Assembly (NCBI GenBank): GCA_033032865.1
Contig: JAWHQI010000005.1
Coordinates: 10,130,001-10,194,000 of the forward strand
Reading direction: 5' to 3'
Source of the DNA: Dactylorhiza incarnata
Taxonomy: Eukaryota; Streptophyta; Magnoliopsida; Asparagales; Orchidaceae
DNA length: 64,000 nt
A program made the translations under genes and the position numbers. Positions 1 to 64,000 of the stretch are shown one piece after another; position 1 is the first letter of the stretch; each line of letters opens with the position of its first letter. Below the pieces are notes generated by a model. That model saw nothing but the letters and a program-made list of their open reading frames with translations. It was not told the DNA's origin and ran no database searches.

Positions 1-2940
1 TCATGATAGCTATGTGATTTTGAAATTATAATAGAATACCAAAATTCCAAACAAACACATAGTTTATGGACTAATCATTAGAATATATATGAATATTGTA
101 TCACGAATCATATATTATCATGCAAAACCCAAAAAAAATCTATAAATTCAATTATTGAAAGAAATCTTATAAATTTCAAAACTTTATATATGTGATCTTT
201 GTCCTTAATATGATTGGATGAACATCATTTTTTTTTCTAGACTTATAAATCAAGCATTCTCATTCAAAAGAAAATCATCAAATCATAATTGCCATAAGTC
301 TGGAAGTATTAGAATTTATATACATCATGATGATCTAACATATATTCTATGCAAAATTCTCTATAATCATAAATCATAATTCATGTTCTATCAAGAAATA
401 TCTCAAATCAATAATGTCTATTACCTAGGAATTATGAATCTTATGATTAAAATATGAATATTGTTTTTCTTTACATTATATGATGTATTAATATGCTTTG
501 CTAGTGATTGCATGTATCTCTCATATTTGTAAACTCTAGAATCAACTTTGCAATGAAATAATAAATCAAAATTAATCATCACTATATTCTAGATAAATAA
601 TTTGAAACTCTATTTTGGAAGTACATGCAATATTAATATAAATCTTATGACATGACATTAAACCAAAAACTAATCATACTAACATTGTCACTTATTGAAT
701 ATTAGTAATTGTGCTAGTTATCTCATATCGTCATCTCATAAAAGTAGAAAAACTATGCGGCTTTATATAACTCATCACATTAAACAAAACCCATAGTTTA
801 TAAATCAACCCATAGTTTAAAAGCATAGGTTTTCCAAGGATTATTCACCTATGACTTCATATCTCACAATAGCGGGGGCATAGGGTTGTATGCATTAGGA
901 ACCTAACCTCTAAGTCATGTCTTGTCCTTAACCGGGGAGGGTTCCAGTGGAGCCTTGCGAGGCACTGGGGGGAAAGAGTGCTAGGTTGAGTGTTCTCTAG
1001 TGTGTGCACATGGGACTAACACCCCAACCTACGACATACGTGCAGCTCCTCATGCCCATCCGTCACTTAGTACGGGGCTAGGGTATAGACATTTAGTCGG
1101 GGTAGTCTTTAATCTTAGGACATACTTATATTACTCTTCACATGATCATTTTATTTACTTATCACTTAAATCATGCATATTTTGGGTTGTTTAATAAAAA
1201 ATGTCCACTTGTGTTTGCATTATTTATCTTTTTTGAGCTTAAATGTTCTTGTAAAACACATGTATATCTAAAATGCTAATGTTTTATGCAATTTGAGCAA
1301 TCAAGACATCTCTGAAAATTATAAAACTTTTGCATAAGACTACTCTTAAGACCCCTAATCAATATCAAAAATCAGATTTTTAAATTTCTTAAAAAACCGT
1401 ATACTGTTTCCAGCGCTAGCGTTAGCGCCGACGCTAGCGTGGGTGTTTGATTTTTTAGTCTTTTAAAATTTCTAAAAATCTATAAAAATATATTAGTTTA
1501 TATGTACTACTTTGATTTGTATTTCTAACATTTGTTATTTTTGTTTTATTCATATTATAAAAAATCAACTACAAAAATTTAAAATTCAAAAATACAAAAA
1601 TATGTTTTTGCTATTTGTGTTTTATTCATATTATGAAAAATCAACTAAAAAAGTTCAAAATTCAAAAATACAAAAATACAAAAATATGTTTTTGTTATTT
1701 GTGTTTTATTCTTATTATGAAAAATCTACTACAAAAATTCAAAATTCAAAAATTACAAAAATATGGTTTTGTGATTTTCTGTTTTAATTGATTTAAAAAT
1801 GATAAAACAAAAAAAACTGTATGATCTTTATTGCCAATATCAAGCATGTATGAATTCTATTATTTAGAATTATTTACAATGTTAAAATTTATTCCTTGAA
1901 ATTACTATGAACGTTGTTTTGTTTATCATGCTTTGATATATCTATTTAAAGTGCATCAATTGTATTGAAAAATGTGTAGAACCAAGCTTAGCATGCCTCT
2001 AAGTATGAGTAAATGTTTCATGATTGATAATGACACATTTCACTCACCTATTTTGGTAATCAACATGTGTGTTTAAATCTAAAAATGCTTGCTTGTGTAT
2101 TGTATTTGTACAATGAATTAAAACTTGCATAAGTTTATTGCCTACACTACATTTGAATTGCACTTATGAAATTTAGAAAAGTGGTTAAGTTAAATAATTG
2201 GGTTTGCAAAACAAGTGTATTCGGAGAATGTTGTCTCATAAATGTGAACAAAAAATTATATATGTAGACAAATATAACTCCACCAAGCACTACTTGAACC
2301 TCCTGATAAGTCTTCATAAGCATTGTGAGGTTGAGCACCTTGGAAAGAATAGTAAAGTGTCTTGTGCAAACCTTGGTTATTACACCACTTTGTTAAAAAC
2401 TAGTGTGCATTAAAGTGTGTGAAAGTAATATACTTGTGTTTTATTGTGCACTTTACTTTACATATGTCTTGTATTTTATGATTTAAATCAATTGTTAACA
2501 TTGCCCAAAATACACTTATGCACACATCATTATCTTTCATAACACTTCTTCTCATGAGTATTGGATTCTAATGCTTTATCTATACTACTCTTTATATAAG
2601 AAATGCACTAGATAACCTAGCATGATCTCTACAATGTTTTGGTATCTCTTCAACTTAAAATTAAGTAACATTGTAGTATAATCTATCTTTGATATGTTCA
2701 TTTCATGCTTGGTATCTTTATGAAAAACTTTGAGATTTCAAAAAGGTTAAAACATCTTTCAATTTTGAACTAAAACTCATATTTTTTATGCTTTTCATGC
2801 TTAAAAAGATGTTTCTTATAATCTTCCGCTTGCTTACAACTCTTATCTCTTTCTTTGAAATCTCTTATATATACTATGCTTAAGCTCTTTATCATTTCAT
2901 ATATTACAAAAGCTCGATCATGATTTATAACTAGCCTAAA
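1..2940. other. AT-rich non-coding stretch, probably 3' region of element A or older repeat debris
   Basis: I see no supportable gene here. Reading frames are short and low in complexity. A GC-richer patch at about 840-1090 has short G runs and no recognisable coding potential. A CG-rich palindrome-like patch lies at 1411-1441. Because a copia PPT and LTR follow directly, part of this stretch may be the long 3' untranslated region of that element, but no RNase H or ORF3 motif was found to prove it. Confidence 0.5.
1532..1790. repeat. AT-rich tandem repeat, about three units of 75-85 bp
   Basis: Three successive units share the pattern TTTGTTATTTGTGTTTTATTC followed by a run of AAAATTCAAAAATACAAA type. 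They begin near 1532, 1607 and 1691, with a partial fourth near 1767. The open frame across it only reflects the repeat. Confidence 0.75.
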
Positions 2941-2959
2941 GAATGCCTCCTTACTACCC

Positions 2960-3244
2960 TCACCCTACCTTCTTTTGATAATACCAAAAGGGGGAGATTA
3001 ATTGAAGAAATCTATATAGGAGAAATATAGAAGATTAAAGGGAGAACAATTCATGTAATCTATCATTTAGGGGGAGTAAAACATAAATTGCATTTATGTA
3101 GGGGGAGCATTAAGATAATGGGAGTATGCATATCTTCTTGCTTATCATATTCTATAGTTGCACTATCATCTTGCTTATCATATACTATAAACACTATTGT
3201 TGATTTCTTGCTAAGAGGATTTGTTATTATAAAAAAGGGGAGAT
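2960..3244 (+). other. 3' end of Sirevirus-like copia A with multiple polypurine tracts
   Basis: Four purine runs of the type AAAGGGGGAGATT occur near 2986-3000, 3067, 3098 and 3232-3243. The last abuts the LTR start. A multiplied PPT preceded by a phrase like GATAATACCAAAAGGGGGAG is characteristic of Sirevirus (SIRE/Maximus) copia elements. The last copy is the likely functional primer for plus-strand synthesis; the others may be decayed or auxiliary. Confidence 0.7.
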
Positions 3245-3442
3245 TGTTGGACATGTGTGTCACATCCCTTTGTTTGAGAATAACAAATCCCAAATTGTAT
3301 TTGATCTTGCTTGTCATGTGTTTATAGTGTGCAGGAACTATAAGAGCAATACTCCACACGTAGAAAGCAGCTGAATTCAAACATCTGGAAGAATGCACTA
3401 CCACCAGCATTAGAGCTACCGCCAGGCGCTAGCTCAGGTTCT

Positions 3443-3840
3443 GTTCGACGAACTGGAAGCTGCGTTCGACGAAATCTGAAGGAAGCTCCGTTCGACGAAT
3501 GAGGAGCTCCGTTCGATGAATATTCCTGCGTTCGATGAATTTGTGCTCAACAAGCTGCGTTCGACAAACTAGGAGCTCCGTTCGATGAATGTTGCTGCGC
3601 TCGACGAATTAATGCTCGGCAAGTTGCGTTCGACGAACGAGAAGCTCCGTTCGACGAATTAAGCCTGCGCTCGACGACATTGCGGCCGACAACTAGGTTC
3701 GATGAACTTGAAGCTCCGTTCGACGAAATTGACTCCGTTCGACGAAAGTTGGTTCTGCACGATGTTGCGGTTTTTCCGTTCGACGAAGGATGCGTTCGAC
3801 GAAGACGCGTTCGACGAATTCTGTTTCGTTCGACGAAATA
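3443..3840 (+). repeat. Clustered GTTCGACGAA motif array in U3 of LTR A
   Basis: About 18 copies of the core TTCGACGAA (variants TTCGATGAA, TCGACAAAC) occur, often in phrases such as GAAGCTCCGTTCGACGAA, with spacing of roughly 15-30 bp. Flanking patches at 3411-3433 and 3885-3995 carry GCTACCGCCAGGCGCTAGC-like imperfect palindromes. The block is CpG-rich inside an otherwise AT-rich LTR and stops just before the TATA-like box at 4007. A promoter-proximal enhancer role is inference. Confidence 0.85.
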
Positions 3841-4006
3841 TTGTTCTGTCACGCAACCGACGGTTTCGCAACCACTCCACACGAACGCTACCGCCAGCGC
3901 TAGTGCTATCGCCTGGCTCTATCTCAAGTTTGTGCACAGCGCCACGCCGCCGACAGTTTCGCAACCGCTCCACACGAACGCTACCACAGGCGCTATCTTC
4001 AAGTTC

Positions 4007-4014
4007 TATAAATT
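4007..4014 (+). promoter_or_regulatory. TATA-like box of LTR A
   Basis: TATAAATT lies immediately downstream of the palindrome block, a position typical of the U3 promoter of plant LTRs. A second candidate, TATATAAATA, lies near 4550. Neither start site can be proven from sequence. Confidence 0.45.
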
Positions 4015-4861
4015 GATGGGCTCTTTCTCGTTTTGGCTATCCATCCCAGAGAGGTTGCAAGTGCCACAATTCTATTGCTGTTATGCTGCCGAAGATGGAT
4101 CTCCCACTAAAAGCTTAAGGAGAATTCTGGAGGAGGACAACGTCACGCTACATCCGAAGGACGATCGCTTATTCTACAGCGATCCTTCATCCTCATCTTC
4201 AGAAATCTCATATAGGGAGTTTTTATTATTGTTATCTTTATTTTTTCATTCCATACTTTCTTTGTAATCGTTTAGTTAATTCGCCTTGTTGGCGACTAGG
4301 TCTGGGTAGGACTTAGTCAGTAATTTGCCTTGTGTTGGCGACTAGTTCTAGGTGATTAGATCTAGGAGGCTCTCGAGGCCATATTTTGGGAAGGATTGGC
4401 TAGAGCGGCTTGAGGCCATATCCGGGGAAGGATTGGCTAAAGCCAACCGGTTTGAGGGGATACAAGTCAGTATAGAAAAGGAAAAGATATTTACTTTTGT
4501 ACGCCTCCGATTTCTAGCGATATTGAAATCAAATTTATGTAAACAACTTTTTATATAAATACAATCATGTCTCTACTTGTGTTTACTTGATTTCTCTCCT
4601 TTGGCGTTATCTCTAAAATATTGGTTACTAAGTTTTCAATTCTAATTACTTTGTCTAAATTGTTTAGTTCAATCTCTTTCATCATAAAACAATTTAGTAC
4701 TTGTTTCTAAACTTGGTTATTTTGATATTCTCACAAATTAGCTAAATTGTTATTTTTCCTTTTCATATTATAAAACAATTTAGTAATTTTCATAACATTA
4801 TTATAAAGAATTTTTATTCCCTTATTCAACCCCCCCTTTAACGGCGCCAATCGATCCAACA

Positions 4862-5666
4862 CTTAAAAGAAGAGGTGACCGCTGCTGTCCGCACAATCCG
4901 CAGAAGCTGCACAAAGGAAATTCAATCAGCAAACCGCGCGGTCACAAAAAAGAGACCGCAAGCTCTAGGCGCGAGTTCAGCTTACACTTGGTGCGATTGT
5001 TTTGCTACTACAGTGACTCCTATTTATAGGCGTGCGACCTGATCCAGTCATCACCCTATGAGATAGATTCGCCGCCCTGACCGTGCGACCAAGACCGGTC
5101 AACCCGCACGGTCAGCAGAAGATCGCCCTGTGCTTTGTGAGCTCACCGACTTCAACCCTGACCAGAAGATCGCCACTCCTTCAAGAAGCCGCGCGGTCAT
5201 GGCAACCCGCACGGTCATGATGCTCACCACCAGTGTTCGCATATAAGAGACCTCCTCCAGAGACCGCGAACACAAAGAAGGAGACCGCGCAACTAAGAGC
5301 ACCTTAGTCGGCGCACACCAACAAGAAACCGGATAGTCACTAGACCGGAAGACCGCCCCAACAACAACCCTGTGCGGTCAACAGCTTAACCCGCACAGTA
5401 TAGAAAATAGCTCGCCACACGGTCACACAAACCAGACCACGCGGCCTCACAAAACTGAATAACAGCTCGCCACACGGTGACACAAACCAGACCGCGCGGC
5501 CTCACCTCGGCAGCCTTGGACAAAGAACGACGGTCAGACCGAATAACCTGCGGCTAGACCGAATAGGTCAGACTGTAGAGGAGACCGCAAGATCGCGCGG
5601 TTAGACCAGACCGCGCGGTCTTCCCCCAGACCGCCAACTTCACACTTCAACGTAACATTTTCAACA
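4862..5666 (-). mobile_element. Partial LTR of the copia E family
   Basis: This matches the right-hand two thirds of the full LTR at 51619-52826, including its opening phrase (GAGGTGACCGCTGCT), the TATAAATA region near 5021-5030 on the minus strand and the GACCGCGCGGTC palindrome at 5609-5620. The right end TTTTCAACA corresponds to the LTR start on the minus strand. The missing left third coincides with the insertion boundary of LTR A. Sequence right of 5666 is not copia-internal, so this was a solo LTR or the 5' LTR of a minus-strand copy. Confidence 0.8.
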
Positions 5667-6790
5667 ATTTCTAGTGCGGTGCACAACGGAGCGGTGGAAT
5701 GGATGGTGGAATGGGGCGCTCCTCAACTTGCATAAACCACAATAAATCTCATCGAAATGAAATTACATTAACTTAAACAAGAGGTTTATGAACATCATCC
5801 ATAACAACATACATCCATAAGGAAGAACTAAAACAACACACAAGTGGGAAGAATAAACCCATGCTCGAAGACACGCTGAAGGTTCTCGTTCGGAATCATC
5901 GGGTTGTCAAGCCGCGTCCGAGCTCAGTCTTCAGTTGTCGTCCGGGGTCTGGAGGAGCTGTCACCTTCCTCTACTTTACCCATCTTCTTCGTGGTTCAGC
6001 TCAAGCTAGCTCTTCTTGGAGATACCTTGAATGTAGTAGAAATCTTTCGTTAATGGTGCTCTTGAGCTCGTGGATGGTGGAGGAGGCCGAGGAGGAAGCT
6101 TTGGAGGAAGATTTGCAGGAAAATGGTTGTCGGAGCTTCTTCTAGGGAGAACGGTGGTGGAACCCGAGTGTTTTCCTGGCCATTTTTCAGCCAGCAGATT
6201 TCTTGGCTTAAATACTAAGACATCAGAAATTAAGTCACGCACGGTCGAACGCACGACCGTGCATTGCCCGTGCATTATTAACAAAAAAGATATGGCTTGA
6301 GGAAGAAGCAGCAGTGCCCGTGCATTTTACTCACGCACGATCGAAGCCTCCCGTGCGTAAAAACGCACGGCCAATCCCAGATGGCCTGTAAATGCAGGCT
6401 TAACAGGCGATCGTGTGTTTCCTTCGTGCACGGGCAACTGCCCATGCGTAAAAATGCACGATCAAAGACAGATCATCATTTTCTACCACTGATGAAGGCG
6501 CACGACTGCAGCCGTCCGTGCGTCAAGGAAAAATGCATGACCGTGCGGTATATACAAAAATGATTTCTGGGTAAAATATGATGATCCATCCACCTACATG
6601 AAAATCAACACGGCTGGGAATACCCTTCTAGCTCAATATAAATACATAAAAAGGTTAGGGAGCACCATGTGCTTACCCCCAAAAACAAGAAACGCAAAAG
6701 CAAACCAAAATGGGCGTAAATAGTGCACATAGCGCGGAAGTGATAAAAAGAGAAATACAAGCAATTATGCCTCGAAAAGGACGTGCACAA
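5667..6790 (-). mobile_element. Tat-like LTR fragment, family related to element C
   Basis: The first ~360 bp match 51258-51618 closely; the rest resembles the LTRs of element C, with the phrases GGTTGTCAAGCCGCGTCCGAGCTC and GGGAGCACCATGTGCTTACCCCC. A CpG-rich motif block lies at 6235-6555, and TATTTAAGCC is at 6205-6214 on the minus strand. The fragment runs directly into the next, related LTR near 6790 without a TG/CA boundary, which suggests recombination or deletion between related LTRs. Confidence 0.7.
6235..6555 (-). repeat. CpG-rich GCACGACCGTGC-type palindrome block
   Basis: Repeated GCACGGTC, GCACGACCGTGC, CCGTGCGT and TGCACGATC half sites occur about every 20-40 bp. The copies are diverged. 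On the minus strand the block lies upstream of TATTTAAGCC at 6205-6214. The same type of block recurs in both LTRs of element C. Confidence 0.75.
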
Positions 6791-7430
6791 GAGTCAAAAC
6801 TGTGTAGGCCTTGAGCGTGCTTCTTCGTGAGGTGAATGGATTACACGGGCCGCTATGCCACGCTTCGCTAGGAGGATTGAAGAGTAGTCTTTCGGAATGG
6901 AAGAGTAGGCTAGCTTAATGGAGTGGAGGGTGATGACGGATGTGGAAGATGGAATGGGGGCGCATCTCATACACACATATGAATAATATAAACTCATGAA
7001 CATGAGATAAACATTACAAAGCAAGATTCATAGTGCATATCATCAAAAGCTAGAGAAATATAGCATTTACAACTACCAATACAAAGAAAGAGAGAGCAAG
7101 GAATCGACCCAATCTGAAGCCTTGTTGAATATTCACGGTTGGAATCGCTGGGTTGTCAATCCATGTCCAAGCTCAGTCCTCAACTGCGTCCGGGGTAGAG
7201 AAGGCTGTCACTACCTTCCAATGGCCCGTCTTCTTCGTGTCACGATCCGGCCGCACAACCAAGCTTCCTTCTCCTTGGATAATGGTGGATATAGGGCTAG
7301 ATCCCTCTCCTTGGAGCTCGAGGATGATGGAGGAGGCCTAAGGGGGCGGAGAACCTGCGGAAAGGGCGAAAACGGCGGGGCTCTTGGGCGCGGGAAAAGA
7401 ATAGTCGATCCGATTAAGGCAGATTTTGTA

Positions 7431-7440
7431 GCTTAAATAG
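7431..7440 (-). promoter_or_regulatory. TATA-like box of LTR C
   Basis: CTATTTAAGC on the minus strand lies directly downstream of the palindrome block. The equivalent position in the right LTR (22549-22560) reads CAATTTAAGC, a degraded box. Confidence 0.4.
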
Positions 7441-7454
7441 AAAACTGGTCAGAA

Positions 7455-7690
7455 ATTGGTCACACACGGTCGAACGCACGACTGTGCGTGAACCATGTGA
7501 TATTAATTAAGAATAACACTAGGAAGACGACCCAGAGCGCGCCCGTGCGTTTTACTCACTCACGGTCAAAGCCGACTGTGCGTAAAAATGCACGACTAAA
7601 TTCAGATTGCTACTTTGGGCCAAAGATGAGAGCGCACGATCGCATCCGACCGTGCGTCAAGAAAACGCACGACCGTGCGATTCATGCAGA
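7455..7690 (-). repeat. GCACGACCGTGCG palindrome block in left LTR C
   Basis: Motif copies include ACGGTCGAACGCACGAC, CGCACGACCGTGCG and CCGTGCGTAAAAATGCACGA. The block occupies about bases 296-531 counted from the LTR start. It is matched at 22575-22805 in the right LTR, where several CpGs have decayed to TG/CA. Confidence 0.8.
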
Positions 7691-7986
7691 CATGAAATCT
7701 GGGCAAAATGGATGTTCTACCCACCTGCACAGCACCAAATAGCAATCACACAGTTGGGAATACCCTTCCAGCTCAATCCAAATACATAAAAAGGGTTGGG
7801 GAGCACCATGTGCTTACCCCCAACAATAAAGCGCGCAATTGCACACCAAAATGGGGCCAAATAGTGCATGTTGTGAAGAAATGTGTTCAAGCGAAATATA
7901 TGCAATAATGAATTAAAAGTGAAGTGCATATGCGAGAAAACTATCCCGGATGAGTCCATAAAAGTGTATATAAATGGGACTCATCA

Positions 7987-8662
7987 CACCCCCAGACTTA
8001 CCTGTTTGCGCATCCCGAGCAAACAAATCCGGCAGAGTAGGAAAAGCATAGCTAGCAAAATAAATTGCAAACATGGAATAGAATGCGAAGTTGCATACTT
8101 ATGTACATAGAAGTTCATTAGAAGAAGTTTCTACATATGCTAGCTAATTTATAAAAGTGTAAATGCGTAAAAAGAAATTTATTTTTACTCAAAAATGGAA
8201 TGTTGGTGAATCGCGAGGTCACACGTAGTACGAAAGTAAGCAAGACGCGAAGGGGAGTGTTACCCAAGACCAGAACTCAGAATTATCTCCGTTGAAATCC
8301 ATCAACGTCGAAAGCCACAAGCTCGCCCTATCACACTCTCTCCATGGCGCTAGTGAACTCACAAGATGAATCAATAGGAATTTTTTGGTTAATACGAGGC
8401 TTAGGTTGCGGTTTGGAATGCAACGATAAATGTGAAGGCTAATCGCAACCCAAATGAGCACACAAAAGTGCAAAATCATAGCAGCCTCAATAATACACGT
8501 GTAACACACCCCCAAACTTGACTTTGAAATCGGGTGTGCACACGACCTACTCCAATCGATAGAACTATATATTTCAAATAACACACTAGGGATATAATTT
8601 TTTTCTTTGCTTTTCTTTTTCTTTTCTTTTCATCCCCATATCTATTCGCAACAAGCTCAGCA
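7987..8662 (-). other. 3' internal end of Tat-like element C with PPT
   Basis: Read on the minus strand, this ends in TTTGCTCGGGATGCGCAAAC...AAGTCTGGGGGTGTGATGAG. That is the usual 3' signature of Tat/Ogre-type gypsy elements, with PPT AAGTCTGGGGGTG touching the LTR at 7986. A second PPT-like AAGTTTGGGGGTGTG lies at about 8507-8520. No coding region is supportable. The stretch is cut at 8662 by the LTR of Sirevirus D. Confidence 0.75.
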
Positions 8663-8940
8663 TGAAAGTGGAGGTCAGATCTTAAATTACTCTAGAGGGG
8701 GGGTGAATAGAGTATTAAAACTTTTTATTCAGTTTTATAGCGGAATTTAAAATACTGAGTAATTATATGTGTAATCAGTGAGAGTTAAAGATAGAGACAG
8801 AAGTAGTAAAAAGCACACAACACAAGCACACAGAAATAAGCAATCAAAGAAGACACAAGGAGCTATAGTAGTTCCCCAATAAATCTGGGTACGTCTACTC
8901 TTCTACCACCCTTGGTAGGAATTCACTAGGAGGGTTGATA

Positions 8941-9054
8941 AGGTGCCCAGGCACCAAGGGGTTTTTGGTAAGGTGTCCACACACCAATAAGCTTTTGATA
9001 AGGTGCTTAAAAACCACACAAGGATTTTTTATAAGGTGTCTTGCCACCACTGGG
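8941..9054. repeat. Four ~30-bp hairpin units AAGGTG...CACC in LTR D
   Basis: Units at about 8941, 8971, 9001 and 9034 each start (AT)AAGGTG and close with CACC or a variant. The first is a clear inverted repeat, GGTGCCCAGGCACC; the second is GGTGTCCACACACC. The loops differ while the stems are kept. The copy at 19155-19270 in the other LTR has the same four units. Function unknown. Confidence 0.75.
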
Positions 9055-9847
9055 TAAGCTTTTTAAGGGAGTATTAACCCTGTACAGGATGAGATAAAGG
9101 GTTTGGAGTGTTCTTCTCTGTCAATGATCTGAGAGAAGACAAAAGGTGTTGAAGCTGAAAGCTCCACCTGTCTGATGAGAGTTGATGACAGCTTTATGGA
9201 CAGAGCTTTCTCAAACAGAAGTCTTTGTAGCAGATTATCTGGAAGAAGTTAATCTTCAGATTGTTGTTGCTCTTGAAAGACTTTATTTTACAGCAGATCT
9301 GAGAGATTGAATCTTGTTCTCAGAATGAAGAGGATGTTGTCTTAATGAAGAAGAAAGCTGGAGAGAATAATATATTTTCTTCTTCTTCTTCCTCTAAAAA
9401 CTTCTTCTGTTCTCCTTGTTCTATGATAACAGAGAGAGTAAAAAGATGGTGAAGTTTTCCTTTTTCTTTTCTTGTAGAAAATCGACTGTCTTAGTTCTGC
9501 TCTCTTCTTCTTGTATCACCTGCATTTGTATTCAAATTCAAATCTTGTATCTTTTTAAGGAATGTCTTCTTCTGACTTGAATCCTTCTTGGAACCAGGTA
9601 GCCACGCAAAATGATTTTGGCAGGTCCTTTCAATTCCTTTTATCGAGAAAGATGCCTTGGCATTAAATGTCAACGACTATTCTTATTCTTGGAATAGAGG
9701 GAATATAAGGATATAATAAATAAGAAAGATATCCTTACATGGCTGCCTGAATACGTCCAAGGAGAAATAAATATATCCGTTATTCTGCTGATTTGAGTTC
9801 AGAGAACTGACATCCACTGAGAAAATTAATCTGAACTTCAGAGAGGA

Positions 9848-10085
9848 ATTTGTCGAGCGCTGGCTAGAATTCGTCGACCGCTGCTAGTCATTTGTCGAGC
9901 GCTGGCTTAGAATTTGTCGACCGCTGCTAGTCATTTGTCGAGCGCTGGCTTAGAATTTGTTTACCGCTGCTAGTCATTTATCGAGCGCCGCTCAGAAAAT
10001 GTTGAGTGCTGGAACTGTGAATTTCTTCAGTCTGCTGGAAGCAATTTGTTGAACGAATCTGGTCATTCATCGAACACCACTCGCC
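9848..10085. repeat. 43-bp tandem repeat with TCGA-centred motifs in U3 of LTR D
   Basis: The unit alternates TTTGTCGAGCGCTGG and TTTGTCGACCGCTGC, about 43 bp together, for three near-exact units, then decays toward 10085. The motifs resemble the TTCGTCGAAC/GTTCGACGAA motif found elsewhere in D and in LTR A. The block lies about 140-380 bp from the LTR start and upstream of TATATTTATT near 9766-9776 on the minus strand. Confidence 0.8.
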
Positions 10086-10227
10086 ATGTGTTGAGCTTGA
10101 ATTTTCCTAAGTTCTGCTAACCTAATCAGCCTAAAACATGACCCTAAGGCTATACAATGGGGTCAATACAGATCCTAATCAACATATAGTGATCCTAGCC
10201 CAAATCAGTAATAGGGTTGTTCCAATA

Positions 10228-10241
10228 ATCTCCCCCTATTT
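10228..10241 (-). other. PPT of Sirevirus D
   Basis: The minus strand reads AATAGGGGGAGAT immediately before the 3' LTR, the purine primer expected for plus-strand DNA synthesis. From here to 10497 there is only short untranslated sequence. Confidence 0.75.
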
Positions 10242-10497
10242 GGGTTAGGATACTATTTGACAAATAATTGAATAGATACAGCAGAAAGTATAATCAACAG
10301 AGAAACAATGAAATGAAATATATCTGATAGATTAAAATAGATCATCAGAAAAAAAAATGCTCTGAGTTTAGAAACTTTACATTCATAACCAAGCAATTTA
10401 TTTAAGACTTTTTGTCCTGAGAAGGTGGCTTGAATATGATTTTCCTGTTAGGGTCTTCTGATTTCTTTTTGCATATCAATATTTAAGACTTTTTGTC

Positions 10498-11604
10498 CTA
10501 TGAAGCTCCATTGATTTTCTGTTCTTTGACATGAGAGATAAATGCTTCTGGGTGCATATCAATGTATTCCTTAGCATTGAATGCTTTAACTGGTTTGTAT
10601 TTTTCAAGTTCTTTTCTTCTGTATTCTGACATGGTTGAGATATTTGAGAAGTCTTTTCCTTCTGCTTTAGCCTTGTTAATCTGTGCAGATGCAATTGTTT
10701 CTCCCAGTCTTGCCATCTGACAGATTTTCTCTTCTTCTGGATCTGGAAAGTAAGAAATATCTTCTGAATCATTTTTATCTTGAATGACCTTTTGAGGTAC
10801 TTTATCTCTGTGAAGAGATCCATCAGAAATGTGAAGTTTGTATTCTGAAGATATTTGAGAAGAAGAAATGGTTTGACTTTCTTGAAAGATAGGTGCTGAT
10901 TTCTTAGAAGGAGGAGCAATGGCTGATCCAGAGGCTTGAGAACCACTAGAAATACCAGGTCTCCCTGAATGTTGGGAGCTTGGCTTCTGAGAGGAAGATG
11001 ATACACCTGTTGATCCTGCTGCACCAACTGCTGGAGGAGGAGGAGGAGGGTGACTGTGCTTGACTGGTTTGTCAGGGATGTAGCCAGGCTTCTTGAATTT
11101 CTTCCTCCTATTGTTCTCATTTCTGGAGAGCTTCATCCAGTGAGGAGTTTTCTCATCAAGAGGAACATTATACAAAATGTACAAAGGAATGTCATTATTT
11201 GGATTTGGAGGCTTGGGAGCAGCCTTTGACTTAGCTGTTCTTTTCTTTCTTTTCTTTGAAAGTGTATCATCAGAATCATTGTTGTCATCATCATCATCTT
11301 CAGAGTCAGAAGAGGAGATTGGCTTATTATATAAATCATCAATTCTTTTGATTGCTTCACGAGCTTTTAGTCTTTCTTCTTCAGCTTTGTTAAACTCTTC
11401 ATCTGCCTCTTTCCAGATTTCATCAAAGATTGGCATTGGTTCTTCATTCCATACAGGGATTGGAGGTGAGGAAGCAATGACTGTTGTATCTGGTGGAGTA
11501 GGGTGATCTTCTATATCATCAGGGAATTCTGCAAGATCATCTTCATGTTCTGCAGAAAGATCCTTCATCTGAATGTCTTGATCAGTGATAGAGGATATGT
11601 ACAC
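10498..11604 (-). CDS. Sirevirus ORF3, downstream part
   Basis: This is a 368-codon open frame, very hydrophilic. It has an acidic stretch with runs of D near residues 98-112, a basic KKRKKR segment just after, and a long Pro/Ser-rich middle. No signal peptide, membrane segment or Env motif is visible. It abuts the preceding 514-codon frame in a different register, and the two junction sides share the phrase GTGTACATA. I therefore read them as two halves of one ORF3 split by a stop and frame change. Sireviruses carry an extra ORF after RNase H, historically called env-like. Its biochemical role is unknown and this sequence gives no support for an envelope protein. Confidence 0.65.
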   Translation of the reverse strand: MYISSITDQDIQMKDLSAEHEDDLAEFPDDIEDHPTPPDTTVIASSPPIPVWNEEPMPIFDEIWKEADEEFNKAEEERLKAREAIKRIDDLYNKPISSSDSEDDDDDNNDSDDTLSKKRKKRTAKSKAAPKPPNPNNDIPLYILYNVPLDEKTPHWMKLSRNENNRRKKFKKPGYIPDKPVKHSHPPPPPPAVGAAGSTGVSSSSQKPSSQHSGRPGISSGSQASGSAIAPPSKKSAPIFQESQTISSSQISSEYKLHISDGSLHRDKVPQKVIQDKNDSEDISYFPDPEEEKICQMARLGETIASAQINKAKAEGKDFSNISTMSEYRRKELEKYKPVKAFNAKEYIDMHPEAFISHVKEQKINGAS

Positions 11605-11606
11605 TT

Positions 11607-13151
11607 TTATGATGTCAGCATGAGTCCTCTAGGAAGGCATATCAGAGCCTTTGACAAATCCTCTATGTACACTTTTGGAGATACCCTTGAAGTATATTTA
11701 ACATCAAATTTTGATAGTAAACTATATAGGTCACAAGATGGATGAATGCATATACTATTTATTTCTTCTATAACTTGTGTATCTGCTATATCTGTGTCAA
11801 AAACTATAACTTCTGTATCTTCTGATTCTGGAGCTTCTTCATTGGACATTTCCCCCTGCCTAGCTTCAGGACAGCCTGAATCTAGGCCCCTAGAAGAAGG
11901 GACAACAAGAGAGGAAGGAAGAGAATCTATCTTAGCCATTAGAGTAGATATTGCCTGAAGAACTGGAGCAAATTTTGCATCCAGGAGTTGGCTTATTCTA
12001 GGAAGGATAAGATCAAAAATCTGATCAGCAATGGAGGTGATGTTGAGAGATAGATGATCTTGTGGAGGAGTAGAGGATGGTTGTGAAGTGGATGGAAATG
12101 AGATTGTAGGAATTTGAGAGATATTGCTGATGTTGGTAGTATGTGTGGGAATATTTGGATGAATTGGACTGGGGGAATGAGTGGGTGATTGATATTCATT
12201 ATGTATTGGAGATAGAGGTGTGGTAGGTAGTGATTCTGGAGATAGAGGTGGAATATCATTGATAGGTGAAGGAGGTGGTGAAGAATGAGAATGTGCAGGA
12301 GATTGTTGAGCAGGTGGAGATGGGATATTAGAAGGAGAAGGATCTGAGGATGGAGCTTCTTGAAGGGTAGAGGGAGTGACTTGATCAATCCCTGTGTCCT
12401 CAGAGGTTTTCCTTTTCTTAGAGGCATCAGCCCCTGTATTCTTCTTGGGAATTACCCTATCCCATTTAGCAAAGAGTGCTGAGGTCAGCCTCTTGCTGGC
12501 ATTTATGGTCACCTTTGGTGACACCAGAAGCTCTGGATGCCTTTCCTGCAGAAAAATCCCTATAACTCTTCCAAAGCATACATTATCTTTAGAGTTTTTC
12601 TTTTTAATCAAATCAAAAAGAATTGATCCCCAATTGACTTTCTTCTTCTCCATTAAGGCCACCATTAACAGAAACTGGTGCCTATTGATATAGTCATGCC
12701 CAGAAGTCTTGCTCAGCAAGACTTTTCCAAAAATGTCTGCTAAGAACTTGTAGTCCTGAGACAAGTTCTTTTTCAGAAGGTGGCTAGGGTTTCCAGTCAA
12801 ATGGCCCATTTTGACTAAAGCTTCATCAAATTCATTTGAGCTTATGTCTAAGTCATCTTCAGCATTCTCAAAACCAAAGATTTCAGAAAGGATGGTGGGA
12901 GAGAGAGAGACATGATGACCTGAGATTGTTCCCGACAAGCTTTCATCGACTAGTTTTGCAGTGTAAACCCATTCTTTTATCTCTGCAACAGCTATCTTCT
13001 GCCTGGTGCTTAGAAACTTCCTTAGACGTTGTTCATCCAACATTTGAAGAATATCCTTGAAGATTTGGTCCGACTGTGCAAACGAGTCCATGTCAATGTC
13101 GAAACCTGCGTCAAACTTCATTAGATGCAGAGAGGCCTGAGGAATCGACAT
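11607..13151 (-). CDS. Sirevirus ORF3, upstream part (plant transposon protein-like N domain)
   Basis: This 514-codon frame begins at an ATG 361 bp after the end of pol. Residues ~20-230 look globular and alpha-helical, with phrases such as FLSTRQKIAVAEIKEWVYTA and ILSEIFGFENAEDDL. These resemble the 'putative plant transposon protein' region found in extra ORFs of plant LTR elements; that link is from memory of the family. Residues ~250-370 are Pro/Ser/Thr-rich and disordered. There is no transmembrane helix or signal peptide. An uninterrupted frame of this size, while pol is broken, suggests recent insertion or selection on the family. Function unknown. Confidence 0.7.
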   Translation of the reverse strand: MSIPQASLHLMKFDAGFDIDMDSFAQSDQIFKDILQMLDEQRLRKFLSTRQKIAVAEIKEWVYTAKLVDESLSGTISGHHVSLSPTILSEIFGFENAEDDLDISSNEFDEALVKMGHLTGNPSHLLKKNLSQDYKFLADIFGKVLLSKTSGHDYINRHQFLLMVALMEKKKVNWGSILFDLIKKKNSKDNVCFGRVIGIFLQERHPELLVSPKVTINASKRLTSALFAKWDRVIPKKNTGADASKKRKTSEDTGIDQVTPSTLQEAPSSDPSPSNIPSPPAQQSPAHSHSSPPPSPINDIPPLSPESLPTTPLSPIHNEYQSPTHSPSPIHPNIPTHTTNISNISQIPTISFPSTSQPSSTPPQDHLSLNITSIADQIFDLILPRISQLLDAKFAPVLQAISTLMAKIDSLPSSLVVPSSRGLDSGCPEARQGEMSNEEAPESEDTEVIVFDTDIADTQVIEEINSICIHPSCDLYSLLSKFDVKYTSRVSPKVYIEDLSKALICLPRGLMLTS

Positions 13152-13512
13152 TGTTCCTGCAAAGAGAGTTGAAGATCAAGTGTAGAGGGGAACTGGAGGG
13201 AAAGACGATTTCTGTAGGCGCAAAGCTTAGAATAAGATAAAATAAGGCTTATATAGAAGGGTCGAAGAATGAGGGCGCATTCGTAAACCACTGTTCGACA
13301 AAACCTAATAAAATTAGAAGTCTAAAAGGCTTTATTTCTTTGTCTGAAAGCATTCGACGAGAACATCTTTTTCGTCGACCGTCATTCGACAAATGAAAGT
13401 TCCTTAACTGACTCTGCGTTTAAGAGGTTTCAGAGACCACCGTTCGACAAATGATTCAAATTTGTCGTTCTTCGTTCGACGAATTTGTGAGATAAATAGA
13501 AATACTTAATTT
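13152..13512 (-). other. Inter-ORF region between pol and ORF3 of D, rich in TTCGACGA motifs
   Basis: No gene is visible. At least eight TTCGACAAA/TTCGACGA/TCGTCGACC motifs lie between 13260 and 13485, the same motif type as in the LTR and near the gag end. As the leader of ORF3 it could hold a sub-promoter, a splice site or an RNA signal, but I see no clear TATA box. Confidence 0.6.
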
Positions 13513-14286
13513 TTAGCAGATTGAGTCTCCATCTATCATTCCTAGTTTATTTATAAAGAAGATGTGCTTCTTTTCATCCAGGGGCTTGGTTAAAATATCA
13601 GCTCTTTGCAAATCAGTAGAAATGAATTGTAGGCAAATTTTGTTTTTATCCACATTGTCCATAAGGAAGTGGTGCCTAATTTCTATGTGTTTAGTCCTAC
13701 TATGGAGAACTAGATTTTGTGCTATAGATATTGCACTAGTGTTGTCACAAAATATAACTGAATTATTTAAGTTGACACCATAGTCTAGGAGATGATTTTG
13801 TATCCACAATATCTGTGAGCAGCAACTGCCAGCAACTAAGTATTCAGCTTCAGCTGTTGATGTAGACACAGATGTTTGTTTCTTACAAAACCAAGACACA
13901 AGCCTATCACCAAGAAATTGACAAGTTCCTGATGTGCTTTTCCTGTCTACCCTGCATCCAGCATAATCTGAGTCTGAGAATCCAGTTAATTCAAATTCAG
14001 ATGCTGTTGGATACCAAAGACCTAGATTAGGGCAACCCTTTATATATCTTAAAATTCTTTTTAGAAAAGTAAGATGAGATTCTTTAGGATTTACTTGAAA
14101 CCTAGCACAAATGTATGTAGCAAACATTATATCTGGCCTACTGGCTGTTAAATAGAGTAGAGAGCCAACAATTGCCCTATACAATTTATGATCAACAGGT
14201 TTCCCTGATTCATCAGTATTAATAACAGCATTAGAGGCCATGAGTGTTTTCATAGTAGAAGAATCAGACATTCCAAATCTTTTCAC
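13513..14286 (-). pseudogene. Copia pol of D: end of RT and RNase H
   Basis: This 257-codon open frame holds the RT C-terminal connection (GSLLYLTASRPDIMFAT) and the RNase H domain: GFSDSDYAGCRVDRKSTSG near residues 104-123, STAEAEY near 143-149, and the closing phrase ADILTKPLDEKKH near 228-240. These are canonical Ty1/copia motifs with the catalytic acidic residues in place. It is separated from the upstream RT frame by a frame change at 14286, so it cannot be expressed as one polyprotein without repair. The stop at 13513 is the natural pol end. Confidence 0.9.
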
Positions 14287-14960
14287 TAATTCCTTAGCAT
14301 ACTTAGATTGGAGATGAAGATTCCTGATTGGGTTTGCTTCACTTGAAGACCAAGGAAGTATGATAATTCACCCATACTACTCATTTCAAATCTTAATTGC
14401 ATTAGATTGGAAAATCTTTTGCACAGATTTGAATCAGTAGATCCAAAGATAATGTCATCTACATATATTTGAACTAGTAGAGTTTGATTTTTATGTACTT
14501 TGTAAAATAATGTTTTGTCTACAATGCCTCTACAAAAATTGTTTTCCAAGAGAAAGTTAGCTAAAGTCTCATACCATGCTCTGGGAGCTTGTTTGAGACC
14601 ATAGAGAGCATTATTAAGTTTAAATACATAGGAGGAATGAGTTGGAGAGATGAAACCTGGTGGTTGTTCCACATAGACTTCTTCTTTGATGTCTCCATTG
14701 AGAAAAGCACTTTTCACATCCATTTGATATACCTTGAACTTTTTGAATGCAGCAAAGGCCAAGAAAATCCTTATAGCTTCAAGCCTTGCAACAGGGGCAA
14801 ATGTCTGATCATAATCTATGCCTTCTTCCTATGAATATCCTTGAGCTACCAATCTTGCTTTATTTCTCACATTATTTCCTTGATCATCAAGCTTGTTCCT
14901 GTAGACCCACTTGGTGCCAATAACTGGATGGCCTTTTGGTCTTGCAAGCAAATTCCAAAC
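14286..14960 (-). pseudogene. Copia pol of D: reverse transcriptase core
   Basis: The frame carries [33 protein letters not shown] and the active-site block YVDDIIFGS, all standard for Ty1/copia RT, so the catalytic Asp pair is intact. Upstream, recognisable RT N-terminal sequence (phrases like GTKWVYRNK and KARLVAQGY) continues to about 14960 but with in-frame stops near 14832 and 14980. The enzyme would copy element RNA into cDNA in virus-like particles. It is broken here by at least two stops and one frame change. Confidence 0.88.
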
Positions 14961-14975
14961 CTTGTTTCTTTCAAA

Positions 14976-15668
14976 CTAGTTGAGTTCCTCTTGCATTGCA
15001 AGGATCCAATTTGGATCTTGTTCTGCATCTTTTATGGTTTGAGGTTCAACTTGTGATAGAAAACAAGTATGCATCTGATTTTGGTGTAGTTGATGCCTTG
15101 TTTGAACACCTGATGTAATATCACCAATCACTTGTGAAATTGGATGATCTCTAACTGTGATGTGGTCAGCAGTTGGAGTTGGTTCAGCAGCATTATCCAA
15201 ATTGGGAATTTGTTCAGCTATTACATCCTTTGGAGGATGTTCTGCTGTTGCTTGATTCAGGTAATCAACACGATCTGGATGATCTTCTTCTTCACTATCT
15301 TCAAGAGTTTGAGGTAATGGATGTAGTGAATCTCCTATCTGTAGATTTAACCCTTTAAGCTCTTCACATAGAGCTGGTACCTGCAAAATGTTTTTGGTAG
15401 AAGAGTTCTTCTCCTTGTTAAACATGTTAGTTTCATCAAAGGAAACATGCATAGACTCTTCTATTTTAAGGGAGGATTTCTTAAATACCCTATATGCTTT
15501 GCTAACTATTCAATATCCTAAGAAGATTCCTTCTTCAGATTTTGGTTCAAAATTTCTAAGATATTTCTTATCATTGTTATGAACAAAACATCTGCATCCA
15601 AAAGTTCTAAAATAATCAACTTTAGGTTTCTTCCCTTTAAGCAATTCATAGGAAGTTTTACCCTTAAG
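14976..15668 (-). pseudogene. Copia pol of D: integrase C-terminal/linker region
   Basis: A 158-codon frame at 14976-15452 is rich in acidic and polar residues and ends with DPNWILAMQEELN, the usual phrase just before RT in copia polyproteins. Between 15452 and 15668 the integrase tail is recognisable (FGCRCFVHN, FLGY) but with stops. This is the variable linker between the integrase and RT of Sireviruses, and no separate function is assigned. Confidence 0.75.
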
Positions 15669-16652
15669 TTAGTGTATCAAACTTCTATTCAGAACATAAT
15701 TTGTTGTGCTGACAGCCTCAGCCCAAAAAGATAGGGGCAAGTTAGCATCTGCAAGCAATGTTCTTGCTGATTCAATTAGAGTTCTATTCTTCCTTTCAAC
15801 TACCCCATTTTGTTGAGGAGTTCTAGGAGCTAAGAAGCAATGCCTGATACCTTCCATCTCACAGAATTCTTGCATGAGAAGAGACTCAAACTCAGTCCCA
15901 TGATCACTTCTGATCAATGCAACTTCAGTAGAGTACTCAATCTGTATGCTTTTAAGAAAGTCTGTAAGAACTGTAAAGTTATCTTACTTTTCTCTCAAAA
16001 AGAACACCCAAGTGAATCTAGAGAAGTCATAAGACTTCCCCCCTAAGCTCTTTATTGCTATAGGTCCAAAAAGGTCCATATGTAGCAAGTATAAGATTCT
16101 AGGTGAATCACTTTTAGATAATGATTTAAAGCTATTTTTGGTTTGCTTACCTAATTGACATGCCCTACAAAGACCATCTTTCTTATATGATCCTGATGAT
16201 AGACCTCTAACAAGATTGTCCTTAGATTGTTTGTCAATGGTCCTAAGGTTTACATGTCCTAATCTTTTATGCCATATTTCACTAGATTTGCTTAGCTCAT
16301 TAAATAAACAAATTTCTGATTTTGATGAATTGAAATTTACTAAATATATGTTGCCTTGCCTAAAACCTGATAAAACAATAATATTATCAGAAGTCTTAAT
16401 AATACATTCTGATTTATTGAATGTTACCTGATAACCTTCATCACATAATTGAATTATGCTGATGAGGTTGTGCTTCAGACCTTTGACATAAGTTACTTCC
16501 TTGAATGTCACTGCTCCAACTTTAATTTGGCCATAGCCTTTGGTTTGTCCACAGTTGGAGTCTCCAAAGATCACTTTGGTTCCAAGTTTTGCCTTGTAGT
16601 TGTTCAGGTTGGCCTTGTTCCCTGTTATATGCTTTGAGCATCCACTGTCCAA
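15669..16652 (-). pseudogene. Copia pol of D: protease site, GAG-pre-integrase and integrase
   Basis: Minus-strand frames show DSGCSKHITG at the N side (retropepsin active site), then a GAG-pre-integrase zinc-finger region with WHKRLGHVN and CRACQLGKQ. The integrase core follows, with HMDLFGP (first Asp), IRSDHGTEF (second Asp) and PQQNGVVERKNR (Glu). Next to GGKSYD the usual residues before FSRFTWVFF are missing, which looks like a small in-frame deletion. A stop follows FFLREK near 15984. The integrase would insert element cDNA; the pieces are recognisable but not translatable as one protein. Confidence 0.88.
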
Positions 16653-16739
16653 GTACCATTTTTGATTTAATCTTGGATAGCTGTGTACCTACAAAGACAA
16701 AAACATAAACTAGTTGTTTTTGACCCAGACTACCTTGGG

Positions 16740-16943
16740 TCATTTTATGTTACCACAAAATTCAGAGATAAATGTCATTTCAGGCTGATCCTTATAGCCT
16801 TGTGGATGATATCTCCTTGGAGGTATAGTCCACTCAGTAAAAGGATTTTTAGTGTATTTAGGATTAGAATTCTTAGAGTTTTCTGTATAGTGATTGTTCG
16901 AGGAATTTGAATAAATTCGTCGACTACTGCTCATATTATAACT
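16740..16943 (-). pseudogene. Gag-pol junction of D
   Basis: A 64-codon minus frame (rich in Asn/Ser, then TEWTIPPRRYHPQGY) links the end of gag to the protease region, but stops and register changes on both sides separate it. The DNA at 16895-17030 holds several TTCGTCGA/TTCGACGA motifs overlapping the end of gag. Confidence 0.6.
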
Positions 16944-18755
16944 CTACTGAAAATTTGTTCTCAGTTTTCGTCGAGCCTCGTTCGACAGATTTGAATCCTT
17001 TTGTCGAGCTTCGTTCGACGAATTCTTCTGAATTCTCTTATCCTTAACAGACTTGCTTGAAATGTCTTTATTTCTTTCTGCAGCCTCTTTGCTTTTAGCA
17101 GAAATGAATTTTATGGGTGTGGAGAGGATGTTTCTCTTAATTAGAGATGGCTCACTTGATGAAGCACCCAAGCCCAGTTTGCTATTGTTGAATCTAGCAT
17201 TGACAGTGCTTGTGATGTCCATCAGTTTGATACTTCTCCCATTGAGGGATTCTTCAAACTCTCTGGCTTCAGATAACTTATTCTCAAGAGTAGTAATATG
17301 TTCTCTGGAGGCAGCCAAATCTTTCTTAAGATTTGCATTCTCTTCACATATATTGTTCATTTCAACTAACTTATTTCTGAGAGAGATTACTTCTTTCTCA
17401 GATTTTATTAAGTCTTGGCAAAGAATTTTGAAATCATCTTTGAATTCAATAGAAGTGAAATCAAAGTTAGATAATACCTGATCAATATCATCTTCTGTTT
17501 CTGATTCTGATTTCTCTTCATCAGAATTGTTGGATGAGGCATTGATTGCCATCATGCAGAAATCTCTTTCTTCTTCATCATCACTGAAGCTGGATGATGA
17601 TGCTGATTGTGACTCACTGTCTGAGTCATAAATAGCCATTAAGCATTGGCTATTTTCTTTTGTTTCTTCTTCATCAGAAGAACAGGATGAAGATTCTGAT
17701 TCAGATTCTGTTTCACTCCAGGATGTTGCTACAAATCCTCTTCCCTTCTTTTTGTGAGAGTGGGAGGAAGATTTGCTGGAGCCCTTCTTTTCTTCCTTTT
17801 CTTTTCTTCTTTCCTTTTTGTCATTCTTGTGTTGAATCTCTGGACATTCAGGAGCAATGTGTCCTGGTTTCCTGCAACCAAAACATATAATTTCATTAGA
17901 GTGATTTTTGTCATACCTTGGCTTGTCATGACTTCTGGATAGCTGTTTTCTGATGTCTTTCTTAGCCATCTTGTAGAATCTTTTGGCAAACAGATTCATA
18001 AACTCCTCTTTGTCAGGAGCTTTTCCTTTATCTTCTGTAGCCTTGAAGGCTATGCTTCTTTCCTTCTTCGGTACTGGGGATGAAGTAGATTCTTTAGCTT
18101 CCCTAGTTTTGATGAGCTGCTCATAAGACTTGAGCTTGCCCAGCAAAGCTTCAGTGGTGATCTCATTGGGACTTTTGGCTTCTTTGATTGGCCAGATTCT
18201 GGAGTCCCATGTGCTGGGGAAGCACATAAGAATTTTGTCATTAATCTCTGTGAGTGAGATCACTTTGTCCAGAGACTTCAGCTCATTTATTATGAGGTTG
18301 AGCCTATTGTACATATCAACAACATTTTCTGATTCTCCCTTCTTAAAGTTCTCATATTGAGAGATCAGGTGAGATCTTCTATCTTTTCTTTCATCTGCTG
18401 AGCCTGCCACCATGTTGTTGAGAGATTCCCAAATTTCTTTTGCTGAGGTGCACTCAACAACTTTCTGGAATATGTCATCTGACATAGTTAGGGCCAGAAT
18501 GTTCATGGCCTTTGCATCTGCATTTCTCTGCTTCTTCTTAGCTTCAGTCCACTCAGGAGGAGGAACAACAGTATTGTCTATTGTTGCTGCAGTACTAGCT
18601 GTTGCTGTAGGTGCTGGAGGCCCTGTTAGAATAACATTAAAAATCTCTTCATCAATGGAGTTCATATAAAGCCTAATCCTTGCTTTCCATAGTGCAAACT
18701 TATTGAGATTGCATGTAGGAGTTCTTGTGCTGGAATATTCCTTGTTTTGTGCCAT
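16944..18755 (-). CDS. Gag polyprotein of Sirevirus D
   Basis: This intact 603-codon frame is the capsid/nucleocapsid precursor that packages element RNA. Residues ~15-220 match the plant copia Gag fold (LNKFALWKARIRLYM, AKEIWESLNNM, YENFKKGESENVVDMYNRL). A CCHC zinc knuckle, CFGCRKPGHIAPEC, lies near residues 292-305. A Lys-rich segment and long acidic Ser/Asp/Glu stretches (~350-430) follow, then a coiled-coil-like region (~440-500). The C-terminus contains two SNEAR repeats encoded by the TCGA-motif cluster. The length is long for copia Gag but usual for Sireviruses. The start ATG lies about 105 bp downstream of the PBS, as expected. Confidence 0.92.
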   Translation of the reverse strand: MAQNKEYSSTRTPTCNLNKFALWKARIRLYMNSIDEEIFNVILTGPPAPTATASTAATIDNTVVPPPEWTEAKKKQRNADAKAMNILALTMSDDIFQKVVECTSAKEIWESLNNMVAGSADERKDRRSHLISQYENFKKGESENVVDMYNRLNLIINELKSLDKVISLTEINDKILMCFPSTWDSRIWPIKEAKSPNEITTEALLGKLKSYEQLIKTREAKESTSSPVPKKERSIAFKATEDKGKAPDKEEFMNLFAKRFYKMAKKDIRKQLSRSHDKPRYDKNHSNEIICFGCRKPGHIAPECPEIQHKNDKKERRKEKEEKKGSSKSSSHSHKKKGRGFVATSWSETESESESSSCSSDEEETKENSQCLMAIYDSDSESQSASSSSFSDDEEERDFCMMAINASSNNSDEEKSESETEDDIDQVLSNFDFTSIEFKDDFKILCQDLIKSEKEVISLRNKLVEMNNICEENANLKKDLAASREHITTLENKLSEAREFEESLNGRSIKLMDITSTVNARFNNSKLGLGASSSEPSLIKRNILSTPIKFISAKSKEAAERNKDISSKSVKDKRIQKNSSNEARQKDSNLSNEARRKLRTNFQ

Positions 18756-18859
18756 GAGTTTTTAAATAAGATAAAATTCTAGAGAAGGAAACTCTTAGAA
18801 AAATTAAGATCTGGTTAATCTTTGTGATTCAGGTGTTAGCATGTAAAGAATCAACACCC

Positions 18860-18870
18860 CTCTGATACCA
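18860..18870 (-). other. PBS of Sirevirus D (initiator tRNA-Met)
   Basis: The minus strand reads TGGTATCAGAG, the complement of the 3' end of plant initiator tRNA-Met, two bases after the LTR end at 18873. It fixes the direction of the element. Confidence 0.9.
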
Positions 18871-18872
18871 AT

Positions 18873-20064
18873 TGAAAGTGGACGTCAGATCTTAAATTAC
18901 TCTAAAGGGGGGGGGGGGGTGAATAGAGTATTAAAACTTTTTATTCAGTTTTATAGTGGAATTTAAAATACTGAGTAAGTATATGTGTAATCAGTGAGAG
19001 TTAAAGATAGAGACAGAAATAGTAAAAAGCACACAGCACAAGCACACAGAAATAAGCAATCACAGAAGACACAAGGAGCTATAGTAGTTCCCCAATAAAT
19101 CTGGGTACGTCTACTCTTCTACCACCCTTGGTAGGAATTCACTAGGAGGGTTGACAAGGTGCCCAGGCACCAAGGGGTTTTTGGTAAGGTGTCCACACAC
19201 CAATAAGCTTTTGATAAGGTGCTTAAAAACCACACAAGGATTTTTTGATAAGGTGTCTTGCCACCACTGGGTAAGCTTTTTAAGGGAGTATTAACCCTGT
19301 ACAGGATGAGATAAAGGGTTTAGAGTGTTCTTCTCTGTCAATGATCTGAGAGAAGAAAAAAGGTGTTGAAGCTGAAAGCTCCCGCTGTCTGATGAGAGTT
19401 GATGACAGCTTTATGGACAGAGCTTTCTCAAACAGAAGTCTTTGTAGCAGATTATCTGGAAGAAGTTAATCTTCAGATTGTTGTTGCTCTTAAAAGACTT
19501 TATTTTATAGCAGATCTGAGAGATTGAATCTTGTTCTCAGAATGAAGAGGATGCTGTCTTAATGAAGAAGAAAGCTGGAGAGAATAATATATTTTCTTCT
19601 TCTTCTTCCCCTAAAAACTTCTTCTGATCTCCTTGTTCTGTGATAACAGAGAGAGTAAAAAGATGGTGAAGTTTTCCTTTTTCTTTTCTTATAGAAAATC
19701 GACTGTCTTAGTTCTGCTCTCTTCTTCTTGTATCACTTGCATTTGTATTCAAATTCAAATCTTGTATCTTTTTAAGGAATGTCTGTTTCTGACTTGAATC
19801 CTTCTTGGAACTAGGTAGCCACCCAAAACGATTTTGGCAGGTCCTTTCAATTCCTTTTGTCGAGAAAGATGCCTTGGCATTAAATGTCAATGACTATTCT
19901 TATTCTTGGAATAGAGAAAATATAAGGATATAATAAATAAGAAAGATATCCTTACATGGCTGCCTGAATACGTCCAAGGAGAAATAAATATATCCGTTAT
20001 TCTGCTGATTTAAGTTCAGAGAACTGACATCCACTGAGAAAATTAATCTAAACTTCAGAGAGGA
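18873..20064 (-). mobile_element. 5' LTR of Sirevirus D, U3 end missing
   Basis: It is nearly identical to 8663-9848 of the 3' LTR (scattered single-base changes and a longer G run at 18906-18918). Homology stops after the phrase CTTCAGAGAGGAA. The first ~380 bp of U3, including the 43-bp motif array, are absent, and element C sequence follows. A deletion at this border probably removed the LTR end, the TSD and perhaps part of C. Confidence 0.85.
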
Positions 20065-21256
20065 AACAACTATACATTGATTTAAAGTAGTAACTAGAAA
20101 TGAATGAAATGGGTCCGAAGACCCAGTAGTAGGGACAGAAAGAAGGATTTATCCTCCATCCCCAAATCTCTTTCTTTTTCGCCTTCTTCTTCTCTTCCAA
20201 CATTAGCTCAGGATATGAATATCTTTTGCCTCCCTGCAGCCAATCCTTCAAGGGAGACACCGTCACTGCACTGTATTTCCCCTGCCAGAATTTATTTTCA
20301 ACATTACCCAAAAATGGGTCAACATACTTAAAATCCTGTAGGGAAGGAAAAGAATAAGCATTAAAAATATCAGGAAGAGGAGAAAGAGGTGGATCAGCAG
20401 TGGAGAGCATTTCAGATTCAACTTCCCAAAGATTTGCCACTGCTGAATCCCCCTGCACATGATCAAGCAAAGAAGGGTGGTCAGGAAACAAAATAGATGA
20501 AAGACATAAATAATCGGTAATCATGGGGGTGATCCAGGTTTCAGTCCCGGTAAGTTCCAAGGATAGATCACTATCATCATCGTAAATATCATAGCAAGGG
20601 GAACTAGAGAACTCAAGGACCTCAGTGGTGGCTTGGACCTCCTTGTCCCATGAAGAAGTGCAAACCTCCTCATCAAAGAGAGTATCCTCCTCATCCCACC
20701 GAGGCGCACCATCGTGTTCAAAATATTCATTCTCCCCGTCGGGGAAAACGACATCCTCATCCCACTTTGGACCACCCTCCGAGTCAGAAGCATCACCCCG
20801 CTCCTTTACTTTGATAGGATCATAAAAAATGTGTGTAGAAAAATCTTGCAAGGAAACTAGAGGAACAAAAAGATTTGGTTCCTCCGCAAAAAGATCTGCT
20901 AAAGCCTCCCCGATGGAAAGAATACTTTCCTCATCCCACTCAGGTGCATCTAGGAGCTCCCATTCCTCTCCTTGTTGGCCAACAGATGAGTGATCGTCAT
21001 CACTAAGAGTGAAGCCATACACAGGGAGTGAGGAGTCCATGCACGAAATATGCTCGGGGGTAGAGGGCACGATTGCCTCCATGGGTAAAGAATGAGTGAT
21101 AAGGACAATGTTGTCATGAGTGATGGAGCAGCGGTCAGGATTGAAAAGACTAGGACAGTCCCTCAATTCATGACCCTCTCGTCGACACAACAAGCAAACA
21201 ACGTTCCTACACTCCCTAGCATTTAACTCCTTCATTTGGTCTATATAATAAACCAT
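20048..21256 (-). CDS. Zinc-knuckle protein with repeated WDE motifs in Tat-like element C
   Basis: This 402-codon frame lies 268 bp inside the PBS, where gag or ORF1 is expected. A CCHC knuckle, CLLCRREGHELRDC, sits at residues ~20-34, unusually close to the start. The rest is strongly acidic, with four spaced motifs of the form xWD(E/K)(E/D): PEWDEE, PKWDED, PRWDEE and SSWDKE. The N-terminus probably lies further upstream in a broken frame. The last ~5 residues are encoded by the truncated LTR of D, so the natural C-terminus is lost. No capsid domain, protease or RT follows. I do not recognise a family beyond the knuckle. It may be a Gag fragment or an extra ORF of a non-autonomous Tat element. 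Confidence 0.55.
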   Translation of the reverse strand: MVYYIDQMKELNARECRNVVCLLCRREGHELRDCPSLFNPDRCSITHDNIVLITHSLPMEAIVPSTPEHISCMDSSLPVYGFTLSDDDHSSVGQQGEEWELLDAPEWDEESILSIGEALADLFAEEPNLFVPLVSLQDFSTHIFYDPIKVKERGDASDSEGGPKWDEDVVFPDGENEYFEHDGAPRWDEEDTLFDEEVCTSSWDKEVQATTEVLEFSSSPCYDIYDDDSDLSLELTGTETWITPMITDYLCLSSILFPDHPSLLDHVQGDSAVANLWEVESEMLSTADPPLSPLPDIFNAYSFPSLQDFKYVDPFLGNVENKFWQGKYSAVTVSPLKDWLQGGKRYSYPELMLEEKKKAKKKEIWGWRINPSFCPYYWVFGPISFISSYYFKSMYSCFLSEV

Positions 21257-21523
21257 CTTGTCGTAAGTGCTAGGAGAAATATCCTATGACGACATTTTCA
21301 GTAATTAAAGCAGATAAACGAAACAGAAATTCTTTGCAAGGAAATTTACATAAACTAATAAAACTCCTTGGATTAAACTTGCCTAAAACTTTAAAATAGG
21401 AGAGAGATATAATAACAAACAATTTATAATTAAAAAGCAAACAAAAATAATAAGGCGGCTATACACACTGTTAGAACTACAATCTCTTGTCTCCCTCTAC
21501 AGCAACTCACACGTTTGTGTTCC
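21257..21523 (-). other. Leader of element C
   Basis: This lies between the PBS and the first open frame. I see no further feature except AT-rich sequence. Confidence 0.5.
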
Positions 21524-21538
21524 CCGGCACTGGCGCCA
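21524..21538 (-). other. PBS of element C (tRNA-Asp type)
   Basis: The minus strand reads TGGCGCCAGTGCCGG, six bases after the LTR end. Athila/Tat gypsy elements use TGGCGCCGTTGCCGG, complementary to tRNA-Asp; two central bases differ here. Confidence 0.85.
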
Positions 21539-21544
21539 AAAACT

Positions 21545-23104
21545 TGATGCGCAAATCTAGCACACTGCTATAGGCGGTAGCAAGACTGCGGCACGAAACG
21601 GCAGTGTACCGATCATTAAAGTAATATAAAATGTGGGAGTGAATCCTCAAGTATCGATCTCGAAGGAACACAGTAAGGTGGAGTTTACTTTTGAGGTAGG
21701 ACTTGAGATTGAAGTCCTTTCGGTCGAATGGACTGCGGAAAGGGGGGGGGGGTGGTTTATGACAAATAAAAGAAAATAACTAAAACTACTCCTATGCAAT
21801 GTCGCTATGCAATGCTTCGCTTGGCGAGATGGAAACTAGGCAGGCCTTGAGCGTGCTGCTTCACAAGGCGGATGGACGAGTACGCAAGCGGATGAAGTGG
21901 ATAAGTGCGGAATCGAACTGTGCAGGCCTTGAGCGCGCTACTTCGTGAGGCGAATGGACTACACGGGCCGCTATGCTACGCTTCGCTAGGCGGATGGAAG
22001 AGTAGTCTTACGGAATGGAAGAGTAGGCTAGCGTAATGGAGTGGAGGGTGATGACGGATGTGGAAGATGGAATGGAGGCGCACCTTATACACACATATGA
22101 ATAATTTAAACTCATAAACATGAGATAAACATTACTAAGCAAGATTCATAGTGCACATCATCAAAAGCTAGAGAAATCTAACATTTACAACTACCAATAC
22201 AAAGAAAGAGAGAGCAAGGAATCGACCCATTCCGAAGCCTTGTTGAAGATTCACGGTTGGAATCGCTGGGTTGTCAATCCGCGTCCATGCTCGGTCCTCA
22301 ACTGCGTCCGGGGTAGAGAAGGCTGTCACTACCTTCCAATGGCCAGTCTTCTTCGTGTCACGATCCGGCCACACAACCAAGCTTCCTTCTCCTTGGATAA
22401 TTGTGGATGTAGGGCTAGATCCCTCTCCTTGGAGCTCGAGGATAATGGAGGAGGCCTAAGGGTGAAGAGAACCTGTGGAAAGGGCGAAAACGACCGATCT
22501 CTTGGGCGCGGGAAAAGAATAATCGATCGGATTAGGGCGGATTCTGTAGCTTAAATTGAAAACTGGTCAGAAATTGGTCACGCATGGTCGAACGCATGAC
22601 CGTGCGTGAACCGTGCGATATTAATTAAGAATAACACTAGGAAGACGACCCAGAGCGTGCCCGTGCGTTTTACTCACGCACGGTCAATGACGACCGTGTG
22701 TAAAAATGCACTACTAAATTCAGATTGCTACTTTGGGCCATAGATGAGAGCGCACGATCGCAGCCGACCGTGCATCAAGAAAATGCACGACCGTGTGATT
22801 CATGCAGACATGAAATCTGGGCAAAATGGATGTTCTACCCACCTGCACAGCACCAAATAGCGATCACACAGCTGGGAATACCCTTCCAGCTCAATCCAAA
22901 TACAGAAAAAGGGTTGGGGAGCACCATGTGCTTACCCCCAACAATAAAGCGTGCAATTGCACACCAAAACAGGACCAAAGAGTGCACGTTGGGAAGAAAT
23001 GTATTCAGGCGAAATATAAGCAATAATGAACTAAAAGTGAAGTGCATATGCGAGAAAACTATCCCAGATGAGTCCATAAAAGTGTATATAAATGGGACTC
23101 ATCA
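21545..23104 (-). mobile_element. 5' LTR of Tat-like element C (complete)
   Basis: This is 1560 bp, reading TGATGCGC...GACTCATCA on the + strand, so the terminal inverted repeats are TGATG/CATCA. The PBS borders the left edge. The right edge is the LTR start on the minus strand and is followed by unrelated LTR X sequence (GTGTC...). It carries a motif block at 22575-22805 and a G run near 21738-21748. Its left part gives a safe boundary for the truncated partner at 6791-7986. Confidence 0.9.
22575..22805 (-). repeat. GCACGACCGTGC motif block in right LTR C
   Basis: Counterpart of 7455-7690, at the same distance from the LTR start (~300-530). Several motifs are degraded by CG to TG/CA changes, for example GCATGGTC and GCATGACCGTGCG. 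Confidence 0.75.
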
Positions 23105-24363
23105 GTGTCTCGGAAGGTTGTTGTGATAGACGGGTTAGTCCGTGGAGCCTATGGCTCAAAGATATATGGTAATCATAATTGCATGTGCATAAAGGTGGTG
23201 GATCTTCGGTATTGGATGGTAATTTGCACCGACGTCAATAGGATGACTCGGCAGGTGTTGTTATCACTTAGCCAAGGAAAAGTCTGGTGGAGCAGCTAGC
23301 AAGAGTACACAGGCGCTCTGTGGTTGTGTTCTTTGCATTGAAGCATACGAAAGGTCTAGGTTAGGTAGTGCGAATACCAACCTAGAGGTGGGCGAGGAAC
23401 AACACACTGCCTCCGTTTGCCACAACTGAGGTATCCTGGGAGTTTTGCTAGCTATAAAAAGGGGGAACTAAAGGTCTGTGCGCATAGAGTCGAGTGTGTG
23501 TGTTGCACCTATATGAACATATCATTAAACTGCATAACATAACATAGTATAACACAATCATTACATTTAAACCCCTACCCCTATTGTATAAATTGGTATG
23601 GGACTTCTTATATGATAGGCCTTGCTAAATGACCCCTTGGTCTATAGGTCTGTATGGGCATTCCTATAAATCAAGGTTACTCTTCTACACTTGTCTTTAC
23701 TTACATACTTTATCTGTGGTTATAGAGGTAGTTGTTGCCTTACTTGTTACTATCTTACTTATTATTCTACATTTATATATACACTATGTAGTGGTAGACA
23801 TTTCTTGTAGACTAGGCCCGTCGTCATCTGCTTTGATATATACACTTTGATGTCCTTCCACTTCATTCCTCCTGCACGGTGCCTAGGAGCGACTGGGGAG
23901 GGGTGGGTGAAACAAGGCTTAGTCTTTTGACTAATGATCGGTGGACCATATTATTTTTGGGGATCGAGGAGCAGCACCAAGAGACGCAACACCACCAGAT
24001 GCCGATGCAGTTGGAGGTGGGCCAGTCTAGCAGAGGAGTAGCAGGTGCCGGGACTGTGTGCGACCTTTAGTAGTTTTGCTTTCGCGAGTGATTTTGTAGT
24101 GAGGACATGAGGTACTGGGCAGGAGCCCATTTATTATTCTATCTTATTGTTCAGTTACTCTTGCTATGTGGACATTGTGTTTTTATACTACAGCATGTAA
24201 TGCAGACTTAGTTTATAATATTATACTTCTATTTTCTTGTGTGATCGATATTGCCGGCAGGATCGACGTTTTGTAGTGACAACCTTCTCGGGTGTTGGTG
24301 TCACCGCAAAGCGGTGGTTCTGGGCATAAGACCCGGTTATAAAGCAAAAAAGGGGGTTTACAG
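23105..24363 (+). mobile_element. LTR remnant X, related to the LTR of gypsy element F
   Basis: No coding region. The order of recognisable phrases follows the right part of the F LTR (31520-32920): GGACGGGATAGTCC-like, AAGGTCTGTGATCACAGAGTCG-like, GGCGGTTCTGGGCATAAGGCC-like. It ends GGGTTTACA at 24363, an LTR-type CA end. A TATAAAAA box lies at 23453-23460. The next five bases, GTTTA, also occur at the corresponding site of the intact Athila LTR (AAGTAGTTTACAT near 49727), so X seems to be the right end of an element inserted into the Athila 5' LTR. Its left part is replaced by element C. Confidence 0.65.
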
Positions 24364-24711
24364 TTTACTTAAAAGGAATTAGATTTATCTTTATCTTCTC
24401 TTGATTATTCTCACTCCAAGGTGATTTAAGATTGAGCACTAATCCTTTTAACCATCACCTAAACCTTAGTTAATTTGCAATTGTCTTTCTTTTTAGTTAA
24501 GTAAAACCATAAAAACTTATTAGATTAGATAATTATTTCCTCATCAAAGTAGAAGTAATTAACGCGCCCCGAGGAATACGATCTTTCTATTTTTATAATA
24601 TCTTATACTATAGATGATAAGGTACACTTGCCTTCATCGGATATAGTTTTGGAAAACATCATCAACCTTCGCTTTGCAAAACCAATCTGAAATAAAAAAT
24701 TTTAAATATCA
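24364..24711 (+). mobile_element. 3' part of the 5' LTR of Athila-like element B
   Basis: Bases 24368-24560 match 49733-49922 in the 3' LTR. It ends near AATATCA (24711), followed by AGTTTT and the PBS. The first ~1.4 kb of this LTR are missing, displaced by LTR X. The tail also resembles the tail of the solo LTR at 44156-45692 (CGCCCCGAG..., GGATATAGTTTTG). Confidence 0.8.
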
Positions 24712-24717
24712 AGTTTT

Positions 24718-24732
24718 TGGCGCCGTTGCCGG
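24718..24732 (+). other. PBS of Athila-like element B (tRNA-Asp)
   Basis: TGGCGCCGTTGCCGG is a perfect match to the usual Athila/Tat primer site. Confidence 0.95.
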
Positions 24733-24832
24733 GGACTTGTGCAGATATTTTGGAAAGAGGATAACTATTAATTTTATCATTTTCTTTTTCTCTCTTTTTC
24801 TAGTTTCAAAAATCTTAAAGGTGTAAGTTCAA

Positions 24833-24920
24833 TCTTGGAAAGGAACGTTTGGGCTATCATCCCAACACAGCTCTTAGTAACAGTAAGAATCCCTCACGGG
24901 GTATACCCCGGGAAGTCCAA
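24833..24920 (+). other. ~87-bp leader module shared with the B 3' region and the LTRs of F
   Basis: The pattern is CTTGGAAAGG...TTTGGGCTATCATCCCAA...TTAGTA...CCCTCACGGGGTATACCCCGGGAAGTCCAA. It recurs at 47063-47150 and, more diverged, at 31332-31417 and 41172-41257. Hairpin-type stems are visible (TTGGG/CCCAA and CGGGGTATACCCCG). It lies about 100 bp after the PBS, where packaging signals can lie, but no function is known. Confidence 0.6.
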
Positions 24921-25050
24921 CACTAACTTAATCCGCCTAAAAAGAAAAAATATATAATAATTAAGGTTTTTCTATTTCTTTTATTTTATTATTTTGTCTC
25001 CTTTCTATTTCTCTTTCTTTTTTGTCCTCTCCCCTTTTATTTTTCTAGTG

Positions 25051-26663
25051 TATGATCCGAGGTAGCTCTTCGAATATTCCTTTTGATCCATAGATCGAGC
25101 AAACCTTTTTGGGGTTCCACCATTCTCGTGATCAGGATACACACTTATTATTCGAAGAGTCGATTGGGGACACTACCATTGAAAATATGGAACCTAACGC
25201 GCCCAATCCTAATGAGGCCCAGCAAAGGACCATGTCCTATTATGCGTCGCCAAATCAGGAAGGCACACAGTCAAGTATTGTTCGACCCACGGTGGCAAAT
25301 TATAACTTTGAGATCAAGTATGTCATCATACAAATGGTGAACAATCGGTGACCTTCGATGGTCTGCGCGATGAAGATCCAAATTGTCATAATTCTAATTT
25401 TCTCGAAATTTGCGACACATTCAAAATCAATGGCATCACCGATAACGCCATTTGATTATGTCTCTTTCCTTTTTCTTTGTGGTCTAAGGCCAACTAGTGG
25501 CTGGGCTCCCTTCCTAAGGAGTCGATCACTACATGGGCCGATATGGCGGAAAAATTTCTCACTAAATATTTCCTGCCTGCAAAGACCGCAAAAATGCGTA
25601 CAGATATTGTGTCATTTATGCTAATCGACTCGGAGACTCTCTATGATACATGGGAGTGCTTCAAGGAGCTTTTGCATAGATGCCCTCACCACGCACTTCC
25701 TACTTGGAAATAAGTACACATATTTTATAATGGGTTGAATTTCCAAACTAGGCAAATGATTAATGCGGTCGTCGGGGGTGCGTTAAATATTAAGATCCCG
25801 GAGACCACTCAAGTGCTTTTGAGAAAATGGACATGAATGCATACAAATGGAATCTGGCCTGAGCGAGGCCTAACAAGTAAGCCGGTATTTTTGAAATAGG
25901 CACTACATCAAATTTGGCTTTACAAGTTGAGCGCTTAACAAAGAAAGAGGCAGAGATGTCTGCTTCCTCCGCCACTCCTCCTTGGGCTAATAATGTTTTA
26001 ATCAAAGAGCATGTTGACTACATGGGAAATCCTCCTCGGCATTCCTATAACCTGAACTTCGCTCCGTACAACAACCCCTACAATGCGGGTTATATGAATC
26101 ATCTGAATTTCACCTGGAGCAACCAAGGAAATGCTCAGTGTCCAATGAATCTTAATCAACCCTCTAATCAACTTCTTAATCTGAATTCCCATCTAAATTT
26201 TAATCCTCCAAGTTTTCCACTGCGACAGCAAAATCCCTCTCCACTCGAAGAGGTCTTTGCAAAATATGATGCTACAAATGAATCGAACATCTGGAACCTC
26301 ACCGAATCGATCAAAAATTTAGAGAACAAAGTGGGGCAACTATCGAAAATGTTCTTCGAGCATCAACAAGGATCTCTATCGGAAAATACAGAGCTAAATC
26401 TAAGGGAGAGCGCGAATGTGATTACCCTCTACAGCAGAAAGGAAGTGGTTTCAAAACAGGATGAATCCAAGGTACTTACTTCGCCTCCTCCTCCCATTTT
26501 ATCTTCAAATTTGCCCGCTACGATAACTCTGCATGCTTCTAGTTCAAATATTATGTATCCGTCTAAGCTTAGTTGCGAGTTTGCAGAGAAAAATTACAAA
26601 TAGTTTTTAAATTTTTTAAAACAAATTCATATTAATGTACCCATCTGTGAGGCTATCCCTCAA
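25051..26663 (+). pseudogene. Gag of Athila-like element B (broken)
   Basis: Degraded phrases in changing frames follow the Athila Gag order: a start region near 25051-25350 (IVRPTVANYNFEIKYVIIQMV), a capsid region at 25360-25860, and the C-terminal part as a 229-codon frame at 25914-26603 (GNPPRHSYNLNFAPYNNPYNAG, NLENKVGQLSKMFFEHQQGSL). These phrases are hallmarks of Athila Gag. There are several stops and frameshifts in the first 850 bp. The TAG at 26601 is followed in the same frame by protease-flanking sequence, so it probably replaced a sense codon. Confidence 0.85.
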
Positions 26664-27095
26664 ATGCCGAAGTATGCGAAATATCTTAAGGAGTTGCTCT
26701 CCAATAAAAAGAAACTAAAAGATATTTTGCATATTTCCTTAAACGCAGAATGCTCTGCAGTTATACTTAATATATTACCCCAAAAAGCAAATGACCTGGG
26801 TCGGTTCTCCATCCCGTGTCTATTTGGCAATTCGTTAGTAAAACACGCCTCAGCTGATCTTGCAGTAAGTATCAATCTCATGCCTTTTTCATTATTTAAA
26901 AATTTATGTTTAGGAAATCCTAGACCTACCCGAATGAGTATCCAACATGCAGATCGTTCATTAAAATATCCAGTAGGGATAGTGGAGGACGTGCTCGTTA
27001 AGGTAGATAAGTTCATCTTTTTGGTTGACTGTGTCATTCTTGCCGTCGAAGTACCCCCATACTCGTCCGCCCCTTCCTTGCCACCTCCGGTGTGA
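26664..27095 (+). pseudogene. Protease region of Athila-like element B
   Basis: The frame begins MPKYAKYLKELLSNKKKLK, the usual lead-in. It then gives FSIPCLFGN, the retropepsin site as DLAVSINLMPFS, and ADRSLKYPVGIVEDVLVKVDKF. Functional Athila proteases read DLGAS at the active site; here Gly-Ala is replaced by Ala-Val after the Asp, which should disable the enzyme. The frame changes at about 27092 into the next segment. Confidence 0.85.
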
Positions 27096-27863
27096 TTATC
27101 GACATAAGTAACAGGAAGCTCCTCCTACGGGTTGGAGATGATGAAGTTACTTTTAGTATAAATTCCTCAATGCAAAATACTCTAGAGAATGACGATTCGT
27201 GTTTCTACCTAGAAGATTGTTTTGAAAATGAATTTTATTCACTTCCTGAGTTAGTCTCCTCATCGAGTAACGATTCCGAGCTCGCCGAGCTCTTTTGTCT
27301 AGAAGAAGTTTATCGCTCCACACCACCCGAGCCACTATATTTAGAAAAATTAAAAATTAAAACTTCGTATGAAGAGCCACCGGTTTTTGAATTGAAGCAA
27401 CTCCCCCCTCACCTTAGATATTTATTCTTTGAGAAAAATTCCAAGCAATCCGTTATCATATCATCTGAACTGAGTGTTTCAGAAATTTCTGAATTGACTG
27501 TAGTCTTAAGCAATCACCGCCATGCAATTGCGTGGCAAATATCTTATATCAAAGGGATCAACCCTTCCTTCTGCACTCACAAAATCTTCCTTGAAGATAA
27601 TTTCTGCAACATACTCCATTCTGTATGATGGCTAAACCTGAATATTAAAGTAGTCATTAAGGCTAAACTTAGCAAACTTTTAGATGCAGGAATCATCTAC
27701 CCGATCTCGGATTGTACTTGGGTTAGCCCAGTAAAAGTTGTTCCAAAGAAAGGCGGCGTAACGGTAGTTGCGAATGAAAAAAATGAATTGATCCCAACCC
27801 ATACTGTCACGGGTTGGAGGATGTGCATAGATTATCGAAAACTAAATGATGCCACACATAAGG
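27092..27863 (+). pseudogene. RT of Athila-like element B, N-terminal part (interrupted)
   Basis: The 178-codon frame (27092-27628) holds the post-protease spacer and the lead-in ELKQLPPHLRYLFF...IKGINPSFCTHKI. After a stop at 27626-27628, the RT sequence continues recognisably with LLDAGIIYPISD, VSPVKVVPKKGG and VTGWRMCIDYRKLNDATHK. It stops in mid-domain where element F is inserted; the remainder of RT resumes at 42791. TAAGG at 27859-27863 is the left target-site copy. Confidence 0.9.
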
Positions 27864-28079
27864 TGTTGCATCCCATTTCCTACTAGACCCCTTAACTTCA
27901 ATTAGTGTAGGACATGTGGTGTGTGAGGTGGGTTTGAGCTAGGTAATGACCTTAGGTCACATTGAATTGAGAGAACTTACATGTGGTCCACTAGAGGAGG
28001 AAAATGATGAGGAGCCCTCCGATCTGCATCAACATTAGTGCAGGAATTAATTTTATCAGGTAAGGATCATCGGGATTGG

Positions 28080-28560
28080 CTGCAAAGTAAAAATCGATAG
28101 GTGGTCCCATCGATCGACGGGACATCCCGTTAATGGAATTAGTTGTATCAAGTAAAAATCGATGGGTGGTCCCGTCGATCGATGGGACACCCCGTCGATG
28201 GAATTAATTGACTGTCAAGCAAAAATTGACGGGTGGTCCCATCGATCGATGGGACATACCATCAATGGAATTATTTCTGTCAAGTAAAAATCGACGGGTG
28301 GTCCCGTCGATCGACGTGACATCCCATCGATGGAATTAATTGTATCAAGTAAAAATCGATGGGTGGTCCTATCGATTGATGGGACATTCCATCAATGGAA
28401 TTAATTATAGGGTTTAGGAAAAATTGACGGATGGTCCCGTCAATCGATGAAACATCTCGTCGATCATTAGGACTGGCAGTCAAAGTGGGAACCGATGGGG
28501 CATTCCGTCGATCAACGGGACCTCCCGTCGATCGACGGGAACCCCCCCCCCCCCCCCCCC
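28080..28560 (+). repeat. ~60-bp tandem units with TCCCGTCGATCGACGGGA palindromes
   Basis: Seven or eight units combine AAAATCGACGGGTGGTCCCGTCGATCGA, GGGACATCCCGTCGATGG and AATTAATTG. The centre of each unit is a palindrome; at 28523-28540 it is perfect over 18 bases. Other copies differ mainly by CG to TG/CA changes. The block ends in a run of about 20 C (28541-28562). The equivalent in the 3' LTR is 37980-38400. Confidence 0.88.
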
Positions 28561-28801
28561 CCACCCCCCGTCGATTTTCTTTTGAGGAAGAAATTAAAAT
28601 CCCCAATCAAATTCAATTGGGGTAAGGCCTCAACCAAAGCCCATCTTGTAGCCCACATGACTAATTACCAGCCATGCCCTTTATTTCCAACATGCAAGGG
28701 CATTTAAAGGGGTAAACTTGGGTTTTCCCCAAAATCCCTTAAGTACAAAGAGGAGTTTGAGGAATGAAGGCCATTTCGCACTCCATTCCCATGCCCAAGT
28801 T

Positions 28802-28810
28802 TATAAATAG
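28802..28810 (+). promoter_or_regulatory. TATA-like box of LTR F
   Basis: TATAAATAG lies about 240 bp after the palindrome block. The 3' LTR has a degraded version (CTATAATTG) near 38626. This is the likely U3 promoter; the start site is not determinable here. Confidence 0.5.
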
Positions 28811-31331
28811 AGCTCCTTAGTAAATGCCCAACTTAAATTAGGCTGAACGGATGCCACTTGGCGGCTGGGAGGAACAAACGAGGCTTGACCGAACCATGCC
28901 TTAATGGGAGACACACTTAGAGTCCTCCTCTTCTCCATTTCAAATCACCATCAGCTTCAGAGAGCTCTAAGCAGTCGAGCCAGCCATTGAGTTCACTGCA
29001 TTTGGAGGAGAATCGAGGAGTTGAGCAAGCTCGCCGGAGAGACTCGCCTTCATGCCCTCCCCGACAAATTAGCCACTCTCAAGCCCACATTCAAGTCAGT
29101 TTCTCCCCGTCTCCCTCTGTTCTAGTATCTTAGATCATATAAGAGTGATATCCAGCTCAATCGAGCCGAATTCAACGGAAGAAAATGAGAGAATTTCCAT
29201 GGATTTGTCCATGCTCGGGATCGCCGGAAAAGACGTCTCTGGTGGCCGTGTCGCCGCCTGGCGGTAGACACCACCTCAAGGAAGGTGGTGGACGGTAGTG
29301 GAGAGCAGAGAGTGGCCGGGAAATGGGAGATCAAGATCTCTAGGTCGGGATAATCAGAGCCCTTGGCTCAAGGAAGAAGGCGATGTTCTAGCCGTTGGAT
29401 CTGGGAGATCAGCTAAACGCAGACCACATTAATATCATTTAATGATCTGTCACACTTTATTCAGTGATTTATAGCTTAAAATTAGGTGCCTTAGATGCAG
29501 AATTAGCAAAATCTCTGAATATGAAAATTGTAGATCTTCGTCTTAACTTTAATTGGGCACTGGTTTCATATGATTTGGTGCAACAGAGCCCCCTGGGCAC
29601 TAGTTTTGGTGTAGGGTGTACAAAGTGTGTGCGCATGTCTATTTTGTGAATATATCTGTAAATACACGTTGCATGCATGTGAGATTTGAAACATTGATGA
29701 GTCATGAGAGAACACATCACCCCTCCAAAAATTAGAATTTTTGGACAACATTTCCATATAGTTTTGTTCATAATGTGATTAATCAAATAATTGAAATTTA
29801 TGGAGTTGTGTAACTCCAAATGACCCCAAAGTTGGGTGTCATGCTTAATAGGCCATTACTAGACTCTGGTTAAAATTTGGAAGCAATTGGACCTCTGCAT
29901 ATGGGGTAATTCCACTTGCATGTCTTTGCCTATTATGTGATATGGTGTGCATATAACCAAAAAGGATATTTTGTGTATTTGGCATATATGGCTTAGTGTT
30001 AGCCTCTGAGATTTTGGCCACACCCTCCTTATAACATAATACATTACCACAGGAAAAATTAGGATTTTTGGGAACAAAAATCTTAAGTATTTGATAAATT
30101 TGATATTTGTCACATTTATGTATTAGTGAAATGTTCATGGCTAAAACCTTGTGGAAAATTTTGAAACTCTGAGGAATCCTTTGAAGCACCAACTAGAACC
30201 TTCAGAGAATATTTCTTTAGAAATTATCAAAATTATCATATATTACATTTTTGAATAACTAAAAATTTACTGAGGAAAAAGATTGAGAAATCTTTGAAAC
30301 TCTAGAGAATCATTTGGAATCTAATTATGAACTTCTGGGATTTTTGTTAGAATTTTTGGATGTATTACAAATGCTAAAATTCCATATATTCAATTTGTCA
30401 CAGTTTTTAATTTATGAAATATCTATGGTGAAATGTTTCTGGAAAATTATGAAATTCTGGATAAGAAGTTTTTAGGTCATTATAGTACTATAGTAATTTC
30501 CTCAAAATTTTTGGAAGACATAAATTAGTACTTGTTGTATAAGGTTACATTTTCACCCTTTTTATTTTATATGGAAATTATGATTATAAATTCTCTAAAA
30601 AATTGTGGAACTTTGGAAATCATATTATTTTGTCATCTATCACCTCTAGAAATTTTATTAGCAAGTTTGAAATTACTGACATGGTACTTCCTTTGTAATT
30701 TGGAATATGTTAAATGATTAATGAATTTTAAATTTAGGTCAAATTAATTTGAAATGTGTCAAAACTCTAGACACTTCCTAAATTATGCAATATGGACATA
30801 TGGTATAAATTATAGCTAATTTGGATATGATATGGTTAAGATTACATCATAGAAATCAAATCTAGTTCAACCTCATTTTGGACTATGAATAGTAAAAACT
30901 TAATGTGATGGTTTGAATAGCAAGATCACTTAGAAAATCAGTAAAATTTGGATCATAGCAGTAACATATCATTTATATCAGCCCCTAGAAGTTATGGAAT
31001 TTTTGGAGAACATTCGTATTATAGTTTAGGGAATCATTTACATTCTTGTCGCACTATGCATAAAGGGGCAGTTAATACCTTATGAGATTATAATAATTAT
31101 TCAGCATGAGGAAGTGTTCATGATATACTATTAGGGTATGATTAGAGTCATTTGAGAATCAAACAAGACCTACACCATTTAGAGGATGAGAGATCTTAAG
31201 TGTTGAGCATCGTTCAAGAGAACGCTTTCTTAAGAATAGAGTGATGGATAAGTCATAAAGCATCTAAGTTATAAAGAGTAATAAGGAGAGTGGGTGTTTA
31301 GAAAAAGGGCAGCCACCAATAATAGTAAATG

Positions 31332-31417
31332 TCCTGGAAAGGGGAATTTGGGCTTCAGCCCATCACATTCCCTAGTATCGCTGAGAGCCCTTCACCGGTT
31401 AGACCTCGGGAAGTCCA
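31332..31417 (+). other. Copy of the shared ~87-bp module in the 5' LTR of F
   Basis: CCTGGAAAGG...TTTGGGCTTCAGCCCATC...CTAGTATCGCTGAGAGCC...CTCGGGAAGTCC aligns base for base with the Athila leader module over most positions. The first stem is TGGGCTTCAGCCCA here, replacing TTGGG...CCCAA in Athila. Confidence 0.6.
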
Positions 31418-32923
31418 TGATTCATCCTAAACTTCTAGTATAACATTAAGTAGACAAGAGTAGTCTAACCAAATGAACAAGAGATATGGTGAAATTCATC
31501 CTTAGTTGGAGGATTGGAGGTAGTATATCAGGATGGGTTAGTCCTGCGAGCTGGAGGCTCGGGAGGTTGGATAGTATATCAGGACGGGATAGTCCTGCGA
31601 GCTGGAGGCTCGGGTTCTGATGACTTGCTTATGCATAGGAACAAATTAGTGGCGGATCTACGGTACTAGACCGGTCGTCACTCCGATGACGGTAAGTTGA
31701 CTTAGGCGGATGTGAGGGTTTGAGGGGCCAGTAGGTTGTTTATACTGCGGTCTGGAGGACAATCCCCAAAGACGCACACCTGACCTTAAAGAGTGGTGGG
31801 TTCCAGCAAAGAGTACGCAAGACTAGGATGTGTACAGAGGCGTAAAAAGGGTCTATGCCTGGTAGTATGTATACCTGCCTAGGAAGTGGAGGCACCCGCT
31901 CCACTGCTGCCGTAGCCACAATGGTGGTACCAGAGAGTGATGCTAGCTCCAAAAATTGGAAATGAAAGGTCTGTGATCACAGAGTCGTGTAAGTGAGTTG
32001 CACTTGTATGAATCATATCACATCATGCATATCATATCATACATAACCCTTAGAACATAATTTGTAGACCCTTATCATATAAATTAGTATGGGCTCTTTT
32101 ATATGATAAGTTAAACTTCTAGAAATCTTAACTTATAAGTTTGTATGTGCATTCATATAAGTTTAGATACTTATGTAATGGTAGAATACTTCACTTGTTT
32201 ACTGTACTGGCACGCACTGCTTTACTTAATTACTTATTTTACAGTTAATTACTGCTTACCTGCTTATAATGCTAGCATAGTTTACCTTGTGATGTATATA
32301 TCTGCTAGTATAGTTTACCTTATTATGTATATACTTGCTAGTATAGATTCCCTTGTCACCTGCATTTGTTATTCCACTTTGTTGTCCTCCACTTCCTTCC
32401 TCCCGCTAGGTGCCTAGGAGTTGGGGGGGGGGGCAAAATTGGCTTAGTCTTTATGATTAACGGTCGGTTATGACTGTAGGAGCACGAGGAGATAGAGCAC
32501 CAACACGGCCAGACAGACAGGGTGGCAGGAACTGAGGAGCAGGTGCCACACATTACTTCAAGTACAAGACAGGTGCTGAATGATGAGAGTATTTAGCTTC
32601 CGCGTAGAGTTGTTGAGAGAGAGAGAGAGTTTATTTTGTTGTATTTCATTTGGTTATGTATCGGGCATAAGCCCTTACTCTCTTTTTGTGCTCATTGTTG
32701 AACTATCATGTTTCTTTTATGAAATATTGTAATGTGGAGTTGCTTATTACTATTTCTTATTATATTCCCTATTGACCTAATGGTTAAATGATCGTGTTAT
32801 CCTTCAGAATTGGCGTCTTGCGGTGGCGACTAACCAATGTACTGGTGTCATCCGTAAGGTGGCGGTTCTGGGCATAAGGCCTGGGTAACCCTCCTAGTAA
32901 GGGGGAGGGGGGGTCTTACAAAC

Positions 32924-32931
32924 TGGTATCA
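32924..32931 (+). other. PBS of F (tRNA-Met type, decayed)
   Basis: TGGTATCA, three bases after the LTR end, matches the start of the initiator tRNA-Met site TGGTATCAGAGC. The following bases do not match. Confidence 0.75.
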
Positions 32932-33120
32932 CTTGAACAAACGATCATAAGAGAAAGAATTCCATAACAGTAGGACACCCCGCTCGAGCTTTAGTTTGTG
33001 GACAAACTAAGCAGCGGAAGCTATGGTGTGCCCATGTGTAAAAATCATAAACAATAGTCCATTTAAGCATTGAGTTAGGCCAATCCAAATACAACCTTAC
33101 TTATGTGTAGTCACCGCAGT
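32932..33120 (+). other. Leader of F
   Basis: Untranslated region between the PBS and the first gag-like codons. No other feature seen. Confidence 0.5.
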
Positions 33121-34212
33121 TCGCTGATCCACAGGATGTTGTCCCTCTCCCATCGACTGCCACCCCTTTTCAGCAGACGGAGCTGGGGCAAACTCTGACG
33201 GCTATTCTGGATGCCTTCAGAGCTCAACATGCTTCGGCCTCACAGCCGAACCCCAGATCAAATTGGCTAAGTTCTTCCAAGAATCTGTCTCCTCTGATGT
33301 ACCATGGAATGGAGAATGCAGTTATGACGGTGGAGTGGCTCGACTCCATTAAGGAAATGCTGGCAGGCATCAGATGCCCGGTCAACAAAGCAATTTCTTT
33401 GGCGACATCTGCTTTGGGTTCACATGCCAAGAGATGGTGGAAGTCAGTGTTGGACTCCATATTTGCAGATCGAGAGTTGTCAGATATCTCATAGGATGAG
33501 TTTAGTGATGTTTTCTTGGAGCACTTTGTATCTGCCACGGATAGGGACGAGCAAGAAGAGAGGTTCTTGAACCTCCGTCAGGGGACCCGGTCAGTAATTG
33601 AATACCAGAGGGAGTTCTCCCACCTGGCAGATTTGCGGGGGTACATGGCTTGGATGATAGGAAGTATGCTAAGAGGTTCTATCGGGGTCTCAGGGATTCA
33701 TTGAGGCAGTCTCTACTTTTCATATCGCATGGCATGTCTACTCAGATCATCGAGATGGCCAAAAAGCTGGAGGCAAACCATGGTGCATAGCAGGGGAAAG
33801 AGACCAGCCGATGGATCGTACTTTGGATAGAGCAGCAAGGGCCCGCAGCGGGGCAAAGTGATGAGTCACAGAAGAGATGGGGGACGTCCTTGTCCCAACT
33901 TCAGACCAGAGCAGCAGCCTCCTACAGTGATGGCTCCTCCACCACTACGGATCCAGGAGTCAGGGAGGCAGCATGATCAGGGCCGCCAGCCAGTGATATG
34001 CTATGGGTGCCTCCAGCCGAGGCACATAAGAGCTAACTGCCCTCAACAGTTTCTTCCTCCTCCTCCTCCCCCACCAGCAGCCCCTCCAACACAGCAGGGC
34101 CGAGGTCGAGGTCATGGTCGGGGCCGAAGGCCTCATGGCAGAGGTCGATGACCAGAGCAGATGTACGCACTAGATCTCACAGAACCTCGGAACCTTAAGG
34201 AGGTCATTACAC
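33121..34212 (+). pseudogene. Gag of F (broken)
   Basis: Capsid phrases run across several frames: SPLMYHGMENAVMTVEWLDSIKEML, ALGSHAKRWWKSV, then DEFSDVFLEHFVSATDRDEQEERFLNLRQG and VIEYQREFSHLA. A CCHC knuckle, CYGCLQPRHIRANC, lies near 34000-34045, followed by a Pro run and a Gly/Arg-rich tail. Stops occur at 33492 (TAG) and 34149 (TGA after GRGR, probably from CGA), and there are register shifts near 33700 and 33850. Reading through 34149, the frame continues with MYALDLTEPRNLKEVIT to the donor-like site at 34213. Confidence 0.85.
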
Positions 34213-34304
34213 GTACTTTATTGTTTTTCCTTTACGATTACTTAGCATCTTTTAAAAATTGTAGTTGCACTTTAATTTATGACCCAAACAACAAAACCAC
34301 CTAG
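34213..34304 (+). other. Intron-like segment between Gag and protease in F
   Basis: The 92-bp segment starts GTACTTTATTG and ends CCACCTAG, is T-rich, and has a TTAAT branch-like site about 28 bases before the AG. It contains stops in the gag frame. Removing it joins codons for EVIT to RIVLVYKKPAYTLFDTG in phase. Element G has a comparable segment at the same codon. Confidence 0.6.
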
Positions 34305-34846
34305 GTATAGTGCTTGTCTACAAAAAACCCGCATACACTCTATTTGATACGGGTGTCTCACATTCATTCATCTCAGAGAAATTCGTAGACGACCTAGACC
34401 AAGTACAACACATTGAGGGCATCCAGAGGAAGGTGCGACTTCGGGACAAGTCAGAGATAACAACATTTGCCAAGTGCAATATGAACATGGAGATTGGAGG
34501 AAAGATATTCGAAGCGCCGACAACGCTTTTGAAGATGCCAGATTTTGACCTAATTCTGGGCATGAACTGGCTGCACTGGTATCATGCTAAGGTTGACTTC
34601 CGGGCAAAGAAAATTATGCTGAGGCATGGAGATTCTGAAGTAGTGATCGAAGGTACTAAACCCACCTCCTGTCTTTTATTATCATCTTCACTGGTTGTCA
34701 AGGCTCTTGAGCAGGGAGATGAGGTGTACCCAATCTGTTTCGAAATGGTGGAGATGGAGGTATCCTTAACAGATATTCCAGTAGTTAGGGACTTCCCCGA
34801 TGTGTTTCCAGAGAAATTACCAGACTACCCCCGTCTAGAGATATGA
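34305..34846 (+). pseudogene. Protease of F
   Basis: The frame contains LFDTGVSHSFISEKF, the retropepsin site with Asp-Thr-Gly intact (the usual next Ala is Val), and FDLILGMNWLHWYHAKVDF, a hallmark of gypsy proteases. It ends with VRDFPDVFPEKLP, the lead-in to RT. A frame change at about 34843 shifts into the RT frame. Confidence 0.85.
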
Positions 34847-36139
34847 ATTTCCGGATCCAGTTGGTGCCAGGAGAAAGGCCGTTGTCTCGGGCATTGTACA
34901 GGAAGGCACCGAAGGAGCTAGCGGAGTTCAGGGCCCATATTCAGGAGCTGGTGGACTCAGGATTTCTCAGGCCGAGTTCATCGCCATTGGGAGCACCAGT
35001 ATTATTCGTGAAGAAGAAGGATGGGTTGTTGTGACTCTGCATTGATTACCGGGAGTTAAACTGGCTAACAGTGCGGAACACATATCCGTTACCTAGGATC
35101 GACGAGTTACTTGAAAAGATGCAGGGAGCCTTCTGGTTCTCCAAGCTCGATCTAAGATCCGGATATTACAAGTTGCGGATTCGGGAGGAGGATATCCCGA
35201 ATATGGCCTTCAGTTCCCGCCTTGGTTTATATGAGTTCACGGTGATGCCCTTCGGGCTCACGAATGCTCCCTCTGCATTCATGAGCTTGATGAACCATGT
35301 ATTTGAGCCTTACCTGGATAGATTTGTCATAGTGTTCATTGACAATATTTTGATCTACTCCAAGATGAAGGAGGAGCACACCCATCACTTGGCTCAAGTC
35401 TTGGGCAAGCTGCGGCAGGACCAAATGTACGCATAGTTCTCAAAATGTCAATTCTGGCTACATGTGGTGACATTCCTAGGACACATCATCAGCGAGGTTG
35501 GGTTGGCAGTAGACCCGACCAAGGTACAAGCAGTGAGAGATTGGCCACGGCAGAAGTCGGCTTTAGATGTCCACAGCTTCCTGGAATTAGCAGGATATTA
35601 TCATAAGTTCGTGCCGGAATTCTCAAAGATTGTACTTACCCTCACGTCCTTGACGAAGAAGGATGCTGCTTTCACATGGACGGAGAAGTGCGAGGTAGCT
35701 TTCCAGGAGTTGAAGGACCGACTCACATCATCCCCTATCCTTGCCTTCCCATCTTGGAAGGAAGGATTCCAGATCTACAGCGACGCATCTTACCAGGGGA
35801 TGGGTGTCATCCTCATGCAGCATGGCCATGTGATTGCATATGCTTCGAGGTAGCTGAAGAAGCATGAGCAAAATTATCTGGTACACGATCTAGAGCTTGG
35901 AGCGGTGGCCTTCGCCTTGAAGATATGGAGGCATTATTTGTATGGGATTCATTGTAAGATCTTCTCTGACCACAAGAACCTCAAGTACATCAACACCAGA
36001 AGGATTTGAACCTACGCCAAAGGAGGTGGCTAGAGTTCTTGTGCGATTATGATTATACCATGCACTATCATCCGAGGAAGGAAAATACTGTAGTAGATGC
36101 CCTGAGCAGGAGGGCCGACACTTCTGGATCGGAGCCCTA
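34847..36139 (+). pseudogene. RT and RNase H of F (broken)
   Basis: RT phrases: [80 protein letters not shown]. The active site reads FIDNILIYS; functional enzymes have FIDDILIYS, so one catalytic Asp is replaced by Asn. RNase H phrases: [56 protein letters not shown]. Stops at 35032, 35434 and 35851 appear to come from CGA, GAG and CAG codons, and a frameshift occurs near 36005. Confidence 0.9.
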
Positions 36140-37460
36140 GATGATGGCCATGGAGCTGGTAAGGTTTCTAGAGGATATGCACATTACTTTGGTTTCTAAG
36201 GCGGAACCCGGAGTCCACAGGGTGTAATAGGCATCCCTGAGCATCACCTGTGATATACGAGACCACATCAGGGCACAACAGAGGCAGGATTCAGCTTTGG
36301 AGCCTGTATTCAGAGCCCTACAAGAGAGCAAGTCAGAGGATTATTCATTGCGCGACGATATCATTCATTTCCGGGGTCGTGTCTACACACCCGCAGGAGG
36401 TGGGATCCGGGAAGAAATAAAATACTCAGGGAGGCACACTGCACTCAGTACTTAATGCACCCCGGGATCTCCAAGATCACGGTGGACCTGCGGAGAGACA
36501 TGTAATGGCCCAGAATGAAGAAAGAGATCGTATCTTTTATCTCACATTGTGAGACTTGCTAGCTAGTGAAGGCAGAATGCAGGAGCCCAACAGAACTTCT
36601 ACAACCACTACCAGTGCCGGAGTAGAAGTTCGAGGATATAGCCATAGACTTCGTACACGGATTGCCTCGCTCCCACTCCGAGCACAATTCTATTTGGGAA
36701 ATAGTAGACAGATTGAGTAAGGTAGCGTGGTTCATACCGGTCGGGAAGGACGATTCAGTTGCAGTTCTGGTAAGGTTATTTGTGGAACAGTTCGTTAGGT
36801 ACTATGACATAGCTAGGACGATTGTCTCATAGCGCGATGGTCGCTTCACCTCTAGGGAGTGGAGAGCGGTGCAGGAATACTTGGGGTCCCAGCATACATT
36901 CAACACTACTTTCCATCTATAGACCGATGAGCAGACAGAGCGAACCATCCAGACCTTGGAGGATCTGCTACGCTTGTGCATTATGGATACGGGAAAGCCC
37001 TGGGAGAGGTTGTTACCTATGATTGATTTTTCATTCAACAACAGCCAACTGGCAAGCATTAGGATGCCACTGTATGAGGCACTATTTGGTAGGAAGTGCT
37101 GGACAGTGCTTTCCCAGGTCTAGGATGCATACCAGAAGGCACTCGGACCAGAGTTCATTAAGGGCACAGATGCTACAGTTTGGATGATCAGGGACATGAT
37201 GTTAGAGGCTCAGAGTAGGTAGGCCAAGTATTATGATGCGAGGCATCAGAAGGTGGAGTTCCAAGTGGGAGACAGAGTCTATTTGAAGATACGCCCGGTG
37301 CATGGTGTCTCGCGGGTGTGAGGACACAAGAAGCTCAACCCTCGATTTATGGGACCTTACTGGATCCTGAAGCGGATCGGTCCCTTAGCTTATAGGCTGG
37401 AGCTGCCATTTGAGTTGGCAAACTTGCATGATGTATTCCATGTCTCTTCACTACGAAGAG
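36140..37460 (+). pseudogene. Integrase of F (broken)
   Basis: Phrases in order: a decayed zinc-binding region (36400-36600), then the core with DFVHGLPRS and IWEIVDRLSKVAWFIP (first Asp), RDGRFTSREWRAVQEYLG (second Asp) and ERTIQTLEDLLRLC (Glu). The C-terminal part reads YYDARHQKVEFQVGDRVYLKIRPVHGVSRV and LANLHDVFHVSSLRRAL. At least six stops fall inside, several in CAG or CGA positions by comparison with element G. Confidence 0.88.
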
Positions 37461-37670
37461 CTCTACTTAGGTCGGAGTAGCACTTCACTTCCACCTCGAG
37501 CCCGGTAGAGTCCAATAGATCAGTCCGTCTGGAGTCAGTATGAGTCCTGCGGAAGAAGAAAGTTCCCTTAGTCAAGGATCTGTGGTCCAATCATGGACGG
37601 GAGGAACACACATGGTAGCCTATGGATCTCATGCAACAATAGTACTCGAGACTTTTCACTCCAGGTACAT
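37461..37670 (+). pseudogene. Chromodomain-like C-terminus of F
   Basis: After the integrase, VRLESV...VLRKKKVPLVKDLWSNHGREEHTW followed by a YSRLF-type end resembles the degenerate chromodomain tail of Tekay/Del chromoviruses (usually VKVLW...EEATWE). It has three in-frame stops. A role in chromatin targeting is family knowledge, not shown here. Confidence 0.6.
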
Positions 37671-37719
37671 CATAAACCCACTCAAGATTTACTAATTTAT
37701 GTTGTGTAAAGAACCCCGT

Positions 37720-37769
37720 AGACCCAAACTTAAATATCGGGGATGAAATTATTATTTTTATTTATTGGG
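37720..37769 (+). other. PPT region of F
   Basis: AAATATCGGGGATGAAATT and a final ATTGGGG precede the 3' LTR. This corresponds to the TTTCGGGACGAAATT...GGAGGGGAGGG region of element G. Confidence 0.6.
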
Positions 37770-40700
37770 GTTTGCAACATCCTATTTCCTACTAGACCCC
37801 TTAACTTCAATTAGGGTAGGACATGTGGTGTATGAGGTGGGTTTGATCTAGGTAGTGACCTTAGGTCACATTGAATTGACAGAACTCACATGCGGTCCAT
37901 TAGAGGAGGAAGATGATGAGGAGCCCTCTGATCTGCATCAAGATTAGTGCAGGAATTAATTGTATCAGGTAAGGATCGTTGGGATTGGTTGTCAAGTAAA
38001 AATCGATGGGTGGTCCCATCGATTGACGGGACATCCCGTCGATGGAATTAGTTGTATCAAGTAAAAATTGAGGGATGGTCTCTCATCGATCGACGGGACG
38101 CCCCGTCGATGGAATTAATTAGCTGTTAATTAAAACTCAATGGGTGGTCCTGTCGATCGATGAGACATCCCGCCGATGGAATTACTTATGTCAATTAAAA
38201 ATTGACTGGTGGTCCCATCGATCAACGGGACATCCCGTCGATGGAATTAATTGTAGGGTTTAGGAAAATTCTAAGGATGGTCCCGTTGATCGATGGGACA
38301 TCCCATCGATTGTAGGGACTGGCAGTCAAAGTGGGAACCGACGGGGCAATCCATCGATCGATGGGACCTCCCGTCGATCGACGAGAACCCCCCTTTTGAT
38401 TTTCTTTCGAGGAAGAAATTAAAAGCCCCAATCAAATTGAAATAGGCTAAGGCCTCAACCAAAGCCCATCCTGCAGCCCACATGCCTAATTACCAGCCAT
38501 GCCCTCTATTTCCAACATGCAAGGGCATGCAAAGGGGTAAACTGGGGTTTTCCCCAAAATCCATTAAGGACAAAGAGGATTTTGAGGATTGAAGGCCATT
38601 TGGCACTCCATTCCTCTGCCCAAGGCTATAATTGAGCTCCTTAGTAAATGCCCAGCCGAAATTGGACTGAACGGATGCCACTTGGTGGCTAGGAGGAACA
38701 AAAGAGGCATGGGTGAACCATGCCTTAATGGGAGACACACTTAGAGCCCTCTTCTTCTCCATTTGAACTCACCATTAGCTTCAGAGAGCTCTAAGTAGTC
38801 GAGCCAACCCTTGAGTTCACTGCATTTGGAGGAGAATCGAGGAGTTGAGCAAGATTGCTGGAGAGACTCACCACCATGCCGCCCGACGAATTACCCGCTC
38901 TCAAGCCAACATTCAGGTCGGTTTATCCCCCTCTCCCTCTGTGCTAGTATCTTAGATCATATACGAGAGATATCCAGCTCAATCGAGCTGGATTCAAGGG
39001 AAAAAATGAGAGAATTTCCATGGATTCGTCCATGCTCGGGATCGCCAGAGAAGCCGTCTCCGGCGGCCGTATCACCGCCTGGCGGTAGCCACCACCTCAA
39101 GGAAGGTGGTGGAGGTGGTGGCCGGCAGTGGAGAGTAGAGGGTGGCCGGGAAATGGGAGATCAAGACCTCCAGGTCGGGATAATCAGAGCCCTTGGCTCA
39201 AGGAAGAAGATGATTTTCTAGCCATTGGATCTGGGAGATCAGCTAAAGGCTGACCACATTAACATCATTTAATGATCGATCACACTTTATTTAGTGATTT
39301 ATAGCTTAACATTAGGTGTCTTAGAGGCAGAATTTTCAGAATCTCTGAATATGAAAATTGTAGAGCTTTGTCTTAACTTTAATTGGGCACTAGTTTCATG
39401 TGATTTGGTGCACCAGAGCCACCTGGGCACTAGTTTTGGTGTATGGTATACAAAGTGTGTGTGCATGTGTATTTTGTGAATATATCTGTAAATATACATT
39501 GCGTGAATGTGAAATTTGAAATATAGATGAGTCATGAGAGAACACATCACCCCTGCAAAAATTATATTTTTTGGACAACATTTCCTTATAGTTTTGTTCA
39601 TAGTGTGATTAATAAAATAAATAAAATTTATGGAGTTGTGTAACTCCAAATAACCCCAAATTTGGGTGTCATTCTTAATAGGCCATTACTAAACTCTGGT
39701 TAAAATTTGGAAGCAATTGAACCTCTGCATGTGGGGTAACATGTCTTTGCCTAGTTTGTGATATGGTGTGCATATAGACAAAAAGGATATTTTGTGTATT
39801 TGGCATATATGGCTTAGTGTTAGCCTCTGAGATTTTGGCCACACCCTCCTAATAACATAATACATTACCACAGGAAAAATTAGGATTTTTTGGATCAAAA
39901 AACCTAAGTATTTGATAAATTCGAAATATGTCACATTTATGTATTAGTGAAAGGTTTATGGCTAAAACTTTGAGGAAAATTTTGAAACTTTGAGGAATCC
40001 TTTGTAACACCAACTAGAACCTCTGAAAATTTTTGCAGAATTTTTCAGATATTATTTCTTTAGAAATTATCAAAATTATCATATATTACATTTCTGAATA
40101 ACTGAAATTTTACACAGGAAAATGATTGAGAAATCTTTGAAACTCTGGAGAATCATTTGGAATGTAATTATGAACCTCTAGGATTTTTTGTAGAATTTTT
40201 TAATGTATTGCACATTGTAAAATTTCACATATTCAGTTTGTCACACTTTTTAATTTATGAAATATCTATGAAGAAATATTTTTGGAAAATTATGAAATTC
40301 TGGATAGGATGTTTTTATGTCATTACAGTACTATAGTAATTTTATCAGAATTTTTGGATGATATAAATTAGTACTTGTTGTGTAAAGTTACATTTTCACC
40401 CCTTTTATTTTATATGTAAATTATGATTATAAATTCTCTGAAAAATTGTGGAACTTTGGAAATCATATTATTTTGTCATCTATCACCTCTGGAAATTTTA
40501 TTAGCAAGTTTGAAATTACTGACATGGTACTTCCTTTGTAATTTGGAACATGTCAAATGATTAATGAATTTTAAATATTGGTCAAATTAATTGGAAATAT
40601 ATCAAGACTCTGGACACTCCTAAATTATGCAATATAGATATATGGTATGAATTGTAGCTCATTAGATATTATATAGTTAAGATTGCATCATAGTAATCAA

Positions 40701-42785
40701 ATCTAGTTCAACCTCATTTTGGACTGCGAATAGTAAAAACTTAATGTGATGGTTTGAACAATAAGCTCACTTAGAAAATCAGTAAAATATGGATCGTAGC
40801 AATAACATATCATTTATATCAACCCATAGAATTTATGGAATTTTTGGAGAACATTCGTACTATTGTTTAGGGAATAACTTAGATTCTTGTCGCACTATGC
40901 ATAAAAGGCAGTTAATACCTTATGAGAATATAATAATTATTCATCATGGGGAAGTGTTCATGATACACCATTAGGGTATGATTAGAGTCATTTGAGAATC
41001 ACACTAGACCTACACCATTTAGAGGATGAGAGATCTTAATTGTTGAGCATCATTCATGAGATCGTTTGCTTAAGAATAGAGTGAAGGATAAGTCATAAAG
41101 CATCTAAGTTATAAAGAGTAATAAGGAGAGTGGGTCTTTAGAAAAAAAGCAGACACCAATAATAGTAAATGTACTGGAAAGGAGAATTTGGGCTTCAGCC
41201 CATCGCAGTATCTAGTATCGCTGAGAGTCCTTCACCAGGTAGACCACGGGAAGTCCAGGATTCACCCTAAACTTCTAGTATAATAATAAGTAGACAAGAG
41301 TAGTCTAACTAAATGAACAAGAGATATGGTGAACTTCATCCGTAGTTGGAGGATGGGAGGTAGTATATCAGGACAGGTTAGCCCTGCGACCTGGAGGCTC
41401 GGGAGGTTGTATAGTATATCAGGACGTGATAGACCTGCGAGCTGGAGGCTCAGGTTGTGATAACTTGCATGTGCATAGAAACAAATTAGTGGCGGGTCTT
41501 CGGTACTGGACCATTCATCACACTGATGGATGTACGTTAACTTAGGTGGGTGTGAGGTTTTGAGGGGCTAGTAGGTTGTTTATACTGCGGTCTGGAGGAC
41601 AATCCCCAAAGACACACACCTGACCTTAAAGAATAGTGGGTTCCAGCAAAGAGTACGCAAGACTCTAGAGTGCACCTAGGATGTGTACAAAGGCGTGTGA
41701 AAGGTCTAGGCCTGGTAGTGTGTATACCCGCCTAGGAAGTGGAGGCACCCGCTCCACTACTGTCGTAGCCACAACGGTGGTACCAGAGAGTGAAGCTAGC
41801 TCCAAAAATTGGGAACGAAAGGTCTGTGATCACAAAGTAATGTGGGTGAGTTGCACTTGTACGAATCATATCATAGCATGCATATCATATCATACATAAA
41901 CCTTAGAACATAATTTGCAGACCCTTATCATATAAATTAGTATGGGCTCTTTTATTTGATAAGTTAAACTTCTAGAAATCTTAACTTATAAGTTTGTATG
42001 GGCTTTCATATAAGTTAAGATACTTATGTAATGGTAGAATACTTTACTTGTTTACTGTACTTGCATGCACTGCTTTACTTACTTACTTCTTTTACCATTC
42101 ATTACTGCTTACCTGCTTATACTACTAGTATAGTTTACCTAATGATGTACATATCTGCTAGTATAGTTTACTTATTATGTATATACTTGGTAGTATAGAT
42201 TCCCTTGTCACCTGCATTTATTATTCCACTTTGTTGTCCTCTGCTTCCTTCCTCCCGCTCGGTGTCTAGGAGTCACGGGGGAGGAGAGGACAAAATTGGC
42301 TTAGTCTTTATGACTTACGGTCAGTTGTGACCGTAGGAGCCCGAGGAGTTGGAGCACCAACACGACCAGATAGACAGGCTGGCAGGAACTGAGGAGCAGG
42401 TGTTGCGCATTACTTCCACTTTGAGACAGGTGCTGAATGATGAGAGTGTTTAGCTTCCGCATAGAGTTGTTGAGAGAGAGAGGGAGTTTATTTTGTTGTA
42501 TTTCATTTGGTTATGTATCGGGCATAAACCCTTACTCTCTTTTTGTGCTCATTGCTGGACTATTTTGTTTCTTTTATGAAATATTGTGATGTGGACTTGC
42601 TTATTACTATTTCTTATTCTATTCTCTATTGGCCTAATGGTTAAATGATAGTATTAGCCAGCAGAATTGGCGTCTTGCGGTGGAGACTAACCCGTGTGTT
42701 GGTGTCATCTGTAAGGCGGCGGTTCTGGGCATAAGGCCGGGGTAACCCTCCTAGTAAGGGGTAGGGGGGGGGGGGGGGTCTTACA
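37770..42785 (+). mobile_element. 3' LTR of F
   Basis: About 5016 bp, collinear with 27864-32920. The start reads GTTTGCAACATCC against TGTTGCATCCC in the 5' LTR, so the TG end is altered. It ends in a G run and TCTTACA. The palindrome block is at 37980-38400, the shared module at 41172-41257 and a duplicated ~60-bp unit at about 41360-41457. No gene is supportable in it. Confidence 0.9.
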
Positions 42786-42790
42786 TTAGG

Positions 42791-43074
42791 ATCACTTCCC
42801 GTTGCCTTTTATCGATCAAATCTTAGAACGCCTTTCAGGTCACTCCTACTATTGTTTCCTCGATAGTTTGTTGGGATACTTCCAAATCCCTATTTCACCT
42901 GACGACCAAGAGAAAACAACATTTACTTGTCCCATTGGCACCTTCACATATCGAAGGATGTCATTTGGCCTTTGTAATGCGCTGGCTACATTCCAAAGAT
43001 GTATGATGGCGATCTTCGATGATTCAGTAGAGGAGGTGATGGAAGTTTTCATGGATGAATTCTCCATTTTCTGA
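42791..43074 (+). pseudogene. RT of Athila-like element B, C-terminal part
   Basis: This resumes exactly where 27863 stopped: HFPLPFIDQILERLSGHSYY, then FTCPIGTFTYRRMSFGLCNALATFQRCMMAIF. The active site is VFMDEFSIF instead of the family's MDDFSVF, so the second catalytic Asp has become Glu. A TGA follows at 43072. Joining both halves across element F gives continuous RT motif order with no missing block. Confidence 0.92.
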
Positions 43075-43963
43075 AAAAAAATTCAAAGTTGTTTTAGAAA
43101 TATCGAGCGTGTGCTTCAGCATTGTGAGGAAACCAATCTAGCTCTCAATTGGGAGAAATGCCATTTTATGGTCAAAGAAGGATTAGTCCTAGGCAATAAA
43201 ATATCGTGCAAGGGGATTGAGGTCGAAAGGGCCAAGATCGAAGTTATTGAACCCCCCTCCAATGAATGTAAAAGCAATTAGAAGTTTCCTAGGCCACGCA
43301 GGGTTTTATCAGCGTTTTATTCAAATATTTTCTAAAATCATGAAGTCGTTAACCCATCTTCTTGAAAAAGAAACTTCTTTCCTTTTTAACGATGAAAGTC
43401 TTTTGGCTTTTAAACTTATAAATTCTTTGATTCTAGTCGCACCGAATTAGTCGCTAGCCTTCAAAATTATGTGCGACGCGAGTGAAATTGCGGTAGGCGC
43501 CGTATTAGGCCAATGGGTAAACAAGTATTTCCACCCAATTTATTATGCGAGCAAGACACTCATGTCGACACAAGCGAATTACAGCACTACCGAGAAGGAG
43601 CTTCTAGCTATCGTATTTTCTTTTGATAAATTTAGGTCATACCTCGCTCTCTCCAAAGTAATAGTCTTCACAGATCACTCTGCTCTTAGGTATCTTTTAA
43701 GTTAATCAGATGCCAAGCGCCATCTTTTGCGATGGATCCTCCTATTGCAAGAGTTTGATTTAGAGATCCGGGACAAAAGGGGAGCTGAAAACTTGGAGGC
43801 CGATCATCTTTCCCAATTAGAAAATCCCGCTACGGAAGCATTAGTAGAAGCCGATATAAATGATAAATTCCCTGAAGAGCCCCTCCTTGCTCTTGAACAC
43901 ATAATGACATCTTCCACCCCCTGGTTCGCGTATTTGACTAACTATCTAGTAGTCTGGGTCTAA
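43075..43963 (+). pseudogene. RT connection and RNase H of Athila-like element B
   Basis: Phrases: LALNWEKCHFMVKEG (in the 43080-43216 gap), IRSFLGHAGFYQRFI, FKIMCDASEIAVGAVLGQ (first RNase H Asp), YYASKTLMSTQANYSTTEKELLAIVFS (Glu) and VIVFTDHSALRYLLS. After a stop at 43703 it continues with RWILLLQEFDLEIRDKRGAENLEADHLSQLEN. Stops also occur near 43448. All are standard Athila pol motifs. Confidence 0.9.
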
Positions 43964-44155
43964 AAATTCCCTGAGTGAGGAATGTCTAAAAATATTACTT
44001 CATTGTCACAAAGGACCAACCCGTGGTCATTATCAAGCGAACTGAACCGCAAGAAAGGCGCTGGAGGTAGGATTCTATTAGCCAAGCTCTTTAAAGATGC
44101 TCATACCCTTGTGAGTACTTGCAATAGCTGCCAGCGGTCGGGCAACATCTCCCGC
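43964..44155 (+). pseudogene. Integrase of element B, zinc-finger part
   Basis: Frames here read LAKLFKDAHTLVSTCNSCQRSGNIS, the CxxC half of the HHCC finger in Athila integrase. The coding sequence is cut after AACATCTCCCGC by the solo LTR. CCCGC at 44151-44155 is the left target-site copy. Confidence 0.85.
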
Positions 44156-45692
44156 TGATGAGTAGTTTATTTACTCATTTTTAGTATAAGTTTATTATAG
44201 TTTTAATATGAAATTATATAAATTATATGATTTACATCATGTAAATTACTCATTTTTCAATTCCATGCACTAACTTAAGCTGATCTTATATTTTCAGGTT
44301 TTCTGTGCATTTTGAGGAAAAAGTGCAAGTACACGCCCAAGGTCACGGGCGTGACCATGGGGCGTGTAAACTACGATGTGTTCCAGACCTATTTCCGCCA
44401 CCCCGGAGTCATTCCGTGAAGATTCGCCAATTACACGCCCCAGGTCACGGGCGTGACCAAGTGCGTGACCCAGTGTCATGGCCGCAACCCGCCACCAACA
44501 TCCAGATCAGCCTGCCACATCAATTAAAGTTACACTCCCCAGGTCACGAGCGTGACCCAGGGGCGTGACATCCAGTCATGGGCGTGGTCAGTTCCCCCCG
44601 AAAGCCCCCACCGAAAGCTTCCCCACGCGCTGTTTAAAGTTACATGCCCCAGATCACGGGCGTGACCCAGGGGCGTGACACACACGTAACGCCTACTTTA
44701 AATCCAAAAGACGTTTATCCCATGCCAGATTCATTCACGCCTGTTACACGCCCCTTGGTCACGGGCATGACCAAGGGCTTGTAACACCAGATTTCCAGTT
44801 ATTTAAAGGGAGCTTATCCAGATGATCGGGGACGAATTTTTGGGGTTTAGTTCTTCATTTCCTGTACAGTTTTCATGTTTTATCATTTCTTGTAAGTTCC
44901 TTTCTTATGTGCACTTGTAATTCTCAATCTCTTAGCTTGTAATTCCTTCTGAAATCAATAAAATATTTCTTTTCTCCTTCTTATTCTATTCTCAATTTCA
45001 TTATGTACCTTTTTATTTTCATCAATTCCTCCACCTTTATGAGTTGCTAAACTTCTATTAGCACTCGGTCTAGACGATCCAAGGAATAATGTAATTCATG
45101 AAGTAATGTAGAAAGCCTTTTTCCTTTCTTGAAAATGCTTAAGATTTATCCTTGATCCTTTTTAATGAGATTATATTTTCGATATATAATTCGCATACAT
45201 GTTTTCGTAATTAATTTAGCCGAGCAGTTTATAATATGAATCGATCATTCAAGGATAAAGATAGTTGCATGCAACCCTCGAGAGAGGATGACATAAATCT
45301 CCCGGATTAGAGTCAAATCCAATAGAGGGGTTCAATTCTATAAAGCGAGTTTTATGTGTTTTGATTCTAGAGAGAAAGTTCGATTGATCAATCTAAACTC
45401 AGTTGAATGCATCCTCGACAGAGGTGTGTTTGAAATTCGGGAACCTCCGCGGTTGAAGCAGTTTTCTTAAGAGAATTAGAGTTTTTGTTTTCTTCTATTT
45501 TATTTAATTCGCCGCACTTTTTACTATTTGCAACCCAACTCCAAATTTATATTTGATAAAATAATAGAGATTTTCCGAAGTAAAAATATTATACCGCCCC
45601 GAGTCTAATACGACTTTGTTTTATATAAACCTATATTTCTTTCGACGTGGTACACTTGTCATTGTCATTTGCGGATATAGTTTTGCACATCA
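44156..45692 (+). mobile_element. Solo LTR inserted in the integrase of element B
   Basis: 1537 bp with ends TGATGAGT...GCACATCA (TGATG/CATCA inverted ends), bounded by CCCGC and CCTGC. Integrase coding resumes directly after the right copy (CGGGATGAGATGCC). No PBS, PPT or internal sequence is present, so it is a solo LTR left by LTR-LTR recombination. It is homologous to the element's own 3' LTR (48317-49924), notably the CTCGAGAGAGGATGACATAA region, but clearly diverged, so it belongs to a sister Athila-like family. It carries a palindrome block and a TATTTAAAG box at 44800-44808. Confidence 0.9.
44335..44770 (+). repeat. GGTCACGGGCGTGACC palindrome block in the solo LTR
   Basis: There are at least five copies, at 44341-44356, 44443-44458, ~44552, ~44652 and ~44757. 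Each lies inside a larger phrase of the type ACACGCCCC-A-GGTCACGGGCGTGACC-AGGGGCGTG, which is itself an extended imperfect palindrome. Spacing is about 100 bp. It lies directly upstream of the TATTTAAAG box. Confidence 0.88.
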
Positions 45693-46625
45693 CCTGCCGG
45701 GATGAGATGCCCCCCAAAATATTTTTCAAGAATGCAAAATTTTTGAACTTTGGGATATTGATTTGTTGGTCCTCTCCTGCCTTTTTTTCAAACAAATACA
45801 GCTTCATTGCGGTCGACTACGTATCGAGGTGGGCAGAAGCGCAAGCTCTCCCCATCAACGACGCGAGAGTCATCGTAAATTTCTTAAAAAAAATATTCTC
45901 TCATTATGGCACGCCACGCATTATTGTTAGTGATCAGGGCACCCATTTTTGCAATAATCAATTTACTAAAATTTTAGCAAAATATGGTGTTAAGCACAAA
46001 CTGCCCACTACTTATCACCCAAAAACGAGCGGCCAAGTCGAAGTCATTAACCGAGAATTAAATCAGATTTTAGCAAAAACTATTTCTATTAATAGGAAGG
46101 ATTGGGCTCTTAAGCTCAATGATGCGTTATTGGGCTTATCGAACGACGCACAAGACCGCCATCCATTGTACACCATATCGATTAGTTTATTGCAAGGCTC
46201 GCCACCTTCCGATCGAATTAGAACACCGCGCATTCTGGGCGCTTAAATTTTAAAATCTCGATTCTACCTTTGCGGCCGAGCAAAGAAAATTTCAAATTAA
46301 CGAACTAGATGAGTGGTGCGCGAATGCGTATGAAAGTAATAATTTTTTTAATAAGCGAACCAAATTTTACCGCGATAAAAATATTAAAATTATAAAAACT
46401 TTTTTGGCGGCGATCTTGTCCTTCTTTATAACTCTTGTCTTTGCCTTTTTCCAGGAAAGCTAAAATATCGATGGTCCGACCCCTTTATAGTTAAAGAGGC
46501 TTGGTCGTATGGGACAGTTCTCATATCCCACCCGGAAAAAGGCTCCTTCAAAGTAAATGGGCATCGTCTTAAGTTATACCTTCCAAGTGAATTATCTAAC
46601 GAGAAGAGTGAATCAATATTACTTC
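45693..46625 (+). pseudogene. Integrase of element B, catalytic core and C-terminus
   Basis: The 199-codon frame (45647-46246, with its first ~17 residues from the LTR) contains FIAVDYVSRWAEAQAL (first Asp), IIVSDQGTHFCNNQF (second Asp) and YHPKTSGQVEVINRELNQIL (Glu), so the DDE triad is kept. The tail (46260-46625) includes LDEWCANAYES and a decayed GDLVLLYNS-like region. A frame change occurs after about 46240. The order and spacing match Athila integrase. Confidence 0.9.
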
Positions 46626-48316
46626 CGCCGATAACATGAGCGACAATTGGGTCAAGCTACGAGAACTTAAACAAAGCGCTTTTGGGAGGCACCCCAAAGT
46701 TATCTTTTTGTTGTTTTTTGTTCTTGTTTTTGTTTTAACATGTTTTGTAGGTAACCGCCGTTTCCCCCGCTCAAAATCATGGAAGGCTTTTTTCCTTCTC
46801 CTTCCTTCTCTCTTATCCCGCATCCTTTTTTGTTTTTGCTTGCATTTTTTTTTTCTTTTTTTCATTTCCTTTTTTGCTTTATACTTAGTTTTAAACAATG
46901 AGGATAATGTTTAACTTTAAGTATGGTGGTGTAAATATAGTTTTTAAAATGTAGTTCTTAATTTAGAAAATCTTCAAAAAATATATTTTCTTATATTTTC
47001 TTTTATTCAAGCACTTTCAAAACCCAAAAATTCACAAAAATTAGATAGTTGAAAATCTAATATCTTGGAAAGGAAAGTTTGGGCTATCATCCTAGCACAC
47101 CTCCTAGTACCGGTGAGAACCCTTCAAGGGGTATACCTCGGGAAGTGCAAGAGTTTAAAAAAGTATGACTAAAACTAGTTTCTTTTACTATTATTATTAT
47201 CAAAAATTAAAAAAAAAGATAATATCAAAAACTCCACAAAATATGAAAAACATAGAATAAAAACAAGTTTTTTTATAAAATCCCTACATGTTGTTTTTGT
47301 TATTTCTTATAAATCTATTTGAGAATGTATATAAGCATTTTTAGTTTTCTTTAATTGGCTCAAATTTTGTTTTATCATAGATTGTTAAATTTAAATTTTG
47401 GGAATCTTGTTTTAAGAATCATTTTATTGTTTTAATTTGATTAGAGAACCTATTAAGTGTGACTTCTCTTTTTATTTTTAAATGAGTTTGTTTTGTAGTA
47501 AATTTGCTAAACCTACTTAGATTTCTATTATATTTTCTTCTAGCTTTTTAGATCTTAAGAAATTTCAATTTACTAGAATTTGCTCTCAATGTAATTTAAT
47601 TTATAAGCTTGAAATTTTTCTCTACCATACCCCTTTATTGGCATATAAAAAAAAGTTTTAAGAGATCATATGTCATAGGAATAAGAGAATAAAATTCACT
47701 ATTCCCTAAACATATGCACCCAAAATCATTTAAAAGATTATATGGCATGGAGTAAGAGGATAAAATTCATTACTCCTAAACATATACATTTTGGGTTTTT
47801 ACTAGAAGAGAATATTAAAAGATTATATGGCATGAAGTAAGAGGATAAAATTCATTACTCCTAAACATATACATTTCAAAAAAATTGAGTGAGGTTAGAG
47901 GATAAAATTCATCACCTCCTTTCTAAGATCTCTTCTTATGCCAAAGTTTGTAAACCCCCTTAACCAATATCTTTTATCTAGATTTAATTTAAGTTATGGA
48001 GAGAGCAATATTTAGTAGGTTACTTTTTTGTTAAGTTTCTTTTAAGTTAGAGTTCTTATAATTTTAATCTAATTTAATTTGATAATTGCTACAATTTTGT
48101 TAGCTAAATACTTATCTTGAGAAATCCCTAGCTAAGCATTTTCACTCTTTTCAAATCATCATCATAATTTAGGACTTAATCCCTCCTAAAATTTATTCTT
48201 AACTTACTTTTGGTCTAAATGAAAATTTTAGTTCAATTAAAATTTATATTAATGTCCTATTAAATATTTCTCATACTTTTGCTCTTGAATAGCAAAAGCT
48301 CAAGTATGGGGGTATT
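46626..48316 (+). other. 3' untranslated region of element B
   Basis: It starts with the post-pol phrase AAGCTACGAGAACTTAAACAAAGCG...GGGAGGCACCCCAAAG typical of Athila. T-rich DNA follows, then AATGAGGATAATGTTTAA. A second copy of the leader module lies at 47063-47150. Two ~80-bp AT-rich repeats (AAGAGATTATATGGCATG...ATAAAATTCATTACTCC) occur at about 47730-47880, with a diverged third copy near 47655. It ends with TCAAGTATGGGGGTATT, the PPT. No gene is supportable. Confidence 0.75.
47063..47150 (+). other. Second copy of the ~87-bp module in the 3' region of B
   Basis: CTTGGAAAGG...TTTGGGCTATCATCC...CTAGTACCGGTGAGAACCCTTCAAGGGGTATACC...GGGAAGTGCAA is nearly the same as 24833-24920. The element thus carries the module at both ends of its internal region. 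Confidence 0.65.
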
Positions 48317-49924
48317 TGTTAAGTAGGTTTTATATGAATTTTTATTATAGAATTTAGTATTTAGTTAATGGGAATTTCTCCTTTTCATGCCAATATTAGC
48401 TTATAAATAGTTCTTTTCTTGAAACTGAACCTAATTTAGCATTTTTTGTAATTTTGTAAATTTTTGGGACAATTTGGTCAAATTTGAATTGCACGCCCTC
48501 GGTCACGCCCGTGACCAAGGGCGGGTAATCCTAATGCACGTCCAGAGTGGCTGCCACGTGATTTAGGAACATTTCCCCCAGGTCATGCCTGTGTTCCAAT
48601 ACACGCCCTCGGTCACGCCCGTGACCCAGGGAGTGTCAACTTAAAGATCATTCCCAACCGATGTCGTGTCCAAGTGGAGATGTCGTGCACATTTGACTTC
48701 AATCATGCCCGTGTTCAAGCAAGTCATGGTCGTGACTCTCCCACATGAACTTTGACTCCCGCCACGCCGCTAATCATGCCCATGCTACATTTAATGAAGC
48801 CGCCCAAGTACACGGTCGTGACCTCCAAGTCACGGGTGTGTAATGTACGATTTTCGCCAAGCCATCATGAAATCCCCACTCCGCTACCCCAGCTGAGCAG
48901 AACTGAAATTACACGCCCTTGATCATAGGCGTGACTGAGGACGTATAACTTGGGAATTTTTCCTATAAATTCTAGAGGTCTTCTTGAGTCCAGGGTTCAG
49001 AATGTTGGAGAGGGGGAGGTGGTGCTAGAGTTGTTAGTGTCCATTTTCATCCTTTTTGCATGTTTTTCCTTTTCATGTTCTCTCCCTCTCTTACTTTAAG
49101 TAATGTTCTAATTTTCTTTTATGCAATAGTCTAATGTAAGCTTGTAGTCTCTCCTTTTATAGTATTACAACCTTTCATTTAAGGCTTGTAATTACTTTTT
49201 TCATTAATAATGATTTAGCTTTGCTTTCTTTCATTTTCTCTCTCTACTTATAGTTAATTTTTCAAGCAATCTTATCTTTCTCTTTTTTCCCTCCACCATG
49301 ATTAACTAATTCTCATTAGTGCTTGATCGAAATGATCCCAGGATGAGATAATCAAGTCATGAATTATTAGCTCTCTTTTTCCATTTAAGTAACACTTTTG
49401 ATTTACCCTTGATATTTATTTAGTGAGACCATATTTTCGATATGTGGTTTTCACTATGGTCTTCATACTTAGCTAGCCGAGAGGCTCAAAGTATGAATTG
49501 ATCACTCATTGGGAAAAGAGAGTTGCACGCACCCCTCAAGAGAGGATGACATAAATCTCCCGGATTGTGGTCAAATCCAATAGCGGGGTTCACAGCGTAA
49601 AACAAGTTTTAGGCAATCAATTATAGAATGAGAGTTCAGTCAGTTTTTCCTAAAATTAGTTGGGCATTCACCTCGAGAGAGGCATTGTTTAAGCTTCAGG
49701 AACCTCCACGGTCAAGTAGTTTACATAATAGGAATTAGATTTATCTTTATCTTCTCTTGATTATTCTCACTCCAAGGTGAATTTAGATTGAACACTAATC
49801 CATTTAACCATCACCTAAACCTTAGTTAATTTGCAATTGCCTTTCTTTTTAGTTATGTAAAACCCTAAAAACTTATTAGATAAGATAATAGTTTCATCCT
49901 CCAAGTAGAAGTAATCAACGCACC
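48317..49924 (+). mobile_element. 3' LTR of Athila-like element B, 3' end truncated
   Basis: It starts TGTTAAGTAGG right after PPT AAGTATGGGGGTATT. A palindrome block lies at 48495-48940, and TATAAATT at 48964-48971. Bases 49733-49922 match the 5' LTR remnant. The last ~150 bp expected from the 5' LTR are missing and different sequence starts after CAACGCACCCA. Confidence 0.82.
48495..48940 (+). repeat. GGTCACGCCCGTGACC palindrome block in the 3' LTR of B
   Basis: Perfect GGTCACG-CC-CGTGACC copies are at 48501-48516 and 48611-48626. Decayed half sites (TCATGCCCGTG, GTCACGGGTGTG) continue to ~48940. The block ends just before TATAAATT at 48964. The centre is CC here and GG in the solo LTR, the same palindrome read on the other strand. 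Confidence 0.85.
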
Positions 49925-50963
49925 CATAGGGTCATAAGTCATTGGATTGACTTAGAACTTGGCAGAGAGATTCATAGGGCGGTATTATGTCCAAAATAAT
50001 TTACCTGGAATTTTTAGGAACATTTATCCCCTCTAAATTAATTAAGAACTTATTAGGGCACTTTCTTATAAGAAGAATTTACATGTTTATATAACCTTAG
50101 ATGGTCATGAAATTTTGGCAGTGAGCTTGTATTAGTGATATTGTTCCTTGATAATTATATTAAGGATTTTAGATTGATCTCTATATTACTTCATTCACAA
50201 GTCAATTAGTTGCCCTAATTATAAGAAAATTACTTCATGGGGTTAAGTTTTACTGAAATGTTATAAAACTTGGTCAGAGGACACCTAAGGGCATTACAAA
50301 GCTCTGTAAATTTTTGGTATAAGGTTTGGAAGTATTTACAAGTAGGTTACTTCACAAAGTGCCCTAGTTTAGCATTATTTGAAATATTTATTTTAATGGC
50401 TAAATGACATTGGAAAATTATGAAACACAAGCAGTAAACTTTTTTGATCACCTTAGACACATGTTAATTTTCTTGTAATTTTTGAATGAGTATTTTTGGT
50501 ACTTTCTTTGTAATCCTTGATTTTGATAAATTAATCAATATTTTAATTGGATGTCAAAAACTTTATGGAAATTTATTAACATCATATATTGCTGTTATTT
50601 TGATGATAAATAGTTGTACAAATTTTAGTAAGGTCTTAGCTTATCAGAAAACCATACTTGGTGTTCAAAGTTTTAGGTTCCCTGATTTTGGAGAAATAAT
50701 AATAAATGGCAAATAAATTAAGAAAATTATGAATTTCTGGAGATAGTCTTAAAATGTCATAACACACCCCCAATAATAATCTTGGGTCATTTGGATAATT
50801 ATTTGGAGTACCTCCTCTCATGCACCACATATAGTTCACTAGGTCTGCGCATAGTAAAACTGTAGAATTAAGGTAACTTGTAGACCACTAAGTGAAAATG
50901 GGAGGTAGTTCGTGTACTTGGTCTTGTTGAGGAGATTGAGGTCACCAACAGGAGTCCAAGAAG
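49925..50963 (+). mobile_element. AT-rich LTR fragment related to the middle of the F-type LTR
   Basis: No gene. Phrases such as TGCGCATAGTAAAACTGTAGAATTAAGG...CACTAAGTGAAAAT parallel F LTR 30880-30945 (TATGAATAGTAAAAACTTAATG...CACTTAGAAAAT). Many GAAAATTATGAAA phrases recur as in F. Boundaries are uncertain, and the 76-codon frame inside is not supported. Confidence 0.45.
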
Positions 50964-51618
50964 TGAGTGTGCCTGAAACACTTACGGCAAGTGCACCGGT
51001 CGTACAAGTAATAAAAGATGCGAGGGACTCCCTGGATATCGTTCTCAGAGGATTGCAAGTTGGGGTGTACGAATTCTCGTCCGAAAAATTGACCGCAATG
51101 CCGTGCTTTGGTTAGCGGGATGGAATGCATGCCTAAAGCACCGCTTCGCTTAGCGGGATGGAATGCAGGCCGCAATGCCATGCTTTGGTAAGCGGGTAGA
51201 TGAGAAGGCTAGCAAAGTGAGGTTCGTAGGCACCTCGTCACTGGTCATGCAACTAGCAATTGCTAGTGTGGTGCACAGTGGAGCGGTGGAATGGATGGTG
51301 GAATGGGGCGCTCCTCAACTTACATAAACCACAATAAATCTCATCGAAATGAAATTACATTAACTTAAACAAGAGGTTTATGAACATCATCCATAACAAC
51401 ATACATCCATAAGGAAGAACTAAAACAACACACAAGGGGGAAGAGTAAAGCCAAGCTCGAAGAATCGTTGAAGGTTCTCGGTTGGAATCGTCGGGTTGTC
51501 AAGCCGCGTCCGAGCTCGGTCTTCAGTTGTCGTCCGGGCACCGGAGGACCTGCCACCTTCCTCTACTTTAGCCATCTTCTTCGTGGTTCAGCTCAAGCTA
51601 GCTCTTCTTAGAGATACC
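50964..51618 (-). mobile_element. Tat-like LTR fragment interrupted by the copia E LTR
   Basis: The left part parallels the left edge of LTR C (a TGAGTGTGCC start, GCACCGGTCGTACAAGTAATAAA, GGACTCCCTGGATATCG, two GCTTTGGTTAGCGGGATGGAATGC repeats). The right part (51258-51618) matches 5667-6030 closely. At 51619 the copia E LTR begins, in a phrase GAGATACC that continues with other bases in the homologue at 6030, which confirms the insertion point. Confidence 0.75.
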
Positions 51619-52826
51619 TGTGAAATTTTTCTGTAGATCTAGGAGTGAGCAGGAATTGTATAACTAAAAGTTCAAGCCAATCAACCAGAAGCACATGAAG
51701 CAAACACAATCTTTATTGACAAGCAAAATTCTTCATTACAGGGCGAGGTATACATGGCGAGAAATGATTTCGCCAGTACACAAAAACAGAAGAGAAAAGC
51801 AGTAGAAAGGAAAACCAGCGGTCTGACTTCCCGAGACCGCCTGACCGCACGACCTGACAGTCCGCTCGGCTAGAAAACAAGACTGCCCGAACTGCCTGCC
51901 TGCGCCTTGAACAACACCAACTGAGAACCACGTGAACTCCCAGACTCCACTGATCCACCCGAACTCCAGCAACCCGCACTGCAAGCTGCGAGACCGCCCG
52001 AACACCTTTAGATGAGGAGGTGACCGCTGCTACCCGCACAATCCGCAGAAGCTGCACAAAACAAGTTCGATCAGCTAACCGTCCGGTCACAAAAAACAGA
52101 CCGCAAGAACAGGTCGCGAGATCAGCTTACACTTGGTGCAATTATTTTGCTGCTATAGTGACTCCTATTTATAGGCAGGCGACCTGATCCAGTCACTGCC
52201 CTATGAGATAAGTCACCGCCCCTTGACCGTGCGACCAGACCGGTCAAGCGGCGCAACCAGCAAAAGATCCTCCTACTTAGTGAGCTCGCCGACTTCAACA
52301 GAAGCCGCGCGATCATGACAAGTCGCCCAGTCATGTCGCTTACCACCTGTGTTCACCACCCGACCTCCTCCAGAGACCGCGAACACACCAGACCGACTAG
52401 GAAAAAACCCGCCAAGTCGACCAAACACCTGTGACCGCATATACCAGCCGATTGCCGAAAGACCAGCCATGCGAATACAGACCGGAGACCGCGCGACTAA
52501 GAAGACCTTAGTTTGCGCGCACCATAAAGAACTCGGACAGCCCCCAGGCCGAGATGCCCGCACCACGTGGTCAGAAACACTAGACCGCGCGCCGCCCTAA
52601 CCAGGCAGAAACTTGCTCCGCCACGCAGTCACACGACCAGACCGCGCGACCACACCTCGGCACCCTTAGACAGAAGAACGATTGTCCCGCCGAGAAGCCC
52701 GCAGCTAGACCAGAGAGGTCAGACCGCCAGAGGAGACCGCAAGACCGTGCGGTCATACCAGACCGCGCGGTCTCCCCCCCACCCAGACCGCCAACTTCAC
52801 AAACTTCCACTTCAACATTTTTAACA
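51619..52826 (-). mobile_element. 3' LTR of copia element E
   Basis: 1208 bp. The minus strand reads TGTTAAAAATG...AAATTTCACA, with TG...CA ends. The PPT CTTCAAGGGGGGG lies at the right edge. Dense GACCG/CGGTC motifs fill most of the LTR, including the perfect palindrome GACCGCGCGGTC at 52761-52772. A second copy of its U3 two thirds lies at 4862-5666. Open frames inside it are products of the GC-rich repeats. Confidence 0.88.
52166..52173 (-). promoter_or_regulatory. TATA box of LTR E
   Basis: TATAAATA on the minus strand, inside the palindromic phrase CCTATTTATAGG, about 655 bases from the LTR start. It is conserved in the second copy at 5021-5030. The motif-rich region lies both upstream and downstream. 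Confidence 0.55.
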
Positions 52827-53642
52827 CCCCCCCTTGAAGTGGGATGTTGAAAACAGCCCATGTAGACTCCTTAGCCGAGTAAATGGCCCCTTCGCCAGCG
52901 CCTTTGTGAAGATGTCAGCAATGTTGTCATGACTCCAAACTTGCTCGACCGAAAGAGACCCCTCCAGCACCTTCTCACGAATGAAATGATGCTCGATCTC
53001 GATATGCTTGGTCCTCGTGTGACAAACTGGATTAGTAACCAGTTTGAGAGCACTGACATTATCACCGCGGAGCAGAGTCGGACCCTGAACCTCCTTATGG
53101 ATGTTTCCAACCAACCTCCTAAGCCATATGGCTTCTTGAGCTGCCAAGGCCGAAGCCTTGTATTCCGCTTCCGTGGTTGAGACAGACACGGAATCCTCCT
53201 TCTTACTACACCATGATATAGCCGTGGGGCCCGCCATGAAGACGTATCTAGACATCGACTTCCGATCATCCAAATCTCCCCCATAATCAGCATCCATGTA
53301 CCCTTGCACCTCGAATCCCGCATCCCTTCTGTAAAGAAGACCCATATCCGAAGTCGCCTTGACATACTTCAGTATATTCTTGGCCGCTAGTAGATGAGGC
53401 ATCCGTGGTTCTGCCATATAACGGCTCACCCTACCAACTGCATACGCAATATCCGGCCTGGTAATCGCCAGATAGATCAAGCTCCCAACCAGAGCCCGGA
53501 ACACCAGCGGATCATTTAGAATCCTCCCCTCATCCTTGAGAAGTTTCATGGCCTTCTCCAGAGGTGTGGAAATGCACTTCCCTTCCTTCATGCCGAACTG
53601 CTCCACGATTCGCTCCGCATATCTAGCCTGGGACACCAACAC
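52821..53642 (-). pseudogene. Copia E pol: end of RT and RNase H
   Basis: The 273-codon frame holds GSLIYLAITRPDIAYAVGRVSRYM, the RNase H phrases GYMDADYGGDLDDRKSMS and STTEAEY, HTRTKHIEIEHHFIRE, and the closing NIADIFTKAL near residues 245-254. Catalytic acids are present. The natural pol end is about 52860; the frame runs a few codons into the LTR. It is separated from the RT frame by a stop near 53657 (CAG-type position). Confidence 0.9.
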
Positions 53643-53657
53643 TCCACTTTCCTTCCT

Positions 53658-54068
53658 CTACACTTCGAGTCCAAGGAAATGGTGAAGCTCACCTAAGTCC
53701 TTCATCTCGAACCTGATAGATAGCTCAGCCAGAAGCCTTGCTACCTCCTCCTTTGAATTCCCCGTCACGATCATATCGTCGATGTAAAGCAGCACGATGA
53801 CTTGAAGCTCCCAGCTCTTCTTGACGAACAAGCTTGAGTCTGAGTTTGAAGCACCAAACCCGCAGAATAAAAGATACTCTGCTATCTTTCCAAACCACGC
53901 CCTCGGCACTTGCTTCAACCCATACAGGGCCTTCTTCAACTTGCAGACATGCTCTGGAAAATCTTCAGATACGAAGCCTGGCGGCTTGACCATGAAGATG
54001 TCCTTGTTAATCTCGCCGTATAAGAACGCATTCTTTACGTCGAGCTGCCAAATCTCCCACCCCAACAA
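53658..54068 (-). pseudogene. Copia E pol: reverse transcriptase core
   Basis: Phrases QLDVKNAFLYGEINKDIFM, KKALYGLKQVPRAWF, the active site LYIDDMIVTGN, and RFEMKDLGELHHFLGLEV. The catalytic Asp pair is intact. The N-terminal part of RT continues in the overlapping frame 54035-54760, so there is a frame change near 54050. Confidence 0.9.
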
Positions 54069-54760
54069 GCTGCCAAGGCAATCACAACCCGAACTGAAGT
54101 CATTTTTGCCGCCGGACTGAATGTCTCTTCATAGTCCTCACCGTATTGCTGCGAGAATCCCCGAGCCACAAGGCGAGCCTTGTACCGCTCGATACTGTCG
54201 TATGCCTTCTTCTGGAGCTTGTAGACCCACTTGCATGTTACAGGGGTGATACCCTTGGACTTGGGCACCAGAGACCAAGTCTTATTCTTCTCAAGAGCAC
54301 TCATCTCTTCCTGCATAGCTGAATCCCACTGTTCCACGCCTTTGTCCATTTCAAAGCTCGATGGATCCCTCTCATCCAAGGGACCAGCAAAGAAACACGA
54401 GACAAAGCTCACCATGTTTCCTCCTGTATTGCGATCAGGGGCAATGATTGTTCGCTTCGATCTCCGCAACGCCTTCCCCTGACTCGCAGTATATTCAACT
54501 GCTTCTTCTCTAGCTCCCCTTCCAGACATTTTTGGAACATCGCTCCCCCTGCTTCCTGATCCAGAAGCCTCCTCCTCAGAACTAGATATTGATGGACCAC
54601 CTAGTGACACAGGCAGCTCCACCTGAAGATTTTCCACAGCTTTCTCCGGCTCCTCCACCCTGCTTTCTGGTAGCTCAACACCAGAACTTCCCTTGTAAGA
54701 TGTCACCTCGTCGAACACGATGTCACGAGATACAACAAATCTCCGCATCTCGGGGTCCAT
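54035..54760 (-). pseudogene. Copia E pol: integrase tail, linker and RT N-terminus
   Basis: The 241-codon frame starts with MDPEMRRFVVSRDIVFDE, the usual phrase at the end of copia integrase. An acidic/Ser-rich linker follows, then WDSAMQEEMSALEKNKTWSLV, CKWVYKLQKKA, KARLVARGFSQQYGEDYEETFSPAAKMTSVR. It is cleanly recognisable as the join from integrase to RT. A stop at 54761 separates it from the integrase core. Confidence 0.88.
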
Positions 54761-54772
54761 GCACTTCCAGCC

Positions 54773-55390
54773 CTACTTCCGATCATCATAACCCACGAAG
54801 ACTAGCTTCCTTGCTTTCGCATCTAGCTTCATCTGAAGCGCATGTGGAACGTGCACATAGCAGGTGGAACCAAACACATGAAGGTGTGCCACGCTTGGCT
54901 TTTCCTTGAACATCAATTCATGCAGGGTCTTCATATTGATGGGACTAAGAGGCATTCGGTTGATGACGTAGGCAGCACAAGACATTCCCTCCGCCCAGAA
55001 GGACTTTGGAATACTCTTGGCATGCAGCCAACACTTGCAGGTCTCTATCAGATGACGGATATTTCGCTCTGCAACTCCGTTTTTCCGTGGAGTATGCGCA
55101 CAAGTAAGCTCCCTCCGGATGCCTGCGTTCCTGCAAAAAGTAGAGAACTCACCAGAGGTGAACTCCCCTCCGTTGTTAGTTCTCAGCTTCTTAACCCGCA
55201 GGCCAAACTGACCCTCCACAAGCTCCTTGAACTCCACGAACTTGGCAAACGCCTCCGCCTTCTCCTTCAAGAAATATACCCAGACATATCTGGTGTAATC
55301 ATCGATCAGCACCAACATATATCTGCTACCTCCGAGGCTTGGGGTAGCAGTCGGTCCCATCAAGTCACCGTGGATGCACTCCAACGGCAC
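54773..55390 (-). pseudogene. Copia E pol: integrase core
   Basis: The 205-codon frame contains HGDLMGP (first Asp), LVLIDDYTRYVWVYFLKEK, LRTNNGGEF, and KNGVAERNIRHLIE (Glu). Functional copies read LRTDNGGEF, so the second catalytic Asp is replaced by Asn and this integrase should be dead. It ends with VFVGYDDRK. Confidence 0.88.
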
Positions 55391-55676
55391 ACTACACCTT
55401 GTCTGCGACTTGTCAAACGGTAGTCGATGAAACTTGCCAAACTAACAACCCGCGCACACATGACCGTCTCCGTAGGAAGATAGACTAGGCAGGCCCTTGA
55501 CCAGACCTTTCACCGCCATAGCTTTAATCTTGTCCATCCCTACATGCCCCAACCTCTCGTGCCATATGACAGCACTATCATTCGTCTGCATCTCGTCAAC
55601 ATAAGAACTTGTCGATAAAACGAACAAGTCTTTAGCTCTCCTCCCCACATGAACGACCTCCACCTTCATTACTTCA
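55391..55676 (-). pseudogene. Copia E pol: GAG-pre-integrase zinc region, truncated
   Basis: The frame at 55442-55669 holds WHERLGHVGMDKIKAMAVKG and HVCAGC, the HHCC finger preceding integrase. A TAG follows where a CAG codon is expected (C-Q-FGKFHR). Coding homology ends at about 55676, where element G-type sequence begins. The protease, gag and 5' LTR of E are absent. Confidence 0.85.
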
Positions 55677-55681
55677 ATATA

Positions 55682-55732
55682 TGCCTATTTTTACAAATTT
55701 CGGGACGAAAGTATTTATAAGGAGGGGAGGGT
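55682..55732 (+). other. Remnant of a second G-family internal 3' end upstream of the first G LTR
   Basis: This 51-bp stretch (TTTTTACAAATTTCGGGACGAAA...AAGGAGGGGAGGG) matches 62722-62772 with very few differences. That sequence is the PPT region normally found only before the 3' LTR. Its presence before the 5' LTR means the LTR at 55733 once served as the 3' LTR of another copy. Confidence 0.8.
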
Positions 55733-57879
55733 TGTAAGACCTCAAATCAGAAAGTTGGATTTCTGGAATCCAGCGCTATCGCCGGCGATAGCGGCTATCG
55801 CCTGGCGATAGCGTTCTGTTGAGAAGGTTTCTGTCGAGAGGCTGTCGCACGGCGGTAAGTCTAACGCTGGCGACACCGTGACACGTGTCACGCACTGTTC
55901 AATGCAGTGGCGTTGACTGGTCGGAGTCGGTTCTTTAGAGCTATCGCCAGGCGATAGCGCTACCGCCCGGCGACAGCTCCAAAATGTACTTTGCGGCAGA
56001 AATCGTGGGCATTGATGGCACTTGGACTTTTGGGGCTGGTTTTGGGTTGATTGGCTCGGGAGCTGGCATAGGGTGGCCGAAACTCACTTGAAACCCATTA
56101 TTCATTAAGGGTTTTGTTTTGGGAGAGAGGGAGAGCTCCAAAGTTATGATGAATAGGGTTTCTCAACCCTAGGGCTTGGATTTGGTGGAGCTACACTCAT
56201 CGGAATGCCTCAACATTGGTGGCTACGCGTAGAGGAGGGCCAGACGCTCCTTTCCATCCATGCCAAAAGTCAAGCCAAGGCCTCGAAGCGACTTCTAAGG
56301 GTAACGATCTTTTATACTCTCTTTTGGACATGTGTTAGTCCATTTCTGTGCATATTTGAGGTCCCTACCCAAAAGGGTGAGGTCATGACCTCCGACGGGT
56401 GGATTCGTGTTATCCCCGTCAAATCTTGCATACATGTAGAGTCCATGCGTGGAATGGACGTAGGCGCGCTGTGTGAAGCCCATCCGAGATGGTTCGTCCG
56501 GGTTGGTGATGCTTTTTGATATTATGCGTGTCGGGGAAGTATCCGTGTTGATATCCTGCTTCGTAGGACTAGAGGGTGCTACTGCATGCGCAGCAATGCC
56601 TGGGGGTGTGCCCCAGGGAGTACCTGAAGTTAGAAGCATAAATGGAGATTCTGTTCACTATCGCCTAGCGTTAGCGTTATCGCCGGGCGGTAGCTCCCAG
56701 ACTTGGTTCTGGTGATTTTGTGCGTTCTGAGGCAGTGGGAGTGCTACTGCATGTGCAGCAATGCATGGGGGTGTGCCCTGGGAAGCACCCAAAGCTAGAA
56801 GCCAAAATGGGGTTTCTGTGCGCTATCGCCAGGCGTTAGCGTTAACGCTGGCGACAGCTCCCAGACTGAGTTCTGGTGATGTTGTTGTGCCCACCTGTTG
56901 AGAGGACCTGAGGCCTGTGTGCCCGACCTGTGAGAGTGTCCTGGTGGATGACTTAGTGGCCCATAGAGCCGGCTAATTGAGAATACCTGGGCTGAGGGGA
57001 CGCCATACCCTCTTTTCGTGTTGTACAACGAGAGCTGTGAACAACGGGCATTTGGCGAACTTGAAACCGCACCATTGCAGCACCTGATAAGTGAGCCTCG
57101 TACAACATGTCGGGAAGCAATGGGAAAGAGTCTTCGGACTACGGGATGTTCACAATTAAAGCACCGGAGAGCCCTGGTATTCGGGCCACCGACTTTAGCC
57201 TCGAAGGGCAAAGACATCAAGAGTGGATGGTGGTGGAAGGCGGAGTACACCAAAGAGTGCCTGAGAGCACGAGACGTGGAGGCCATTCCCACGTTTTTGA
57301 TTGATGCATATGTATGAGTTGTTGTGGTCCGTGTCAGCCGCTTCATTCTGTTATATATATATATGCTGTGATGCTCTTGCAGGGACAGGAAACTGCCACC
57401 CCCTCGAAGGGGTGGAGTCGTTATAATTTGGTCAGCCGTAGCTGACCGTTGCCCTGTTTTGCCACCGTTTTTGGTGGGCTTGTTGTACAGGTGCTAGACC
57501 GAGCGGGAACATAGTGGGCTCATAGCGGGCTGAAGCCCCTGCGCTGCTGCGGCCCTTGAAGGCCATTTTGATGTCCTCTTGTTTTTCATGTATGGCCGGC
57601 CTGCACGTCGATGTTGGTAATTTGTAAGGCCGTCGTGCCTAAATTTTGTTGTATAAAACATTTCATTCCAAGTAATAGAAGTGGACATACCCGGGTTCGG
57701 GTTTTGGGGTTTATCTTGTCTCTTTTCAGCTTCCGCATAGAATGCTCTGAGTTAGGCTTCGTTGTATAACATCGTTCGATATTTCAATTAAGTGACGTTC
57801 CCGTTTGTTTTGTAGTATATGGCGTGGGGCCCCGGCCGGACCTTCTGTTATATGCTCCCGAACGGATGGGGGTGTTACA
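55733..57879 (+). mobile_element. 5' LTR of G
   Basis: 2147 bp, TGTAAGACC...GGTGTTACA. It contains palindromic CTATCGCC/GGCGATAG clusters at 55774-55812, 55940-55975, 56656-56695 and 56821-56863. The last two each follow a near-duplicate ~100-bp phrase (GCTACTGCATGCGCAGCAATGCCTGGGGGTGTGCCC). A (TA)n tract lies at 57351-57364. The frames inside do not look like real proteins. Confidence 0.9.
55774..55812 (+). repeat. CGCTATCGCCGGCGATAGCG palindrome and one 20-bp unit
   Basis: A perfect 20-base palindrome at 55774-55793 is followed by a single unit GGCTATCGCCTGGCGATAGC (55793-55812), a hairpin with a one-base loop. The second LTR has four such units. Confidence 0.92.
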
Positions 57880-57882
57880 AAT

Positions 57883-57892
57883 TGGTATCAGC
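57883..57892 (+). other. PBS of G (tRNA-Met type)
   Basis: TGGTATCAGC, three bases after the LTR end, matches the initiator tRNA-Met site TGGTATCAGAGC in its first nine bases. Confidence 0.8.
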
Positions 57893-58209
57893 TTCTAGGG
57901 TTCCGTGTCCTTCTAAGGAATTCGTGGACGAATTCTTTTAAGGGGTGGTGAGCACGTGTGTGTGCTACCATCGAGACGTAAAATAAACCCAAAAATGTCC
58001 ACTTAGGAATGAAATGTAACAACAAACCAACAATTATTGCATGATTTTGGAACCTGAGTGTTCCTTTTGTTGTTAGTTGCGACTGTGTTGTCGCCTAACT
58101 TTGTGATGCACTCGTGTAGGGCACTCGAAGTGCAGCGGGACCGTCGCGTCCCCGTGACGTGGTTGTGAGTAGCGGGTCTGCTGAGGCTCCTACACCTCCG
58201 TCTGCTGAG
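57893..58209 (+). other. Leader of G
   Basis: Untranslated sequence between the PBS and the first gag ATG at about 58210. No other feature seen. Confidence 0.5.
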
Positions 58210-59223
58210 ATGGTTCGGCGAGTTACAGAAGCCGTTCTAGCTGCGTTGAATGGCCAGCCTCGAGGGCAAGGTTAACCACCGGTGCAGGAAGTGGCCCCAG
58301 AGCCACTAAGAGTGGAGGAAGTCCCCGTGAGGCGTGCTGCTGAGAAACAGCTGAAGCACTTCCTGGGATTTTGACCTCCTCCGCTTACCGGGGTTGAATC
58401 CCCAGCTGAGGCCGAGGACTGGCTGTCGCATATGGAGTGAATTCTGACAGCGACACAGTCGGATGAAGCGCAGAAAGTGACCTTCGCTACTTTCTTGTTG
58501 GAAAAGGAAGTCAGGCGGTGGTGGAATAAGGTAGAGAAGCGCCAGTTTGCGGGAAGGCGACTGGTTGATGTGCCGATGGAAGAGTTCTCGAGAATCTTCC
58601 TGGCAAGGTATGTGCCTCCGTCGCAGCAGATCGCGATGGAGAACCAGTTCCTGGATCTGACGAGGGTGATAGACTGGTTGATGACTACCTGTATGAGTTC
58701 ACCCGCCTCGGGCGTTACGCTGGAACTTATTTCGATGACGAGGGGAGAAGGGTGAATAGGTTCTATGGAGGCTTGCGTAGTGAGTTGCGGTACCTTCTGA
58801 CAGGGCCGTTGACGCAGGGTTTCATGACCCTCGTTAGTTCAGCCCGAGCGCTTGAGCAGGACATGCTCAGGGTGAAGGGCAAGGTGGATGTGGTCGAGGC
58901 AGTGTCGGAGGGCAAGGCGCCGAGTGCGGCGAAGTTGCGGAGGTTGAATCGCTGGAAGAAGGCTCGATTTTCTGGGTCAGCTCCCTGTGCTTCGGGTGCG
59001 TCATCTGGACGTGGCCCTCTTATTTGTTTTACTTGTGGCAAGCCTGGCCATTTCTCTCGGGATTGCCGCAGTGGGCTTCCAAGGTCATAGAAGAAGGCTG
59101 GGCCATCTTATTCTGAGAAGGGGAAGGCGGTTGAGTCCACTGCCTCTCGTATGGCTCCCCCGCAGCCCAGAGTCTTCAATCTTGGTCAGCAGGAGGCTAT
59201 CCAAGCGAAGGACGTCATGACAG
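58210..59223 (+). pseudogene. Gag of G (broken)
   Basis: The frame starts MVRRVTEAVLAALNGQPRGQG. Capsid phrases are AEDWLSHME, VTFATFLLEKEVRRWWNKV, RYVPPSQQIAMENQFLDLTR, then after a frameshift (~58670-58750) NRFYGGLRSELRYLLTGPL and ARALEQDML. The CCHC knuckle CFTCGKPGHFSRDC lies near 59026-59067. Stops at 58273, 58371, 58438 and 59088 correspond to CAA, CGA, CGA and CAG codons in the expected sequence. After 59088 the same frame continues as KKAGPSYSEKGKAV...AIQAKDVMTG up to the donor-like site. Confidence 0.88.
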
Positions 59224-59299
59224 GTATAATTTAAGATACAGTCCTTACTGTTTTATATACCTATTTTAGTGTTCATGCTAACCTTGTTTGGCGGCGTAG
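59224..59299 (+). other. Intron-like segment between Gag and protease in G
   Basis: 76 bp from CAG|GTATAA to GGCGTAG|GC, with branch-like TGCTAAC at 59276-59282, 17 bases before the acceptor AG. Removal joins KDVMTG to [13 protein letters not shown] in phase, so gag and protease become one frame. With it retained, the gag frame meets an early stop. Confidence 0.7.
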
Positions 59300-59790
59300 G
59301 CTTTGTAAATGTTGTAGGCGTTCCTGCGAGAGCGCTTTTCGTTACTGGAGCTTCGCATTCCTTATCGTCGGACTTCGTCCAACGTATTGGTGCGCCATCG
59401 ATTGCTTCTGCAGATGGACTGGAGGTCCTACTGCCGAATGGATATTCGATGCGTGTGGAGAGGAGTTGGTGCTTGAAGGTTCTAGTTGGAAGCCAGGAGT
59501 ATGACCTGAAAGCATCGTTACTCCCCCTAGTTGAGTTCGATGTAATCTTCGGCATGGACTGGCTGTCAGAGCAACGTGCGTGCATCGATTGCACCACCAA
59601 GGAGGTGAGGTTTGGGCAGTGTGCCGATCGTGAGACGGTCTTTGCGGGCATGCGTGGATCGAGCAAGATGCTGATGTCTGCTCTCCAGGTGTCCAAGGCA
59701 GTGCATCAGGGAGCAGAGTTATTCTTTGCTCTAGTGGAGGCTTCAACGCCGAGGCCCAGCTTAGTGGATGTTCTTGTAGTTTCAGAGTTC
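59300..59790 (+). pseudogene. Protease of G
   Basis: The frame continues into RT (open 59269-60303). The active site reads [14 protein letters not shown] where functional copies have LFDTGASHSF, so the catalytic Asp is replaced by Val. Downstream, [19 protein letters not shown] and [14 protein letters not shown] are typical for gypsy proteases and the RT lead-in. Confidence 0.9.
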
Positions 59791-61120
59791 CCTGATGTGT
59801 TCCCGAGCGATCTCCCCGGCGCTCCACCGCAGCGGGAGATAGATTTCACGATTGAGTTGGGGCCAGGCGCTAAGCCTGTGGCCCGCTCGCGGTATTGTAT
59901 GGCTCTCAAGGAGTTGGCAGAGTTGAAGTTGCAGCTGCAGGAGCTGCTTGAGCAAGGCTACGTGCGTCCGAGTTCCTCACCTTGGAGTGCACCGGTTCTC
60001 TTTGTCAAAAAGAAGGACGGTAGCCTGCGGCTTTGCATCGATTATCAAGAGCTGAACAAGCTGACCGAGAAGAATAAGTATCCTCTTCCGAGGATAGACA
60101 CCTTGTTCGACCAGCTCGTTGGTTCGACAGTATACTCGAAGCTGGACTTGAAGTCCGGCTACTATCAGGTGCGGATCAGGGAGTGCGACATCCCGAAGAC
60201 TGCCTTCAGTACAAGGTACGGGCAGTATGAGTTCACCGTAATCCCGGTTGGGCTGTCTAATACGCCTTCGGTGTTCATGGACTTGATGCACCAGACTTTC
60301 TGAGAGTACCTCGACCGGTTTGTGATCGTCTTCCTTGACGACATACTGGTCTACTCTCAGTCCGAGGAGTAGCACGGTGATCACCTGCGAGTAGTCTTGG
60401 AGGTTCTGAGGAGGAACCAACTGTATGCCAAGTTCTCGAAGTGCGAGTTCTGGCTACCTTCTGTGGCGTTCTTAGGCCATATGGTTAGTGGTGCGGGTGT
60501 GGCGGTAGATCCGGCGAAGGTTGCGGCCATCAGGGAGTGGTCTGTTCTTTCTACTATAGCGGAGGTCCGTAGCTTTCTCTGGCTGGCCGGCTATTACAGG
60601 CGCTTCGTGGAGAACTTCTCACGGATCGCGCTGCCTCTTACGACGCTGACACGGAAGATGCAGGAGTTTATTTGGACGCCCGCGTGTGCGCAGGCTTTCG
60701 AGGAGTTGAAGTGGCGGCTTACCACGGCTCCGATCTTATGTTTGCCTTGTGGCACGGAGGGCTATGAGATCTACACCGACGCTTCTGGGAGTGGCCTTGG
60801 CTGTGTTCTGCAGCAGCATGGCAAGGTAGTAGCGTATGGCTCTCGCCAGCTGAAGGTGCACGAGCGGAACTATCCGGTCCACGACTTAGAGTTGGCGGCC
60901 GTGATATTTGCCCTGAAGCTTTGGCGGCATATGTGTATGGCGTGAGGATCGACATCTTCACGGACCATAAGAGCCTGAAGTACCTTCTGACGCAGAAGGG
61001 GCTGAATATGCGACAGCAGAGGTGGATGGAGTTCCTTGGGGACTACACCTTCGAAATTCATTACACTCCCGGGAAGGGGAATGTTGTCGCAGATGCACTC
61101 AGTCGCAGGGCTCCAGCGTA
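59791..61120 (+). pseudogene. RT and RNase H of G
   Basis: RT phrases: [82 protein letters not shown] at 60301 (expected CGA, in F-R-EYLDRF) precedes the intact active site FLDDILVYS. A TAG at 60370 (CAG position) follows. RNase H phrases: [49 protein letters not shown], and after a frameshift near 60942 [15 protein letters not shown], ending VADALSRR at 61109. Confidence 0.92.
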
Positions 61121-62440
61121 GGCCAACTGGATTCAGATGCATGATGAGCACCTGATACGTGATCTGGAGGCCTTGGATATTTCTTGCGTGGAGAAGCGGA
61201 GCAGTGGCGGTGCCTGTTTGAGTTGGACTGAGGTGCAGTACGACCTTGCAGTTAGAGTCCGCCAGGCTTTAGAACTCGATCCGAGTTTAAAGCGCTACGC
61301 GGAGGAGGCTGGTGGTGGCCCGGATGCCCAGTTTCAGGTGCGTGATGGGTTGCTGTGGAGAGGCGACCGTTTGTGCGTCCCCAAGGTGGGTGAGCTGCGC
61401 GATGAGTTGATGTACAAGGCGCATCATAGCAGGTATTCAGTTCATCCGGGGAGCACGAAGATGTACAAGGACATGAAGGTCCTTTTCTGGTGGCCGGGTA
61501 TGAAGAGGGACATCGCTCACTACATGGCCAAGTGCCACACTTGTGCGCTAGTGAAGGCGGAATGTCAGAAGCCCGGTGGCTTTTTGAAGTCATTACCGGT
61601 TCCGGAGTGGAAATTTGATGACGTTTCCATGGATTTCGTGCATGGGCTGCCGAGATCGCAGCGCGGGAACGAAGTCATCTGGGTAGTCGTAGACCGGCTG
61701 ACGAAGGTGGCACACTTTATCCCCAACCGGAGGGATGACTCGGTGGAGAAGTTGGCGAAGCTGTATGTTGATACAGTAGTACGACTGCATGGTGTGCCCC
61801 GTAGCATCGTCAGTGATCGAGATGGACGCTTTACTTCGAGCGACTGGAGGCTAGTCAAGCGTCTATTGGGTACGAATATGCAGTTTAGCACGACCTTTCA
61901 TCCTCAGACGGATGGCCAAACTGAGCGTACCAATAGGACGATGGAGGACATGCTCCGGATGTGCGTCCTGGATTTCGGCAAGGGGTAGGAAGATTACCTC
62001 TTTCTTGTTGAGTTCGCGTACAACAACAACTACCAGGTGAGTATTCAAATGGCGCCTTTCGAGGCCCTCTATGGCAGGAAGTGCCGCACTCCCTTAGCTT
62101 GGACGGAAACGGGCGAGACGAATCTCTTCAAGAGGAAACACGTCGAAGAGGCGATTTCGATGGTACGTATGATCCGGGAGAGGCTTTTGGTTGCGCAGGA
62201 TAGGAAGGCGAAGTACTATAATGCGAATCACCGCGACGTCCAGTTCGTCGTTGGCGATTGGTTTACTTAAAAATCAGGCCGTTCAAGGGTGTATCCAGGA
62301 TTCGACGCTTGAAAAAGCTGAGTCTGAGATACCTTGGACCGTTTGAGATCATCGAGCGCGTCGGCGAGGCGGCTTATAGGCTTGCACTATCGGCAGAACT
62401 GAGCGGGCTACACGATGTATTCCACATCTCCGTGTTGTAG
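61121..62440 (+). pseudogene. Integrase of G
   Basis: The 283-codon frame 61137-61988 contains the HHCC finger (HHSRYSVHPGSTKMY, CHTCALVKAE) and the core with DFVHGLPRSQRGNEVIWVVVDRLTKVAHFIP (first Asp), VSDRDGRFTS (second Asp) and TDGQTERTNRTMEDMLRMC (Glu). The DDE triad is intact. A TAG at 61986 stands where TGG is expected. The frame then continues with EFAYNNNYQVSIQMAPFEALYGRKCRTPL, and a one-base loss near 62258 shifts to MVYLKIRPFKGVSRIRRLKKLS and LHDVFHISVL. Confidence 0.92.
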
Positions 62441-62668
62441 AAGGCAGTGCAAGAGCCTACGCAGGTGGTCGCGGCAGATCAGGTGCCCGTGGATAGTGAA
62501 CTTAAGACGACGGTCAGGCCCTTTAGCATCGAGGATGCTGAGGTGCGTCAGTTGCGGAACAGGGCGATCCATATGGTAAAGGTCCGTTGGGACAACTGCG
62601 GTCGCGAGGAACTCTCATGGGAGCGTGACCGGACCATGATGGAGGAGTTCCCCGAGCTGTTTCGGTGA
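62441..62668 (+). pseudogene. Chromodomain-like C-terminus of G
   Basis: After a TAG at 62438 (CAG position) comes a 73-codon frame, FSIEDAEVRQLRNRAIHMVKVRWDN...EELSWERDRTMMEEFPELFR. It corresponds to the degenerate chromodomain tail of Tekay-type chromoviruses (VKV-W, E-W-E, FP-LF). It lacks some aromatic cage residues of classical chromodomains, as usual in this group. The TGA at 62666 is the natural pol end. Confidence 0.75.
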
Positions 62669-62772
62669 CGTTGATCTCTCTTTTTCCCCTTTATGTAAAG
62701 ACCTTTTTGGATATATATATATGCCTGTTTTTACAAATTTCGGGACGAAATTTTTTATAAGGAGGGGAGGGT
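62669..62772 (+). other. 3' UTR and PPT of G
   Basis: A (TA)n tract at 62709-62721 is followed by ACAAATTTCGGGACGAAATT and AAGGAGGGGAGGG directly before the LTR. The TTTCGGGACGAAATT phrase is characteristic of chromovirus 3' ends. Confidence 0.85.
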
Positions 62773-64000
62773 TGTAAGACCTCAAATCAGAAAGTTGGAT
62801 TTCTGGAATCCAGCGCTATCGCCGGCGATAGCGGCTATCGCCTGGCGATAGCGGCTATCGCCTGGCGATAGCGGCTATCGCCTGGCGATAGCGGCTATCG
62901 CCTGGCGATAGCATTCTGTTGAGAAGGTTTCTGTCGAGAGGCTGTCGCGCGGCGGTAAGTCTAACGCTGGCGACACCGTGACACGTGTCATGCACTGTTC
63001 AATGCAGTGGCGTTGACTGGTCGGAGTCGGTTCTTTAGAGCTATCGCCAGGCGATAGCGCTACCGCCCGGCGAAAGCTCCAAAATGTACTTTGCGGCAGA
63101 AATCGTGGGCATTGATGGCACTTGGACTTTTGGGGCTGGTTTTGGGTTGATTGGCTCGGGAGCTGGCATAGGGTGGCCGAAACTCACTTGAAACCCATTA
63201 TTCATTAAGGGTTTTGTTTTGGGAGAGAGGGAGAGCTCCAAAGTGATGATGAATAGGGTTTCTCAACCCTAGGGCTTGGATTTGGTGGAGCTACACTCAT
63301 CGGAATGCCTCAACGTTGGTGGCTACGCGTAGAGGAGGTCCAGACGCTCCTTTCCATCCATGCCAAAAGTCAAGCCAAGGCCTCGAAGCGACGTCTAAGG
63401 GTAACGATCTTTTCTACTCTCTTTTGGACATGTGTTAGTCCATTTCCGTGCATATTTGAGGTCCCTACCCAAAAAGGGTGAGGTCATGACCTCCGACGGG
63501 TGGATTCGTGTTATCCCCGTCAAATCTTGCATACATGTAGAGTCCATGCGTGGAATGGACGTAGGCGCGCTGTGTGAAGCCCATCCGAGACGGTTCGTCT
63601 GGCTTGGTGATGCTTTTTGATATTATGCGTGCCGGGGAAGACTCCGTGTTGATATCCTGCTTCGTAGGACTAGAGGGTGCTACTGCATGCGCAGCAATGC
63701 CTGGGGGTGTGCCCCGGGGAGCACCCGAAGTTAGAAGCAGAAATGGAGGTTCTGTTCACTGTCACCTGGCTTTAGCGTTATCGCCGGGCGGTAGCTCCCA
63801 GACTTGGTTCTGTTGATTTTGTGTGCTCTGAGGCAGTGGGAGTGTTACTGCATGTGCAGCAATGCCTGAGGGTGTGCCCTGGGAAGCAACCACAGCTAGA
63901 AGCCAAAATGGGGTTTCTGTGCGCTATCGCCAGGCGTTAGCGTTAACGCCGGTGACAGCTACCAGACTGAGTTTTGGTGATGTTGTTGTGCCCACCTGTT
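62773..64000 (+). mobile_element. 3' LTR of G (partial)
   Basis: The first 1228 bp of the LTR, collinear with 55733-56910. It differs mainly by four instead of one copy of the 20-bp palindromic unit and scattered substitutions. It runs off the window. Confidence 0.92.
62814..62912 (+). repeat. Expanded array of the 20-bp palindromic unit
   Basis: The palindrome CGCTATCGCCGGCGATAGCG (62814-62833) is followed by four exact head-to-tail copies of GGCTATCGCCTGGCGATAGC (62833-62852, -62872, -62892, -62912). Confidence 0.95.

Follow-up and report, generated by a model that had tools for sequence, protein, structure and literature searches.

The 64-kb window, that is, the whole stretch of plant DNA (probably from an orchid) analysed here from its sequence alone and the scope of all results below, holds the LTR sequences collected in Table 1: the Sirevirus-like elements A and D, the Ty3/gypsy elements F and G, an Athila 3′ LTR with a solo LTR, a copia element (E) with a truncated family member (Ep), and element C with a relative (Crel). 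The Sirevirus PPT is defined by the octamer AGGGGGAG, which sits 10 bp ahead of the 3′ LTR and precedes AT/TG. By this definition A carries AAGGGGAG-AT-TG with one mismatch (GGGGAG+AT/TG at 3237-3246) and three further GGGGGAG copies within 260 bp upstream of its 3′ LTR (2990, 3070 and 3101), while D carries AGGGGGAG-AT-TA, also with one mismatch and as the terminal copy only. The 5′ junction, defined as CA/ATTGG plus TATCAGAGC, was applied to D alone, the 5′ end of A lying outside the window, and appears at 18870 as TTTCA-ATTGG-TATCAGAGG with one mismatch.

Element F has protease, RVT_1 and RNaseH in gypsy order, and its pol shares 60% DNA identity over 2.7 kb with that of G, where the order PR-RT-RNaseH-INT is found at 59230-61988 (RVP_2, RVT_1, RNaseH and H2C2 above cut-off, rve below). 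The C-terminal chromodomain of Del/Tekay gave a Chromo match in G (E 0.012, 15.9 bits) below the cut-off of 25.1; in IMG/VR, neither an exact copy of the G motif nor a confirmed relative of a piece of G pol was found. The provisional label Athila, used for the solo LTR and for the 3′ LTR that spans about 48.3-49.95 kb, is taken from an earlier note on this DNA; an rve integrase match lies at 45629-46246, and GGCGCCGTTGCCGGGGA at 24719 is what we take to be a tRNA-Asp-type PBS, an Athila trait. E, with an RVT_2 pol, AAGGGGGGG directly before TG and no AT/TG attachment site, is a copia element outside Sirevirus. The search for gypsy pol domains in C turned up only an ORF of 411 aa, which has a CCHC zinc knuckle but matches no Pfam family; since D interrupts the interior of C, its pol may have been lost.

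Table 1. Features of the LTR elements in the window (positions are those of the whole stretch).
Feature	Position	Strand	Remarks
A, Sirevirus-like 3′ LTR	3245-4861	+	TGTTGG...CCAACA; PPT, LTR bounds
A, full G-type palindrome	3410-3433	+	22/24 bp identical to G 55935-55958
A block	3443-3840	+	18 TTCGACGAA-type sites in one orientation, each with at most 2 mismatches
A, decayed G-type palindrome pair	3886-3917	+	aligned to tandem pair G 55774-55806
A, TATA-like box	4004-4018	+
Ep, truncated E-family LTR	4862-5666	-	TATA-like box in 5018-5032
Crel block	6235-6555	-	GCACGGTCG/CGACCGTGC words; TATTTAA in 6203-6217
C 3′ LTR (C3) block	7455-7690	-	TATTTAA in 7428-7442
D 3′ LTR block	9848-10085	-	TCGA-cored direct repeats 21-22 bp apart, non-palindromic
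D env-like ORF	11607-13175	-	weak Transposase_32 match, 35.4 bits, below cut-off 45
D second motif cluster, before env-like ORF	13246-13490	-	ends in CTATATAAG (13246-13258)
C 5′ LTR (C5) block	22575-22805	-	TATA-like box after block not found
F 5′ LTR (F5) block	28080-28560	+	8 CCCRTCGATCGAYGGG-type sites, tandem unit about 65 bp; TATAAAT about 28802
F 3′ LTR (F3) block	37980-38400	+
Solo LTR block	44335-44770	+	GGTCACG-GG-CGTGACC type sites; TATTTAA about 44800
Athila 3′ LTR block	48495-48940	+	GGTCACG-CC-CGTGACC type sites; TATAAAT about 48964
E block	52163-52810	-	TATA-like box 52163-52177
G 5′ LTR (G5) block	55774-55985	+	GCTAnCGCCnGGCGnTAGC palindromes; further copies 56657-56860
G 3′ LTR (G3) block	62814-63085	+	three more 20-bp units than 5′ LTR; LTR cut by window end

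The earlier note had credited the LTRs with blocks of CpG-rich palindromes. CpG-dense clusters are indeed present, but dyads are clear in only five of the seven families. CpG is 2- to 13-fold higher in the block than in the remaining LTR in all 12 testable cases (6.1-13.6 per 100 bp, with 13.6 in A, against 0.6-4.7), Ep standing outside this comparison with an LTR remainder of 6 bp. The GC-corrected CpG observed/expected ratio is also higher inside the block in 11 of them, and the solo LTR block is no richer than its surroundings (0.88 vs 0.84). Blocks begin 42-300 bp from the LTR start in 10 LTRs, as had been claimed (about 40-300 bp), E and Ep being left out of this count and the starts of Crel, solo and Athila being approximate.

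Dyad symmetry exceeds that of dinucleotide shuffles in C (borderline in the 3′ LTR), E, F, Athila/solo and G; none beyond the shuffles was found for D, and it is weak for the main repeat of A. Palindrome density was compared with shuffles, a check proposed in the earlier note. Among 425 overlapping 300-bp windows 33 reach z ≥ 5, namely 24 of the 60 that touch a claimed block by at least 30 bp versus 9 of 365 elsewhere (for E, Ep and G, where the block ends was set in this analysis). Eight of the 13 blocks contain such a window (F5, F3, solo, Athila, E, G5, G3 and C5), the best windows of Crel and Ep stay at 4.0 and 4.2, and the blocks of A, C3 and D give no window signal over dinucleotide shuffles. 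We also tested 14 hand-picked repeat units singly (400 shuffles each, best-palindrome P), so that tandem copies could not inflate the result: P was ≤0.0075 for E, Ep, F (two units), solo, Athila, G (two units) and Crel, 0.09 and 0.06 for two C3 units, 0.02 for the 69-bp unit of A, 0.0025 for its G-like site and 0.99 for D. Across the units the best palindromes have spacers of 0 to 8 bp, with 0-2 bp dyads in F, G and Athila. This spacer range, the non-palindromic D repeat and the barely palindromic unit of A count against an enhancer reading.

The motifs quoted in the earlier note are each present where claimed, but exact copies are few, as counted among the family copies within the window: GTTCGACGAA has 11 in the A block and two inside D, GCACGACCGTGC two (6251 and 7667, none in 22575-22805), TTTGTCGAGCGC three, TCGACCGC two in the D block, TCCCGTCGATCGACGGGA one and GACCGCGCGGTC two. 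The 20-bp G motif has two exact copies (55774 and 62814), as do the solo site with spacer GG (44341 and 44443) and the Athila site with spacer CC (48501 and 48611).

A TATA box had been placed within 10-60 bp of the block in several LTRs, which holds for C3, Crel, Athila and solo (16, 21, 24 and 30 bp from the block end) but not for C5, with no TATA-like box after its block, nor for A, at 167 bp, unless its block is taken to include the G-like sites further on (3886-3998). The distance is 73 bp in D, and the 240 bp given for F was measured as 242 and 227 bp. In E and Ep the box lies about 50 bp past the nearest upstream site, and eight of the 11 E-type site positions found in the LTR of E are upstream of it. 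There is no TATA-like box in the first 1.27 kb of the G LTR, later candidates lying at 57352 and 57652; this and the 227-242 bp in F also count against an enhancer reading. As 4-51% of random block ends are equally close to a TATA-like box in eight LTRs, closeness alone is weak evidence.

That each family keeps its own palindrome was not borne out: A and D share the TTCGACGAA-type repeat, and GCTAnCGCCnGGCGnTAGC of gypsy G recurs in Sirevirus-like A as one full site and a decayed pair. Cross-family motif models (75 tests, 400 shuffles, P floor 0.0025) gave P(top 3) ≤0.0075 in 10 tests: A to D LTR, A to D pre-env, G to A, D to A, C to Athila, E to C5, E to Crel, C to Ep, C to E and F to D pre-env. 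Local alignment of 28 U3 pairs left A-D3 (z 12.7), Athila-solo (10.7) and A-G5 (7.4) outstanding, with A-solo, D3-F5 and solo-G5 at z 2-3; C5-E stays below z 2, so the weaker sharing between E and C comes down to a common 9-mer and the model test. When the U3 of G was compared with the rest in 295 overlapping windows, a score of 19 was reached only by the six that hold an A site; the next best was 14.5. The Athila and solo U3 blocks align at only 54%, yet each motif model matches the other at 26-29.5 bits.

Upstream of the env-like ORF of D, for which only six relatives were found, seven sites of the D motif lie within 371 bp (shuffle P 0.012), so that D has RM copies upstream of env, a Sirevirus trait. 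Six of the seven are reversed, against seven of eight forward in the LTR, an orientation call that hinges mainly on one central base of the A/D motif, and a second TATA box follows this flipped cluster ahead of the ORF. The D LTR itself has TATATTTA in 9764-9778, and the spacing of its repeats, 21-22 bp, was noted with regard to helical spacing. Two A-type sites occur at the end of the D gag ORF (16967 and 17013), away from any known promoter, which speaks against the enhancer reading.

We consider it probable, at roughly 60%, that the blocks are upstream enhancers of the LTR promoters. On this reading, host transcription factors would bind as dimers to an array of sites, most of which are inverted repeats, placed before the TATA box. 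Such arrays would bind host-encoded dimers and form a U3 enhancer; they would gain and lose units and lose sites through CpG decay, so that sequences diverge fast while the layout persists, and a site type could appear in another family via recombination or convergence. The earlier proposal of enhancers for dimeric factors is favoured by the anatomy: blocks mostly upstream of a TATA-like box, close-set dyads in F, G and Athila, and the second cluster of D. An unmethylated CpG island was considered and is not supported, since the advantage of CpGs inside blocks over others in being conserved is not significant (common odds ratio 1.6, P 0.10) in the pooled 5′/3′ LTR pairs of C, F and G; C5/Crel, Ep/E and Athila/solo were left out because they join different insertions.

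The arms of the dyads bear on the enhancer reading and on RNA-based readings. Pair 5 of the G/A motif is Watson-Crick in two of 10 distinct sites, against 69 of 80 for the other eight pairs (Fisher P 3e-5), a pair chosen after seeing the data, in related sites, and paired in 7 of 17 when counted by copies (the 17 come from 20 G sites without the out-of-register 55774, 56841 and 63942; the 0-spacer site 62814 and the A site 3886 are in neither set). Mismatched arm pairs show no RNA-like G.U preference (G.T:A.C cells 12:15 in F, 16:28 in Athila/solo and 9:13 in G), and arm covariation, considered as proof of structure, shows no excess in these three (permutation P 0.64, 0.14 and 0.85), which counts against the enhancer reading too.

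Genomic RNA contains U3 at its 3′ end, and perfect palindromes could pair between two RNAs as kissing loops for genome pairing and family recognition. This suggestion of the earlier note is very improbable, because most blocks precede the TATA-like box (A, C3, Crel, D, F, Athila, solo and mostly E) and so lie outside the 5′ leader, the arms in F, Athila and G neither covary nor prefer G.T over A.C, and one position in the middle of the arm is unpaired in eight of 10 distinct sites of the G/A motif; G, without TATA in its first 1.27 kb, is less clearly affected. In F, G and Athila, spacers of 0-2 bp also leave little loop, and one motif is common to two superfamilies. The same arm data make it unlikely that the palindromes act mainly as RNA hairpins, with U3 transcripts folding into miRNA-like stems cut to small RNAs and the block serving as the place of host recognition and silencing. 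Of the 13 blocks, 11 contain a 110-nt segment that folds below -40 kcal/mol on one or both strands (A only just, at -40.3; C5 and D have none), but 42 of the 54 regions below -40 lie outside claimed blocks in a scan without shuffle control; in maize, small RNAs concentrate on Sirevirus palindromes according to Martin 2023 (PMC10760457, citing Bousios 2016).

Array turnover would also be expected if the blocks were functionless by-products of palindrome and tandem expansion via slippage and template switching: the G LTRs differ by three 20-bp units yet are 96.5% alike outside the block, and the F LTR pair has 84 gap columns in the block against 83 in the roughly ten-times longer rest. We hold this unlikely too, as by itself it leaves unexplained the place before the TATA-like box, the second module of D, the block CpG density and the motif common to A and G. 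That each array tags its element for recognition by an anti-silencing protein, encoded by the host or by the element, seems rather improbable. The 18 A sites all share one orientation, and VANC targets on VANDAL elements are likewise tandem motifs, densely set in one orientation and varying from one related element to the next (PMC5735166), but the A motifs occur in D and G too, which weakens family recognition tags in general, and CpGs inside blocks decay much like those elsewhere. VANDAL arrays resemble the arrays described here in consisting of short, family-specific motifs with fast turnover, whereas those elements are DNA transposons with an element-encoded reader and ours are LTR retrotransposons.

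A common architecture of copia and gypsy LTRs, as the earlier note saw it, is supported in this window; for Sireviruses (PMC2829016) and partly for Del (PMC4029996) it is already published. Repeated CpG-rich palindromes before TATA and motif copies before env recall the Sirevirus RM arrays, which Bousios 2010 (PMC2829016) describes as element-specific CpG-rich palindromes, forming CpG islands shortly before TATA and repeated upstream of env. There RM is called specific to Sireviruses, missing in classic copia, and built on a CGG-CCG core except in Tnd-1; here such blocks are also found in Ty3/gypsy and in a copia element without the Sirevirus junction, and A and D have TCGA-cored repeats instead of a palindromic RM with that core. 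Since that study detected RM in no more than 13 elements, and Tnd-1 is without CGG-CCG, the core is no strict Sirevirus requirement. Del LTRs likewise have a CpG-rich 5′ stretch of variable length and sequence (Cruz 2014, PMC4029996), but the G island is made of palindromes, a word stem ('palindrom') with 0 occurrences in the text of that account. Maize Sirevirus LTR palindromes are also clustered with hairpin potential (Bousios 2016 via Martin 2023, PMC10760457); the same source describes TE cis-regulatory regions as often being arrays of sometimes palindromic repeats, and reports one maize palindrome that occurs in structured regions of both copia and Helitron elements. For maize Ty3/RLG it saw no obvious hairpin peak, whereas in this window the strongest signals come from gypsy blocks, those of F, G and Athila. 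Wheat RLG_Quinta and RLC_Gisela also share LTR sequence between gypsy and copia, proposed there as acquired (PMC11302176), although theirs is a 162-bp, nucleosome-associated motif and no short palindrome.

New here are blocks of palindromes in the LTRs of Ty3/gypsy elements and a motif shared across copia and gypsy. A motif common to elements of two superfamilies suggests that switches can be swapped or reinvented. More tentatively, and with somewhat less than even confidence, we speculate that U3 enhancers of plant LTR retrotransposons draw on a small shared vocabulary of dyad half-sites crossing the copia/gypsy divide: the bipartite GCTAnCGCCnGGCGnTAGC of G would have been acquired by, or have arisen independently in, A, so that distant elements may compete for one host factor and trade enhancer modules, and D may employ such a module as a portable second promoter for its env-like gene. 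A concrete binding prediction follows from the free position in the half-site of the G/A motif, and the flipped cluster of D with its TATA box is a candidate internal promoter for the env-like gene, a promoter that Bousios 2010 (PMC2829016) could not identify conclusively. Should CpG-rich palindromic enhancers prove general rather than peculiar to Sireviruses, they would point to shared host factors that wake plant LTR retrotransposons and would mark where silencing and activation collide.

The window consists of plant LTR retrotransposons inserted into one another, with element limits set by self-comparison, PPT/PBS signals and reading, and types assigned by Pfam. Junction signals mark elements A and D as Sirevirus-like, D having in addition gag and pol domains of the copia type. 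E belongs to copia as well, and F and G are typed as gypsy. The Athila-like element that hosts F and a related solo LTR contains a retroviral-type integrase core and looks like a single element, with F nested in pol and the solo LTR near the integrase. The only coding part of C is a gag-like ORF with a CCHC zinc knuckle, and C may be a non-autonomous gag-only element of the TR-GAG-like kind. The orchid Platanthera zijinensis is the best named relative for both the RT piece of E (72% identity over 88%, among 120 of 1903 matches listed) and the env-like ORF of D (54% identity over 46%), which makes an orchid the probable host.

Coordinates of features in the window
Element	Feature	Position	Strand
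A (upstream of)	A/T-rich tandem repeat, 84-bp period	1531-1786	
A	GCTACCGCCAGGCGCTAGC	3415	
A	decayed palindrome pair	3886-3917	
D	start of 3′ LTR repeat block	9846	
D	env-like ORF, stretches rich in inverted repeats	11701-12150, 12451-12750	
D	3′ splice-site-like sequence	13149-13166	-
D	5′ LTR	18873-20065	-
C	gag-like ORF	20048-21283	-
Athila-like	whole element	24362-49950	
G	tandem palindrome pair, 5′ LTR	55774-55806	
G	20-bp palindrome units, 5′ LTR	55774-55813	
G	counterpart of GCTACCGCCAGGCGCTAGC	55935-55958	
G	candidate TATA-like boxes	57352, 57652	
G	20-bp palindrome units, 3′ LTR	62814-62912	

The earlier note had ascribed to each LTR family a U3 block of CpG-rich palindromes, and palindrome density in the blocks indeed exceeds that of dinucleotide shuffles, z being at least 5 in 24 of 60 block-touching windows versus 9 of 365 elsewhere. 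Because tandem copies raise palindrome counts, single units were tested as well (14 units, chosen by the analyst), and here symmetry was upheld only in part: it is significant in E, the truncated E-family LTR, F, the solo LTR, Athila, G and the relative of C, borderline in the C 3′ LTR, weak in the main repeat of A (P 0.02) and absent from the repeat of D (P 0.99). CpG density is a commoner property of the blocks than symmetry, with 6.1-13.6 CpG per 100 bp compared to 0.6-4.7 in the remaining LTR in all 12 cases with a usable remainder, the excess in the solo LTR tracking GC content alone (observed/expected 0.88 in the block and 0.84 in the rest). Two stretches of the D env-like ORF are rich in inverted repeats (z 8-9) without any CpG.

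A location upstream of a TATA-like box, also proposed, applies to the sites of A, the C 3′ LTR, the C relative, D, F, Athila, the solo LTR and mostly E (8 of 11 site positions). In the C 5′ LTR no such box follows the block, and the first 1.27 kb of the G LTR contain none, the candidates in G being at 57352 and 57652. Block ends, as originally drawn, lie 16 to 242 bp from the box, a closeness that is modest against random placement, since 4-51% of random block ends are equally near. Earlier work already describes CpG-rich palindromic arrays before the TATA box in Sireviruses (PMC2829016) and 5′ CpG islands in Del elements (PMC4029996). Open-access literature searches, partly aimed here, met no report of palindromic CpG-rich blocks in Ty3/gypsy U3s and no CpG palindrome common to a Sirevirus and a gypsy element.

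Element D carries a second cluster, seven TTCGACGAA-type sites within the 371 bp before its env-like ORF (shuffle mean 2.2, P 0.012), leading into a TATA box, CTATATAAG, at 13246-13258; six of the seven are in reverse orientation to the D LTR sites, orientation of the A/D motif depending mainly on the central base of an almost symmetric 9-mer. Bousios 2010 (PMC2829016) places clusters of the Sirevirus repeated motif upstream of env, with a promoter not conclusively identified. A 3′ splice-site-like CTCTTTGCAG/G immediately precedes the env-like ATG, so that splicing would be an alternative route to env expression. Two more TTCGACGAA-type sites are near the end of the D gag ORF, without a known promoter.

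Block sites are probably bound by dimeric factors, a reading that fits the 0-2 bp spacers in the site arrays of F, G and Athila, the presence of both motif orientations in D, and an Athila motif kept in U3 blocks whose sequence otherwise aligns at 54%. At pair 5 of the bipartite palindrome common to G and A, GCTAnCGCCnGGCGnTAGC, 2 of 10 distinct sites show Watson-Crick pairing versus 69 of 80 for the other eight pairs, pair 5 having been selected after inspection among related sites (7 of 17 paired when counted by copies); this pattern would suit a protein contacting two half-site parts better than an RNA stem. A role as RNA hairpins or small RNAs, published for maize Sireviruses (as cited in PMC10760457), is a less probable competing reading or may be a by-product: 11 of 13 blocks fold strongly as RNA, but 42 of 54 strongly folded regions fall outside blocks.

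Decay was followed in LTR pairs. TG/CA transitions make up 12 of the 14 changed CpG sites in the C block, where CpG retention is similar to that elsewhere (16/30 and 26/47), while F (22/43 vs 39/103) and G (25/27 vs 35/47) lean towards the block. Pooled over the three pairs, better retention in blocks reached P 0.10, which does not support the blocks as clearly unmethylated islands. The G LTRs are 96.5% identical outside the block, and the 3′ LTR has three more 20-bp palindrome units than the 5′ LTR. The D 5′ LTR ends where the repeat block starts in the 3′ LTR and, being cut off there, has no U3 block.

The idea that every family keeps its own motif is contradicted by links between A and D and between A and G, picked out by three lines of comparison. 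A and D have the TTCGACGAA-type repeat in common; GCTACCGCCAGGCGCTAGC in A is identical to its G counterpart at 22 of 24 bases, and the decayed palindrome pair of A aligns to the tandem pair of G. When the G U3 was compared with 295 windows, the score of these A sites was attained only by the six windows containing one of them. A link of E with C via CGCACGGTC (5 and 6 occurrences) is weaker, being positive in the model test and negative in local alignment. For an LTR motif found in one gypsy and one copia family of wheat, acquisition has been proposed (PMC11302176); in maize, copia and Helitron elements have one palindrome in common (PMC10760457). The motifs that A shares with D and G may reflect recombination or convergence, two routes that would look alike in these sequences.
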